Shown here one piece after another: positions 1-64,000 of a stretch of 64,000 bases of DNA. Source of the DNA: Polytrichum commune (Eukaryota; Streptophyta; Polytrichopsida; Polytrichales; Polytrichaceae); assembly GCA_950295325.1 (NCBI GenBank), contig OX485803.1, positions 20,832,001 through 20,896,000 of the forward strand, in the 5' to 3' direction. The position numbers and the translations under genes were made by a program. The notes below the pieces were generated by a model. The model did not search any database and was not told where the DNA came from. It saw nothing but the letters and a program-made list of their open reading frames with translations. Positions within the stretch are counted from its first letter, which is position 1. Every line of letters begins with the position of its first letter.

Positions 1-37
1 CACACATTACTGTTTCCCGTAATCGCGGACAACAAAG

Positions 38-695
38 CGAAAAGTCAATAACGTTGCGTAGTAAGCGTCTCTGACTGCTAATAGTAAATAAATACAACAA
101 ATGCATATTTCTTTACTACATGTCGTGATATCTACTTCACTGAGTGGAATAATATTTACATCAACCAGTGATTTCTGGCCTACATTCTGAGGTCATGTGG
201 TTGTCGTATGTCTTTGTTATGTATTACTAGTAGTGAAGTGTATATGACTTTGCCAAGTCATATGTTTTTAATGCAAATGATTGCGTTTATTGTATCGAAT
301 AATATGGGGTTCACTTGACATAGTGATATGTTCCTGGCATACACATTATATTGCCACTGGTCATACTAGACAATAACTTTGCGTAGTAAGCGTCTGTTAC
401 TGGTAGGAGAGAATAAATATGGAAATGACATATATTTCTTACTTGATGAAGTGATATCTACTTTACTATGTAAAGTAATGTTGACAACAAACTTTGGTGT
501 TTTCCCTACGTTGTGAGGTCATATGGTCTTCATATATCTTTAGGGTTTATTATTAGTAGTTAACTTCATGTTCACTTTGCTAAGTGTCATGTTTATGATG
601 CAAATGATTGCGTTTACTGCAACTAGTAACATGAGGATGACTCATTAAGGTCATATGCTTGTGGCATGCACCATGTATTTCCATTTATCATACAA
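38..695. repeat. Diverged tandem repeat, ~325-bp unit, two units
   Basis: The words CAATAACNTTGCGTAGTAAG at 46 and 371 start two collinear units 325 bp apart. Further shared blocks in the same order include a GTGATATCTAC block, a TGAGGTCATRTGGT block and a GCAAATGATTGCGTTTA block. The units have drifted substantially. No ORF of note lies inside. The array probably continues to the left of the window. A satellite or old segmental tandem duplication is the simplest reading. Confidence 0.75.
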
Positions 696-1326
696 AATAC
701 AGTCACCTACAAAATGCAGTCACACAAACATGGTAATGATGTTAAAAAACCAAATCATATTTATACAATAGTATGTCATGAATGTTTTACAAATCGCTAC
801 TAACAATGGTAAGCACTAAATTCCAAAGGGGTCAATATCTAAAAATCAACATAGGTCTACAAATCCACTCCACACTCACGTATCCGCACACAACCTTACC
901 CAGTCACCTGCCCAAAGAATGAAATGGCCCTTTGCTTGGCCAATTGTAACCTCCCCTTCGTGGCAATGGGAGGTTTATCACCCCGACGCTTATCCATCAA
1001 TTTTTTGTCTCCTTCTTTCTCCATTTTCTTCGAGCCATTTTTTGATGGGCTATACCTCAATTTCTCTGCAATGTTTATTCAACCATTTTAGCCTTACATT
1101 GATTAATGCATTGTAAACTAATGTAGAGAACGACATTAATGTTAGTTCTACCGAACATGGCCGAAAGTTTTAGAATTTCCTAGTTTTAGAATTTCCTACA
1201 GCTGGTTCTTAGTATGCACCACTTCTTACATAAATGTATATCTCTTTAAATCCATCTCTAATGTCTAAACACTCCACGGCTTTATGGCTATCACATTACT
1301 GCTTCTAGTAATATATAACAACTATG

Positions 1327-1460
1327 TTGCAGGCCAATAACTATACGTAGTAAGCGTCAGTGACTATGGGTAGTAAAAAAAATACGACAATGACCATTAT
1401 TGCATACTGGCTACAGTGATACTTCACCATGTGGAGTTATGTTTACATAAAAATATAACT
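1327..1460. repeat. Third partial copy of the ~325-bp repeat
   Basis: CAATAACTATACGTAGTAAGCGTC at 1335, followed by the same AGTGATACTTCACCATGTG block as the units at 46 and 371, marks a third partial copy. It lies 964 bp after the second, close to three unit lengths, and stops just before the CA microsatellite. The intervening 700-1330 has no recognisable unit or gene. Confidence 0.6.
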
Positions 1461-1484
1461 TAGAATAAACACTCAGAATAATGC

Positions 1485-1633
<149 letters not shown>

Positions 1634-2581
1634 TTTCATTCATACAAATATATAAACATACCTTTGTCATTGGATTTGGTGAAGACATGGGGTTGCATAC
1701 TCCAAGTTCCTCGCTTTTGATTTATCTCTTATATCCACACTAACACTCTTATAGTCATACACACATTCTCATTTATTTCCTCACACATTTATGGTAAACC
1801 CTAATATTACAAATATTGGATTCCACACTCTAAGTTCCTCACTTTCGGCTTGTCTCTCATATCCACACTTACACTTGTTGAGTAACAACATTATAAGAGA
1901 GAAAAGAGGCACAATAGAGAAGCCAACGACAACATACATCACCAAGAGGAGAAAATAATCACCATTGAAACGAAAAATGAGCACCGAAGACAAGAGGAAC
2001 TCGGAAAGCCCTCGGCCACGGTTTTAGGCCCCCTTTCCACGGATATACAAGGAAGTCGCGCGGTTATAGGGCCCCTTACCCACGGCAATGGGTCCCCAGC
2101 GGTCTAGTGAAGGAAACTTAGAACTTAAAGATGGAAGATCACTATGTAAGTATGAAAGGTCTTATATGAGGAATATATAGGAGTATATAGGGATATTAGA
2201 AAGTATATAGGACTAGGATTACATTCCATTAGTATGAGTATACGAGATTTTGTTCAAGGACAATTATGAAAGAAGAATATTTAAGCAATTACGAGGAGTA
2301 TATAAGTATTAAGGAGTATATAGAAATATGGTACATTCTACTAGTATGATCATTGGAATTTAAATCAATCAATATGAAGATTTGATGGATTCTTAAAAAT
2401 GATTTGGAATGTAGCCACGACAAAGATATAGTGGAATCTTAGAAAGACGAACATTAGAGTGGTAAAACGGTTATAACCGTTTATAATAGATATCATCTAC
2501 CTATGTCGGAGATAGGTAGTTATCTAGGAAAGTAGAGTTAACAACCATTTTAAATATAGATTTTGGGTTAGGAAGAAAATA

Positions 2582-2593
2582 CTATATAAAGGG
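2582..2593 (+). promoter_or_regulatory. TATA-like element of possible LTR promoter
   Basis: CTATATAAAGGG followed about 100 bp later by a TCTCTCCTCTCGG pyrimidine tract. This combination is typical of plant LTR promoters, but no element boundaries were identified, so the assignment is tentative. Confidence 0.3.
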
Positions 2594-3954
2594 AACATTT
2601 TTAAGAGACTACACCTCATTTTCAATACGACGAAGCTATCTTAAATTTGAGTGTCAAAAATACTTGAGTTCCTTTTGTATCTCTCCTCTCGGAGTACTTT
2701 TGCAATATACTATCTTTTCCACAAATATGTGTGATCTATCTCTGTCTCTCAATTAGACTTACAAGTTGTTAAGCGGTACTTGGAACTTAAGTGATTAAGC
2801 AACCGAGAGAAGAGTAGACTCTTCTGAGCAAGAATTCAAAAGATTAGTGTGTGAGGGTGAGAACAAAGCGCTCAAGGATATTCGGAGAATCAATGGAACT
2901 TTGAGAGATGTTGTTATGATGAAGCAAACGTCAATTCATACAACGTGAATGAAGGAAACAAGATTGTCTCTTAAAAGTGGAAGTTATCATTGAACTCCTC
3001 AAAAGGGAATTATCCAAATATAAAGTGATAGAGTGATTAAGATTGAGTTGATAAGACTTGCATGCATATTTCAATTAAATTGAGAGTAAGACTTCTTAAA
3101 TATTACTAAGAAAGAGATACAATTAATTGAGAGAAACTTCTCAATATAAACTACCTATATATATTATGTGACTTATGGATGATAGTTGAACTTACTCATA
3201 TTCAATTCTTTAAGTAAATTATAAGGATAGTAACAAAGATTTTATTGATACTAACAAAGATTGATTGATTAACTACTCACAACGATTGTTATTGAAACTT
3301 CTTACCTTTAAGATTCTTGTGAGTTATTGGATGTCATTACAAGTGAAAGATTAACTATCAAAGAAAAGAGTTCTCTCTCTTGAGCAAAACTCAAGAGAGT
3401 TATAATTACTCTCGTCATCAAGAAACACTTTGAAGTAAAAACGTGACATTGCAAAACAATCAATGGTGTTTTGGATATAAGGTTATAACCACTATATGTT
3501 ACACATATCAAAGTTACAATACTATAAGTAGTAACATTTGAGCTTAAAAAAGAATATTCAATAACACAATATCTTTCTTATTATTATAAGTTATGGAGCA
3601 ATATTATAAAGTATGTGATTGACGTTTATGAACTACGAACTTAACTCCTTGAAGACTTATATAACCTATTGAAAATTATATTGTTATCAATGATATTGTT
3701 ATACCTCTTGAAACCTTCTCTAATCTAATTGTTCTTATTATCAATGATGCCTTACATGGAGAGTGAGAATATATGATAATGAGAATGTGTTCACTCCAAT
3801 AATTATATTCATATCACAAGGAGAAGAGAGAGATTACTAATTCGAGACCGAGCATATTAATGAGACACGGTAGTTCTCAAGCGAATATAAATTTACATGA
3901 TGTCTCATCGTGAGTCTTCTTAGCTAATTACAAAGGAACGACCCACGGCGTTCA

Positions 3955-4190
3955 TCTACACTTCCATTCTCATACTCACAACTACATTTTCACTCCTACC
4001 CACATACACATTCTTACTCACATTCTTACACTAACACACACATTATCACATATTCTCATTCACACTCTCACACTCTCATACTCACACACATACATTATCA
4101 TTCACACTCTCAAACACATTTTCATTCATACTTTCACATACTCCCTCACACTCACACACACTCACACTCACACACTCATACACACTAACG
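3955..4190. repeat. Low-complexity CACTCA/CATTCTCA-rich tract
   Basis: Imperfect short repeats of CACACTCTCA and CATTCTCATTCA dominate this stretch on the plus strand. There is no open frame of interest. A similar flavour is seen at 1740-1880. Confidence 0.6.
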
Positions 4191-4653
4191 GGTCATTTTT
4201 TGTGAGTATTCTGTCTAAAACCCTGAAACACATGACAATTGGACTTAACATTCTCTCCATGTGGACCACTTCACTACCCACAGTCATGCACGTTCTATTG
4301 GACGTTCCCAAACACGTTTACAAGAGCGTTCCCAACTGAATTGTTGTCCCACTTCACTACTATGACTCCGCAAAGTTAATTCGGACATCAAATGAGCCCA
4401 TGTGGATTTCTATAATTCCTCCAATCACTGTTTATAGTAGTAAAAGACATGTAGTGAAGTAGGTGTTGGAATAAAAGACGTGTTTTGTAGTAGTGTTAAT
4501 TTTTATTTTTTCCAAAGCATCCTAATGTTCATGTCCACATTATCTCCTCTAAATACATGTTATTGCAAACAAAGGATACCAATCCTAGGAGTAAGACTAC
4601 CAATGTAGTCTTTAATTACTCCAACTTTGTGATCATTGTTGATGCCCCGAACA

Positions 4654-5154
4654 TTAATTGAAAAGAGGTGTAAGTTCATAACGAGGATGTGGAAGATGGG
4701 GGGATGTTATCCGAGCCAAACTCGCTTGTGTTTTTGGAAGAGGATCTACTGAAGTTTCTCCACAACTTGAAGCTAGGCGCCACCTCGTTGTTTTGTTGAG
4801 TCTTCTTGCAAGTGGAGGACTAAATGCCCCAAACACATCGTCATCTTGCTTAGTTTTTGATGAGCTCCACCAATTAGGATAAGTGCCTCCACACTTCTGA
4901 AACTTTGGGTGGATGTATGCATTGTATTTGAGGGAAGAAGTGATAGGGCATGCTCATCCATGGCACCGGGGGCAACGGTGGCGAGGTCATAGCAGACATA
5001 TCATCCACAACATCCATGAATACCTCAAGATTCTCCTCCTCAATCAAACCTATGCGCTTGAGTATAGAGGTTGAGCATCCTACCTTCATGAGTGGTTCCT
5101 TGTCATCACAAACACCGGGGAGCAAGAATGTAGGTGTTGAGGAGGACGTATCCC
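4654..5154 (-). pseudogene. LINE ORF1-like remnant, downstream fragment
   Basis: Overlapping minus-strand frames (up to 83 aa) carry an acidic, proline-containing composition (EEENLEVFMDVVDDMSA, then PPLPPVPW), broken by frameshifts and stops. The fragment abuts exactly the ATCCC target duplication of the TGTGAG unit at 5155-6736. It is therefore the continuation of the minus-strand frame at 6742-7434 that this insertion split. No domain is recognisable in this part, and the assignment to the LINE ORF1 rests on colinearity with the DUF4283-like segment at 9.6-10.25 kb. Confidence 0.4.
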
Positions 5155-5285
5155 TGTGAGGCCAAACCCACCACCCTTAAGCGTCCTAGTCCGGGTGATG
5201 GCTTTGAGAATCACATTCAATTCCTAATACCATAATGTGAATTGCTATATGGCTCTCATGTCCGAGGTATTAACTTCATCTCAAC

Positions 5286-5450
5286 TCAACTTGCTTTGTT
5301 ATTGTGAGCATCGTTGCTCGTAGTGGAATTTGATTTCTCAAGGGTCCAACCCGCGGCCTTGGCCACACATGCCCTTAAAGAGATCCCTCTAGACTTCTTG
5401 ATTTTTACTTCCTTTATTTTGTCCTTGCTAGGATCCTCCACATTCTCCAT
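5286..5450 (-). CDS. Conserved 54-aa small ORF of TGTGAG unit A
   Basis: The ATG at 5450 opens a 54-residue frame beginning MENVEDPSKD, then a lysine-rich stretch (KIKEVKIKK), then the conserved core GISLRACVAKAAGWTLE at about residues 23-39, and ends NNKAS. The ORF length of 165 nt is identical in four copies of the element. Differences from the other copies are dominated by third-position synonymous changes, so the peptide itself appears to have been selected. No known domain is recognised. The basic N-terminal half and predicted helix-like core could suit nucleic-acid or protein binding, but that is speculation. In element-sense orientation it lies near the 3' end. A short stem AAGTGTTTTT...ACACT is conserved just upstream of the start. 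Confidence 0.6.
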   Translation of the reverse strand: MENVEDPSKDKIKEVKIKKSRGISLRACVAKAAGWTLEKSNSTTSNDAHNNKAS

Positions 5451-5689
5451 TAATTGTGCACGTGATTTATTCCAACCAAAGAGTACGAGTGTTTAAAAAC
5501 ACTTACCTCAATGGGTAACCACCAACACATTCAAAAGTCACACACACTTCTACTTTCCTAATGAATCCAACTTTACCTAAAAACCAAGATGGCATGAAAG
5601 AATCTAGTATGGTCTAGCAATCCCGCAAGGGATTAGCCTAACTACCACCCCCATAGTAGCCTAACTTATTAAAGCTAACGAACTAACTT

Positions 5690-6040
5690 AAGCCCAGCCG
5701 GAGTACAGTCCAGCAGCCCAGCTGCCTTGGCCTTGGCCCAGCAGAAATACAGTCCAGCAGCTCAGCTGCCTTGGCCTTAGGCCCAACATAAATATAGTCC
5801 AGCAGCTCAGCTCCTTGGCCTTGGCCCAGCAGAAATACAGTCCAGCAGCCTAGCTGCCTTGGCCTTGGCCCAGCAGAAATACAGTCCAGCAGCCCAGCTG
5901 CCTTGGCCTTGGCCCATCATAAATACAGTCCAGCAGCCCAGCTGCCTTGGCCTTGGCCCATCATAAATACAGTCCAGCAGCTCAGCTGCCTTGGCCTTAG
6001 GCCCAGCAGAAATACAGTCCAGCAGCCTTGGCTGCCCTTA
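5690..6040. repeat. Minisatellite inside TGTGAG unit A, ~44-bp unit
   Basis: Seven or so units built from AATACAGTCCAGCAG, CCCAGCTGCC and TTGGCCTTGGCCCA. They vary by single bases and small length changes. Equivalent positions in the other four TGTGAG units hold arrays of different units, most sharing the word GCCCAGCTGCC or GGCAGCTG. Confidence 0.9.
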
Positions 6041-6741
6041 ATAAACCCCTCTCATCAACTAATCAAAGGTTTTCTAAATTCTTCTTTTCTTTTCTTTCCT
6101 TTGCTTCTAAGTCATGAACTAATTTAACACACTACTTTCACTAACTACCACCTAATCACTACATGCAATCTTAAGCTCTAAGAGCTCACTCACTTGGGAG
6201 GCCTTAAGAGAGAGAGCTTAACTAATTAACTTCACTAAAACTAATAGCCCACACACATGGCTCAAGCTCTTAAGAGCTTGCTCCCTTGAGAACGCTTGAT
6301 GGAGAGAGTGGTAAATGAGAGAAAAAACACCTTAAGTAGCAAAGAGGGAGAGAGGGAGAGAGGGAGAGAGAGGTGAGGATAGGGTGAGAGGATTAGCACC
6401 TCCAATCACAATCCCTTAACCTTCTCCTCCAAAGTATGAACTAATCCCCATCCACCAAGCTTCCTTCTTCCTAAACTAATAAGGTGGATCCAAAAGTGGG
6501 CATTTAACCCGCGGAGCTCACCTTGCTTCACCTTACCCCCTACTCACATTATCAAGGCATACTCTTATTGAATTCAACCTTGAAATAATCACACAACACA
6601 TTCTAAAGCCTAAACTTAAATCCAAACCACACTTCACTCTTTTTATGTTTTGTGAATAATCATAACACATCAAAGTCAAACTAAAATTGGTTTCGAAGAG
6701 TTAATCACCACATGTGGGCACCATTTTGGGCTCACAATCCC

Positions 6742-7434
6742 CCCACCCCCCCCCCCTTCCGACATGTTAGCAAGAAGAGGGATAACATCTATGGATTGGC
6801 TAGGGGTGGGAGCTAGGCTTTGGGTCAAGGACATAATTGACAATCAAGTCATCCTCCTAATTGTCCATCCTCTTTGATTTTCCCCAACTAATTAAGAGAA
6901 TCATTTACCTCACCTACAAAAGGAACAATTTCAAGGGAGGATGAAATTCTAGTAGGGTCAAAGTCCAGGGCACCCTCATCTTCAGTATCTCTTATGTTTG
7001 TCCCAGAGACTTTGCGCAGTGATCATTTCATGCTCATGGGCCCAATCCTTGCATTGTGTACCATTTCCTTTGAGGGTTCCATTCCATCACCTGCTTTTTT
7101 TGAGTTTGTCAAGGTTGGTGAGTAAGTGACTAGTACCTCTTTGGAGGTAGAAGCTTTAGAATATTGTCCTAGGGGCTTGGTCTTCTCCAACCTCGTTCTA
7201 CGACCATCCTTATGGAAATTTAAATCATGTTCATTGAGGAAGTGAGAAGAATTTTTTGGACCCCAAAGCACTGCCTTGCTAATTGACCAAGGCCTCCACT
7301 TTGGCTTTACCCTTAGCATGTTTTTGAGTGACTAAGGTGAAGCCGTCAAAATTGGACGACTTGGACGAGGTAGGAGCCAAGCCTTTGTGACCAAATTTCT
7401 TAAAAACTTGCTCAACTGCCTTGGCCAATTCTCC
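6742..7434 (-). pseudogene. LINE ORF1-like remnant, middle fragment
   Basis: Minus-strand frames of 61 and 98 aa overlap and read collinearly: GELAKAVEQVFKKFGHKG then a Lys/Ser/Thr-rich hydrophilic region (KGKAKVEA, RRTRLEKTKPLG). Such charged linkers usually follow the zinc knuckle in plant LINE ORF1 proteins. Both ends stop precisely at TGTGAG-unit insertions (ATCCC duplication on the left, AAGGG on the right). Frameshifts and stops make it non-functional. A poly-C run (CCCCCCACCCCCCCCCCC) at 6739-6756 adjoins the left insertion. Confidence 0.5.
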
Positions 7435-8140
7435 AAGGGTGTGAGCCCAAAAGGGTGCCCACATTTAGTCTTAGACCCTTGAAACGTTAGTTGATGCACT
7501 TTGAAGTAGCATGTTACTTCACAAAAATATAAAAAGAGTGAAATGTTAGTCTTAGAAGTACCATGTTGTAAGAGGCTAGGATGTGAGTTGTTATTGTGTT
7601 TTTACCTTCGGAAGGATTTGAGTGAATGAGGATAGGTAAGGAGAACTTGGATTGAGTAGTTAGTGAGTAGGCTAGTACAAATGGATGGAGACAACCAAAG
7701 TGACTCAAGAGGCAAGTGCATTCGAATTGGGATGAATGGAGGATCACATGGAGCGCACAAGTGGACCACCTCATCATGGCCACTTAATGGGGAAGGCCCA
7801 AGGAAGAATGCAAGGTGGAGGATAAGCAAATTCTCAAAGCACCAATCAAATCACGAGTTAAGCATCGTGGTTTGAATTAAGTGGTGAGCGACGATTTGGG
7901 AAAGTAAGGGGAGAAAGTTATGGCGGCGGAAAGCGAAGGAGGCTAAGTTTGGGTTGAAGCATCCCAAGTTTGGTAAAGTGTGGTAGGTAGAAAGCCAAGG
8001 CTAGTTAAATGTTCGAATTAGGATCCTTGTTGATCATTTGAGGGAGGAAGGCTTAGAAGATAGGATTGGCGCCTACTAAGTAGGAGGAAATCTCAAGGGC
8101 TTATCGTGAGCCTTGAGGGTGCTCACCCCCTCAAGCTTAC

Positions 8141-8150
8141 TATATAATCC
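8141..8150 (+). promoter_or_regulatory. TATA-like box of TGTGAG unit B
   Basis: TATATAATCC about 700 bp into the unit, followed by CT-rich sequence (TTCTTCCCTCACTCATCCTC), the arrangement of a U3/R boundary. It points towards the small ORF 0.9-1.05 kb downstream. Confidence 0.45.
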
Positions 8151-8649
8151 CTCATTCTTCCCTCACTCATCCTCTCTTTCCTTTGTGCTCCAAGGCACCC
8201 CACGAGTTATAAGTGTAGGTGTGGGAAGCCATATTGGAGCACATGTGTGTGCTTAGTTTTTAGTTTGAGAGCCAAGGCTTGTTAGCCTTGAAGAGGGCTT
8301 GACCTCTTGGTAGAATTAGTGTTGACGTGAAGGATTTTAAAGTTAATTCATGATTCCAATTTGTGGTACTTAAAGTTCATGTTTTGAATACACGTGGTTG
8401 CAAGTTCCATGTTTAAGAGTTGAGCACTTGATGTTGTGATGAGTGCAAAAATATACTTGTGTGGATTAGTTAGTCTTAGTGAAGTTAGGAAATTCTCTCT
8501 CCCCCTCTCCTCTCTAGGATTTTAGGATTTTAGGATTAGAGAAGAATTGTGTGATTAGAAAGGGGTTGTTAGTAGAATTAGGGAAATTAGGTAGGAAGAT
8601 TAGTTAAGGGCTTGAATAATTAATGAGGTAGTTGGGGATTACAACTACA

Positions 8650-8895
8650 AAGTTGTGGGTTCATGAAGGACCTGGGTTTATGAAGGACCTGGGTTTGTTT
8701 AGTTAGAAAGTAAAGAGCTGGGTTTATGAAGGACCTGGGTTTGTTTAGTTAGAAGCTAAGGAGCTGGGTTCATGAAGGAGCTGGGTTTATGAAGGAGCTG
8801 GGTTTGTTTAGTTAGAAGCTAAGAAGCTGGGTTTATGAAGGAGCTGGGTTTATGAAGGAGCTAGGTTTATGTAATTAGAAAGTAAAGAGATGGGT
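8650..8895. repeat. Minisatellite inside TGTGAG unit B
   Basis: Repeated blocks of GAAGGAGCTGGGTTTATG and GTTTAGTTAGAAGCTAAGGA in changing order, with unit lengths of about 18 and 48 bp nested in one another. It occupies the same position within the element as the unrelated arrays of the other TGTGAG units. Confidence 0.85.
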
Positions 8896-9077
8896 TCATG
8901 AAGGAGCTTAGTAGATAGCCTACCTAATTAGCTCATAGACAAGTAGTTAGTTACATTATGCTAGTTAGTGTTATGTGTGGCTTTCACAAGTAAATGTATT
9001 TGAGATTGACTATAGAGAATAGTGTTTTTTTTAACACTTGCATCCTCTCTTTAAAAATAAACCACGTGCACAACTTA

Positions 9078-9155
9078 ATGGAGAATGTGGAGCACTCTCG
9101 CGATGGCAAGACAAAGGAAGCAAAGACCAAAGGTGCGAGGGAGAGATTGACATAA
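9078..9155 (+). CDS. N-terminal half of the element small ORF, truncated (25 aa)
   Basis: The conserved start context CACGTGCACAACTTAATGG opens MENVEHSRDGKTKEAKTKG, aligned with the first 20 residues of the 54-aa peptide of the other copies, then ERLT and a stop. The break occurs after the GCGAGG that in other copies is followed by the core. About 145 bp of extra sequence separates it from the core in the next ORF. Either this copy has gained a segment or the others have lost one. Confidence 0.35.
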   Translation: MENVEHSRDGKTKEAKTKGARERLT

Positions 9156-9188
9156 GTCACATAAGTATTTCTTAATACTTAAAGGCTT

Positions 9189-9401
9189 ATGTACGGTATG
9201 GAGACACCAAGTGAGACCTCTTATAGTAGCGATACGGAATACACAAGTGATAGTTCAAGTGGTAGTATAGAGTCAACGGCACGGACTCCATTTAGGAGAG
9301 GGATATCCTTAAGGGCTTGTGTAGCTAAAGCAGCCGGATGGACGTTAGAAGCAAACAAAGACAAAATAGCACCCGAGCATAAGGAGGTTAAAATAACATA
9401 G
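9189..9401 (+). CDS. Variant 70-aa small ORF with conserved core (TGTGAG unit B)
   Basis: The frame has a Ser/Thr/acid-rich N-terminus (SETSYSSDTEYTSDSSSG), then RRGISLRACVAKAAGWTLE, then a hydrophilic tail (KDKIAPEHKEVKIT). Residues 38-54 are identical to the core in unit A, while 12 of those 17 codons differ by synonymous changes only. The N-terminus and tail are unrelated to the 54-aa version, so the core is the conserved module. Function unknown. Confidence 0.5.
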   Translation: MYGMETPSETSYSSDTEYTSDSSSGSIESTARTPFRRGISLRACVAKAAGWTLEANKDKIAPEHKEVKIT

Positions 9402-9609
9402 TTAACTTGTGCATTCTCCACATACGTATTGAAATCGTACATTGAGTTGTTAAAAGTGAAATTCCAGTTAAATCCAAGACCACTTGAAGGGTGAACATTG
9501 CACTATGGACTCATCCAAGTCCAAATCGAATACCGCGGAGGAATGTGAGCCCAAACCCACTACTCGGACTACGGACGCTTAAGGGTGGGGGGTTTGGCCT
9601 CACAAAGGG

Positions 9610-10250
9610 CGAGGGACTAGGGGTTATGATCTCTTGACATTTTTGAACATCAAGGTGTGATACTGATCTCAAGGTAAAGGTACACTTGGCCAAGTAACTG
9701 GGGTTCTACTTGTATGTGACTAGCTTCCCAAACAATGTAGTAACCTAAACTTGACATGGGTTGCGGATGAGCCAAAGCTCCAGAACTGTAACGATTAGTT
9801 AGGATCTCCTTACATTGTATGATTGGGGGTTTTGTTGATAAACATAAGTGACACATGGTTGGAAGAGAATCATAATCAAAGATGGCTCTACAAAATACTC
9901 CAGGCTGGAGCGTGGTCAATTCCACATTTGTGGCCCATCCCCTCTCCACATTGACTGAGATGCAAAATCAAGGGTGCTTGAGCTTAAGATTGCTTTGATC
10001 ACTTCCTATTACGACCCTGATTTGCGTAGCATCCATTGAAGTAATTGTAGGTACTCAAGCAAGAGCCGTTTGATCATAATCCATGTGGGTATTTGTAGTC
10101 GAGAGGGACTACCAATATCAAAAGATGGAACCCATAGATGAAAAATACAAGTCCCAAAATCACTATGAAACGGGGTTTGCATTAGCACTTGTTTGGTTAT
10201 TTTTGGTTTGTCACAATACATATAGAAGAAGCCAAAACCAACTTTGTTAT
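9610..10250 (-). pseudogene. LINE ORF1-like remnant: DUF4283-like region and zinc knuckle
   Basis: Reading right to left, a frame at 10221-10009 contains HLWVPSFDIGSPSRLQIPTW followed by IMIKRLLLEYL. This matches the way DUF4283 proteins of plant LINE ORF1s read (tryptophan-proline-x-phenylalanine-aspartate, then a short proline/tryptophan strand). After a frameshift, 9949-9650 gives RAIFDYDSLPTMCHLC then PPIIQC, a zinc-knuckle arrangement CX2CX4-P-X4C in which the usual histidine is proline. ORF1 proteins bind RNA in LINE ribonucleoprotein particles. This copy is dead: frameshifted, with the knuckle residue lost and cut by the unit at 7440-9604. Upstream 10492-10704 may be its N-terminus but is not recognisable. 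Confidence 0.55.
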
Positions 10251-10704
10251 TGAAGCTAACTTGCCCTTGATTTCATTGTTCAAGGTTACAAACCAAGGTT
10301 CTAAAAAACCTCAATTAAGGCTTAGGTCCAATCAAATTCGCAATGAGAATATGATCAAAAAATTGAACTTTTGCTTGAAGAACACACATATTCAGGAGCT
10401 CACTACGGGAAAGCCTCAATACGTAGCCATTTGCATAATGTGTGTGTCATGTTGGAGGTAGTTCACTAATCTCTCTTTGGAAGGGGTTAATTCATGGCAG
10501 AGTTTTGTACTTTGGTGAAGTTGATCCTCCCACCTCTTTCATTTGTTCATCTCCATTTGAATTGTGTGTAAACTGACATGTCTCTGTAGACAAAGTATGT
10601 TGGCAACTTTGCTTATATTTTGAGCCATGTTCGAGTGCACACTTTTGGAAGCATGTGGCCTCATATAGCACTTCTTTGCCTGAGCCTAAATGTGGGAAAA
10701 ACAA

Positions 10705-11682
10705 TTGTTATGCCTCGGTGGGACGACCCCACCTAAACCCAAAACCGGCAAGGACCCACTCCAGTGGGGTAGGCTAGAGTCTCCCGAGAATTGGCATCCT
10801 CTAACTAGACTGCAAAGGTCGTAGCTCTAGAGGGTGTGGCGACTCTATTCGAGTATGGAATCTCCATAGCTTCTACACCAATTGCCATCTTTGGGTTTGT
10901 GCTACATACTAGATCTACCCAAAACATGGGATAAGTTTACTATCAAAAATTGTAAGACACACTCCAAACTTATGGTTTAAGAGATTTTGCTATGTGTTGC
11001 AAGCATGTCAACATGAGCACCTAGAAAATCTCCACTAGGTTTGAAAGACAAGCCTCCACCTTCTCTAGGAACTTCAACGGATGTGGGCTTGCCTCCCGGG
11101 GCGGCATGCGCCATAGCAATGCAGATCTCTCATCGTCGCTCCACACCCCATTACCTCTTAGTCTTAAATTTTGATGGTGGGGATCCTTGTTCTCTTCAGT
11201 GAAGGTAAAGGGTGGAGGCAACCTGGAAGGTGAGAGAAGTTATATGTCCAAAGCAACTCACCAACATACTACATTTTTGCAAACTATGTTTCAAGGGTGT
11301 GTTGTTCTTTTGCACTTCTAGCTTCATATACCTCACTATTAATCGGCTTATATGTGCCACACTTGCATATATTGTATCACTTCAATAAAAAATGGCACCT
11401 AGCCCACAACACCGACGACATGTTGCATCCATATGAGTTCAAGAGCATAAGGAATCACATTGACACGGCAAAATCCTAAGAGATAACCAACCAACAACAA
11501 CCAAGGAAGTTGCAGAAGCCCACAACTCCCAAATCCACAACCATGACTCACATGTGCCCCATAGCCAAGTCAAAAATTTGCAAGTTCAATTTCAGGAGGG
11601 GAATGCTATTGCATGAGCAAGTTCATGTTTAGGTGTTCCATCTCCATGGTGTAGGGCCCCATTCCCACAAAAAAGATATGCA

Positions 11683-11683
<1 letters not shown>
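10705..11683. other. No supported gene
   Basis: Contains a GGGACGACCCCACC / CCACTCCAGTGGGGTAGG patch at about 10721-10775 and scattered short frames, including a 66-aa minus frame at 11021-11221 with no recognisable motif. It may be further LINE-derived sequence, since it directly follows the ORF1-like frame, but nothing decisive is visible. Confidence 0.3.

Positions 11684-11718
<35 letters not shown>
11684..11718. repeat. Poly(A) tract, A35
   Basis: An uninterrupted run of 35 A. It could be the 3' tail of a retroposed sequence lying to its left on the plus strand, but no body or target duplication was found. A related A-rich (AAAAAAAT)n tract lies at 12259-12291. Confidence 0.9.
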
Positions 11719-11719
<1 letters not shown>

Positions 11720-12542
11720 CAAATTTTTCCCAAGGGATAGATAAACTTTTTTACGAGTTGTCCAACTTGCTCCAAAAAAAGGCGGGGAATGAACCTTGAA
11801 AATGAAGTACACAATAATTTTTTTTCTTTCGAATACATGGTACCATATAATAAACCACAATACTAAAACTTATAACTTCCTTTATGTATCGGACTAACTT
11901 CAAACACAACAAGTTTATAATTCTTTTATATTTTTAATGAATATTCACAATAATGTGGATATATTAGCTAAGGCCAAGCCTACTAGGTGGTCATAAGCAA
12001 GCGTGTGCATAAAAATACCTAAAATAAGATGGAATAAAAAGAAATGCAAGGCTTAGAAGCCCAACCCATAATGCCCATAACCTACACTTGAGCCAAACCC
12101 CATAAAATCTAGGGCAGGCACCTAGAGGTTTTAAATCCCCTACTAAATGAATGTAAATAGAATGCTACATGCAAGGTACAAACCGATTTGCTTGTTGTTC
12201 CACCTTTCATATGGAAGAATTTACATAGGTAAAGCTTAGTAGGGAGCCTTAGCTGCCACCAAAAAAAATAAAAAAAATAAAAAAAATAAAATCTATGATC
12301 AAGCCTATGCTTAGCTAAATACATGCATGCATAAATCATGCTTACATTTCATAACCCAATTTGTGGATCAAGGATTAGTGGCACCCATGTGAGTTGAAGG
12401 TGAAAATGCAACAAACCCTTGACAAATTGTTTTTGTATATAGAATATGATGATTTTTTTAATATGTAATTGACTAATTGGGAATGGAATATTGAGGATGA
12501 TGGAAACTGTGTGGATGGATATCCAAGGCTAAGGACCATGGA

Positions 12543-12842
12543 TGTAAACAAGTTGATCGATGAGAAGTGAGATAAGTATTAAAAGAGAGGTGATCGTACA
12601 ATGTAATGATTGATTGATAGATAGATAGATAGATAGATAAGGAAGCTTCAGTCTACATTTAATCAGAATTGAGACTTCTAAAAGCATATGTTAAATACTA
12701 TAGATAGATAGCTAGAAGGCTTGGGGAGAGGAGAACACATGTATTATGTTTTGCATGTGTCTCTAGGTTGGGAGATGAGCCTCTAGATTGAAACTTGAAA
12801 TTATGAACAATTGAACTTGCGTGAATATAGAGACATGTTTCA
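12543..12842 (+). repeat. 5' LTR of the gypsy element
   Basis: TGTAAACAAGTTGATCG...GAGACATGTTTCA. Blocks shared in order with 19286-19484 include GATGAGAAGTGAGATAAG, GGAAGCTTCAGTCTA and GAGCCTCTAGATTGAAA. It is followed immediately by a primer-binding site. It is about 100 bp longer than the 3' copy because that copy lacks the middle part (about 12678-12760 here). A GATA tetranucleotide run lies at 12615-12640. Confidence 0.75.
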
Positions 12843-12846
12843 ATTT

Positions 12847-12858
12847 TGGTATCACAAC
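12847..12858 (+). other. Primer-binding site of the gypsy element
   Basis: TGGTATCACAAC begins four bases after the putative 5' LTR end. The first eight bases match the complement of the 3' end of initiator tRNA-Met used by most plant LTR elements. Confidence 0.6.
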
Positions 12859-13167
12859 ATTGTGTTTTGTTGATTTGCATAGTGCTGTGTTGTGCTCATG
12901 AGTTTTGGGTATTGTTGTGATTTGCTTTAGCACCATGGGTTCTATCGCAGTGCTCCACCCAAAAAATCAAAGAGATGGGGTTCCCAACTCGAAGTTGTTG
13001 TCTCAGCCAATTCTTGATGAATCTCCCAAGCCGTTGTCATTGCTATGGAGAAACATACATACAGTTGTTGAACAAATTTTCAAATATAAAATAAAATAAA
13101 ACTAAAAACTAAATGTCCATGTCTTCTTCCTCTTTCTCTTTCTTTGCCCACTCCTCATGTCCTGCTA

Positions 13168-13169
<2 letters not shown>

Positions 13170-13204
<35 letters not shown>
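13170..13204. repeat. (GA)n microsatellite
   Basis: About 17 uninterrupted GA units. Confidence 0.95.
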
Positions 13205-13208
<4 letters not shown>

Positions 13209-13626
13209 TCTATGCTTACTTTCAAGCTTAGTCACTTCTTAGCACACATGTTTATGCAAAGATCATTCCATTTCTCCTACATATATGTGTATCCTTCAAT
13301 ACCCGGGAGGGTGGGTGGGACCATCCTTCAAGGAAAATTTGTGTCTAACTATCTTCCCTAACTTGGTGCTTTCTCACATAAGTTTGTCTCCTCAAAGGAA
13401 ATAATTATAACCTCAATCATCAATCTAGTAGGGTTTTACCCTCTTTATACTTAGGTAAAGTGTTGTGCTAAACATGTTCAAGTTCAAAAATGTGTGCAAG
13501 ACATAATCAATAGAGCTTCAAATGTCTATCTTAAATCCATATGCTTTGTATTCTAAATTGTGCAAAATACCTAAGCAACATACAAATCATTTTTTGAAGA
13601 AAAACGAGATACAAATTTTAATAGTG

Positions 13627-14707
13627 CTACCAAATTTGTGAAGGGTCTGTGTAAAACCAATTTTTGGACCATCGCCTGTCCGAATAAGGCTATTAGCCTA
13701 TTTTGACGACTTTCATTTGGCAATTGACGGTTGAACTTCGTCTGGAGTCGATGAAGGGGGCGATTGTCGTTCAGAAGCGGTTACGACAGCTAACCGACTC
13801 GTCACCTCCTTCGCCGATAAGGAGGAGCCGGCCATCAGCAACCACGGGCTATTATCATTTTGCAAAATCTCACATAGTCTCAAGTTTAGCATAGAGTTAG
13901 CAATAGTCTTAGCAGGCGTAACACTCAGTGATTGAGTGTCGTCGTAGTTATATCCCAGAGCGAGAGGCTCGGAGGGATTGGCCATAGGCAGAGAATCGAG
14001 GCACTCAAGTGTAGTAGTGTCTGTGAACTTTGAAACAGCAAAGATTGAAAGGATTCAAGAACATTGATTGGATTATTACGGAAGAGAAAATAAATTGTGA
14101 CATTGTATGTCTGTGTGTAAAATGTGGAATCAGTGAAGTGAGTTCGTCAGTAGCATTGTCCGAGCGAGGCAAGTAGTCTGACAGAGTGATGTTATAGCAA
14201 GATCAGGCAAATAGGCTGATAGGAGTTTGCATTGGAATATGTCAAAGTCGATTAAGGGCGAGTTGGCGGAGAGGAGTAAAAGGGCTATTGACGGAAGGAT
14301 GCTTAGTCGTAGGAAGAGCCGAAAGAGTCTGAGTGTATGTGAAGTATGAGAGAATAGAGGCAATACTCTGAGAGGAAGTCAAGATGTGGCAAAGTAAACT
14401 TACCCTGAAGGGGTGTTGACGTAAGACATGAGCCTGTCGAAAAGAAGGCAAGTTGTTAATGAACTCAGTCGGAGAGGCTGAGTGGGCAATAAGCTTAGTC
14501 TTGGGCAATTAGCCGAGAGCAGCGAATGCTGGCAATTAGCCAAGAAGGACGAGAGCCATAGTCTCGGGAAAAAGTTGAGAGAACTCTCAGTAAGCTGAGT
14601 AGCCAGCCGAGAGGGCAATAGCCGTTACAGAGAGGCAGACAGAGAGCAAAGAGAGGGGCTATCGCCTAGGCACGGGCTGTTACTTTACTGGCCATTAGCT
14701 GAGAGAG

Positions 14708-14749
<42 letters not shown>

Positions 14750-15130
14750 GGACTAGTAGCCAGCGATGGACATGGAAGGACTAGAGGCAGGCCATAAGCT
14801 GTCAAGACATAACCTTCCCGAGAAGGAGATATTACCGTATTGGAGTAAGACTTTACCAACCACATGACATGATTAGGTTCAAACAGATTAAAGCCTTAAG
14901 GAAAGAATATAGCCTAGCTGTTGATGTATTGAATTTCATATTAACAAGTGGATGATTGCCTGAGATGAGTCACCAGATGATCGAAGATGAAGGTGGTGAC
15001 TTGAGTTATGTGAAGACATGCATGATGGTTGTAAGTTGAATTAAAAAGGAATTAAAAATGATTGAATTACCGCAATTGTGAATTATGTTGCTCTAAGACG
15101 ATGCGGTTACTAAAAGACATTACCCCGGAC
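13627..15130. other. GC-richer segment of unknown origin within the gypsy element
   Basis: Composition shifts sharply to G-rich, and degenerate words such as GGCTATTAGCC, GGCAATTAGCC, GGGCAATAGCC and GGCCATTAGCTGAG recur about every 50-150 bp. No convincing coding frame exists. It begins near TGTGTAAAACC, like an LTR start, but I could not define a matching CA end or a target duplication. It sits where gag should begin, so a foreign LTR-type insertion is likely. A (GA)n run lies at 14712-14748. Confidence 0.4.
14712..14748. repeat. (GA)n microsatellite
   Basis: About 18 GA units, imperfect only at the left edge. Confidence 0.95.
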
Positions 15131-15679
15131 TTCGGTCTTGACAAATTGCCAAGGACAACTTGCCAAGCTTTTGAGCTTCACGACTGAAATAGGTCAAAAA
15201 CATAGAGTGATAGAAACTTTCCCTGAAGATAGGACGGAATCACTCACGACTAGAGAAGCACAAAGAACCATAAGAGGGGAGAATAAGTGGAATAATGAAG
15301 GAATGAAGAAAGAAAGACCCTAAGATGTTATTAAGAACCTTAATCCAATGTGACATTAACCCTTATAGACACTATCTCAGTCTTCCTGGAGACTTTGTTC
15401 CCTGGGTTTTGTTGTTTTGAGCCATAGCAAAAACTTACTACAGTCTGCCTCACATGTGCTCTCTCTCTCTCTCTCTACACACACATACCTTCTTATTATT
15501 TTAGTGTAAATGAATCCACACATGTGACAAAAATAACCTTAACATAAAACTTACTTTGGGGTTTGGTATAATCTACTTGACAAGCATCCACCTATTATTC
15601 CACTGGAGAATTAACCTCAAGTCTAAGACAATTTTATCATTCTTATATAGGAATTGTGGAGAATCTGTTTGATGAGGAG

Positions 15680-16620
15680 TTTCAAAGAAAGAAAATTTGA
15701 GGATGGTTTCTTTATTGTTGAGAGATCAAGTCCATCATTGGTGGACTTGGGTTAAGACCAACAAAGGTCTAGTGGAACACAAAGGTCAAAGAGTTGTTCT
15801 TAAACTATCTTTTACCATGCGACCACATTCAGATGATGAAATAATATCTAAAAGACTTCAAACATGGTGCATTATCAGTTTGAGAGTACAAAGACATGTT
15901 TGACAAGTTGGTCAAATATTTCCCAAACTTGTCCGACAAAGACAAATAAACCTTCTTTGTTATGCGTATCCAATGTTCAATTAAAAATGATGTGAAGGCT
16001 CAAAGAAAAGACCTATAGCATGGCCTTAACATTTGAGGCTAAGAATTTAAGGTTTGCTAGAAAGAAGAATTTTCTTTTGATGTCTCTCGTAGAGATCATA
16101 TGAATGGGAAAATAACTTGGAAATTGGAAGAGATCCCCAAAGATTTCCACATCTTGAAAGAAAAAAAAATGCTTGACCCAATGGGAACTTAGTTACAAAG
16201 ACCAAGCAAAATATAGAAAAAAAGGTTTGTGTTATAATTGTCACAATTTGGGGCATCTTGTTAAGGATTGTTTGCGACCAACTAACAAACATCCTAAATA
16301 ATCAACAACATTGGTGCTAAAACAATGAACTCTAATCGTGTCCAAGGGCAAAGAGGTGGTTCGTGTGTCTACTGTGATTTTGTGAGGAACGGATAGTGAG
16401 TAAATCTACAATGCTTCATGTCAATGGTATCATTGGTAACTACTCAACTTCTATGTTGATTAAATCAAGGTCAACCCATAACTTGATGCCGTCAAAGTTA
16501 GGATTGCCAATCATCCAGATAAAACCTTGGAAGGTTTTTCTTACCCAATGGTGGGTTGATCCCAACTCATTTTTTATTGTTGCAAAACCCTATGGTGTTG
16601 CAAGAAATGCATAAGAGTGC
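15680..16620 (+). pseudogene. gypsy gag C-terminus and protease remnant
   Basis: LLLRDQVHHWWTWVKTNKG at about 15700-15765 resembles the tryptophan-rich core of retrotransposon gag. After frameshifts a zinc knuckle CYNCHNLGHLVKDC (CX2CX4HX4C, all ligands present) is encoded at 16230-16271. The protease that follows reads VNGIIGNYSTSMLIKSRSTHN at about 16415-16480. The aspartyl protease signature Asp-Ser-Gly has become Lys-Ser-Arg, which removes the catalytic aspartate. In the intact family gag packages RNA and the protease matures the polyprotein. Here no continuous frame remains. Confidence 0.75.
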
Positions 16621-16979
16621 AAAAATTTTAAAGTTTGGACATGGATTCAATACAACGTTGTATTGGGAAAGTCGTGGCTCAATGTTGTAGATGCATGGAT
16701 TGCTTGCAAGCATGGAGATGTTCATGGTAACTTTTTTGACAACAAACCATTCAAGATTAAAGGTAAAAGAACTCAACCTAAGATACCTTTTAGTTATATG
16801 ACATGCATAAAATGATGTTCAAGAAGGAAGTTTTTCCTTGAACAAGAAGTCTTTGCAATTGATAATTGTAAATTTTTAGATGAATTTGAACCGGATTGCA
16901 AAGATCCATAGTTGTTGAGGATTTTCTTGCAATTCATCATGATATTTTCCTTGAAGAGTTGTCAAGGATGCCTCATGAA

Positions 16980-18190
16980 AGGCAAGTAGATCATGGTATC
17001 GAATTGATGCCCAAGGTGACACCTATAACAAAGATACCTTATAGGCATTCCTTTAAGAAGAATGTTGAATAAAAACTCAACTAAAAGACTTGTTAGATAA
17101 AAGGTACATTAGTCCTAGCAAATCTTTGCAATGTGTTGGTGTATCATTCCAAAAGAAAAAAGATGGTAGTTCGAGACTTTGTGTGAATTATAGTGGTCTA
17201 AATAAATTTACCATCAAGATTAAGTGCCCATTGCCTATTTTTGATGGATTGGTTGATCAATTGAGTGGGGCCAAGAAGTTTTCAAATTTTGATTTGAAGA
17301 TTGGAAACAATCAAATTATAATCAAAGATTGTCACATTAAGAAAATGGCATTTCATAGGGATTTTGGTCATTATGAATATATGTTAATGCCTTCTGGACT
17401 TACCAATGCACCTACTACATTTATGTTATTTAAAAAAATAAAAATAAGGTGGAATATAAAGAACATCTTCAAAAGGCATCCAAAGTTTTGAGAAGACAAG
17501 ATGTTGTATGCTAAGAGAAGCAAATGCTATTTTTTCTCCATACTCATATTATATACTTTGGACTTGTGTTGTTTGATGAAGGTGTCTCAGTTGATCCTTA
17601 AAAAATCAAGACTAAGATCAAATGCTTTTGGGGTTGGCTGCTTACATAAGGAAGTTTGTGATGGATTTTGCCAATATTGCAGGCCCATGACAATTTTGTT
17701 GAAGGGTATTTTTGAGAAGATCACTTGGATTATTGACTGTCATGCAAGCTCTAAGGCTTTGAGAATAGCTATGATAGAAGCCCCAATTTTAAGGAGTATG
17801 GATCCCTAAAAGACAAGTTGGTCTTCCGCATATGCAACTGTGATGGCTACATGTGTTGTAGTGATGCAAGAGGGCATTGTGATTGGTTATGAATCCAAAC
17901 AATTAAACAATGTGTAGTTGAATTGTCCATTTCATGAAAAAAATTTGTTAGCGATACTTCACCCATTGAAAGTTTGGCATCGTTATATATATTAGGTAGT
18001 GAATTTAAGGTTGAGAGTGATCATTGTTGTTACAATTTCTAACCAATCAAGCTAATCCAAATTGAAGACAAAGTTGTTGGATGGAATTGATGCAAGATTT
18101 CATTTATGAGATCCTATGTCAAGGAAAAAAAACGTGGTGGCGGATTTTTTGCCACGTAGATTGTTTGTAAAATTTGTATTTATGCTTGAT
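16980..18190 (+). pseudogene. gypsy reverse transcriptase and RNase H remnant
   Basis: QVDHGIELMPKVTPITKIPY near 16985 is the RT N-terminal box. The 133-aa frame at 17090-17491 carries VSFQKKKDGSSRLCVNYSGLNK, PLPIFDGLVDQLSGAKKFS and GHYEYMLMPSGLTNAPTTF, the conserved RT blocks. The next block should hold the F/YxDD active site, but it is deleted at about 17430-17450, and sequence resumes at KEHLQKASKVLRRQD and YAKRSKCYFF. RNase H-like pieces follow: GIVIGYESKQLNN at about 17876 and MSRKKNVVADFLPRR at 18116-18160, separated by stops. Loss of the catalytic aspartates means no activity. Confidence 0.85.
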
Positions 18191-18289
18191 AACCTCAAGT
18201 TATTCCTTGTTATGATGTGTTCTTCTCTATTCCTTTTGAAAGTTTGTCAGAAGAATCTAGGACACAAGAGGAAATTGATAATATTTTTG

Positions 18290-19260
18290 TCAATGTCCTA
18301 GATGTGGGAATTTTATATTATAAGTCTAGAATTTGTGCTCTAGGCGTATGTTATTGGAAGAACATCCTTCATGATTGTCATGATATTCTTATCTCATGTT
18401 ATTTGGGATTTCCAAAAACATACAGAGCAATGAAGAAATATTATTTTTGGCTTGGGTTGAAAAGGGATGTGAGACATTATGTCGAGAGTTGTTTCTTGTG
18501 TCAAACAAATAATGTGGAACAAGTGAAACATATAGGGCTAGTGCAACCTTTGGCAATTTCTATTAGTAAATGGGAGTCTATTTCAATGGATTTCATTGTG
18601 AATTTTCTTAGGTCCCAAAAAGGTTTTGATAGCATTCTAGTAGTCATTGATAGATTGACTACGATGGCTCATTTTATACCAATTGTGACAACTGGGACAA
18701 CTTTGGGGGTAGTTGAGTTGTTTGTTAAAGAGGTATGTGTGAATAATGAATTATAGAATAGCTAATTTGTGACAGTGATACAAAAATTCACAAGTGAATA
18801 TTTGAAATATTTTCTCAAATTGTGTGGTACCGAAATCAAATTGAATTATGCATATCATCTAGAAACGGATGGACATACTAGAAAACCAATAAGAGTCTTG
18901 AGGACAAGCTCATAATGTATGTTGGGGAAAGTTTTGGAATAAGTGGTGGACAATATAAAAATTTGTCTCCTAGATTTTGTGGTCCGTTTCAAACTCTCAA
19001 GAGAATTGATCAAGTGGCACATACATTGGACTTGCCTAAGGACTAGAAGATTCATAATATTTTCATGCAAGTTTGTTGAGAAGATACGTGTCCGATTCCA
19101 ATCATGTACTTCTATATTTACCTCAGGTGAAATGTTGGTTGAACGTGAAAGGATTTTGAAGGTGGATTTACAACACCTCATGAATAGGTCATTCATGAGA
19201 TTTTTTATCGAGTGGAAAAAAAAATCATGAGGATGTGACATCGTGGGAGATAGAGATTGA
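18290..19260 (+). pseudogene. gypsy integrase and chromodomain remnant
   Basis: The frame 18217-18756 gives the zinc-binding arm (HDCHD, then CFLCQTNN, with one expected His lost) and the core start WESISMDFIVNF with the first catalytic Asp, followed by SILVVIDRLTTMAHFIP. After a stop at 18754 the second Asp (CDSDTK) and the Glu (AYHLETDG) are readable in shifted frames to about 18870. At 19140-19250, ERERILKVDLQHLMNR then FFIEWKKKSHEDVTSWE is a recognisable chromodomain tail, frameshifted at the A9 run near 19220. In the family this domain steers integration towards particular chromatin. Confidence 0.8.
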
Positions 19261-19285
19261 GTTCATAGAATTTTTGGTCCATGTA

Positions 19286-19484
19286 TGTAGACAAGTTAAT
19301 GGATGAGAAGTGAGATAAGAATTATCTATAGAAGAAGGAGGATCATACAATGAAATAATCTATGTATATAGATAATGAAGCTTCAATCTATATGTAGTAA
19401 GATATGAGACTTAAGTTGGGATGTGAGCCTCTAGATTGAAAAATGTGAACAATTTAACATGTTGAATGTAGAAGGTACATTACA
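19286..19484 (+). repeat. 3' LTR of the gypsy element (internally deleted)
   Basis: TGTAGACAAGTTAATGGATG...GGTACATTACA, matching the 5' LTR at both ends but lacking about 100 bp of its middle. The right boundary is approximate. Confidence 0.7.
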
Positions 19485-19548
19485 TGATCCCAAAGTTAGC
19501 AGCATAGATCTTAGATGTGTCTAGTGCGATTGACTCGGGTGCAACGGC

Positions 19549-19676
19549 ACAAACCTATAGGTGGTAGGTTCTAACCACATTCCTCAAATGGGTCCCACGG
19601 AACCAAAGTCATGTGGGAGGGGCAAAAGAAAATCATTACAACATGTTTAAAAAACTTGCCTCCTATAGGTTTGTGG
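19549..19676. repeat. Short inverted-repeat element (~128 bp)
   Basis: CACAAACCTATAGG at 19549-19562 is repeated in perfect inverse as CCTATAGGTTTGTG at 19663-19676, with partly complementary flanks. It resembles a small MITE or foldback sequence. No target duplication was established. Confidence 0.45.
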
Positions 19677-20570
19677 TTCATTCATTTCAAATGTGTCCCG
19701 TGACTTGTGAGAGCAATTCAGAGTTTTGGAATCTAAATCCAATGTCAAATTAACTTCAAAATGTAAGCTTGCCAAGCATTTTGTTGGATGAACATGCAAT
19801 GCATGCAATAACTCCCTCTCACAAGTGGAAGGGAGTTGACATGGACGCGGGTTCATGACGTCTATGCAGATTCATCTATTGGGGCTAAAGGGGCTATATA
19901 CAAAAACAAATCCCCTAAATGTGGAGGGCATGTTCAATGCAATTAGAAATTGTGTGCGGTCTAAACACAATATTATGATACCTCGAATATACGAAGCATT
20001 TCCCATCGACCAAATTTTCTAGTGTTAATTTGCCCTGATATTACAATGACAACACTCATAATGTGAAATTTTTAGGCCTAATTTGTCATATAATATAGGT
20101 AATTAAAGTGTGCATGTGGTAGGACTCATCCTAGGATTTGTCTTGGGATTGAGGAGTATATGGTGGATATATCAATGGGTTACCTTAGGTTAATTGTTTA
20201 AAGCCTTGGTTTGAAAATAGAGGTTGCATTTTTTGAGTCTTTGGATTTGGGTGGAGGTTGAAGGGTTTAGGAATTGTTGGATCTGGAGAAGTATTAGGAA
20301 GTTGTTCGTTTCTCTTCTTGATTCAAAAATTTCCTTCACACTTGAATCTCACATCTCTTCATATTGGAAATTTTAGTCCTTGCCAACCTATACTCCCAGA
20401 TTTGCCCATGCCACTCTTCAATTTCTTGGATTCAAAGGTGATGGCAGTCATGAGTAGTGGTTGCTTTTCATTTCGGTTATAATTCCAACAATTTCAGTGT
20501 TGATGAACACGTATGCATACAAAACAACTTGCACATAATTTGGTAAGCACAAACTTCCTCTGCATTGGTT
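19677..20570. other. No supported gene
   Basis: A 74-aa plus frame at 20258-20482 has no recognisable motif. It may be the eroded N-terminal part of the pogo-like transposase that follows, but nothing in it supports that directly. Confidence 0.3.
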
Positions 20571-21555
20571 ATGGCACAAGAAGATGTTCATAATATGAAT
20601 GAGAATAGTTCATTTTATGAGCCCCAACCAAACAAGACACTAGCACAAGTAAACGTTCGTGGGCACAAAACTTAAAAGGACCATTTTGGTCTTGCTCTTG
20701 TTGTAAACACAATAGGCACCGACAAGTTGAACCATGTGATTTTTTTACAAATTTCTATGCCCAAGATGCTTTGGAAGGTGGTTGCCAATAGATTATGTGT
20801 GGTGTTTGCAAACCAAATGGCTTGTATGACATCAAATGTATTTTGAGAGTTGGATGATGCACATTTCAAATCTCAAAAGCAAAAGGTATTATTAATTATG
20901 GACAATTTTTCTACCTATTCCCCATAAGCATGTTGTTAGGGGTGAATCGTATTTTTTCAACCTTATAATTCAACAATATTATTATTGCTTTCTACCTAAT
21001 GTTACAAGTGTGGCACAACCCTTGGATCATGGAAGAATTGCTTCATTCACAATTCAATATGAGAAGAAGTTTTTAGAATGGTTTCTCTCTTGTTTTGATT
21101 CTTCTACTACTCACCATGACTTCATGATAATTGTGCCTAATGTAAGGCATGTTTTTATGTGGTGCTCTCAAGTGAGCACAAAGATGATTCCCCAAATTGT
21201 TCAAACCAAACTAAAGGATGTCCAAGATTTTACCTGGAGACAAGAGTACCGATTTTGCCAATGGATGATGAACGTGAGAAATTGAAAATGAAAGAAACAA
21301 CAAATGAATTGGCAATTCTCATTATTATTATTTTGAATCTTGGAAGTGAATAAATGCCTAATGAAGAATACGTACGGTTGATAAGAGAGGGAATTGTTGA
21401 TGCATAGAACAACATGGTTGAGTTAGTGGATTTGGCATGGGGTAGAGAAATTGATTTGGGTTTAGATTTGAATGAAGAGTCAATGGAGGGGAATGATATG
21501 GATGACCAACCAACACCAATAGTCAAGCTTCCTCAAGCCCATGATTATATCTAAG
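20571..21555 (+). pseudogene. pogo-like (DDE_1/CENP-B-type) transposase remnant
   Basis: From ATG at 20571 the frame reads VHNMNENSSFYEPQPNKTLA, then LALVVNTIGTDKLNHV, MACMTSNVF, KVLLIMDNFSTYSP, and after a break NVTSVAQPLDHGRIASF. This is the succession of blocks of Tc1/mariner-superfamily pogo/Tigger transposases: NMDET box, GTxK box, WMTS box, LLxDN box and QPLDQG box. The first catalytic Asp (NMDET) is Asn here (codon 20598-20600). The second (20901-20903) and third (21025-21027) are kept. In-frame stops at 20673, about 20850 and 20920-20950 and a frameshift disable it. An acidic tail (GREIDLGLDLNEESMEGND) continues to about 21550. TIRs were not identified. Confidence 0.8.
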
Positions 21556-22029
21556 TACTATCAAATTTTGTAGTGGAGCATCCTTTGGAGTTTTTGATTG
21601 TAGATGTAATGAACATGAAATCATTTATGGATAAGTTGAACAAGATGTCAATTTCCAACATCAACAAACATCACCAGAAGACAACAGATTCTTACTTTTG
21701 TAGTGTGTGATATGGTGAAGACATCATCATGGGACTATATATATAATTCCATAGTGTGACACTGTGAGGATTTTGATTAATAAAAAATATCCTTTCATAC
21801 TTATGTATCTTCATTGTGTATACATAATGACATTTTACATTGAAATAGGCCATCTTCTCGAAAAACCTCGACAATACAACATTTGAGGCTAAAATGACAA
21901 ATTATGTTGAATATGACATTCGGATAATACGATAGTTTCTTGCACAACCAAACGCGACCTATTAAAGGGGGAGAACAATACTTGACTAATCTAGGGTCTT
22001 CGGTTACCATTTTCAGAGTCAAACCTCTA
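21556..22029. other. No supported gene
   Basis: AT-rich sequence containing repeated words shared between 21830-21960 and neighbouring stretches. No frame or RNA motif is supported. Confidence 0.3.
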
Positions 22030-22158
22030 CCATAACAATGTTATGTGGGACTGACATTATTATATGGAATATTCCTTGAAACCCCCACATTCAAATTAAG
22101 TGTGGGAATATCAAGGAATATTCCATATAACACTGTCAATCCCGCAAAACATTGTTAT
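22030..22158. repeat. Near-perfect foldback hairpin, 60-bp arms
   Basis: Arm 22030-22089 (CCATAACAATGTT...CCCACA) and arm 22099-22158 are inverted copies matching at about 52 of 60 positions, with a loop of roughly 10 bp. Transcribed from either strand it would form a single long hairpin of primary-miRNA-like size. A palindromic MITE is equally plausible. No target duplication was recognised. Confidence 0.7.
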
Positions 22159-22670
22159 GGATATGAATAATGTGATGGATCAAATCGAAACGATATACCT
22201 AGAACAACTTGTTGCAATCTCATCTACGTGTTGGACTAGTTTAGGTAGACACCACAAATGTTTGGCCGTCGATTTGCAAAGGGAGAGCTGAAGACTCCAT
22301 ACATCAATTGCTTATGTATCTTCAAAGGTGGTTTGTAGAGGTAGATTTGTACAAGTAGGCTTGTCTCCATTATGCCAAGGAGAGGAGACAATGAATCAAC
22401 ATTGAATACAGAATTTACTTCACACTAAATTATCACTGCCAGTTCTTTTGTATGTTCAAGCAGTGTGCATGCCCGGCCACCGTCTTTCTCATTGTTTATT
22501 TGGGGAATAAGTTCGAGGGCTCAAACACAGAGAAAGATATTTGGTATGAAAGTTTATTCCTGTTCAACAAAGTCACCCACCTCGTTTGCGTTTGACATGT
22601 GTCAACTATAAGGCTGGAGGACTCAAAACCCTCAACCACTCAAACGTTCGGGCATGTACATGTTGCAGAA

Positions 22671-22752
22671 TATTCATAATATTTGCCATAGTTATTGAAG
22701 TTTGGAGGTCATGAACCAAGGTAAGGGTCTGACTATGGCAAATATTATGAAC
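22671..22752. repeat. Inverted repeat, ~20-bp arms
   Basis: TTCATAATATTTGCCATAGT at about 22671 recurs in inverse as ACTATGGCAAATATTATGAA at about 22732, with a loop of about 42 bp. It may be a small foldback element. Confidence 0.6.
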
Positions 22753-22759
22753 TGAACGA

Positions 22760-25205
22760 GACTTATTTAAGATCATGAATATCCATCTGAAGATCAATAG
22801 AATTCTTATGCTACTTATATAAGTCAAGTGAATATCATGAGTTCACTGTCACTTTGACCGACTTACTTGCCTATACATGAAAGGGCCATGCATGGTCATG
22901 CTTATTCGGTTGTGTGAGATTGGTCTTTTGTTAAAATTGGGATATCACTATCATTTGGGGTTATATCGGAGCCCCATACTCATCATATTCATGAAATGTT
23001 GGTCTCATGGAGGAATCCAACGGACGTTGTCTGAAAATACTTGCTTAAAGATACCCACATAACTAAATGATGCTATAATGGAGGTTCAGTGGTTTGCAAC
23101 CCAACTTTGTGTTTATAAACACATGCCGGATGTTGCTTGACCCAATTTTTTTATATGCACAAATATTATGTTTAGATCCCGCTTTATTATTTGTGCAAGA
23201 AATGTAGAGTTCAACTAGCTCTACTTGTTCTAGAGTTGACTGTATTGTAGTGGTTGAGAGTATCATCTAGATTAAGATGACTAACTACCTATACTCCTCA
23301 TCAATCGTTCTTTTACACGCTTCCATCAATGACTTCTTCTTTTGTGTTGTTGGTTCAATGATGGAACCTTCGATCTCACTTAAGGTTTTTTGGTTGAGAC
23401 GGATCCCTCCCTTAGTGATGTCTCTTCAAGAGCTTCCTACCAACTCAAATGATACTCTTAGTCTTTTAACTTGATTGTATCGAGCTCCCTTTGTGTATCA
23501 GTGCTCTTCATGTGCCAAAGTTGTCTCTTTAGCTCAATGTTATTACGTAATGTTGGTCAAAGTTATGCAATCCCTCCTCATATGTTATAACTCTTCATGT
23601 GCCACAGTTGTCTCTTATTATCTTTTCTCAGTGATCCTCTGTAGTGTTGGTTAACATTTGATGTTAGTAACACTAAACCGCAATTGATAATTAGTATTGA
23701 GCAAGATAATTAGAATCAGTGACACTAAATATCATGGGTAATGTAGTTATCTTCTTCTTCCAAGTAGCTACTTATTTTTTTCTCCAAATCACCAGTGCTC
23801 TTTTTTTCCAAGTAGCTAATTAACTCTTTCTCCAAGTAACTTTGGTAGTCTTTTATCCAATCCCTTGTGAGTAGTCAAGCAATCCTTCCAGGTGACACTT
23901 TTTCAAGTTTCCAAGTGACTGAATAGCCAAGCGATCCCTACACCTATCTTTGTAGAATAACTTAGGATATAAAGTACTAGCACAAAGTTGTGTCATAATA
24001 GTTATAGACTACTTTTAACAAAACCACAATGGTTATATAAATATCTACAAGTAATCATACAAATTAATCATATTAACATAATAAAGAAAATAATCATAAT
24101 TTATGTTACATTCATTATCTTCAATTCTTTCAATAGTAGGCAGACAATTAATTTTTAAATTTAGACATGGTATGATTAATAATTTCAACGAAAAGATAAT
24201 CATAGTGGTATAACTTAGATACATGAGAAATCAACGATGTTTGAGTTTATGTTGAACAATTTTATCTCATATTTTATCACAAATTAACTTAATAAGATAG
24301 AAAAATATGTGCTTCAAATGTCACTTATTCTTGCACATATCCCTCCATTATGAACACTCACTCTCCCTATCACGACTCCTCTCTCATTCTAACATTCTTG
24401 AGTTATTTCTTCTCTCTTACTAATTTCCTTGGTAAATCCAAAAAAATCTTTCTCACTTCTAAATTTGTTCCACTCCAGTTGGTAATCACTCTCACGTATA
24501 AACTCGTTAATTTTGTACAAGACTCTTAAGTATCCGCCCTCACTCATTTGCTTTATAATTCTACAATTAATTTCCCACACAAGTTGTCTTTCCTCAACTT
24601 ATGCGACTATTTTCACCTCATATGAGTTTCTATACATAGCAATCTGTAAGCAAAAGGAAGTCTCTTTTGCATAAACTCTCAACTCAATAGTGTCTATGCT
24701 ATCATTTACATTGTGTCTACCATGTTTAGCTATGGAAAAAGTTTGAGATTGAAGCTCTCGCATTCAAAATGGCAAAGGTACAAAGGACCTAGCTCTCGTA
24801 GTCTATCTTTGTGAACAACGTGTTTAAACTCTAATCCTAGCTCTTTATATAGTAGAGGTGGTTCCAAACATGTGCCTCTTTTTAATTGCTAATTCTTAAT
24901 TTTCGTGACGAAGATGAAGAATGCTCCTTCAAAATTTCCAAAAGAGAGCACTTCTTTATCATTTTTTACATTCAAAATGTGGTAGACTATGCTTGAAATA
25001 TACTCATCATTATCTACATAATACTTGGAAAGTTCACAAGGATAGCCAAGAAGTCGTTTCTTGGCCCTCACTCTCTTCCACTTCGTTTTTTCTCACCTAT
25101 GTGGCCAAAGTCAAACATGGAGCCAACCAATCCTAAGTGGCTTTGTGATTTACTAAATTCCAAATAGTTGTGATGGCTCACTAATTTCCAAATAGCCTTA
25201 CTAAA
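22760..25205. other. No supported gene
   Basis: AT-rich DNA with only short frames on either strand. Similar clauses recur locally, such as CTCTTCATGTGCCA at 23506 and 23591 and CAAGTAGCTA at 23760 and 23811, indicating old local duplication. No protein or RNA motif was recognised. Confidence 0.35.
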
Positions 25206-25735
25206 GGGTTGTTTACACCATGGACCATGAAGTCGTCCCAAGGCCTTGTACAATATGTGATTGGTTGTTGAACTTATCCTAGAACCACTTCAGTTTACAT
25301 GAAGGAAAAATGTCAAAGTGACCATGGAGTTTGAGGTCCCCAAAAGACATATCTTAAGGCCTACAATATTCACTGACATGGTCCAACGGGTTTTGTGGTG
25401 GAGGTGTTGTAGTAGAAAAACCAAAGGCCCATGACAAAGAAATTATGTTATAATGAATTTTTCATTAATTTTTTTTGGGGGAAGAGAAGATGAAGACAAG
25501 AGAAGACAAAAGAATGGTCAAACTTGATTTTTCCATAACTGTATTTTTTGGACATATACTTAAAAAATTAGCACATTTGGTTTACACCTAGTGAGGGGCC
25601 CAAAGGCTTTGTACATTGATTTTTTTACGAAATTGGACCATGGAAGTTGGACCATGGAAGTTGGACCATCAAGTCTTACCATGGGAAAATGCCATCTTCC
25701 ATGGTCCGACTACATGGTCCATGATGTAAACTGGC
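25206..25735. mobile_element. MITE-like element with ~24-bp terminal inverted repeats
   Basis: The left end GTTTACACCATGGACCATGA and the right end, read inversely as GTTTACATCATGGACCATGT, form terminal inverted repeats that extend to AGTCG. Subterminal copies of TTGGACCATGGAAG are tandem at about 25637-25670. There is no coding capacity in about 520 bp. The left flank TAA and right flank TCA do not give a clear target duplication. A PIF/Harbinger- or hAT-derived MITE is possible. Confidence 0.6.
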
Positions 25736-27426
25736 CTCAATTAAGTGAGGCTCACTAGTTTCCAATGGGTCACTAATTAAGCGGGGCTTACCAATTCCCA
25801 AAGGTCGTTACTTGGTGGCTCACTATTCTTCCAAGTGCTTGAGGCCATGTAGTCCCTTGATACCCTCATGGGTCTGCTTGATACCTTGGTTGATGCTAGC
25901 CAATACCCAAGTTTGAGAGCATATTGATGCCTAGGCCAAAGGCCATTTGATACCCCAACCACACCGGGGGGTCAAGTTGGGGCCCAGCTAGGCTGCTTGG
26001 TGTGGGACCCCCCCCCCCCCTTCGGTAGCTGAGGCCACTTATCCAGGGCGCTAGGGACAAGGTCCCAAAAAGCCCCGACTAGTTGGCTGCATGGCACTCA
26101 CACCGACTGAGCTAGTTGGACCCCTGGTGTGGGCGGGGTATGATACCCGAGTGGCCATATCCATGTTGTACTCTTGTCACACACCTGTTCCCCTCCCCAA
26201 AGTAAGGTAGTGGTGGGTCCCACAATTGTCCACACTAAATAATAAACACAATTGGGAGGACCTATACATTCAATCAAAGAATCAACAAACATGCACTTCC
26301 TGAAACCATAACTAAAACATGGGGGATTCAATTTTCAATTTGGTTTTTAGTTGATGTTTCATTGTAGAGTGCTAAGGCGACAAAATTTGAGGATGTAAAT
26401 ATGATCAATAGAAGATGGAACATAAACAAAACAAAACAAAACAAAATTAAACAAATAACATCTACATACCTTAGGTACATCCCAACCCACACTGATTTCC
26501 CTCCAACCATGTCATAAACTTTAAGATTTCTCGTGAAGTCGCTTGCAAGGTCGTGTGACCAATCAGACTACATGAAAAAGGAATCATGAGAATACAACAA
26601 TCACATAACATTACTCAACATTGAACTCTCACTTTGTGGGCCCTTAGAATACAACAATTGGATGCTCAAAAATTGCGCAAGAAGACCCAGATTCGGATTG
26701 AGCTCACAACATCCCACTATTATATTATGAGGGCCCACATTGCTAAGTAATATTATGCATGTGTCCACCCAATGTATAAATCCATCGGTCCACCCAATGG
26801 ACATACATGGGCTGTTTGATGACCGTAGCCGCTCATATTTAACTTACTTTTATCGATTCACACTTTCTTCCTAGGCGCTTCTCGGAAACTTCGGGAGACA
26901 TCTTTGTGATCATGTAGCCGTTCAAATGTGACAAGAAACCCATGGAATTCGGCAGGAATCTCCAAGCCCATGTTAACTTATCGAGAAAATTGAAATATGG
27001 ATGAAGTGTCACACGGTTTACTTTCTTCCTTCTTACATGAAAGTGAAAGGTCCGTGCAGGTGTCTATGTAAGCTCATCCATTATGAAGGTGAGAACACGT
27101 ATAACTATTTTATAGTCTAAATACTTGTTGCCACTGCATCCCATACATCCACAATGGATGAGTTTACATAGACACCGCAAAGCCCAAGCTTGTCTCAAGT
27201 GTCCAAAGCATAAAACTCCAAGAATGTTGATTGGTTGAATAGAGCCCATCTCCATGGAGTGGTAACAAGCAATGGCAAAATTGGCACCAATCACGGGGCC
27301 CAACCATATGTGTAATCAAGTCATGGTCGATCAATAATTGTTAATGAAAACATAACACACTCTCATGACAACCATTGGGGCTAATTTTACTCAATAAAAG
27401 TAGCTACACTAAGGGCCAATCCACTG
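25736..27426. other. No supported gene
   Basis: Contains a C13 homopolymer at about 26008-26020, a CACAATTG-rich patch near 26220-26250, and AAACAAAACAAAAC repeats at about 26425-26445. Short frames show no motif. The words TGTGGACCTTTGGC-like and GGTGTGGG at 25960-26140 resemble the CTGGTGTGGG terminal repeats of the MITEs at 46.1 and 54.2 kb, but no complete copy is present. Confidence 0.3.
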
Positions 27427-27889
27427 GAGGTCCCAAGTCCCAGGTCCCACTCATGTTAGCAAGTCTTAATATGGAGGAGGCGAAGTCCCAACTTTTGAGC
27501 CTCAAGAAACCGTTGAAATGTGCTCAATTATCATTAAAGATGGATCTTTATTATTTAATTAAACAAAAATTGTAGGACATGAGTTGAGAGTTGGGTTTGG
27601 TTTTTTGCTTGACCCAACTCTCAACACAAGTCCCAAGCCTCGCCTCCATAAGGTGTTGCCATGTAAGTATCCAGATAGATAGATATGAACTCCGGCCTTC
27701 TTTCGAGGCCGGCGTGAATAGAGTGTCTGTTCGTCCTGACAATGAGCCAGTGCCCACAGGACAAAGGGCCATTGGTACAAGACTACTCTCCCCTTTCGGG
27801 AATAGACACTTTAGTAACCATGGATAAGTATTAGTAACATTAGTAGCATTGATTGGTTAGATATCATGTGGGTATAAATTGGTATTTGT

Positions 27890-28010
27890 TTTTGTTGGTG
27901 GTCACCAAGTCATGGTTCCAAGGTTGGTTGGAGCATTTGTGTTACAATTATACGGTCTAGGTTCGATTCCCGTTGAGTCCGTTTGAGCGTTATTGTGATA
28001 TACATGACTT
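27890..28010 (+). repeat. tRNA-derived SINE-like or tRNA-pseudogene segment
   Basis: GGTTCGATTCC at about 27959 matches the RNA polymerase III B-box consensus exactly. Upstream, GGTTGGTTGGAGC at about 27922 could be a degraded A box at a suitable distance (about 35 bp). The pieces do not fold into a complete tRNA. It could be a SINE head or a decayed tRNA gene. Confidence 0.35.
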
Positions 28011-28170
28011 GGTACTGCTAGTGACTTTATCATAGGCAGGAAAGTTTGTTACATACCAGCCAGCCCTGTCCCCTCTTCCTGAGACAAGTGTTTACTTTGA
28101 GCTAGTCAGAAGATATAAATAAAAGTGGTTTTCACCATTACCCTCCTTTTCTTGTTAGTTTTGTTTTGAT

Positions 28171-28535
28171 TTAGTAATCTATAGGTAATGGTTGGTTATT
28201 TTCTATTTTCCTTTTATGTAGAATAATTGATCCGGCATGTTGTATGGCGATGGTGTTTATTTCCTTGAATGTGTGTTTAATGGTGGTTTCTGGTAGTTTG
28301 AATGTTGTTTCGAGGAGTTTCATTGATGGAGCGTGCGTTGTGCCTCTAGCTCCTGCTGTGATGACTATGAGTGGATCGACTTTCCATCCTAGGTTAGTTA
28401 TGTTATTTAAAAGTGGTTGGTACTTCTGTATTTTATTTTCGATTGTTTCTTGTGGGAACCTATCTTTACAGCATGTAAATTCAATAAATTGTATTGTGAG
28501 GTTGTCTGATGGGTTTGATTGTAAGTATCCATGTC
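28171..28535 (-). pseudogene. C-terminal coding fragment of an apparent non-LTR retroelement protein
   Basis: A stop-free minus-strand frame of about 120 codons ends at TAA 28171-28173. It reads IQFIEFTCCKDRFPQETIE, KYQPLLNNITNLGWKVDPL, IVITAGARGTTHAPSMKLLE, TIKHTFKEINTIAIQH and SIILHKRKIENNQPLPIDY. The block order DRFP, LGWKV-P-IxxTAGxRG, then HKRKxENNQ resembles, from memory, the C-terminal tail of a class of plant non-LTR reverse transcriptase polyproteins. I cannot name the clade. No ATG or upstream RT is present: the frame is cut at about 28540 by a GGGACTTAGGACTTGGGACC end. The overlapping 120-aa plus frame at 28244-28606 is its shadow. Confidence 0.5.
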
Positions 28536-28859
28536 ATACTTGGGACTTAGGACTTGGGACCCCTTATGAAGTGGTAAGTCCCAACTTTCATGCTCTCAAT
28601 GGCTAAGATTGCACGAATTGACCTCAAGTGCCTTGCGATTCCATGTGAGTTGGCCCTATGTATTGTATTTAGTGTCACCACATCTATTTGCCTTGCTCAA
28701 TACTAATTGTAAATTGCACGTGTCTTGTCATCCAACACTAAATGTAAAACGAACTTATTTGTCATTCAATGTATAAGAAAGAAAAAGAAAACGAAAAGCA
28801 TTTGGCACTATATATTTACAATGTTGCAATTATTATCACTTACTAAGTGTGTTTTCATC

Positions 28860-29070
28860 CATATTTCAATCCTCCATGACAATATTTCATTACATAATTG
28901 TTAAGATGCAAAATATACCAAACTTTATTTCAATAATTTGCATGGTTCATCCAATTTTTGATCATCCATGTCAGTATTTGTAAACTTATCCATAAGAAGT
29001 GTCAATAGAAAAGTTAGTAGGGTGACATAGAATACCATATGACACTATATACAATATTTAGTATACTTGT
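28860..29070. repeat. Dispersed repeat copy (related to 53740-53920)
   Basis: The block ATCCATGACAATATTTCAT, followed by ATAAGAAGTGTCAATAGAAA and AATACCATATGACACTA, recurs in the same order at 53748-53912. It is an unclassified dispersed repeat with no coding content. Confidence 0.55.
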
Positions 29071-29645
29071 CTTTCTATTCAAATCCCATTGGCATGTCTT
29101 GTTCAAATTCATATATAGAGTACTACTTGTTTGGGCGTTCTATTAATATAACATACCCCTTGGTAAATATTTTAGGAAAGAAAAACCCACAGACAATCAA
29201 GTCGCCAAGACACCCTCTCAGTTAATATTTTAGGAAAAAATTATGCATACAAACACGTCACCAACACTAAGTACATTGTCACAATAGCTTTGAACAAGAA
29301 GTAAGGCAAAGTCATTGTCATCAACAACATGCTCCAACACATTAACCATTTGTTGCTTGCAAATGAAAATTTACTTAGAATGGATCACTACAAAAAATAT
29401 TGCCACTACAACATCATATAATAATGCTCAATGACAAGTGAGCACATTAAGAATACCGTGAGAGATGACCATATTTGTGATACAACTAAGCACTCAAGCA
29501 ACCTTCAATTGTCAAAGAAGTTCCTAAATATTAGTCTTAACAATTACAAACTTTATGAAGTATTTCCCCTTTCACAATGCATACAATCTCTTCAAGCTTT
29601 TGTTCTATTCAACAAACTTCCAATGTGTTGATTTAGGGTTGAATG

Positions 29646-30013
29646 TGTTAGAGAATTAGATATAGACTAATTCATACAATTTGATGTATTAAGGAAAAAA
29701 CCATTTGAGGCTTAGGGTAAAAAGGCCACTTAAGCCTCAGGGTTAATACCCTGGATATAACCCGGGTATCATAGACTTAAGCTCTAACTCTGCAGAGTTA
29801 GAGTCCGGGTATCCCGAGGGTACCAAAAATCATTTTAGTGTATACCAGATACCCTCCCGGTTATCCTCAGGGTATCAGCCTTGCAGATACAACCATGTGG
29901 CATAATTCAATATTTTATTATATTTGTTAATTATATAAACCACTACCAATTATGGTAGCTCGAGAGAATTACATTGAAACCCTGCCTCTTTATCTGATAA
30001 TATTCTCTCGACA
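29646..30013 (+). repeat. 5' LTR of the copia element (368 bp)
   Basis: TGTTAGAGAATTAGA...CTCTCGACA. It is the same length as the 3' LTR at 38526-38893 and differs at about 17 of 368 positions. It is followed by ACGTTATCGGCACG-type sequence, where the primer-binding site is expected. Confidence 0.95.
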
Positions 30014-30569
30014 CGTTATCGGCACGATCCGCTCTCCCTCACTGATTATTTTTTTTTAATTATTTTAAAAAAAAAATTTATCATCTTCATTTACCAACTA
30101 TACTTTTGTTCACTTCCCACATTCTATCCAACCTCAGACAGATTTCTGCCGCAACATAACTAGTTTACTTCTTCAACATAGCTCCACATTAGGGTAGAAT
30201 TAGTTGTATAGACAATCTGTGAGGAGACCGAGTGATCACGTGAGTGAGTTCTATAGGACATATATATTTTGGTTGCATATATATACACACATTTTGCACA
30301 TAAAGATAGAATATATGTAGAAATCTTTTACATTTATCTCGAAGTTTTTTTCACCTTACCGAAATTTTGTCCAATTTTGTCCACAAAATCCGTATATAGA
30401 GGCGTTACTCTGCCCAATTTTCCCACAAAAATTCTGCTAAAATCTGTCCAAATTCTGTCTATAGGAAAGTTATTATGTCAAAATTTATGATGACATTTTG
30501 AATTCCAATCCCATTTTCTTCCGAACTACTGCCAAAATTTTCTGATACTTCAACTAACTTGTTTTGTGT

Positions 30570-30780
30570 ATATATATATATCTACACACTATTGCCCATA
30601 TACTGTATATATGTATATCAATATATATATATATCAATATATATAATTTACACATATATACATATATGCTGTATATACTAACAATATTATATATATATAT
30701 AAACTGGATTAAAGTTGCTTTAAACCAGTACTAACATTTATTTTCCAAAAAATATATATATACACTATATATAAAAATAC
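30570..30780. repeat. TA-rich low-complexity tract in the copia leader
   Basis: Runs of TATATATA and ATATATCAATATAT interrupted by short unique words, within the untranslated leader between the 5' LTR and gag. Confidence 0.8.
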
Positions 30781-30854
30781 TAATTATATACTGCCTTGTA
30801 TATTTTGTTTGTATACTGACTGCCCTAAATACTGAGTAACATGCTATTTGTAAT

Positions 30855-31035
30855 ACTCTGTATTCTGTCTATATATAGTATACTACCCATATACTGTATT
30901 ATGTAAGCAAACAATACCTTGTTTGTATTCTATCTGTATACAGTATACTGTCCATATACTATATTCTGCCAGTAAAACAATACCTTCTCTGTATTCTGTC
31001 TGTATACAGTAACTTTTGCCCATATACAGTCTGAC
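30855..31035. repeat. Tandem repeat in the copia leader, ~66-bp unit x3
   Basis: GTATTCTGTCTATATATAG at 30860, GTATTCTATCTGTATACAG at 30925 and GTATTCTGTCTGTATACAG at 30991 begin three units of 65-66 bp. Each continues with CCATATACT and AACAATACCTT. They may be a regulatory or packaging-related leader repeat; this is inference only. Confidence 0.8.
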
Positions 31036-31194
31036 ATACCCCAACTGTACTCTGGACATACACCGTGTCCAATACTATACTGAAATACAATATATATTTT
31101 ACCCTGTATTCTGTATTACACAACATACAATACTAAACTTAAACACTTTCTGTCTATACACTTACTCTTCTTGTATACTCTCCCTTTTTCCAAA

Positions 31195-32193
31195 ATGAGT
31201 ACATATTCTAGAGAGTCCCATACTACATACCCAGCTGCAGTAGATTCTCGCCTCCAAGCTATTATGTTTGCTCCTCTTTATTCTGATGCATCAAATTTCC
31301 TTGAGTGGATCAATGATGCCTGAATAATCTTAAATGTAGAAGATTTGGCTAGAACACTTCATCCTTCAGTACCATCTATTTCATATGAGTCTGAAGTCCA
31401 AATCCCAGCAGTCTGTAAGTGGCAAGCACTGTCGTTGTTACGCCATCACTTGGATCATGCCCTTCGCTTACAATATCTCGAAATTAACAACCCAACCGAC
31501 CTGTGGGCCCAACTTCACGCTCACTTTTATCATCAACAAACATTTTTTTCTCCCACATGCGCGCACGGATTGGATCAACTTGCGGGTGCTCAACTTCCCC
31601 AACTTCGTTTCATTCAACTTGGAACTTCATCGAATCACGGCGCAACTTCGACTTTGCGGACAGACAATTACCGACGTTGAGTTGATAGAGAAGACGCTCT
31701 CCACAATCCCGCCCGCAACAACTATTTTGTCCTAGCAGTACTGGAACATGAACTTCACCAAGCATTCTCACCTCATGTCTCATCTTCTGTTAGCAGAGAA
31801 GCACCAACAGTTGTTGCTGAAGAATGTTGAATCACGCCCTGCACGGGAGGTACACTCCACAACTGTTGATGCCAATCATGTACCTGCTGCACCTGCACGA
31901 CTTGTTGTTGCGGAGGTGCACGCTGCTCAAGCATCTAGAAGGCCGCCAAAAGGTTCTTATCGGAAATCTCAACCTTCGCACATGGCAAGAGAGATGCAAG
32001 CATATGGCAAGAGTGATGTGCATAAGAGACATGCAAGAGAGATATGCATAGCAGGATAAAGTAACCTAGGCCGACAGGAAACCCATATAAGCCAAGGAAC
32101 TAGCAACTCAAGCAATTTCAGGGAAATTGTCACAAGTGTGGGCGTAAGGGTCACTTAGTTAAAGAGTGTAGAGTTCCCTCGTACATAGTCAAC
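31195..32193 (+). pseudogene. copia gag remnant with zinc knuckle
   Basis: The start MSTYSRESHTTYPAAVDSR at 31195 is followed by LEWINDA and a stop at 31321. The frame continues with VEDLARTLHPSVPS and WQALSLLRHHLDHALRLQYLE, then NPTDLWAQLHAHFYHQQTFF, the typical copia gag (UBN2-like) succession. After frameshifts, a zinc knuckle CHKCGRKGHLVKEC with all four ligands is encoded at about 32131-32172. In the intact element this protein forms the virus-like particle. Stops and frameshifts abolish it here. Confidence 0.85.
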
Positions 32194-33513
32194 ATGTACA
32201 AGAAGCTACATCAACTCCGTAATAAAATCCGTCAAACCTACAACTTCGAAACCCCAAACCCCAACACATATACTAATGATGTCGAGAATTATATGACTAT
32301 CTACGAACAATCCGCATCAGAAAATGATGTGGCTCTCCTAGATAGTGCATCTATTCATACCATTTTGATAAATCCTAAGTTTTTCCATTTCAAAGGAAAT
32401 GATAAACTCTGGCAGCATTATAAGATAATTACAATGGCAGGAAGCCGAAATATGAAATTTCGAGAGCGTCGGGCAACGGTAATTCAGCCCGAAGGATTCC
32501 TCCACAATTGCGAAACAACAATGTACGCTCTGGATGTCCCTCGTAGTCCGATCAGCTACAGGGATCTGAGAGCGAAGAATATCCATATTTCCACTGTGAT
32601 GGGAAATGATGAAGAGATTCTGGAACTCAGGCAAGGGCTAACGATCCTTGCTACCGCAAAAGCGGGAGACGACGGCCTATATAAGATTGTCATAAATCCC
32701 CTTGACAATGAAAGCCCCATCTCACAGATAGATGAAGAAGAGGTGTGCATGGCAGCTTGGGCTAGAGACCCTGAAGCATTACGCTGTAACATGGCGCAGG
32801 AAGTATCTTTAGATACTAATATAAAGTCAAGCCTAATTTATGACATCAGAGATTAGGACATCTAGGCACGACAATATTTCGCCGGATGTTTCAATTGTTG
32901 ACAGGTCATAACCTGGTCACAACAGATTCTGAGAAAACACATGATTGTGTGGCATGTATTTAGGGAAACTACATCAAGAGACCATCAAATTTGGCATTAC
33001 CAACTGAACTTCCCCACCTCTTTACAGATTTCATGGGGATATATGTGGTCCAATTAACCCCCCTTCATGGACATTTAGATATTATTTTGTCCTAGTTGAT
33101 GCATCAGGAAGTCGTCTTCAAGTCTCATTTCTCCCAACCCGTAATATGGTTTTTCCAAGACTATTAGCGATCCTCCTTCGCTACCGAAACCACTTCCCTG
33201 AACACCCAATTAAATATTTTCGCATTGACAATGTTTAAGAGTTTAGATCTCATGCATTCGAAGATTATTGTACAGCAACAAAGATTACCTTAACATATTC
33301 AGTTCCGTATGAGCATGCACAAAATGACCTAGCCGAAGCATTCGTTAAGAAGATTCAATTGGTAGCTAGGCCTTTGTTGTTACATGGTCATTTACCCTCT
33401 AACCTTTGGGGCCACGTTGTATTACACCCAGCCGCACTCCTACGCCTCAGATCGACATTGCTAAATGTCCAAACTCCTTACGAGTTGTTATCCGGGAGGC
33501 CACCTAATGCCTC
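32194..33513 (+). pseudogene. copia protease and integrase, N-terminal part
   Basis: The 220-aa frame 32194-32856 contains ENDVALLDSASIHTILINP. The protease Asp-Ser is kept, but the following Gly is Ala. The integrase follows in broken frames: HGDICGPINPP with the first catalytic Asp at about 33035, YFRIDNV then a stop (second Asp), and EHAQNDLAEAFVKK with the Glu at about 33335. LWGHVVLHPAALLRLRST and PYELLSGRPPNAS bring it to the GCCTC site where the TGTGAG unit inserted. The frame resumes at 36303. Confidence 0.85.
33509..33513. repeat. Target duplication of TGTGAG unit C
   Basis: GCCTC here and at 36303-36307, flanking the unit exactly. Removing the unit plus one copy restores the copia integrase reading frame. 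Confidence 0.9.
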
Positions 33514-33643
33514 TGTGAGGCCAAACCCACCACCCTTAAGCGTCCTAGTCCGGGTGATGGCTTTGAGAATCACATGTATCTCCTACAACCTTGAACCATG
33601 TGCAAGGCAATTTTCATGTTCAAAGGAACACATATTGTTTCAC

Positions 33644-33808
33644 TCATTGTGCTTTATTAATGTTAGCCTCTTGGCTTGTGGTAGAATTGGCTTTTTCAAG
33701 AGTCCAACCCGCGGCTTTAGCCATACATGCCCTTAAGGACACTCCCCTCACTCTTTTAATCTTCACTTCCTTTTTCTTGCTATTGCAAGAATCCTCCACA
33801 TTCTCCAT
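33644..33808 (-). CDS. Conserved 54-aa small ORF of TGTGAG unit C
   Basis: ATG at 33808 starts MENVEDSCNSKKKEVKIKR, then VRGVSLRACMAKAAGWTLE, then KANSTTSQEANINKAQ and a stop. Residues 20-54 are nearly the same as in unit E (48010-49634). The differences from unit A are mostly synonymous. A longer in-frame start exists at 33862, but conservation across copies begins at this ATG, so I chose it. Function unknown. Confidence 0.6.
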   Translation of the reverse strand: MENVEDSCNSKKKEVKIKRVRGVSLRACMAKAAGWTLEKANSTTSQEANINKAQ

Positions 33809-34099
33809 TAACTGTGCACGTGATTTATGGTGACTTGAGAGTGTGCAAGTGTTAAGAAACACTTTACTCCATAGTCAATGTTACATGCAATCACATGTGA
33901 CTTCCACACACACATCGCCTATCCTATTGAGCTTAACACTTGTCTAGGAACTATTTTAATCTACAAATGGTCTAATACCCTCATGGCTAGTTTAGTGGCA
34001 CCCTCTACTTAATCTTAGCCTTAGCTTGCTAAACCAGCCAACCGGCTAATTAACCTATCGGTCCAAATCCGGCCTATTTACCGGCAGTCCCTTGGTTAA

Positions 34100-34225
34100 C
34101 ATGGGATCAACAACTAAGTTGGTGCAGTCTCAGCTGCCCAACAGCACTAAACTCGGTGCAGTTTGGCTGCCCAACAGCAACTAAGTTGGGTGCAGTCTCA
34201 GCTGCCCAGCAGCCTAATCCCACAG
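34100..34225. repeat. Minisatellite inside TGTGAG unit C
   Basis: About three units of AACTAAGTTGGTGCAGTCTC plus AGCTGCCCAACAGC. The copy number is lower than in unit A. Confidence 0.75.
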
Positions 34226-34565
34226 AGTTCCAATACCTGAATAGGCAATCCAGCTACTAGCTGCACCTAATACAAACCCTCTCATCCACTAATCAAATGT
34301 TTTCTAGGTTCTTCTTCTTCTTTTCTTTTCTTTGCATTCCTAAGTCATGAACTAATCTAACACACTAATTTCACTAACTACTACCTAATCACCACGTGCA
34401 ATCTTAAGCTCTAAGAGCTCACTCACTTGGGAGGCATTAAGAGTGTGAGGCCAAATCCACCCCCCTTTAGCGTCTTAGTCCGGGTGATGTCTTTGAGAAT
34501 CACATGTGTTTATTCCCACACTGAACCATGTGCAAGGTAATTTTCATGTTCACATATGGTATCAC

Positions 34566-34730
34566 TCATTGTGCTTTATTAATGTTAGCCTCTTGGCTTG
34601 TGGTAGAGTTAGCTTTCTCAAGAGTCCAACCCGCGGCTTTAGCCGCACATGCCCTTACGGACATTCCCCTCACTCTTTTGATCGTCACCCCATTTGTCTT
34701 GCCATTGCAAGAGTCCTTCACATTCTCCAT
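34566..34730 (-). CDS. Conserved 54-aa small ORF of TGTGAG unit D
   Basis: MENVKDSCNGKTNGVTIKR, then VRGMSVRACAAKAAGWTLE, then KANSTTSQEANINKAQ and a stop; 54 codons, no indels relative to units A, C and E. A longer in-frame start at 34769 is not shared by all copies. Function unknown. Confidence 0.6.
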   Translation of the reverse strand: MENVKDSCNGKTNGVTIKRVRGMSVRACAAKAAGWTLEKANSTTSQEANINKAQ

Positions 34731-34994
34731 TGATTGTGCACGTGAATTATGCTGACTGAGAGTATACAAGTGTTAAGAAACACTTTACTCCATAGTCAAT
34801 ATTAAATGCAATCACATGTGACTTCCACCCACACATCGCCTACCCTATTGAGCTTAACACTTGTCTAGGAACTATCTTAATCTACAAATGGTCTAACACC
34901 CTCATGGCTAGTTTAGTGGCATCCTCTACTTAATCTTAACCTTAGTTCGCTAAACTAGCCGACCGGCTAATTGACCTAATTAACATGCAACACT

Positions 34995-35160
34995 AAATTG
35001 TGCCCTCTCAGCTGCCCAGCCGCACTAACTTGTGCCGAGTCAGCTGCCTAACAGTAAAGCAACACTAACTTGTGCAGTCAGCTGCCTAGCAGCAAAGTAG
35101 CGCTAACTTGGTGCAGTCAGCTGCCCAGCAGCAAAACAACAACACTAACTTGGTCCCCCA
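34995..35160. repeat. Minisatellite inside TGTGAG unit D
   Basis: About four units of AACACTAACTTGTGCAGTC plus AGCTGCCTAGCAGCAAAG, about 40-43 bp each. Confidence 0.8.
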
Positions 35161-36302
35161 ACAACGTTTAGGCAAAATGTCTAATAAGTCTTAACAACTA
35201 CTCTCAACCCCTAATGATTAATTGAGTGTTCCTCTAGTCCCTTAACCAATGAATGAACATATCCCACTAATTTCACTAAACTAGACCCTAATCCTCCTAT
35301 GCAATCTCAAGCTCTAAGAGCTCACTCACTTGGGAGGTATCAAGGGAGAAAGAGTTCAACTACTTAACTTTACTAAAACTACTAATACACACACGTGGCT
35401 CAAGCCCTTTAAGAGCTTGCTCCCTTGAGAGCGCTTGAGGGAGAGAGAGGAAAATGAGAGAGAAACCACCTTAAGTAGCAAAGAGGAAGAGAGGGAGAGA
35501 GGGAGAGAGGGGTGAGGATAGGGTGAGAGGATTAGCACCTCCAATCCCAATCCCTTAACCTTCACCTTCAAAGTAGGGACTAATCCCCTTCCACCAAGCT
35601 TCTTTCTTCCTAAACTAACAAAGTGGATCCAAAAGTGGGCATTTAACCCGCGGAGCTCACCTTGCCTCACCTTACCCCCTACTCACATAATCAAGGCATC
35701 CTCTTATTGAAATCAACCTTGAAATAACTACACAACACATTCTAATGCCTAAACTTAAATCCAAACCACACTTCATTCTTTTTATGTTTTGTGAATAACC
35801 ATAACACATCAAAGTTAAACTAAAATTGGTTTCGAAGAGTTAATCACCACATGTGGGCACCATTTTGGGCTCACAAAGAGAGAGAGCAAAAATGAGAGAG
35901 GGAAGCCTTAAGTAGCAAAGAGAGAGAGAGGTCATGAGGTAAGGATAGGGTGAGAGGATTAGCACCTCCAATCACAACCCCTTAATCCCTTACCCCTAAG
36001 TAGGGACTCATCCCATCCACAAAGCTCTTGCATTCCTAAATCAACAAGGTGGATCCTAATGTGGGCATTTAACCCGCGGAGCTTACCTTACCTCAGCTTA
36101 CTCCATACTCACCTAGTCAAGGCATCACTTATTGAACTTAAACCTTGAAACAATCACACAACACCACCTAATGTCTAAACTTAAATCCACATCACACTTC
36201 ACTCTTTTTATATTTTTGTGAACAATCATAACACATCAAAGTCTAACTAAAATTGGTTTCAAAGAGTTAATCACCACATGTGGGCACCATTTTGGGCTCA
36301 CA

Positions 36303-37310
36303 GCCTCACACATCCGAGTATTCGGATACCAAGTATGGGTACCTCTACCTGATCCCAAAAGACATACAATTGGCCCACATCGCCAAGAAGAAAATTATGT
36401 TGGATTTGATTCTCCATCCATCATAAGATACTAAACCTATTAACTGGAGTCTTATATAAAGCCCGATTTGCAAACTGCAAATTTTTAGAAAGTACATTCC
36501 CAGCCTTACCCACAACCTCGACCCAATCTCTCCGGAAGTTTGATGCATCAGAGACTCTAACCATGAACCCAGACCCACGTACCTCATTACCTAACACAGA
36601 AGTTACAAAACTTTTCAACATGAAATCCTTGACAGATCACACACCCGATGGATTTTCTACCGAGCCTCGTATTATTAGAAATCAAATCCCTAGAACCGGG
36701 CTTAACTTACCTCGCAAGCGATCAAACCCAACACCTTCAACCACAACACCAATTAAGCAGCCCAAAATTCATTATACAACCGAGTCCTTTGACTCGATAC
36801 CCGAATCTAATCCTACTAACCTAGACCATGCAATGAAGCGACAATATTGGCCTCAATAGAAACTCGCACTATAGGCCGAATATTCATCCTTAAGAAAGCA
36901 TAATGTTTTTGGAGAAATTTCCCTAGACTTAGAAAAACATCCAATAGGACATAAGCTGATTTTTATCAGAAAGTTAGATTCCCAAGGTCGTGTAATCCGA
37001 TACAAGGTTAGGCTCGTTGCACAAGGCATCACACAACGACCATGTATTGATTACGATCAAACTTACTCACATGTTATGGATATTGTATCATTCAGATACT
37101 TACTTGCCCTAGCAGTGCAATTTTCTTTAAAAATCTATTTGTTGGATGTGGTTACCGCATACCTGCATAGTAACTTGGACACAATCCTACATTTAACCCT
37201 TCCACCTGGATCTCTGAAATCCATACATAAGCCAAAACCAGGTAGATTTACAAGCTTGAGAATTTGTAAAGCTTTGTATGGATTAAAACAATCTAGAAGA
37301 ACCTAATACC
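36303..37310 (+). pseudogene. copia integrase C-terminus and reverse transcriptase, first half
   Basis: After the nested unit the frame resumes with SHIRVFGYQVWVPLPDPKR, KRHTIGPHRQEENYVGFDS and RFANCKFLESTFPA, the integrase C-terminal blocks. The linker ORF 36563-36859 (98 aa, Pro/Thr-rich) leads to GRVIRYKVRLVAQGITQR, QTYSHVMDIVSFRYLLALA and DVVTAYLHSNLDTILHLTLP, then RICKALYGLKQSRRT. These are the first RT blocks in canonical copia order, with a stop at 36857 and a stop after SRRT at 37304. Confidence 0.85.
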
Positions 37311-38433
37311 ACCACCTTTGTCATTTCCTGATATCACAAGGGTTTATACATAACAACATCATACCCTGCATATTTACTTACAGTATAAACTTTGGATTTG
37401 TTATATTTGCTCTGTATGTTGATGATTTAAGCATCCTAGGCACACCTGAATTGTGTAAATATGCCCAAGAAATTCTAACCAAGAATTTTGATATGAAATA
37501 CCTAAACCAGACTACATATTGCCTAGGCCTTCAAGTCCATTATGTGCCTAATGGTGGTATATTGTTACACCGACAAGCTTATGTGCAGAAAATCCTTAAG
37601 TTTTTCCAAATGGATCAAGCAAATCCATTAGCAGCTCCAATAATAAGACGCAGTAAGACTAATGATGATCCCTACCAACCTCATGAGGAGGAGGAGGAGG
37701 AGGAGGAGATAGTTGATAAGTCTAAGTACCTCACAACGGTTGGTGCCTTTACTTACCTTACAACTCATACAAGACCTGATATTGCCTTGGCTACTAGTAT
37801 CCTAGTTAGGCACAGCTAGATCCCATTCTTAAGACACTGGAATGGAGTTAAGCACATATTAAGGTACCTACGATGAACATATGACCTTGAACTATATTAC
37901 CATAAGACTGACCATCCTAAAATCCAAGGTTTCACAGATTCCGGGTTTATAAATGATTTGAATGCAGGAAAGTTGCAAACCGGTTACATTTTTCTGAAGT
38001 GTGGGGCCCCGATCTCTTGGAAGTCAATTAAGCAAACATTTACTGCAACTTCAACAAATCACGCGGAGCTATTGGTTTTTTACGAAGCTGCTCGTGAGAC
38101 TGTGTGGCTGCGGACGATGGAGCAGATCCTGGACCAGCAATGCAAGCTCAAGACTGCGGACCAACCAACAATCATTTATGAAGATAACTTTGCATGTGTG
38201 AGGAAAATGTCATCTTGATTTATTAAGGTTGATAGGACTAAGCATGTTAGCCCTCATATTTTTGGAATTACTCAAGACTTGATAGATCAGAAGCAGTTAA
38301 GTATTATGAAGATAGAATCAGATAACAATGTTATAGATATGTTAACAAAAGCATTTCCAGCTTATAAGCATAAGAAGTTAGTTTATGCAGCTGGTCTTAG
38401 AACACTCCAAGAACTTACCTCAATTGATAATTA
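37311..38433 (+). pseudogene. copia reverse transcriptase, second half, and RNase H
   Basis: The active-site strand ALYVDDLSILG is intact at about 37410-37442. TYCLGLQVHYVPNGGILLHR, YVQKILKFFQMDQANPL and YLTTHTRPDIALATSILVRHS follow. RNase H motifs are present: GFTDSGF (Asp) at about 37929, SWKSIKQTFTATSTNHAELL (Glu) at about 38020-38080, and IIYEDNFACV (Asp) at about 38170. The tail HVSPHIFGITQDLIDQKQ and NNVIDMLTKAF ends at TAA near 38431. Stops at about 37817, 37876 and 38215 inactivate it, although most catalytic residues survive. An expanded GAGGAG run at 37685-37707 encodes a run of Glu. Confidence 0.88.
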
Positions 38434-38511
38434 ACATTTTTTTCTCTAACCAAGGTTTGTATCCCAATATGGGTTTTTATTTAGTAGAGTTTTTAATGAG
38501 GTTAATCCATC

Positions 38512-38525
38512 AGCTTGAGGAGGAG
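38512..38525 (+). other. Polypurine tract of the copia element
   Basis: GCTTGAGGAGGAG lies immediately before TGTTAG of the 3' LTR, the position where plus-strand DNA synthesis is primed in this family. Confidence 0.75.
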
Positions 38526-38893
38526 TGTTAGAGAATTAGATTTAGACTAATTCATACAATTTGATGTATTAAGGAAAAAACCATTTGAGGCTTAGGGTAG
38601 AAAGGCCACTTAAGCCTTAGGGTTAATACCCTGGATATAACCCGGGTATCACAGACTTAAGCTCTAACTCTGCAAAGTTAGAGTCCGGGTATCCCGGGGG
38701 TACCAGAAATCATTTTAGTGTACACCAGATACCCTCCCGGTTATCCCAAGGGTATCAGCCTTGAAGATACAGCCATGTGGCATAATTCAATATTTTATTA
38801 TATTTGTTAATTATATAAACCACTACCAATTCTGGTAGCTACAGAGAATTACATTGAAACCCTGCCTCTTTATCTGATAATATCCTCTCAACA
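38526..38893 (+). repeat. 3' LTR of the copia element (368 bp)
   Basis: TGTTAGAGAATTAGA...CTCTCAACA, the same length as the 5' LTR with about 17 substitutions and no indels. Confidence 0.95.
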
Positions 38894-39167
38894 TAATGTT
38901 TTTAGCCAAAACGTCTCGACTCCTCATCATGCAACATTGAGTTTGTGGAAGGTAGGAGGGTTTGAAGAAGAAAAATTCCAAATAGAAGTCATGAAGCAAT
39001 GGTGGTCAAGCAACATTTGCAAACTTTATGAATAATTGCCTTCAGTTGACCTATGAGCACCTTTGTGAATTTAGGATTCAAGGGATATAAGTAAGGAGTG
39101 TAAAAAAATCCAAGTGAAATAGCAACATTCAATCTAAACAAAAATCCTATGTACTTCCATATTCTCA

Positions 39168-39195
39168 ACACACACACACACACACACACACACAC
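39168..39195. repeat. (AC)n microsatellite
   Basis: About 14 AC units. Confidence 0.95.
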
Positions 39196-40898
39196 TTTAA
39201 AGATTGTACCACAATTCAACAAGAAATTTATGAGTTAGCCAACGACTATTATTATTGGATTTGTTTAATAATCAATGCTACTTAAGATATCAAGGTGTCA
39301 ATGCAAATTTTGAGACATTAGATGACAAAATGATTATATCTATCTATCTATATATATTGATTGATTGGATTGGTCCTTCACTTTGCCATGCTTAATCATA
39401 TATGCAACTTTTGAAGGGGCAACTTTCAACTCCTTTATAAGGAAATCAACTATCAATTAAGCTCACAATTTTTGACCAAATACAACATTAGGTTAAGCTT
39501 TTTGTATCTCAAGCCTTGTGTATTATAAGATGTTAGTTTTGAACACGAGACTCACAATGTATAGTGCTATATAGAGTGGACATGTAGGACATATAGCAAG
39601 ACTAGTGCTCTCTAAAAAAACGTTACCAATTTAGCACCCATATATGTTAGTGTATGGTGTACAAAATGTGATCATGCTCTTAGTAACTACATTGATATGT
39701 GCAACCAGGTTGCCTTCGCGAATAGGTTTCCTCTTTGACCATGCAAATCACCTCGGATCATAACCAATTCACATAACTTACATATTTGTTCATTCATCCA
39801 TATACCAACCACAGTACAAACCATTTCTTTTGTATTTTGTTATTGTTGTGGTAAATTATTCAAAGTTTTGTGGAATGTCGATAAATTAACGTGGGGCAAC
39901 ACGATCACACATACCATTGTTGACTAAGGGCCACTTCACACATGAGCCGTGACCATGAAATTGTGAGAGCCCAAAAGAAAGTGTCCAAAGCCTGACCCAA
40001 TACACCTCCACAATCATGTAGTGTGCTCACGGATCCTCAAGTGTAGTATGAAGCCATATGTGACTGGGCCCTCAACCAAATGATATTTCAATGAATTTCT
40101 ATTCAGGTAGGTCCTCACTCATGATAGAATAGGATAAATCAACGGATGTGAGCATTCAAAATGCCATGGTCTCCCGATTTTGTGTTAGGCCTACCTCCAA
40201 GAGGTGGTTTTTGAGAGCAGTCCAAGTAACCATGAAACATGATCCATTCGATGCCATGTAGGAATCCTTGCAGACTTTACATCCATCTTGCATTCACATA
40301 CTCCGTTGGTCCCTCAAGCGCAGTGTGAAGTGAACTTGGACCGGCTCCGCCTTTTCCACCAATGAGAGTGCTTGAAGTGTGATGGTCACGGGCTCTCAGT
40401 CTCGTGGGTGAAGTGTCCCTAAATGTGAAATTAACTCATATTCCGAGGCGGAGGGAATGGAGGAATTCTAATCATTGTAAGTGCGTGAGAGCCATACAGG
40501 CAGGAGTTTGAGTCAAGGGAGATGCGCATACAAAGAATACACAGGGGCATCAGGCAGTTACGAGAACATCTCGGTATTCTGCATAAGCCATCATCGACAG
40601 GAGGAAAACATAACCAGGAGTTGAGGGTGTTTGTTGGATCACAAAGGAAGTATCCAATTTTTTGGAGGGTGGAGGGGAGAAAATTTCTAAGTGTATCAAC
40701 TTGGCTACTGTGGCAACTTTGGGGACAAGTAACACTTATCTTGTTTCGATCGAAGTTGCGATGAGATGTGAGCAAAGAGACCCGGATTTGCAGGTTATCG
40801 AACCACTGGAAAATCCATCCTCAAAATCTCCAGCCTCTAGAATTGAAAAACAACGTGTGAACACAGAAAGCGCAGCAAAAATGTATCTATTGATTGGC

Positions 40899-40921
40899 TG
40901 AGGGTTTAGGGTTTAGGGTTG
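40899..40921. repeat. Short telomere-type (TTTAGGG)3 repeat
   Basis: GAGGGTTTAGGGTTTAGGGTT: the plant telomere word three times. On the minus strand it reads AAACCCTAAACCCTAAACCC, the telo-box found in some plant promoters. No supported gene follows it. Confidence 0.8.
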
Positions 40922-42403
40922 GTTTGAAAATGTGTTGGCTTTTGTTTCCCACTTTGGTTGATTGTGTTCCCAGAAAGAAGATTATCTTCCTCTATCATAA
41001 TCAAGAAACAAGCACTACCGAAGTCTAGGGTTTATGGTTTAGGCACACACTGCAACACATGTGTTTCGCAACCTTATTTAGATGGTGTGTGTTGATGACA
41101 ATGAGGAAAGGCAACCATCACCCTTGCTTAGCTTCAATAATGGCATCCCTCTCATCAATGATTTTCTCCGCTGAAAATGTGAATTGAAGGGTGCCCACTG
41201 ACAAAATATATTTTACTTCAACTATTGAGCAAATCGCTCAACCTTTATTCTTTACGGGGATTGTGCATCGGCATGGGAGCTCATCGAAGTTTCCAAAACC
41301 CACAAACTATTCTCCATCCTTTCCTGCAAATTTACGTTCAAAGGCGTGTTTACTTCTTGGTTGTTCACTTCATCTATGTACATTGACCACAAAATTGTTG
41401 AGGAATTTTATAATGCAACACTTTATACTAAGGAAGATAAAATTGAAGTTCACATCTATTTAGAACTTGCAATATTATTGTCACTTGTCTAATATTGTGT
41501 TTGCTCGAATCACTAGACTCTATCTCACAGAGAAATGCACAAAAACTTTCATGTCTATTGCTTGATTATATGCAAATGCACAACAAGTTACAAAATAACA
41601 TTTCCAATTCTTGGTTAGATCTCTTTGTTGCAAATTTTGCCTTGTGGTGCTCACTCCCTTATCTCAAGTGGAAACGAGTCACTCGCTCTAACTCTATTCA
41701 ACTTCAGGCATCGCCATTAAGTCACTTAGCTCTCTTGTTTATAGCATGGTCTTATGCCAACTAATGACTAGCAAATAATTTATGTATGCTCTTATGCTCC
41801 TAGATATGGCCTTCTCAAGAAAATGAGGCCTCAATTGGTTACGAAAACCTAGAACCACTTCCCAACGAACCGCAACCTTACTAATTCACTTCATAGCAAC
41901 CTTCCATGTAATATTTAATCATGGTTCTCATTTATTTAGTTTCTTCCCCATTCATCTAAAGGTTGTGGCCAAAGTCATTGTATTGCAAAATCCCATATAA
42001 TATGCCTCTTGTTCTTGAAAAAATCGCTCGTTTAAATATTGTAGCTGACGTCGGTATTCAAGAGGAACTACATGTGGATTCAGAGGCCACAACACAAAGC
42101 TCAATATAAGAAAAAGCCATTGAGAATAACTCAAGTAGCTCGTAGAGAAGGCTATGCATAAGCCTCTAGTTCCACTATTGTTAGTGAAGGTGCAAGTCGA
42201 GTTGGACTACATGCACCCCAAAGTAGGGATTTTTTTCTAAATGAATAAAAAACAAGTAAATAAAAAATGTTGAGGGACATGGAACCCTAGATTGAAAATG
42301 CATAAATCTAGACGCATGTGTAATGTGATTTGGACCAACAAAAGACATATGTTTTTACATGTACACATTCCATCCCAATGGCAAGGGGAGGTGAGGATAT
42401 TAG

Positions 42404-43060
42404 TTCGTCTATCGTAGACATGCTACTAACCGTGCAGCACCACTTACCGTGCATGTCACGATACTCCACCATGCCACTTACCGTGTACTTATAATCTCGG
42501 CCGTCAAATTATATCACATGCAATCTCAACCGTCCGATGTCTCTCAAACTCAATCATGACCGCGCCAATGACCTAAAACATCACTGTCAACTCACACTCA
42601 TCATGGAGTTTCCTTCAGTTGAATCACATAGCAAGGTGTAGATGTAGCAATTTGATGAAGATGAAAAGAGCAGACCTTGCCAGGGCCAAAAAAGAAGCAA
42701 AATTTTCAACAACAACTTGAGAAGAAAATGGCTACACAAGTCAAAAGGACAATATCAAAACCTCATCAATTTCCTATGCCTACAAAGAAGAGGGCAACAT
42801 TTGTAGCTCCTTTAGTGAAACCTAACATGCACGGTTAGTGAATGGCACATTGATCACACATTGATGCATATAGTTATGAACTTGATTGTAGAAAGGTTAC
42901 AACTTTTCGGAACAATTGTCATTTCATTTTACCACAATACTCTCATCTCATTTACTAATTACAAATTTTAAAAAATAAATAAAAAAGGTTTAACCCACCT
43001 TGTGGAAAACCATTTGAAACCCAAATATGCACGGTTAGTAGCATGTCTACGATAGGTGAA
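42404..43060. mobile_element. TIR element with perfect 28-bp inverted ends
   Basis: CTATCGTAGACATGCTACTA then ACCGTGCA at 42409-42436 is repeated in perfect inverse at 43028-43055, and partial complementarity extends about five bases outward. Internal copies of the ACCGTGCA word (42448, 42833) suggest subterminal transposase-binding repeats, as in Mutator-like or hAT-like MITEs. The interior of about 590 bp has no recognised coding region. No clear target duplication was found. It lies directly upstream of a piggyBac-like remnant. Confidence 0.7.
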
Positions 43061-43094
43061 GTGGGGGTGTGAAGGTGCAAGAAAAAAACCCTCC

Positions 43095-43450
43095 CTAGTG
43101 CATATTCAATATATAACCTACGTGAGAGGGGTTGATGCGGTGGATCAATTTAGGGGGACATATTCATGTCAAATTAGATCACACGAGTGGTGAATAGGGA
43201 GTTTGAACGTGTCAATCAATTTTAGCTTTTTGATTATCCATAAAGATGTGATGAGCAAAGGAGGGCAAAATGACAAGACTTTGTCACACCTTCATTTACA
43301 AATAAGAATGGAGAAGGCTTTTACATCGGCTTGGAAGGGCCATGTTAGCGCAAAGTCTATTTACAAATCAATGATGGGGCACAAAATGCATGTTATGGTG
43401 CACACTAGATGGAGAAAGACATGCACTCATTGTAGACAAAAGATCAACTA
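43095..43450 (+). pseudogene. piggyBac-like transposase C-terminal remnant
   Basis: Reading across a frameshift: AYSIYNLRERGVDAVDQFRG then TYSCQIRSHEWWIGSLNVSI, then HLHLQIRMEKAFTSAWKG, then RKTCTHCRQKIN. The box (M/R)GVDxxDQxRxxYSxxxRSxxWW, followed by a helical stretch and a cysteine-rich end, is the signature of the DDE_Tnp_1_7 (piggyBac) family. The Asp of GVDAVDQ corresponds to the third catalytic position. Earlier catalytic blocks are absent, so it is a fragment. Ends and TTAA duplications were not found. Confidence 0.65.
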
Positions 43451-45282
43451 GCAATGTTACAACTATGGTGGCCTTTATCAATACTTGAAGATTATACTCC
43501 TAATCTTGCATGACTAAGGTAAGAATATCTATCCTTACATCAAATATCATTTGTTGCAATTCATGATTGAATTTCAATAAGTGAAAACACAAAACATGCA
43601 TGCATTGATAGGCCACATTTGGGCAGTACATGACAAAATTCAACATTTTGAAGATTCTTCGACATTTTAGGTTGCCTATGCTCTTTTAGAATATTGATCA
43701 TGGTGAGTCCCTTCTGAACCTCTCCCCTCCCCAACTTTGCCTAATTTTGGTTTATATTTCCCATCCTTATGAGATATCACCTGTTCATTACGAGGTATTA
43801 GGTTTAGTGAAATTTTTGGTTACATTTGTAGTTGAGATGGCTTGATTACGTAGACAAATTGTTGAAACATGGATGCTAGATTATGCATAGGCTATATGTG
43901 AGTTCTTGACTGGTTTGGTATTACATCTACCGTAGGATTTGTAAATTATGCCCAAAATTCAACTAGCATTTTTTACATTCGTTTTTATGGCAGTGTACAT
44001 GCATCACTGTTTGATGCAATAAATAAGCCACAAGGCTAATGTGGACACCTCTAGCCCTATGGTATCATCCAACCGATGGATTCGAGCACTGGAAGCTTGA
44101 GCATGTTAGCAATTGCGAATCATGACTAAAGAATTCGAAATCGTAAAAATCAGAGTTGAGGAAGGTGTGCATCTAGGCTTTGGATTCAAAGATTTTATGC
44201 TTCCCAATATGGTGTTATAGGGGCAGCTTTTTCATCGTTCGATGTTGTCTAAGTGGACGACATCCCTAGTAGAATCTACGTGGGTCATTTGCCAATGAAA
44301 ACCAAGTTTAATGCCAATATTGACTATGTCGTGTCTCTAAAGTGGTCATGGGTAGGATAAAATGTTGCCGAAGTAGCTTTTTGTTATAGAATACCCACAA
44401 TACAAGTTGGTTGACACCTCACAACCGCATGCCGCTCCTAATTTGCCCAAGTTGATGTTTTTTAAGGTAGAAAACTGAAAATGGTGAATGACCACTATTG
44501 GTGCACTAGACTAGGGGTAGATTGATTTTTATGTGGACCCAAGATGGCTAATTATAAAAGTGGTGCCCTGAAAAGAATGCAGTGATAGGTGGGATGTAGT
44601 GATTGGCCTGATAGGTGTTCTTTCACACCACTTGCGATCACTTTTGGGTGCCATTGAGTTGATTGTTTCGGGTGCATTTTGTATGCATTGTAGGATATTT
44701 TGGTGCTCATATTGGGGAGACTCTAGTGTATAGATAGAAGGTTTGACTTACATGCATCTTTGGGAAATGTAGCTAATTATATACATCAAATAAATTTACA
44801 AAAGAACCTGCATTCCTCACCATTTTCTCTTCTATGTCTCTTAAAAAACATTGCAAAAAGTTCAAGCCACCCTTTTTGGGCAAATATGTTTATTTCACCA
44901 TTTTTTGTATATCTACCTAAGTTTGATTTATGTGAAGGTGACTAACCCAAATATCATCAAGTTGTTGACTAAATTAACATGCATTATTCACCCACCGAAT
45001 TAAAGCAAATGTATTGCCAATTAGGAGTCAAAAGTAGGTGTATGGTAAAGGAAGCTAACCAAATTAGCCTCATCTACCTTAGCAACCCGAAAGTGCATGA
45101 CGGGATCTACAAATCAGTAGCCCACATTTGGAGAACAACTCAGTCCATACATATATTACTTAAATTGGAAGTTCAAGATGACCCTAAACTACCAGCTAAT
45201 AGTGGAGAGGTATGCAAAACCGAATGGAGTGGTTGGCAGTTTGATTCCTGGCCATGAAATCTTCTCTCTACGTGATGGAAAA
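43451..45282. other. No supported gene
   Basis: Short frames (61 aa at 44760, 92 aa at 44979-45257) show no motif. The sequence is of average AT content, and part of it may extend the piggyBac-like remnant. Confidence 0.3.
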
Positions 45283-45558
45283 CTACGTGGTTTTGTCTAA
45301 TTAGTGTGGGCCACACCAATTCCCAATTACCCACACTATTATTTTAAAATATAGTTTAAAGTGGTCCACTCGTATTTCCAGTGTGAAAAATTAGTGTGGG
45401 TTTTTTGTCTACATATTTTTATGAAAATTCAAGACCAAGCAAGTACTATTAAATTACTAATGTTAACCAAGACAAGTACTTTAAAAATCAATGTGGGCCA
45501 CGCTAAATTCCAACCAACATAAATTTCCCACCCACACTAATTAGACAAAACAATGTAG
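45283..45558. mobile_element. MITE-like element, ~28-bp TIR
   Basis: GGTTTTGTCTAATTAGTGTG at the left end and its inverse CACACTAATTAGACAAAACA at the right end form terminal inverted repeats with 2-3 mismatches over 28 bp. A TA dinucleotide sits at both outer boundaries, compatible with a Tc1/mariner (Stowaway-type) TA duplication, though TIR sequence is not the classic Stowaway motif. The interior is AT-rich and non-coding. Confidence 0.65.
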
Positions 45559-45645
45559 CCATGTGGTCAAGTGCCTGTTGTGATCCAAATTAAAAAAATT
45601 GAAATCTTCCAAACCCACAAATCATAAACATGTGTTTTTTCTTCT

Positions 45646-45668
45646 TATATATATATATATATATATAT
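45646..45668. repeat. (AT)n microsatellite
   Basis: About 11 AT units. Confidence 0.95.
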
Positions 45669-46117
45669 GAATGAGTACGCCTGCCTTGGCCAAGTCCATA
45701 ATGCTTTGATCAATATTAGATAAAGCCTATCTAAGCAACAAGATCAACAACAGTTGATTGACGTAAGATTATTTTATCATGCTATTATTTAAATGCCTTA
45801 TGATATTAAGACCAAGATCCTACGGTTAGATGACAAACTTGGATTGTAGTCAATGACACCGATTATCCCAATTAGTGTGTGTTCAATAACATCTAACTTA
45901 GAGTTTGATCGTTACTAACGATGTTTGGCTATCTGTTGCTTTCTATGCATGACCCGCTACTTCCCATATCTTAAGACACGAAAGGAGATTCATGTGACAT
46001 TGTGCACTCCACGCCTTGCCCTGAAAAAAGGGGAGAATTCTCAAAAACAAGGACCGTGAAAAAACACATCAAAATCCGGTGGAGTGTGTCAAGGCCCGGT
46101 TAAGACTATGATAGCAC

Positions 46118-46256
46118 GCATGTCCACACATACTGGTGTGGGCGACCAACGAATGACTCCCACCAACAATTTTTTAACACCGATTTGATCACTAGATGTA
46201 ACTAGTGATGATAGGAACCGTTCCCTAGTGGCCCACACCAGTAAGTGTGGACATGC
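46118..46256. mobile_element. Small MITE, 26-bp TIR, copy 1
   Basis: GCATGTCCACACATACTGGT with GTGGGC on the left and the inverse of GCATGTCCACACTTACTGGT on the right give a near-perfect inverted repeat in a 139-bp element. A relative with the same ACACTTACTGGTGTGGGC end lies at 54168-54324, so this is a small mobilised family. Also noted: AACTAGTGATGATAGGAACC near the right end. No clear target duplication here. Confidence 0.75.
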
Positions 46257-47400
46257 TACAAGTTACGACGAAGGGCGGGCGACGGGAGTCGGTCAATCCA
46301 CCTGAACCGACACACACATCGATCGCACCAACAGGCGGATGTGGGAGCCGCACGGCCTCCGAGGGGAGGCCGTGAGGGGAGGGTTTGGGAGCGAGCCAAT
46401 TAGAGCACCGTGAGGAGTTGTTGTTGGTGGCCAACTTTAATTGAAGGCTTAAGTTTATTAGGGTGGGTGGTTCGAGGCGTGCCCTTGCATGATCGTGCGG
46501 CGACGTCGGGTGGCAAGCAGGATATGTTGGGACGCAGGCTGCAAGCTTTGTTCACGGGCGGACGAGGAGGCGGAGTTGCTGACCGACTCGATTGTCGGTC
46601 ACCACTCTCGAATGTAACCTCAAACTCAATACGAATCCAAACAAAACTCGGGGACAAAGATCCACGCATTCCGAATCTCGAGTAATATCTTCTTCCAACG
46701 TACGTCGTATGGCAACGATCGGTCGAGTGTGTGTGCGTTGCCGTGCTTTTTTTTCTTTCTTTTTGGCATAAATTGAAAAATCGATTGTAAGAAGAATCCA
46801 ACATACAACCACCCTGGGAGAACCAGTGCAACCGAGGGGAAATCAAGAGATAATGCCCATATGAGGTCTAACCTTCCAGGTAACCACGAAATTGCTACGG
46901 GTCACAATAAGACCTTTGACATCCCAAATCGAGTCAGACTCGTTGAGGATATCCTGGTAGGCAACATCCGGGGCCTTTTCCAAGTTCGAGAGAGTACGTT
47001 TTCATTTGATCCTACCGTAATCCCGCAAGGCGTCCGAAATGACTTGTGGCATTGTAAAGCGTTGAAAACCGGATCATTCCTTTGCCGCCAAATAATCCAC
47101 GGAAGACCATTTCTTAAGAAGGACTAGATGCGACTGAACCTTGAGATCAGAACTCGTTAAAGATGATTTAATTTAAAGCTTTACTCTATGCCGGTGTATG
47201 TGTGGCAAAGCAACCTAGGACCCAATCTGGGTCACTGTAGCACGTGTGTAAGCCCAACCCATAAGGGCCATGCGGATTTGGCGTCATCGTTGGGTTGTGG
47301 CCCTTTGCAGGAGCCAATATCCTCTCAAGTTCCTTGTGTAGTAAACCATTCCGGGCGATCTGAAGACTAGTAGGTCTTGCGAAGCTTTCGGAGAAGTCCA
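46257..47400. other. GC-richer stretch without a supported gene
   Basis: 46260-46700 has the highest GC of the repeat-rich part and long overlapping frames on both strands (148 aa minus at 46400-46846; 91 aa plus at 46410-46685), which is expected from composition. The 88-aa plus frame 46861-47127 (RVRLVEDILVGNIRGLFQVRES, HCKALKTGSFLCRQIIHGRP) has protein-like composition but no recognised family. It may be coding debris of a retroelement. Confidence 0.3.
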
Positions 47401-47479
47401 AAAAAAACGGAGGGCATAGTATGACGTTTCTTGAACTAGGTTAGTAATAAAAAGTAATAGTCCAAGTTGTAGCAACGGC

Positions 47480-47790
47480 CAAATGAACCCATGGTCAGTG
47501 ACTTGCAAAGAGGTTGATCAAAGAGGCATTGCATCATGGAAAAGGATTTCCTCGGGCCAAGGTTCCCTATTTTGACAAAAAGTTGCCAAATGATATTAGC
47601 AACATACCGCCACCCATGTTGAGCTAGTGGACAACTAAAAAAATGTGCTCAACCGATTCCACCAACTGCGGACCACAATGGGGGCAACTTTTGTTGGTCT
47701 CTGTCAAGATTTTCCCATGCACGTTGATGTGCTTCAAAGATGGTATTGGATTGTTTGTGTAAGGGTTTGTGGACATGATGTATTTAAGGT
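47480..47790 (-). pseudogene. LINE reverse transcriptase C-terminal zinc-binding (zf-RVT) remnant
   Basis: Minus frame: IPSLKHINVHGKILTETNKS, CPHCGPQLVESVEHIFLVVH, then after a one-base shift PLAQHGWRYVANIIWQLFVK, IGNLGPRKSFSMMQCLFDQP and LCKSL. This is the zf-RVT domain that ends plant LINE polyproteins (CxxC, then ESxEHxF, then a tryptophan-rich helix), here with a stop or frameshift at about 47627. The remnant could belong to the same LINE class as the ORF1-like pieces at 4.6-10.7 kb, but it is not contiguous with them. Confidence 0.7.
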
Positions 47791-48749
47791 ATGGTAACGT
47801 AGATGGGTCTTACATGGTTCCCCCCCCCCAGACTAGCCCACTTCTCCAAGGATATGAAACAAGTGGTTAACCCCTAACTTCTCAAGCCACCAGTTGATGG
47901 ATGAAGTTTTCCCTACATAAACCCTAGATTCCTCATTCATCCATAGTCAAAGTAACTATAAACATCAAGCTGACATGGATATATGTATACACATAGACAT
48001 ATGAGCCGTTGTGAGCCCAAAATGGTGCCCACATGTGGTGATTAACTCTTCGAAACCAATTTTAGTTTGACTTTGATGTGTTATGATTATTCACAAAACA
48101 TAAAAAGAGTGAAGTGTGGTTTGGATTTAAGTTTAGGCTTTAGAATGTGTTGTGTGATTATTTCAAGGTTGAATTCAATAAGAGTATGCCTTGATATTGT
48201 GAGTAGGGGGTAAGGTGAAGCAAGGTGAGCTCCGCGGGTTAAATGCCCACTTTTGGATCCACCTTGGTAGTTTAGGAAGAAGGAAGCTTGGTGGAAGGGG
48301 ATTAGTCCCTACTTTGAAGGTGAAGGTTAAGGGATTGTGATTGGAGGTGCTAATCCTCTCACCCTATCCTCACCTCTCTCTCCCTCTCTCCCTCTCTCCC
48401 TCTTTGCTACTTAAGGTGGTTTCTCTCTCATTTTCCTCTCTCTCCATCAAGCGCTCTCAAGAGAGTAAGCTCTTAAAGGGCTTGAGCCACGTGTGTGAGA
48501 CATTAGTTCTTAGTGAAGTTAATTAGTTAAGCTCTCTCTCTCAATGCCTCCCAATTGAGGGAGCTCTTAGAGTTTAAAGTTGCACGTGTTGATTAGTTAG
48601 TAGTTAGTGGAATTAGTGTGTTAGATTAGTTTATTATTTAGGAGCAAGGAAAAAGAAAGAAGAAGAAAAACTTAGAAAACATGTGATTAGGGAAGGAGAG
48701 AGTTTGGATTAGGGTGCAACTAGTGGTTGGGATACCCATTCGGGTATTA

Positions 48750-49100
48750 TAACTTCATATACTGAAATCAGAAGGCAGTTGGGCTTGGAGGTTAGACCAC
48801 CCGGGACTGGAACAGAAGGCAGCTGGGCTTGGTAAGTTAGGCCACACCGCGACTGGAATCAAAGGCAGCTGGGCTTGGTAAGTTAGACCACCCGGGACTG
48901 GAACAGAAGGCAGTTGGGCTCGGTAAGTTAGGCCACACCGCGACTGTAATCAGAAGGCAACTGGGCTTGGAGGTTAGACCACTCGGGACTGGAACAGAAG
49001 GTAGCTGGGCTTGGTAAGTTAGGCCACACCGCGACTGGAATCAAAGGCAGCTGGGCTTGGAGGTTAGACCACACCCGGGACTGGAATCAGAAGGCAGCTG
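48750..49100. repeat. Minisatellite inside TGTGAG unit E, ~45-bp unit
   Basis: Seven to eight units of GAAGGCAGCTGGGCTTGG plus GTTAGACCACCCGGGACTGG or TTAGGCCACACCGCGACTGG, two alternating unit types. Confidence 0.9.
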
Positions 49101-49338
49101 GGTTGCCTAGCAACAATTCATTTAGACTATCTAGGGGTTAGCAAGGCTAGCTCAAGTAGTAAGTATTAGCACATAAAAAACTAGATCACATTAGGCCATC
49201 TTTAGTGGTAGCTAAGAAGTTATATTCATTTAGGCTAGTTGGTGCCACGTGTGGGTTTGTATGAGTGTGTTTAACCATTGAGAAAAGTGTTTTTCAACAC
49301 TTGTACCTCTTGGTCAAAATAACTCACTTGCATTATTA

Positions 49339-49503
49339 ATGGAGAATGTGGAAGATTCTTGCAATGGCAAGAAAAAGGAAGTGAAGATTAAACGAGCGAG
49401 GGGAATGTCCTTAAGGGCATGTGTGGCTAAAGCCACGGGTTGGACGCTTGAGAAAGCCAACTCTACCACAAGCCAAGAGGCTAACATTAATAAAGTACAA
49501 TGA
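49339..49503 (+). CDS. Conserved 54-aa small ORF of TGTGAG unit E
   Basis: MENVEDSCNGKKKEVKIKR, then ARGMSLRACVAKATGWTLE, then KANSTTSQEANINKVQ and TGA; 54 codons, preceded by a GTGTTTTTCAACAC hairpin about 55 bp upstream. It lies in the sense orientation of the element, about 130 bp before its 3' end. Many differences from unit A are silent. No homologous known domain is recognised. Confidence 0.6.
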   Translation: MENVEDSCNGKKKEVKIKRARGMSLRACVAKATGWTLEKANSTTSQEANINKVQ

Positions 49504-49639
49504 GTGGAAACAATATGTGTTCTTTTGGACATAAAAATTACTTTGCACATGGTTCAAGTTTGTAAGATATACATGTGACTCGCAAAGCCATCACCCGGAC
49601 TAGGACGCTTAAGGGTGGTGGATTTGGCCTCACAGCCGT

Positions 49640-52600
49640 GTAGTTTGTAAATGGTTAGAGTGTGGGAAAATATGTCAAAATTGGAAGTGGTCATTTTTGT
49701 TGTTGTCTTGGGAGCTCATGTGAGGGTGTAGACTCCAATCAATAGTTGCCACTTCAATGCAAATTTTGCATGAACATCAAAGATGTTTATTTTGGTAAAA
49801 ATGACATGTAGAAATGACATGTAGAAATGGCATTTGTGCTCATGTCGACCGTTAAGTTCAACATTTGGACACCCTCAAGTTTTTAAGGAATTCTTTGCAT
49901 GAATGTGGTTAAAAACATGGGACAGTTTACCTACTTCATGTGCAAGGTGGGTAGCCTATTGCGATTTGCACATTTTGGCATCATCTTGTGGAGATGCTCA
50001 ACAATTGAGTAGCTTTCTGTTCATTTTCCAAGTTAATTTGACTGGTCTAAGTTCTTTTTCAAGGGATGAAACATGGCATTTTCTTGTGCATCACTTCCTT
50101 CAATTGTTATAGTTTAAAAATCCCAAGGGGCGTACGTTCCCATTTTCACCTTGTTATAGCTCATCTCCCATGTTTCAAGATCCCACAAACAATTCCCATT
50201 TTAACCCCAAAACTTGTCCATGATGATTCCACGGCCAACATTGAGTGAAATGGACTCAAAATAACCACTTGGGAAGTTGAGGGTTAATGTGAGAATGGTA
50301 GCAAGTCAAATTTGAGGCCGTAACCCACTTTCCTTAAAATCTCCGGAGCTCATATAAATATCTTAATTCATTTTCAAAACGACGACGATTGTGCTCATTA
50401 AGCGGTCGTATAGGTCCTATTGAACCTAGAATGGTTAGCATGTCTTGGCACGTACTCGGGTGTGCCCACAATAGACCCACATAGCTTTAGCCCACATAGA
50501 AGACGTTTTGTCAGGTGACCTCCACTTCAAGATTGCATCCACAAGGCTAGTAAAAACGTTGAAATTTGGGGTCAAACAATCATAAACAAGAGATTTGCAT
50601 GCTTGAGTGTATCCGATTGCGCTTTTCACTATGAGTAATAGTGGTAGGGACCCAACACAAGGAGGTGGGCGTCCAACCCTGGCCCTAGATGGGATGAATC
50701 CCAGTCCAATCCAACGGCCAAAAAGGTTTGTGGGCTCGGAAGTGCCCGCAATAGGCCCACATACATAGCTTTTAGCGTTCTAAAAAAGAAGAAGACGGTG
50801 TTTTGTCGGGTGAACGGCAAACTCATAGTGGGGAGGTGCAACGCTCTTGCGGAGGGCTTGCTTTTCACTCGTATCTAAGCCCGGTGTATGTGGGGAGAGG
50901 CCACGATGTTCTATAGTGGGCAGTTTATCGAGATACATACATCGCATAAATTAATTAAAAGTGGACCGCTTTTTTGTGGGCAGGCAAAGCTTAGCTTGAG
51001 TCTCGCTCCAGATCGGCAGGCGGGAGCGGCATGCTAGTCCAAAATCGCACTCTAACATATAGTGCAATGGTGAGGGTTTTTCTAAGGCCAATTCACACTT
51101 AAGACCACCGGCCGCGACCATGAATTGTGGTGGTCCCTTGCTTTTCCGCAAGGACCACGGGGAAGCACGGGCTTTGGGAGTGGGGGCCTCATTTTCTAGT
51201 GTTACCTTATATCATTCAAAAGGGACAATAGTCGTCGTAGGGAACGACCACCAACCCTTTTAGGAAGAGCTAGGGGTGTCCTTCGAGCCGATGGAAATAA
51301 CAAACCATTTGATTAGTCAAGTTCTATGTGGGATGTTTTCCAAGATTCGGTGTGGTCCCGGGCCCTTTCGAATGGAGTTGAGCTCCGGAATGTAGGATTG
51401 AGATACTTACATTATTGGGTAGCTTATGTCATGCATCGATCCCCGTGGAGGATGAAAGAATGACGAAACAACTTCTAGCCCTCAATCCCCTAAAGGTCGA
51501 GAAGGAATTTTTTGTTTGTCTGGGGAACCACTTCTGCATGATCGTATCAGCGTACATGTTTACATTATAACATGTTGATTTTAAACATGTGGATGGTTGA
51601 GATTTGAAGTGAATAATCCCAACTTTACAAATATGATATCAATGCGATCATGTTCATCATAAGATGTACAAGTCTACCTTAATAAGTTGATGAATTGGAC
51701 TGGATATTTTAGATGATTTTGGGGAGATTTCACTTCCGCCTTAAGGAGTTGAAGGACTAGGGGTATGTTTAAAACATGATACGAGTGATGTTTTGTACGA
51801 ACCCCAACAAGTCTCAATAAATATCTTGTTTGGTCTATGGTGTTGCACTCATATTTTGTACAACCTATTAAACATGTTGAAGTGGAAATAATGTTATATG
51901 TGAAAATGATGTTATGCATGGTATGTGGATTAGCATATATGCATCAAATATATGATATAATCTTTGTGTGTCACCTTGAAGGATTGACATATATAAATAT
52001 ATGTGGATTAGCATATATACATCTCAAGGGTTGAAGTAAAGACATTTAAGAAATACTTGCACTAACAAATATGTCACAACGCATTCTTTATCACTAAATT
52101 TTTTGCAAATCCACCATCCTAGTAGATTCAAAAAATTAGTGATGAAGATGTGTTGCATGAAACTTGTACGGTGGTGTTACTTTAATTCATCTATCTCATA
52201 TGTGCACTAGAGTGCATTCTAAACCACCCAATATTGGTCTAATACATATGTAGGCATAAATAACATGAGACACAATTTCTAGCGTGTTTTTTTTTTTGAT
52301 AAGTTATGTAAAGTGCGTGAAGTTGGGCATATAAGGAGTAAGTCAAACGATGTAGCTGATGCAAGGTACATGTGCCTAATATTTCTAAAACTAGTTTCTC
52401 TCATACGGTGGCCTAACAAAATTTGGAAAAAATCTATAAATTTTGGGAAGCTCTGAAAATGTGTGAGGTGTGGACTATTGTTCTTTCCTTTCTAATAAAA
52501 TAAAAATCATGTGTGTCCTACAAAAACCTGGAAGTGATTTTAGGGTTGACGCCTTCCATTGTTGAGTGGGGGAAGGAGGGTAAATTCTCACATGCATTTG

Positions 52601-54167
52601 CATTGTGAACCTACTTTGACAATTGTAAGATTTAACCAACCTATACTATATAATTCCATCAACAATGGTAGTGCGCATGGTTTTGGGACCAAAATTAGAC
52701 TAAAAACGACAAAATTGACTATAATCCCATCTAAGTGGCTTCGGTTAAGATAATTACAATGTTTCATAAAATTTCAACATTTATGAAAATGATTTATTTT
52801 GAAAATTCACAAGTTTTAAAGTTGAATTCTCAAAATAAATAAATTCTTGAAAATTAGACTCAGGACCACCCAAGTAGGATGATATTAACATTTTTAGGCA
52901 CATTTACCTTAACAACCGGTTCACCCCTCAATATTGCAACATCATTGTGCATAATGCCAATAGAGTCATTTCCTCCTTCCTCCAATTATGTTGTCCAAAG
53001 TGTGTCCAATATCCTATTCAGTTTCTTATTGTCCCAGCTTGTTGATGTCCACTTAGGGCCACTTCACACATGAGTTTGAAGGCCCATGACCATTGTATTT
53101 TAAGATCTCTCATTGGTCGAAAAGGTTGAGATCGTCCAAGTTCACTTTACTCTAGAAGGAGAAGGCTTAAGGGCCCGAAGAAATTATCATGGATGAAAAG
53201 TGTACATGACAAATTATTTCTGTTGTTTCATGGTCTATTGGAATTTGTGCCAAGTCCACCTCCAAGAGGTAAGGGGGTTTAACATGTTTTTGGAGTTTGT
53301 TTGTATTAGTGGCATGCATGATTGGCTTAGCAAATTGGCTTAGACACAGTAGAAACAAAAAAATAGAGTAAATTACACATCATACAAATATTCTACAAAA
53401 AAAACTCACTTGCTTACCCCTAGTTTCCTAAATCTATCCCTAGACTCCCACTTTTTACACTACAACACAACTCCCAAAACTGTCCCGACACTCATTCAAA
53501 ACAACCCCATTTTCTCCCAAATCGCCCTCAGGCTAGATCAAAACCCAACTAATAATAATGTGCAAAGTCACATGGCCACCTCAATAATCCCACCCTGTTT
53601 GGTTGCAAAATTGTCACCTTGCATCCTGGGTAGTGACTCCCTTGTATCCTGTCAACCGATCCCCTTTGTACCGAGAACTGACCCCCTTTGTGCCCCCATA
53701 ACCGACCCCTATGTGTTTTTGTGGGCTTGCCTCATCCAAAGTTCAATCATCCATGACAATATTTCATCACAGGTTGCTGACAAGAGAAGGTAAGATTTTG
53801 GCCAATGAATGAATTCATCCATCATCCATGACAACATTTGTTCATTTATTCATAGGAAGTGTCATATGGAAAGTGACCAATAGTGACATAAATACCATAC
53901 GACACTAAATATTATTACCATATCAATGCGACTTCAAATCAATAGCAACAACTTTTTTTTAGGTAAAATAAAACTTGAGATTTAGAAGGCTTGATTTTTA
54001 GATAACCTAAGGAAACCACAATATCCTCTAAGAAGTTAAGATTTAAGGCAATAATCAATCTAACTTTGTAATGAGATGAGATGAACCAAGATACACGACA
54101 GGTCAACGATCCAAAACATGGCCACATATAAGCTAATTGACATGTGTGTGTGAACCATGCTAACTTA
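49640..54167. other. No supported gene; dispersed repeat fragments
   Basis: A segment at 50335-50475 (TCATTAAGCGGTCGTATAGGTCCT ... AATGGTTAGCA) is related to 62235-62360. Two similar clauses of the CACATAGAAGACG/CACATACATAGC type at 50480 and 50760 indicate a local duplication. GGGCCACTTCACACATGAG at 53056 and AATTCACACTTAAGACCACC at 51089 belong to a dispersed family. 53740-53920 repeats 28860-29070. The 127-aa plus frame at 53410-53793 is Pro/Ser/Thr-biased and unconvincing. Confidence 0.35.
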
Positions 54168-54324
54168 TAGCTCACCCACACTTACTGGTGTGGGCTACCA
54201 GTAAACAATTCTTACTAGCAGGGGCTACTTTTAGAGTTGGTTTAGCCAATGAGAGCCACTAAATGCAACCAATGTTGGTACTCACCGTTCATTGGTGGCC
54301 TGCACTAGTAAGTGTGGGTGGGCT
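54168..54324. mobile_element. Small MITE, copy 2, with TTA flanks
   Basis: TAGCTCACCCACACTTACTG on the left and the inverse TAGCCCACCCACACTTACTA on the right enclose 157 bp. TTA lies immediately outside both ends, compatible with a 3-bp PIF/Harbinger-type duplication. The ACACTTACTGGTGTGGGC word is shared with the copy at 46118-46256. Confidence 0.7.
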
Positions 54325-54822
54325 ATTAGACATCACATTAGTGAAAATAAGTGAAGTTATCTACAAGTGTGAAGAAAGGTAGAGTTACCCATTGAGTTAA
54401 GTGAACCACTATAGTAGATAGTAAACCGTTTTGACACCACCTTAATATCCAAATGGTGGGGACCATGAAATAACTTAGTGAATGGTATATATAAACCATT
54501 TTTTTGTTGGTTTTCACATTAAATATTTTTCCTATAAATCAAGATTATATATACGTAGGTGGCTATTTCCTAGGGTCTACAACGACATACCAGATAAATA
54601 AATTGTAGGGTCACAAACTGAAGAAATAAGACAATTGTTAAGGAAAGGTTTGCATCAAGATATGGTTCCATGAAACTTGATATCCAAAACACCTCTTAGT
54701 GGACATGACTCCCACCTTGATTATGAACTTAAGGTTGGACCCAAGCTTGAAAAGTGATGCCTCAAATCAGAAGAGGAATTTTCTTGAGTAGGGACTGCTG
54801 GTATTTGATAAAAAATAATGCC

Positions 54823-54976
54823 ACATTAGCGCCACTTCATTGTTTTTATACCTTCCACCTGGACCCTAATGTAAACTCCTTGGGTCCAAAAACATTCGAC
54901 CAATAGGATCGCTTGGTTTTAGAGTTTTTTTGGTCTTGGACCCTAGGGGACACTATAAATCCACCCTAAGTTGGGA
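54823..54976. repeat. Dispersed repeat copy upstream of the 65K gene
   Basis: GCCACTTCATTG, then ACCAATAGGATCGCTTGG, then AAATCCACCCTAAGTTGG recur in the same order at 61559-61722, on the far side of the gene. This copy includes the TATA-like word near the presumed promoter. Confidence 0.55.
54954..54960 (+). promoter_or_regulatory. Candidate TATA box of the U11/U12-65K gene
   Basis: TATAAAT in CACTATAAATCC, about 1.5 kb before the start codon. A transcript starting about 30 bp downstream would need a 5'UTR intron; GAG|GTAAGTG at 55217 and GGTGGTGCAG at 56391-56400 would delimit one of about 1.18 kb. It lies in a dispersed repeat. The start site is unproven. Confidence 0.35.
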
Positions 54977-54984
54977 GGGATAAA

Positions 54985-56447
54985 CCGTTGTTGTTCATAC
55001 ACTGGCGGATACCCGCCAGATGCCCTGTGTGATGTGTATTGGGAGCTTCTTGCTCACTGGTTATTCTCGTCCTGTCGAGATCAATGTCGCATTGTCTCGG
55101 AACTTCGTGGGATCAAATCATTACTGATTATTATTCAATCATCTCTTCAAAAAAATTGGCTCCAATTGCTGCTGGCAGTCGTAATTCTCCGTCATCAGCC
55201 ACAGTTTGCTTGCGAGGTAAGTGTGTTTTGTCCTCACCTGAACTCGATTGATTCTCCACTGAATTTCCGAGATGTTCAAGATGAATTCGCTTGCACGATT
55301 CGTTGGGAGATCTGAATTCAGTTCTTGGCAGCTCATGGAACGACCGATCATTCCGCTGTTCTATGCATGCTCGCTGGTAAGGGTTCCCAAGGGCTTAGGG
55401 TTTCCAATGTTGATTGGTGGGCATCGAACACTTAATTTTACTAAGAAGAAAATAGATACATGTGCCCTGTATCATCACACGAAAATGCGAAGCAAATGAG
55501 ATATTTCCATTTGCATTCCCTATGCCAAATGTCTCATTTCGACCAAAACGTCCATTTGAGCTTTTAGGGTTTGTCATTACGGTGATGGCTCTTCTTTGCT
55601 TGATATGAGATTTGATCCTGCTCTATGGGACCCATTAGTCAAAATAGTAGCAATTTGCCTTTCCGTCAGCTTTGTCCTGCGTCAACGTTGATGTGCGATG
55701 GTTTTAGCGAGATATTAGAACCCATATTTTGGACGCATACATGGCTGCACTGAAATGAGCATACAGGTTCGTGTTATCTGGTCCGTATAATATTGAACAC
55801 ATTTTTTTGAAAAGTCTTAAGTGTTTGCTTGATTGAGAGTGTTTATGTTCCAGGACTAGCAAAGTCTTGGCATAACTATCATTGGCAGTTTCCTGAGGTA
55901 GCGGGCATTTCTCTGTGGAGTTGTGGCGAATATCTGCAAAATAAGCTGGGCACACCTGAATAAGCTGATGAAATCACTTACTAAGAACATAGTCTTCAAT
56001 TGAAGACTCATTTATTTATCACCATTGTCTGGTTGTCTGGTTGTTCCATCACCATTTTTGTACTTTTCTTTACTCTTTCTAACTGATCTGATTACATTAC
56101 TAGACGCAACACATTGTCAAGCACATAGAACAACAATGCATTTTGTGTGCATGAAATCAAGGACCTACACTATTTGTGTATCAACACTAGTTTTGTTGAT
56201 GGTGGTCCAGGATATGTGTAGCCCCCTTCTCTCCCTCTCCTTCTCCTGATGTGCATGAGGTGTGTGGAGGTTTTAGAGTTTTAGGGTTATAGACCTAACA
56301 TACGTAAAGCACATAGAACATCAATGCATATTGTGTGTGAAATCAAGGACCTTCATTTACAAATTTCTGTTTTAACTAATTTTTTGTTGATGGTGGTGCA
56401 GGGCAATGTGTAGCAATTAGGGTTTTGGGGCATTAGAAGTTTTGGCT
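54985..56447 (+). other. Putative 5'UTR and leader intron of the 65K gene
   Basis: Candidate first exon 54985-55216 with a strong donor (GAG|GTAAGTG) and an acceptor TTGATGGTGGTGCAG ending at 56400, followed by 47 nt to the ATG. The leader intron holds repeated clauses (GCACATAGAACAACAATGCAT at 56118 and GCACATAGAACATCAATGCAT at 56309), evidence of a small internal duplication. No upstream coding exon was recognised, since the protein start aligns well with the family at 56448. Confidence 0.4.
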
Positions 56448-59400
56448 ATGGCGACGCCTGGTCAACCTCCTCCACCCCCGTCCGTCCAGACACTGCTCAT
56501 CCGTCACTTGCCTGAAGGATTGCCTCCCGACACCCTCAAACGTCTCTTTTCACACTATGGTGCCTCAGATGCACGCTTGTGTAATGCAGGAAGGTAGGTT
56601 CTCATTGGAAGAATCTTCAAATTTTAATGGGTACAATCCATTCTACTTTGCTGTGAGCAGTTTGGGGATCATCACTTGTAAGATGTGACAAATTACTTGA
56701 CATGCTGATCAAATTGCTTATTCTGGTCGCTCTTGTGACAGGTTGAAGGGTTGTGCTTTTGTGGACTTTGAGAACGAAGCAGTATGTGCTCGAGCACAAT
56801 CACAGCTGCACAGGTGGTTTTGGTGGTTCTCAATGAGTGATCTTTTCTGTTTCTTAAAAATATGGAAGGTATCATAATTCATATGAAACTTATAAGAACA
56901 GTGAATATTTAATTGGTTTGAATTCAGAAAACTCCAGGGTTACTTGTTGGATGTACACGGACCTAAGTTTTGAAGAAATCTGTTAAGTGGACAGTAATGG
57001 TGCTTACAGACTAAATATCATCAATGGAACCTTGTTGCAGATTGAAGTTCTTGGGTAAAACCTTGTTTGTGGAAAGAGCAAAGCCTGCCCCAGAGAAGGA
57101 TGTAATAGCCCAAGAGGACTCTAAGATTGCACATACGGACAAAGTGGTTGAAGTTCTTGATGTTCCTCCACCTCCTCCACCCCTTCCACCTCAGCAAAAT
57201 GTTTCACAGACAGGGGGAGATCCCATTGCTCCTGGCCTTGGTGTGGATTATCCTTTTCCCCCACATCTTGAGTAAGATCAAATCTTTCATCTAACCTTTA
57301 CCATCTGAATTGATAGGGTCTGTAGAAATACAGGAGGAAGTGGCTTTTGGTCCTTGGACTTTTGTATGTTGTCCATCCTTTGATTCACATTATAGATATT
57401 CTCTCATCAAGCCCTGAAGCCACTGAAACACATGTATTTGATGCTTGCACTATCCATCTACAACATTATGAAACGTTTCACCACAGTCTGCATCATTCAA
57501 TTTTTACCTGTTTCTTGTCTACCTGTCCAGTGTTACGTTATGGTTTTGAATGGAGGTAACTTATCTTTCAATTAAACATCTGTGTTTGGTTTTGCAGGTA
57601 TGCGTATCCTCCACCAGATGGAAACATTCTCACGAATATAGTGAATGCTCTTATTGCAGTTCCCCGATTCTATACGCAGGTGCTTGTCCTTCTGTTTGTA
57701 ATAGCTTGGTGTGATGTTAACCAAGAAATTGCTTTAAACGACCCAGAATCTTGTGAGTCTGATTGCAAGTGTATCCTTAGTGGCAGTGCTGGCAAAACAT
57801 AAGAGTTGTCTGCGAAGTCCTCAAAAGAGGGGCCAAAATAGGATTTAAGTGGCTCTTTTGAGGGACTTTTTTATTAAGAGCTTGTTAGAGTGTCTTGTGT
57901 TGGAGCCTAATTTGAAAGTTGGGGTGAAACTGCACCTCTGCTTTTAATCCCAAAAACTTCGAGAGAATTTTAAGACTCTAAAATAGGGTTTTACCCATAG
58001 GACCCCTCACTCTAAATATTGATTCAGCCAATGCAAGGCTAGCTTGGCCCACCAATTCTAGTATGACAAGCTAGAAAGTGGGTTCTTTTCAATAATCCAT
58101 ATAAATTCTTTTAGCTTGTTATGTAAGCCTTCAGAAAACCCAGGTGACTCTGTGCAGAACCTTTTAATCTCACCTGAAGTTCGACCTGAAGACTTCACAA
58201 ATAACTCTATAGTCTCGACAATTTCGTTAGTCGAGACCATGAAAATCTGGGAATGCTAATTCACTTCAGTGAAGTAAGCAACAAACTTGTGGAAAATCAT
58301 TATCTTAGTCGTGGCTTCAAGTAGTTCTTTCTGATGAGTGTGCAGATTTTGGGGGTGATCACGTTGTGATCAGGTGCTGCATCTGATGAACAAAATGAAC
58401 CTCCCAGCCCCATTCCGAGCTGCACTTCCAACACCTCCTTTGCCACCTCCTTTGCCGCCTCCAGTACCTTTTCCTTCTGTTGGGAAGCGACAAGCAGGAG
58501 AACTATCAAGTGGTGAATCAGAGCTAGAATCATCTGATGAGGTGTTAATATTTTGCCTTACTTTCAATGGCCTTGAATGTTCAGATTTTTCATGCAGCAG
58601 TAGCTTTTATGAGGCTAAAAATGGCAGTTATCTTGATTGTGGTTCATGTTAGGTGTTTCACACCTATTGGCACATCTTTGAAACATCTTCACTGGTCATT
58701 CACTCTTGCTATGTACATGCTTGCACTTGGGTATTCATAAACTTCAGACTCGCTATTGAGCTTTTTCCTTAATTCAATCCTATGCATTTCATCAATTTGC
58801 ACACTATTGTTTTATTCTACCATGCCGTAGGAGTGTTTGTACAAATGTATTTTTTGCTGCTTTAAGGAATCTCCTAGAACATGTCAGTTAATTTTGTCTG
58901 TTGAACTTCCAATATGCAGGAACGTGTGAATGCTGTAACTGAAGATGAACTTGATGGAACTGAAAATGAGCCAGATAGTCATCAGTCAAGGAGGAAGCGT
59001 GCGAAATTGGAAGCTGTATTGGGGCCTGCAGTGGACAAAGATGCTTCTCATGAAGCTGCTGGAGTGAAGCCTATAAGCATTGTACCAAAGAATGCGCCTA
59101 TCAAGAAGAACAAACCTGTCATGCAGGCAAGCTCATGTTCTTGTGTTTTATATTTTGTGTTTTTGTTCTTCTAGTTTCCAGTTTGCATAATTGCTCGGGT
59201 ACTTAGTTAGTAATATTCAATCAATTCCTGCTCTTTCTCTTTGTTCCTCTCTCCCCCTTTTGCCAAACCAGGTGTCCTTATCCACAACCTTCCATTCAAC
59301 CTTGTACTTACTACAAAAATTAAAATTTGTGGATGGTTACTTGAAAGCAGATCAAGATTACACCCAAAGTCTCGATTGGTGAAGGAACGTCAAGAGATAA

Positions 59401-60927
59401 AAGTGGTCAAGTAGAATTGGATGCTCAAAAAGAGGTGGAAGATCTCAATAGAACAGCCACAAGAGAAGAGTTGCAGGCTGGCCAATTACCTACAACGGAA
59501 ATTCTGTCTCTGCCGATGTTCAAGGTAAGATATACTTTAATTTGGCAGGTATTCTGTTAATAGTCCATGTAACCTTATGCTTTTTAAGGTGCTTTTTTGA
59601 ACACACTGCAATTTTCAGAAACTAAACATTGAAGGTCTTGAAAGAACAGACCTTAACATTTCAATAACTCTAATAGCGCTTGTGTGCTGAGTCTCAGTAG
59701 TATAGGCATCTAAAATTTCAAAGGTTGCAGTTATGGTCGTAGTTGTAGGTACCTTGTACTAATGCATATGTGCAGAGTGAAATAAACTAGTATTGTTGTT
59801 TTAAGATTGTCTGGGTCAACAATTGACCTTGATGGTCTGTTGGGTATGGTGTAGAATTACTCTCCTGGTGCGCCGACGCAAGTTCTTTATATTAAGAACC
59901 TGGGAAAGGAGGTAGCTCCAGATGATCTCTTTCATGTGTATGGTAAGCTCTTCACAATCTGACATGGACAAAGGTTCCTTTGTTCTTCCATACTATTTGG
60001 GCATTCGGTGTACATATTATCTGATATTAATGTCATGTAATTTTTCATTTTCAATATTTTTCAATATTAAAGTGACATAATTTGTCCAGGTGCTTTTTTT
60101 GCAAATCTTGAGGAGGCCAAAGCAACATTAAATGTGAAACTCATGCAGGTACTTCCTCACAAACACTTTGAATTTCCACCAAGATTATCCTTAAAAGGAT
60201 GATTTCACGTATGTGGCTATCACATTACTTTCATGATCTAAGTTTGTCTCTGATCATTAATGGCTAAATTATTCAAGTTTTAAGCCTGTTGATCAACAGT
60301 TCTAGCTGTCAGTGGAGAAAAAAATACTACAACTTTGTTTTGTTTGAAGATCCAAATATATGGCATATTCTACATTCTTAAGCCTAGTGGATGTGTGATG
60401 CCAAGTGTAGCTCACAAGTAGGTGCTTTAAGTGAAGCAATTCTTTTCATCACAATTGTCTAGACATCTTGATGGATCCTTAGTGCGCTTCATTGAGTATT
60501 TGGAAGATCAGTTCTATTGATCAATGCACTTTTGGGTAAAGTACAGGAAGGGCGCATGAGAGGCCAAGCATTTGTGACATTTTCATCAACAGAATTGGCT
60601 CAGGAGGCTTTAGTGAGCACACATCATCTTTGAAAGGAATTTTACTTTGGAATGTGATCTTTCCTTTTGTTGTGGGAGGATATCTGAGACATGTTCTCTG
60701 TCCATCCCTCCCGTGTGTTCTCTTATATGGGGGCCTTAATTATGGTAATGATGGATGCCTATGTTGATCATTCTCTAAAGATTTTTGGTCTTATCTTGAA
60801 ACTAACAATCTACAGCTGTTGGTGTTGCTGGCAGGAATTAACAAATGGCTACATTTTGAAGGGGAAACCAATGGTAATACAATTTGGTCGAAACCCCTCT
60901 ACTGCAAAACCTCCCATACCAACATGA
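56448..60927 (+). CDS. SNRNP65: U11/U12 small nuclear ribonucleoprotein 65 kDa protein (RNPC3/SNRNP65 homologue), 11 coding exons
   Basis: The protein bridges the U11 and U12 snRNPs of the minor (U12-type) spliceosome in the nucleus. The family contacts the U11-59K protein through its N-terminal part and a U12 snRNA stem-loop through the C-terminal RRM. Exons: 56448-56593, 56742-56813, 57041-57271, 57598-57679, 58374-58541, 58920-59126, 59351-59524, 59855-59942, 60090-60148, 60547-60612, 60835-60927. They join in frame to 461 aa, close to the usual plant length. RRM1: RNP2 LLIRHLP (16-22) and RNP1 KGCAFVDF (51-58). A proline run follows (about 105-120), then YAYPPPDGNILTNIVNALIA and VLHLMNKMNLPAPFR, a second proline region and basic RRKRAK (257-262). 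RRM2: VLYIKNL (370-376) and RGQAFVTF (414-421), ending NGYILKGKPMVIQFGRNP. Intron 6 is GC-AG (CAG|GCAAGC); all others are GT-AG of the major type. No break is seen; it should be functional. Confidence 0.92.
59127..59350 (+). other. GC-AG intron 6 of the 65K gene with a decoy acceptor
   Basis: The donor is CAG|GCAAGC and the acceptor TACTTGAAAGCAG. A stronger-looking acceptor with a pyrimidine tract (CTCCCCCTTTTGCCAAACCAG, ending 59272) lies 78 bp upstream. Using it would read VSLSTTFHSTLYLLQ and reach a stop at 59380-59382. The in-frame continuation IKITPKVSIGEG supports 59351 as the productive exon start. Confidence 0.7.
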
Positions 60928-61380
60928 GTCTATCCACTTGTTGTGCATCAAATACTGGTTTGCTGGAATAGGACCTTGACGGAAGGTAATTAATGCCACA
61001 AATTCCAAAGAGGAGAAAGTCAACAAGAGGTTCTAAATAGATGTTTCATAGATGGTCCTGAGGTTAAGTTTTATTTCAATATTGGTTTAAAATGTGGAGT
61101 AGTAGGAAGACCAGAAACTTGGAGGTACCATTATCTCCAAGATGATAATCTGTCAAGGTGAACATCAGTTATGGTGCTGTCTACCAAATTAGAAAATAGA
61201 AGTTTACAAACCTTTAGGAAATTTGAAGATGTAAACTGGAATCTTCATGGAATTTTAGAATCACTTTCCTGCATGTCTGATGAGTATGGCTTTTATAGAT
61301 AGGGTGCAAGTTCTGGACATGGAGCCTTTCAGTTTGTCTGTAACTCACCAGAATTTAGTGTTAAAATTTAGCCGTTTCAT
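60928..61380 (+). other. Probable 3'UTR and downstream region of the 65K gene
   Basis: No other coding frame is present. Weak AATAAA-like words (TTTTATTTCAATATTGG at about 61068) could serve polyadenylation, but the site is not evident. Confidence 0.4.
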
Positions 61381-61558
61381 TCATGACCAAGACAAGCCAA
61401 TCCTTCACGAAACAAGAGGTTGGGTCTGGGTCCAAGAAACTTGAAGTGAAAAATTTCTTGATGGACCTTAATTTCAAACCCAAGATTGAAGATTGGTTCA
61501 TCAAACTAGTAGTATTTGCTTGTGTGGGGACTATTGAGATTTGGTGGGAAAGTGGTAC

Positions 61559-61722
61559 CACATTAGGCCACTTCATACCTTGGGCCTGAACGTGCGAAAA
61601 GTCTTTGGAACCCAAATTTTTCTCTTGACCAATAGGATTGCTTATTGTCCCGCATTATGAGACCCACAAAATATTTTTGATGGAGTTTCTTTGGTCATTG
61701 ACCTAGTGTAAACCCACCCTAA
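61559..61722. repeat. Dispersed repeat copy downstream of the 65K gene
   Basis: GGCCACTTCATACC, then ACCAATAGGATTGCTT, then AAACCCACCCTAAGTAT match 54823-54976 in the same orientation, about 6.7 kb apart. Confidence 0.55.
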
Positions 61723-61899
61723 GTATATGACTTGGATCTTTTCGAAAATGGTAAGCCGTAGTTGAATTCTATTTTTCACCATTTCCTCGATTGTTTGTAT
61801 TAATGTTTTTACATTTTCTGCCTAAACAACCTTTGCTCCAATTCGCAACTTTGAAACATAGAAGTGAGGCGATCTAGCCAAAATTAAGATGAAAAGAGT

Positions 61900-61906
61900 A
61901 AAAAGC
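61900..61906 (-). terminator. RNA polymerase III terminator of tRNA-Tyr
   Basis: On the minus strand GCTTTTTAC lies about 7 nt after the tRNA 3' end; a second CTTTTC follows. T-runs of this kind end pol III transcription. Confidence 0.7.
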
Positions 61907-61912
61907 ATTTCT

Positions 61913-61995
61913 TCCGACCAACCGGATTCGAACCAGTGACCTAAGGATATCTGTTCCACTACAGTCCTCCGCTCTACCAACTGAGCTATGGTCGG
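61913..61995 (-). tRNA. tRNA-Tyr (GUA) with a short intron
   Basis: Minus strand: CCGACCATAGCTCAGTTGG, D arm and A box TAGCTCAGTTGG, anticodon loop CTGTAG with anticodon GTA, a 10-nt intron (TGGAACAGAT) after position 37, ATCCTTAGG, and the B box GGTTCGAATCC, then TGGTCGGA. The acceptor stem CCGACCA/TGGTCGG pairs at all seven positions. Every plant nuclear tRNA-Tyr gene has an intron at this place. It is 83 bp long without CCA. It looks functional. Confidence 0.95.
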
Positions 61996-62234
61996 TAACT
62001 ACATGCTTCATGTGAATAGACTCTTATTGATGTCCAACATTGCCAAACAGTGTATTTATACTTCTCACACCTTCTGCAAGCCTCTGACGGATATATGATA
62101 ACATTATGGTAGACGCGCCTTAGGAAGATACTTTTCTCTCTGCACCCATTACATGTAGGATATGTAAACACACAATTAGTGTGAGATGAGTAGCAAATCG
62201 AAATAATGCATGTAGTCATTTTCCTCATAATTTT

Positions 62235-62360
62235 CAGAGTTCATGAGTATCTTATTCATTATCAAAGTGAAGGATTTTGTACTCATTAAGTGGTCATATG
62301 GGTCCTTGAATCATGATGAATATTGAGCTCAAAATGGTTAGCAAATTTTGAGCACGTAAC
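62235..62360. repeat. Dispersed repeat copy (related to 50335-50475)
   Basis: TTCATGAGTATCTTATTCAT, then TACTCATTAAGTGGTCATAT, then GGGTCCTTGAA and AATGGTTAGCA correspond in order to 50350-50440. Confidence 0.55.
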
Positions 62361-62410
62361 ACAATCTCTTCTAAACATGTGTTTGAGCTCAATATTCATC
62401 ATGATTCAAG
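62305..62410. repeat. Perfect 29-bp inverted repeat (foldback)
   Basis: CTTGAATCATGATGAATATT then GAGCTCAAA at 62305-62333 is matched without error by its inverse at 62382-62410; the spacer is 48 bp. A nested imperfect stem lies inside the loop (CTCAAAATGG...CAAATTTTGAG). It could be a small MITE or a hairpin transcript. Confidence 0.85.
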
Positions 62411-62689
62411 AACACATGTCCACTCAAATAATCAGGTGTCCAGATAATTTTTTTTGTTTGATTTACGCATGTCTACCGTACTGATAATTTATGATAGATA
62501 TTTTCAGTAATGTAGTGCAATCATGAAGCGTAAGGCATCCACACTCAGGTTTGGATAAGTCAGGGTTTATGTGAGGTGATTTTTTTTTTAATCTTATTAA
62601 TGGAAAATCTCCATGTAATACAACATGATTAAGTAAATAATAATAATAATCTCATACACAAATATGTAATAAACCCTTGTCACTATAGA

Positions 62690-62697
62690 GGTTGGGT
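62690..62697. repeat. 8-bp target duplication, left
   Basis: GGTTGGGT here and at 63108-63115 flank the TIR element exactly. Confidence 0.85.
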
Positions 62698-63107
62698 CAC
62701 GGGGAGGTCACTCCATTGTCAAGTTGAAAACCACGTGTGAACAAAGTTTGCTACCCCTATATTATATGCCATAGATAATTTTTAAAATTATGATGTTTTT
62801 TCTATATATACATATCCATTGATAATATGTTTTGTATATTTTTTGAAACTTTTAGTCATCCCCATTTTTTCCAGTAATTTTTTTAGTTCAATTCTGCGTC
62901 ATTCTAGTTAGAAACGGTATGTTTTCTAGAAATTTTTTTTTATCAAATTTGGTTATCCATTTTTACTATGTAATAGATACCATGTATATGTACTCATAAT
63001 TTTTTTTTGATAAAAGTTTGACCCATTTTGTTGATGCAACTTAGAAAAAGTATATATTTTTTGTTCGCACGTGGTTTTCAACTTGACAATGGAGTGACCT
63101 CCCCGTG
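62698..63107. mobile_element. hAT-like MITE with 48-bp TIR and perfect 8-bp TSD
   Basis: The ends CACGGGGAGGTCACTCCATT through ACGTGTGAACAAA (62698-62745) are mirrored at 63060-63107 with one mismatch in 48 bp. GGTTGGGT is duplicated on both sides. An 8-bp duplication and a CA..GGG start fit the hAT superfamily, although such long TIRs are not typical, and Mutator-like elements are an alternative. The 410-bp body is AT-rich, with poly-T runs and no ORF. The almost identical ends indicate a fairly recent insertion. Confidence 0.88.
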
Positions 63108-63115
63108 GGTTGGGT

Positions 63116-64000
63116 CTGTTATTTACTTTATACAAGATTCTACCTTACTCATTATGAAGCTCGTGTATATATGAAACAATATAACCTTACTACACTAAAT
63201 ATACCAATTAGTGAGGGTGGTACTAATTCAAGTCACATGCACAATCTAGCCAAATCTTAAAATTGCCGAGGCTCAAGATGCTACTCAATGACACTTAATT
63301 TATGAAGACGGTAAATTCTATGCTCGTTTACCATAAATTTCAAGAAAATTAATGCATGCATTGTCAATGATAGTGCAAGTGTCGATATTTTTAGTGAATA
63401 ATGCCAAGTGATGGTACTTTCATGCCTAGTGTTGATACTTAAGTGAATAATGCCAAGTGCCGAGATGAACAATACTTCCTAGATCTTTTGGTGGCACTAA
63501 TTCATAGCGTAAAGGAATTTAATATCACCTTCACTAATTTCCCACTCACTGATTGGTATATTTAGTGCAGTTGCTACATGTTTCTGGTATGTAAACTTCC
63601 CTTGGCAACATATATATTGGTAGGAGTGATACATTAAATTAGAGAAAAGCTCCATTAACCCATGACAATCCCAGTTTTCAGATTTTGTATTAGTCAGTGC
63701 AAACCTTGACCTATGACAATCTCTTATCTTGTGAATTTATTCATTGTGAAGTTTGATGGGGAAATTCAAAATTGGGATGACTGCAGGTTCAAATACTAAT
63801 AACCTTGTTCAGAAGAACTGAAATTCTAGCTTCTTCAGAAAGATAGGAGTAGAGTCCTCAAAAAGTGTCTATACACAACTTCAACAATTTGTACAAAGCA
63901 TTAGGTGTTCGTGGTATATGGAAGTGACACTACTTAGAGGGTTCCTGTGTACAAGCTTCTCAAGAAAAGTGAACTTGTCACATTTCAGAATCTTATAAAA
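63116..64000. other. No supported gene
   Basis: Contains a local duplication of TTAGTGAATAATGCCAAGTG at 63391 and 63431 and inverted AATTAGTGAGGGTGGTA/CACTAATTTCCCACTCAC words at 63207 and 63524. No coding or RNA feature is recognised to the window edge. Confidence 0.3.

Follow-up and report, generated by a model that had tools for sequence, protein, structure and literature searches.

The window analysed here, a stretch of 64,000 nucleotides from Polytrichum commune (contig OX485803.1, positions 20,832,001 to 20,896,000 of the forward strand), contains five short open reading frames (ORFs), all within solo LTRs with ends TGTGAG...CTCACA and 5-bp target duplications. An earlier note, made from the letters of this DNA, had assigned the ORFs to LTR sequence, a location borne out by the target-site duplications, and had described four of them as 54-codon frames without frameshift; each of those in A, C1, C2 and D gives 54 aa when read from its ATG to its stop codon. 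The core that these ORFs share sits in unit B, as the note also stated, in a different, 70-aa ORF. The solo LTR C2 is inserted inside the LTR that holds C1. The features of the window are:

5155..6736, minus strand: LTR A, solo, 1582 bp, target-site duplication GGGAT (from sequence comparison of the window and the target-site duplication)
5286..5450, minus strand: 54-aa micropeptide ORF of LTR A (translation from ATG to stop)
7440..9604, plus strand: LTR B, solo, 2165 bp, target-site duplication AAGGG (from the target-site duplication)
8139..8150, plus strand: putative TATA box ACTATATAATCC of LTR B (motif only; start site assumed about 30 bp further on)
8865..9467, plus strand: intron form S2 of LTR B, 603 nt, donor CTAG^GTTTAT in a minisatellite (from genomic junctions)
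9133..9467, plus strand: intron form S1 of LTR B, 335 nt, donor AAAG^GTGCGA, acceptor TTCCAG^TT (from genomic junctions)
9189..9401, plus strand: 70-aa ORF of LTR B, core codons at 9300-9350, within the intron (translation)
9211..9467, plus strand: intron form S3 of LTR B, 257 nt, donor CCAA^GTGAGA (in 2 of the 100 listed copies)
33514..36302, minus strand: outer LTR of unit C, which carries C1, target-site duplication GAGGC, split by the nested LTR C2
33644..33808, minus strand: 54-aa ORF C1 (translation from ATG to stop)
34444..35875, minus strand: nested solo LTR C2, 1432 bp, target-site duplication CTCTT
34566..34730, minus strand: 54-aa ORF C2 (translation from ATG to stop)
48010..49634, plus strand: LTR D, solo, 1625 bp, target-site duplication GCCGT
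49339..49503, plus strand: 54-aa ORF D (translation from ATG to stop)

Complete elements of this large group, present in the same genome of this land plant, carry an open frame for gag-pol of about 2086 codons; among seven chosen unspliced elements, the longest stop-to-stop frame measures 2086 aa in six and 2078 in the seventh. Element L009 encodes, in order, the Pfam domains Retrotrans_gag, RVT_1, RT_RNaseH, Integrase_H2C2 and rve, together with a protease that scores 22.6 bits, just below the cut-off of 24.3, and the full-length pair L065/L066 has TTTAG on both flanks. With these LTR ends, target-site duplications and Ty3 domain order, the host element is a Ty3/gypsy LTR retrotransposon. The micropeptide ORF is near the 3' end of the LTR, in R or U5, upstream of a PBS-like stretch; from the ORF to the gag-pol frame the distance is at least about 0.9 kb. 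A placement in U5 through a conserved AATAAA was rejected, this motif being seen by eye in A and B and missing from C1, C2 and D. By eye, the ORF is preceded by the hairpin AGTGTT/AACACT in all five window units and by CACGTGCAC in four of the five; both LTR ends are also conserved.

The 19-residue core of the peptide is nearly constant while the surrounding DNA changes. Between A and B, the count given in the earlier note is exact: over GISLRACVAKAAGWTLE, 12 of 17 codons (13 of 51 nucleotides) differ and all the changes are synonymous, an outcome with zero amino-acid changes that was reached in none of 200,000 runs in which 13 substitutions were placed at random on the A-B core. The core varies in the other window units, where D has M, plus T for A, C1 has V and M, and C2 has M, V and A. 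The 28 pairs formed by eight hand-picked representatives differ in 2-14 core codons, 0-4 of them nonsynonymously. A degenerate ACVAKAA pattern is matched exactly at 979 places in the genome (497 + 482), the reversed pattern at none. In a sample of 76 LTRs drawn by the noncoding 3' end of the LTR, the ORF is kept in 56, and a stop or frameshift in the core was found in none.

Purifying selection on this ORF had been proposed together with a dN/dS check, which we carried out on 39 non-B copies, out of 2884 anchored LTRs, and which supported the proposal, with a core dN/dS of 0.19-0.21. On a tree built from the flanks only, on which the ORF, the core and the N- and C-terminal parts were refitted with several starts, core omega was 0.188 (2dlnL 63.7 versus neutral), with 0.066 on internal and 0.325 on terminal branches (2dlnL 15.5). 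The full tree gave a similar core selection result; among its fits, the N-terminal two-ratio and two upstream M0 fits were unconverged. Flanks and other frames yielded dN/dS values of 0.84-1.70, including omega 1.3-1.5 for the ORF read in its other frames, and the two control frames that deviate from 1 do so upward (1.70 and 1.46, 2dlnL 10.6 and 8.6). The C-terminal codons are unconstrained (omega 0.84, 2dlnL 0.7). The earlier note had considered frequent frameshifts and stops in young copies incompatible with selection; in the 39 copies, no early stop interrupts the N-terminal part or the core, against an expectation of 12.3 stops for the 54 codons, of which 5.6 would fall in the core. At the C-terminal end of the ORF, L044, L049 and L074 stop short by a few codons, and L046 continues further. 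Mean distances at codon positions 1, 2 and 3 are 0.21, 0.21 and 0.40, with 0.36 in the upstream flank; the downstream flank (0.24) is below the whole ORF (0.27). The core dN/dS and the intact cores thus support the existence of a micropeptide of the LTRs that is kept by purifying selection in lineages that transpose. An in-frame upstream extension (MYLRL...) was rejected as part of the peptide because the upstream pseudo-frames, taken from gap-trimmed columns, have omega 0.84-1.22.

The ORF of the young B family is enclosed in a GT-AG intron that is located wholly within the LTR and has three GT donors (S1, S2 and S3) and one common AG acceptor. The missing stretch is GT-AG bounded and usually common to both LTRs of an element, and B copies with and without spliced-form junctions are equally frequent (50 of the 100 listed have them). 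Neighbouring LTRs of one element are in the same splice state in 22 of 25 pairs and differ in three, a concordance reached in none of 100,000 permutations, and three or more haplotype backgrounds carry S1, as is also the case for S2. The common acceptor and the shared state of the LTR pairs thus indicate that these B copies derive from spliced RNA, and the genomic copies, rather than RNA itself, demonstrate that such apparently spliced B RNAs have been reverse-transcribed and integrated many times. L086, the one spliced element read inside, has an open gag-pol frame; the peptide may therefore be unnecessary in some copies, spliced ones being so common. We also rejected a reading in which L068 and L069 are the mixed LTRs of a single simple insertion: their target duplications do not match, which makes recombination likelier.

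The explanation that we find moderately convincing is that the selected LTR micropeptide with core RGISLRACVAKAAGWTLEK is translated from the unspliced leader and acts in trans as an accessory protein. The peptide would be made from the leader of unspliced element RNA and serve the element as a small accessory protein, while splicing of the leader would leave an RNA unable to make the peptide and still copyable, so that the element RNA would exist in peptide-coding and peptide-free forms. The peptide may act as a transcript-borne regulator of the element, one of two possibilities raised in the earlier note. Of the structure prediction suggested in the earlier note, AlphaFold2 (49 sequences) provided one short helix, at residues 25-32, with a low mean pLDDT of 58.

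We favour this trans-acting accessory peptide over a cis-acting conserved-peptide uORF, a serious if unlikely candidate in which the nascent core would slow the ribosome on the leader and lower gag-pol translation, and B splicing would lift the brake. Attenuator peptides of conserved-peptide uORFs (CPuORFs) are on record in passages of PMC5902531. The ORF is short, conserved in protein and not in DNA, and removable by alternative splicing; its amino-acid conservation is observed, and its leader position ahead of gag-pol is deduced from the TATA motif, the PBS-like stretch and the gag-pol frame. Against a cis-acting role, the conserved block is not adjacent to the stop (AGW occurs in 138 of 160 proteins; its distance to the end is 19 residues in 91 of them, 22 residues in 27 and 21 residues in 8), and the C-terminal codons are those free of constraint. 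Moreover, the assumed transcript has 12 AUGs ahead of the ORF in A and 23 in B, so ordinary scanning would rarely reach it, a difficulty for the trans-acting reading as well.

It is more doubtful that the peptide is a self-encoded RNA-fate switch, made only from intron-retaining RNA and favouring, by analogy with Rev or Rem, the export, translation or packaging of unspliced RNA, with peptide-free spliced copies living off coding ones. If this is true, we know of no earlier regulator of this kind in a plant LTR retrotransposon, nor of one encoded in an LTR intron.

We regard as improbable that the core is a captured host exon, as the earlier note had envisaged, or a motif mimicking a host protein, for example by binding Argonaute through GW. 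GW residues are linked to Argonaute hooks, and the G is kept in 153 and the W in 159 of 160 core windows, but one GW per peptide makes a weak hook. The protein collection holds 424 unnamed relatives at E<=1, 120 of which were listed. The matches read among proteins of about 30-94 aa are LTR-type ORFs, and, of the 13 matches of 108-343 aa at E<=10, the 12 that were read look like run-on LTR ORFs, most longer core proteins continuing, by eye, into the LTR's own 3' end. In Pfam, the two ORFs scanned gave nothing above the cut-off (below it, PmbA_TldD_1st at E 0.16 and SLBB at E 0.011), a PDB profile search gave no match at E<=10, and 11 pattern stretches in IMG/VR included no relative. Host-exon capture is thus unsupported, since the matches read are LTR ORFs, and neither Pfam, above its cut-off, nor PDB gives a relative.

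That the ORF-less B copies arose through a deletion, either while being reverse-transcribed or once inserted, instead of through splicing, seems very improbable. S1 and S2 junctions do have a 2-bp AG on both sides, L030 carries a different deletion that is not readable by eye as GT-AG, and the junctions of the non-B LTRs L017, L045 and L083, in which the core is absent, are unexplained, no unspliced parent for a GT-AG reading having been found. Nevertheless, the three left ends all start with GT and have a single right end in AG, S3 is without the AG overlap, the LTR pairs agree in 22 of 25 cases, and S1 is found again in L081, a copy that is 3.9% divergent from the others. Least probable of all is that the conservation reflects a signal in the RNA or DNA (for packaging or dimerisation, or a site for integrase or a promoter) that is open by chance. 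Even if the LTR ends, the hairpin and CACGTGCAC are kept too and the downstream flank is conserved like the ORF, third codon positions are as variable as the upstream flank (0.40 and 0.36), the other frames show omega well above that of the core, and A and B differ at a quarter of core bases.

LTRs are mostly regarded as noncoding control DNA. Ogre and similar plant Ty3/gypsy elements have extra ORFs and introns between the LTRs; they share with the present element additional coding frames and spliced RNAs, whereas here ORF and intron are both inside the LTR. The Sag protein of mouse mammary tumour virus (MMTV) is a much larger membrane protein of the 3' U3 region. Passages of PMC11998498 describe it as an LTR-encoded ERV protein and report that sag shows purifying selection, along with signs of positive selection. 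Both cases have a coding frame within the LTR, but the plant frames have about 54-70 aa, lie near the LTR 3' end and belong to the Ty3/gypsy group; Pfam (two ORFs) and the PDB profile search revealed no Sag-like homology to a known LTR-encoded protein. Spliced retroviral insertions are called rare in the same passages (PMC11998498). Endogenous MMTVs deleted for the Rem intron and spliced HERV-H proviruses likewise are integrated copies missing precisely an intron, which makes an origin from spliced RNA likely; by contrast, the intron described here is wholly in the LTR, has three donors and is missing from half of the listed copies. Plant CPuORFs are similar as short ORFs before a main ORF with amino-acid conservation, and differ from the present case, which is located in a retrotransposon LTR, with the conserved block well inside the ORF and many preceding AUGs. 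In open-licence PMC literature, CVAKAAGW was not found, no report of a plant LTR micropeptide was found by title or abstract start, and a search for an intron within an LTR yielded only a lentiviral vector paper. Since most of the LTR types sampled from this abundant plant element group carry a selected micropeptide, an element gene of about 54 codons may be overlooked in annotation. The B-LTR intron, with its approximately 900 copies, offers a natural record of the frequency of spliced-RNA reverse transcription and makes it testable whether the peptide is needed in cis or in trans. The position of the B ORF within a spliced LTR intron had not been foreseen by the earlier note.

The window holds five LTRs of a Ty3/gypsy group, delimited by self-comparison and end inspection. 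All have the ends TGTGAG...CTCACA and 5-bp target duplications, and because these duplications flank the LTRs directly, we read them as solo LTRs.

5155-6736, LTR A
7440-9604, LTR B
LTR C, the outer LTR, interrupted, with C2 nested in it
48010-49634, LTR D

The units A, B, C1, C2 and D each carry a micropeptide ORF with a conserved core of the CVAKAAGW type. Translation of the four 165-base frames (A, C1, C2 and D; three on the minus strand, one on the plus strand) agrees with the earlier note, and the core of B indeed lies within a 70-aa frame (9189-9401). The synonymous divergence claimed for A and B also holds: 12 of the 17 core codons have changed (13 bases) with zero amino-acid changes, and random placement of 13 substitutions in a simulation of this core never spared the amino acids (0 of 200,000). 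Among eight hand-picked representatives (28 pairs), 2-14 core codons differ pairwise, 0-4 of them nonsynonymous. Upstream of its 70-aa frame, LTR B retains the start of a type-I frame without the core (9078-9155; MENVEHSRDGKTKEAKTKGA, 25 aa), and its core seems to have moved onto a new N-terminus. An additional LTR type, seen in L001 and L008 elsewhere in the genome, has RGISLKACVAKAAGWTLEK as its core (RRISLKA... in L008) and differs at its 3' end.

The genome searched (407.8 Mb, 64 contigs) has 70 GRAS-domain matches, against none in 14 control genomes, and we take it to be that of a land plant. Exact matches in it to a degenerate ACVAKAA pattern number 979, and those to the reversed pattern 0. 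Matches on the same strand about 9.4 kb apart are the LTR pairs of full elements. The longest stop-to-stop frame measures 2086 aa in six of seven full-element regions and 2078 aa in the other; in the element L009 its halves have hits to the families Retrotrans_gag, RVT_1, RNase H and integrase, and the protease hit stays slightly below the cut-off. A PBS-like stretch, TTGGTGCGTCCGCCGGGAGC, adjoins the LTR end in L005 (1791-1930), followed by a strong donor-like CTCGGTAAGTATT.

Copies were sampled by the last 32 LTR bases, so as to avoid ORF-based choice. This anchor has 2884 genome matches at up to 3 mismatches; the 100 places listed all have 0 mismatches, so that the sample leans towards young-looking copies, and 74 of them were read (30 from the search, 40 fetched, 4 in the window), 26 being excluded. 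Together with C2, which has anchor mismatches, and a second match inside L039, they give 76 units. The frame is present in 56, comprising 17 of B type, a young family with the ORF inside an LTR intron, and 39 others (non-B). Frequent stops in young copies, the earlier note held, would mark an unselected ORF; none of the 56 frames has a stop in or before its core. L055 has an in-frame gap of two core codons, the frames of L044, L049 and L074 fall a few codons short of the usual stop, and that of L046 continues beyond it. The 20 units without the frame are 15 B copies with GT-AG junctions, L030 (B, with another deletion), L017, L045, L083 and the unplaced second match in L039. L017, L045 and L083 are short LTRs (834-987 bp) without the core; their junctions fall within the core codons or directly behind them, and for none of the three was an unspliced parent identified.

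Purifying selection, proposed from the window alone, is borne out for the core by dN/dS in the 39 non-B copies (omega 0.188, 2dlnL 63.7 against 1) under a codon model with a tree built from the flanks only. The same model gave 0.489 for the N-terminal part (2dlnL 17.7) and 0.84 for the C-terminal part, not significantly different from 1 (2dlnL 0.7). Flanks and other frames treated as codons ranged from 0.84 to 1.70 in eight controls, two upstream fits being without convergence; two of the eight differ from 1, both upward (downstream frame 2, 1.70, 2dlnL 10.6; ORF frame +2, 1.46, 8.6). Mean pairwise distances at codon positions 1, 2 and 3 are 0.21, 0.21 and 0.40; they are 0.27 for the whole ORF, 0.36 for the upstream flank and 0.24 for the downstream flank, which includes the conserved LTR end. 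Core omega is 0.066 on internal and 0.325 on terminal branches (2dlnL 15.5). Internal branches represent lineages that transposed, and therefore the micropeptide matters for transposition or for the survival of active copies; a terminal-branch omega below 1 is consistent with how few of the 2884 copies were sampled. The expectation for terminal branches is about 12.3 premature stops over the 54 codons, 5.6 of them in the core, and 0 were observed in or before the core; the simple count is zero by construction, as frames are cut at stops, and what counts as evidence is the absence of any frame shortened before its C-terminal end.

In the 15 B copies, the ORF-bearing stretch is absent between exact junctions (in L025, L038 and L039, where the alignment gap fell at another position, the junction was read separately). 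In the reference, the missing stretch starts with GT and ends with AG, with the donors AAAG^GTGCGA (form S1) and CTAG^GTTTAT (S2) and the common acceptor TTCCAG^TTAAATCC; the S3 donor is CCAA^GTGAGA. An acceptor-side scan found 913 places, the 100 listed comprising 50 with the unspliced acceptor (U), 31 S1, 17 S2 and 2 S3; 13 bases before the junction are displayed, and 925574, counted as U, has the L030 deletion further up. Reverse transcription copies the 5' leader of a single RNA into both LTRs. This fits the shared LTR state of 22 same-strand pairs among the 25 spaced 7-11 kb, some with an LTR in common; the expected number is 9.4, and none of 100,000 permutations reached 22. Splicing has recurred, since S1 and S2 are each present on three or more haplotypes and S1 is found too in L081, 3.9% diverged. 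The fetched piece of L086, the one spliced element read inside, has a gag-pol frame open for 2022 aa and is 99.8% identical to an unspliced element.

Several pairs have particular structures. L068 and L069 (G000:C1:13850277 and 13859652) have five variants in common, in a combination unseen elsewhere in the sample, one LTR spliced and the other not, with unmatched target duplications; we read them as a recombinant or mixed-template product. The LTRs L030 and L031 (G000:C1:925574 and 934483) are identical in the compared part outside the ORF region, one being S1 and the other having a different deletion, not GT-AG in our reading. The S1 pairs G000:C1:772398/780226 and 55845578/55853313 are spaced 7.7-7.8 kb, about 1.2 kb below other S1 pairs, and are possibly internal-deletion derivatives. 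Three S1 LTRs at G000:C1:23575690, 23584730 and 23593770, spaced by exactly 9040 bases, probably reflect LTRs and internal regions arranged in tandem.

Protein searches, which require shared 5-residue words and are thus biased towards matches with this core, returned 105 proteins at E<=10 with A and 424 at E<=1 with the alignment (120 listed), labelled no more than "hypothetical protein" (sources ena, jgi or ncbi). K never varies across the 160 sequences examined; W and S occur in 159 and L and C in 158, behind N-termini of several kinds (MENVED..., MESTSHS..., MESTSENS..., MEKVEDSS...). Two ORFs scanned against Pfam gave matches below the cut-off only, and PDB and IMG/VR held no relative.

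We favour a putative trans-acting accessory peptide: unspliced leader RNA would yield the micropeptide, which would then act in trans. The main rival is a cis-acting uORF; the trans reading is preferred on three grounds: the conserved block lies inside the ORF, the C-terminus is unconstrained, and one core stands behind unlike N-termini. With the TATA motif at 8139 as reference, the B leader would run about 1 kb to the ORF and pass 23 AUGs; in A, 12 AUGs precede the ORF, counted from a weaker assumed start. By eye, units A and B have AATAAA directly ahead of the ORF, and C1, C2 and D lack it there, a pattern that fixes neither R nor U5 as the location of the ORF. Among the systems that we met, the nearest precedents are Sag, an LTR-encoded protein, and Rem-intron-deleted MMTV copies, integrated spliced forms (PMC11998498); neither joins an LTR micropeptide with an LTR-internal intron.

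In each LTR, a minisatellite array separates the putative start site from the ORF (5692-6027, 8656-8908, 34113-34217, 35023-35141 and 48761-49102), and its unit varies in sequence and length among LTR types. Shortly before the ORF, inspection by eye found a hairpin AGTGTT-loop-AACACT in all five units (9021-9071 and equivalents in A, C1, C2 and D) and the string CACGTGCAC in four of the five, and also a second hairpin, CACCC...GGGTGG, at the LTR 3' end. Elsewhere in the window, Rfam identified a tRNA at 61913-61995 (61 bits) that ARAGORN, run with bacterial settings, did not call; it perhaps has an intron, given its 83-base length.
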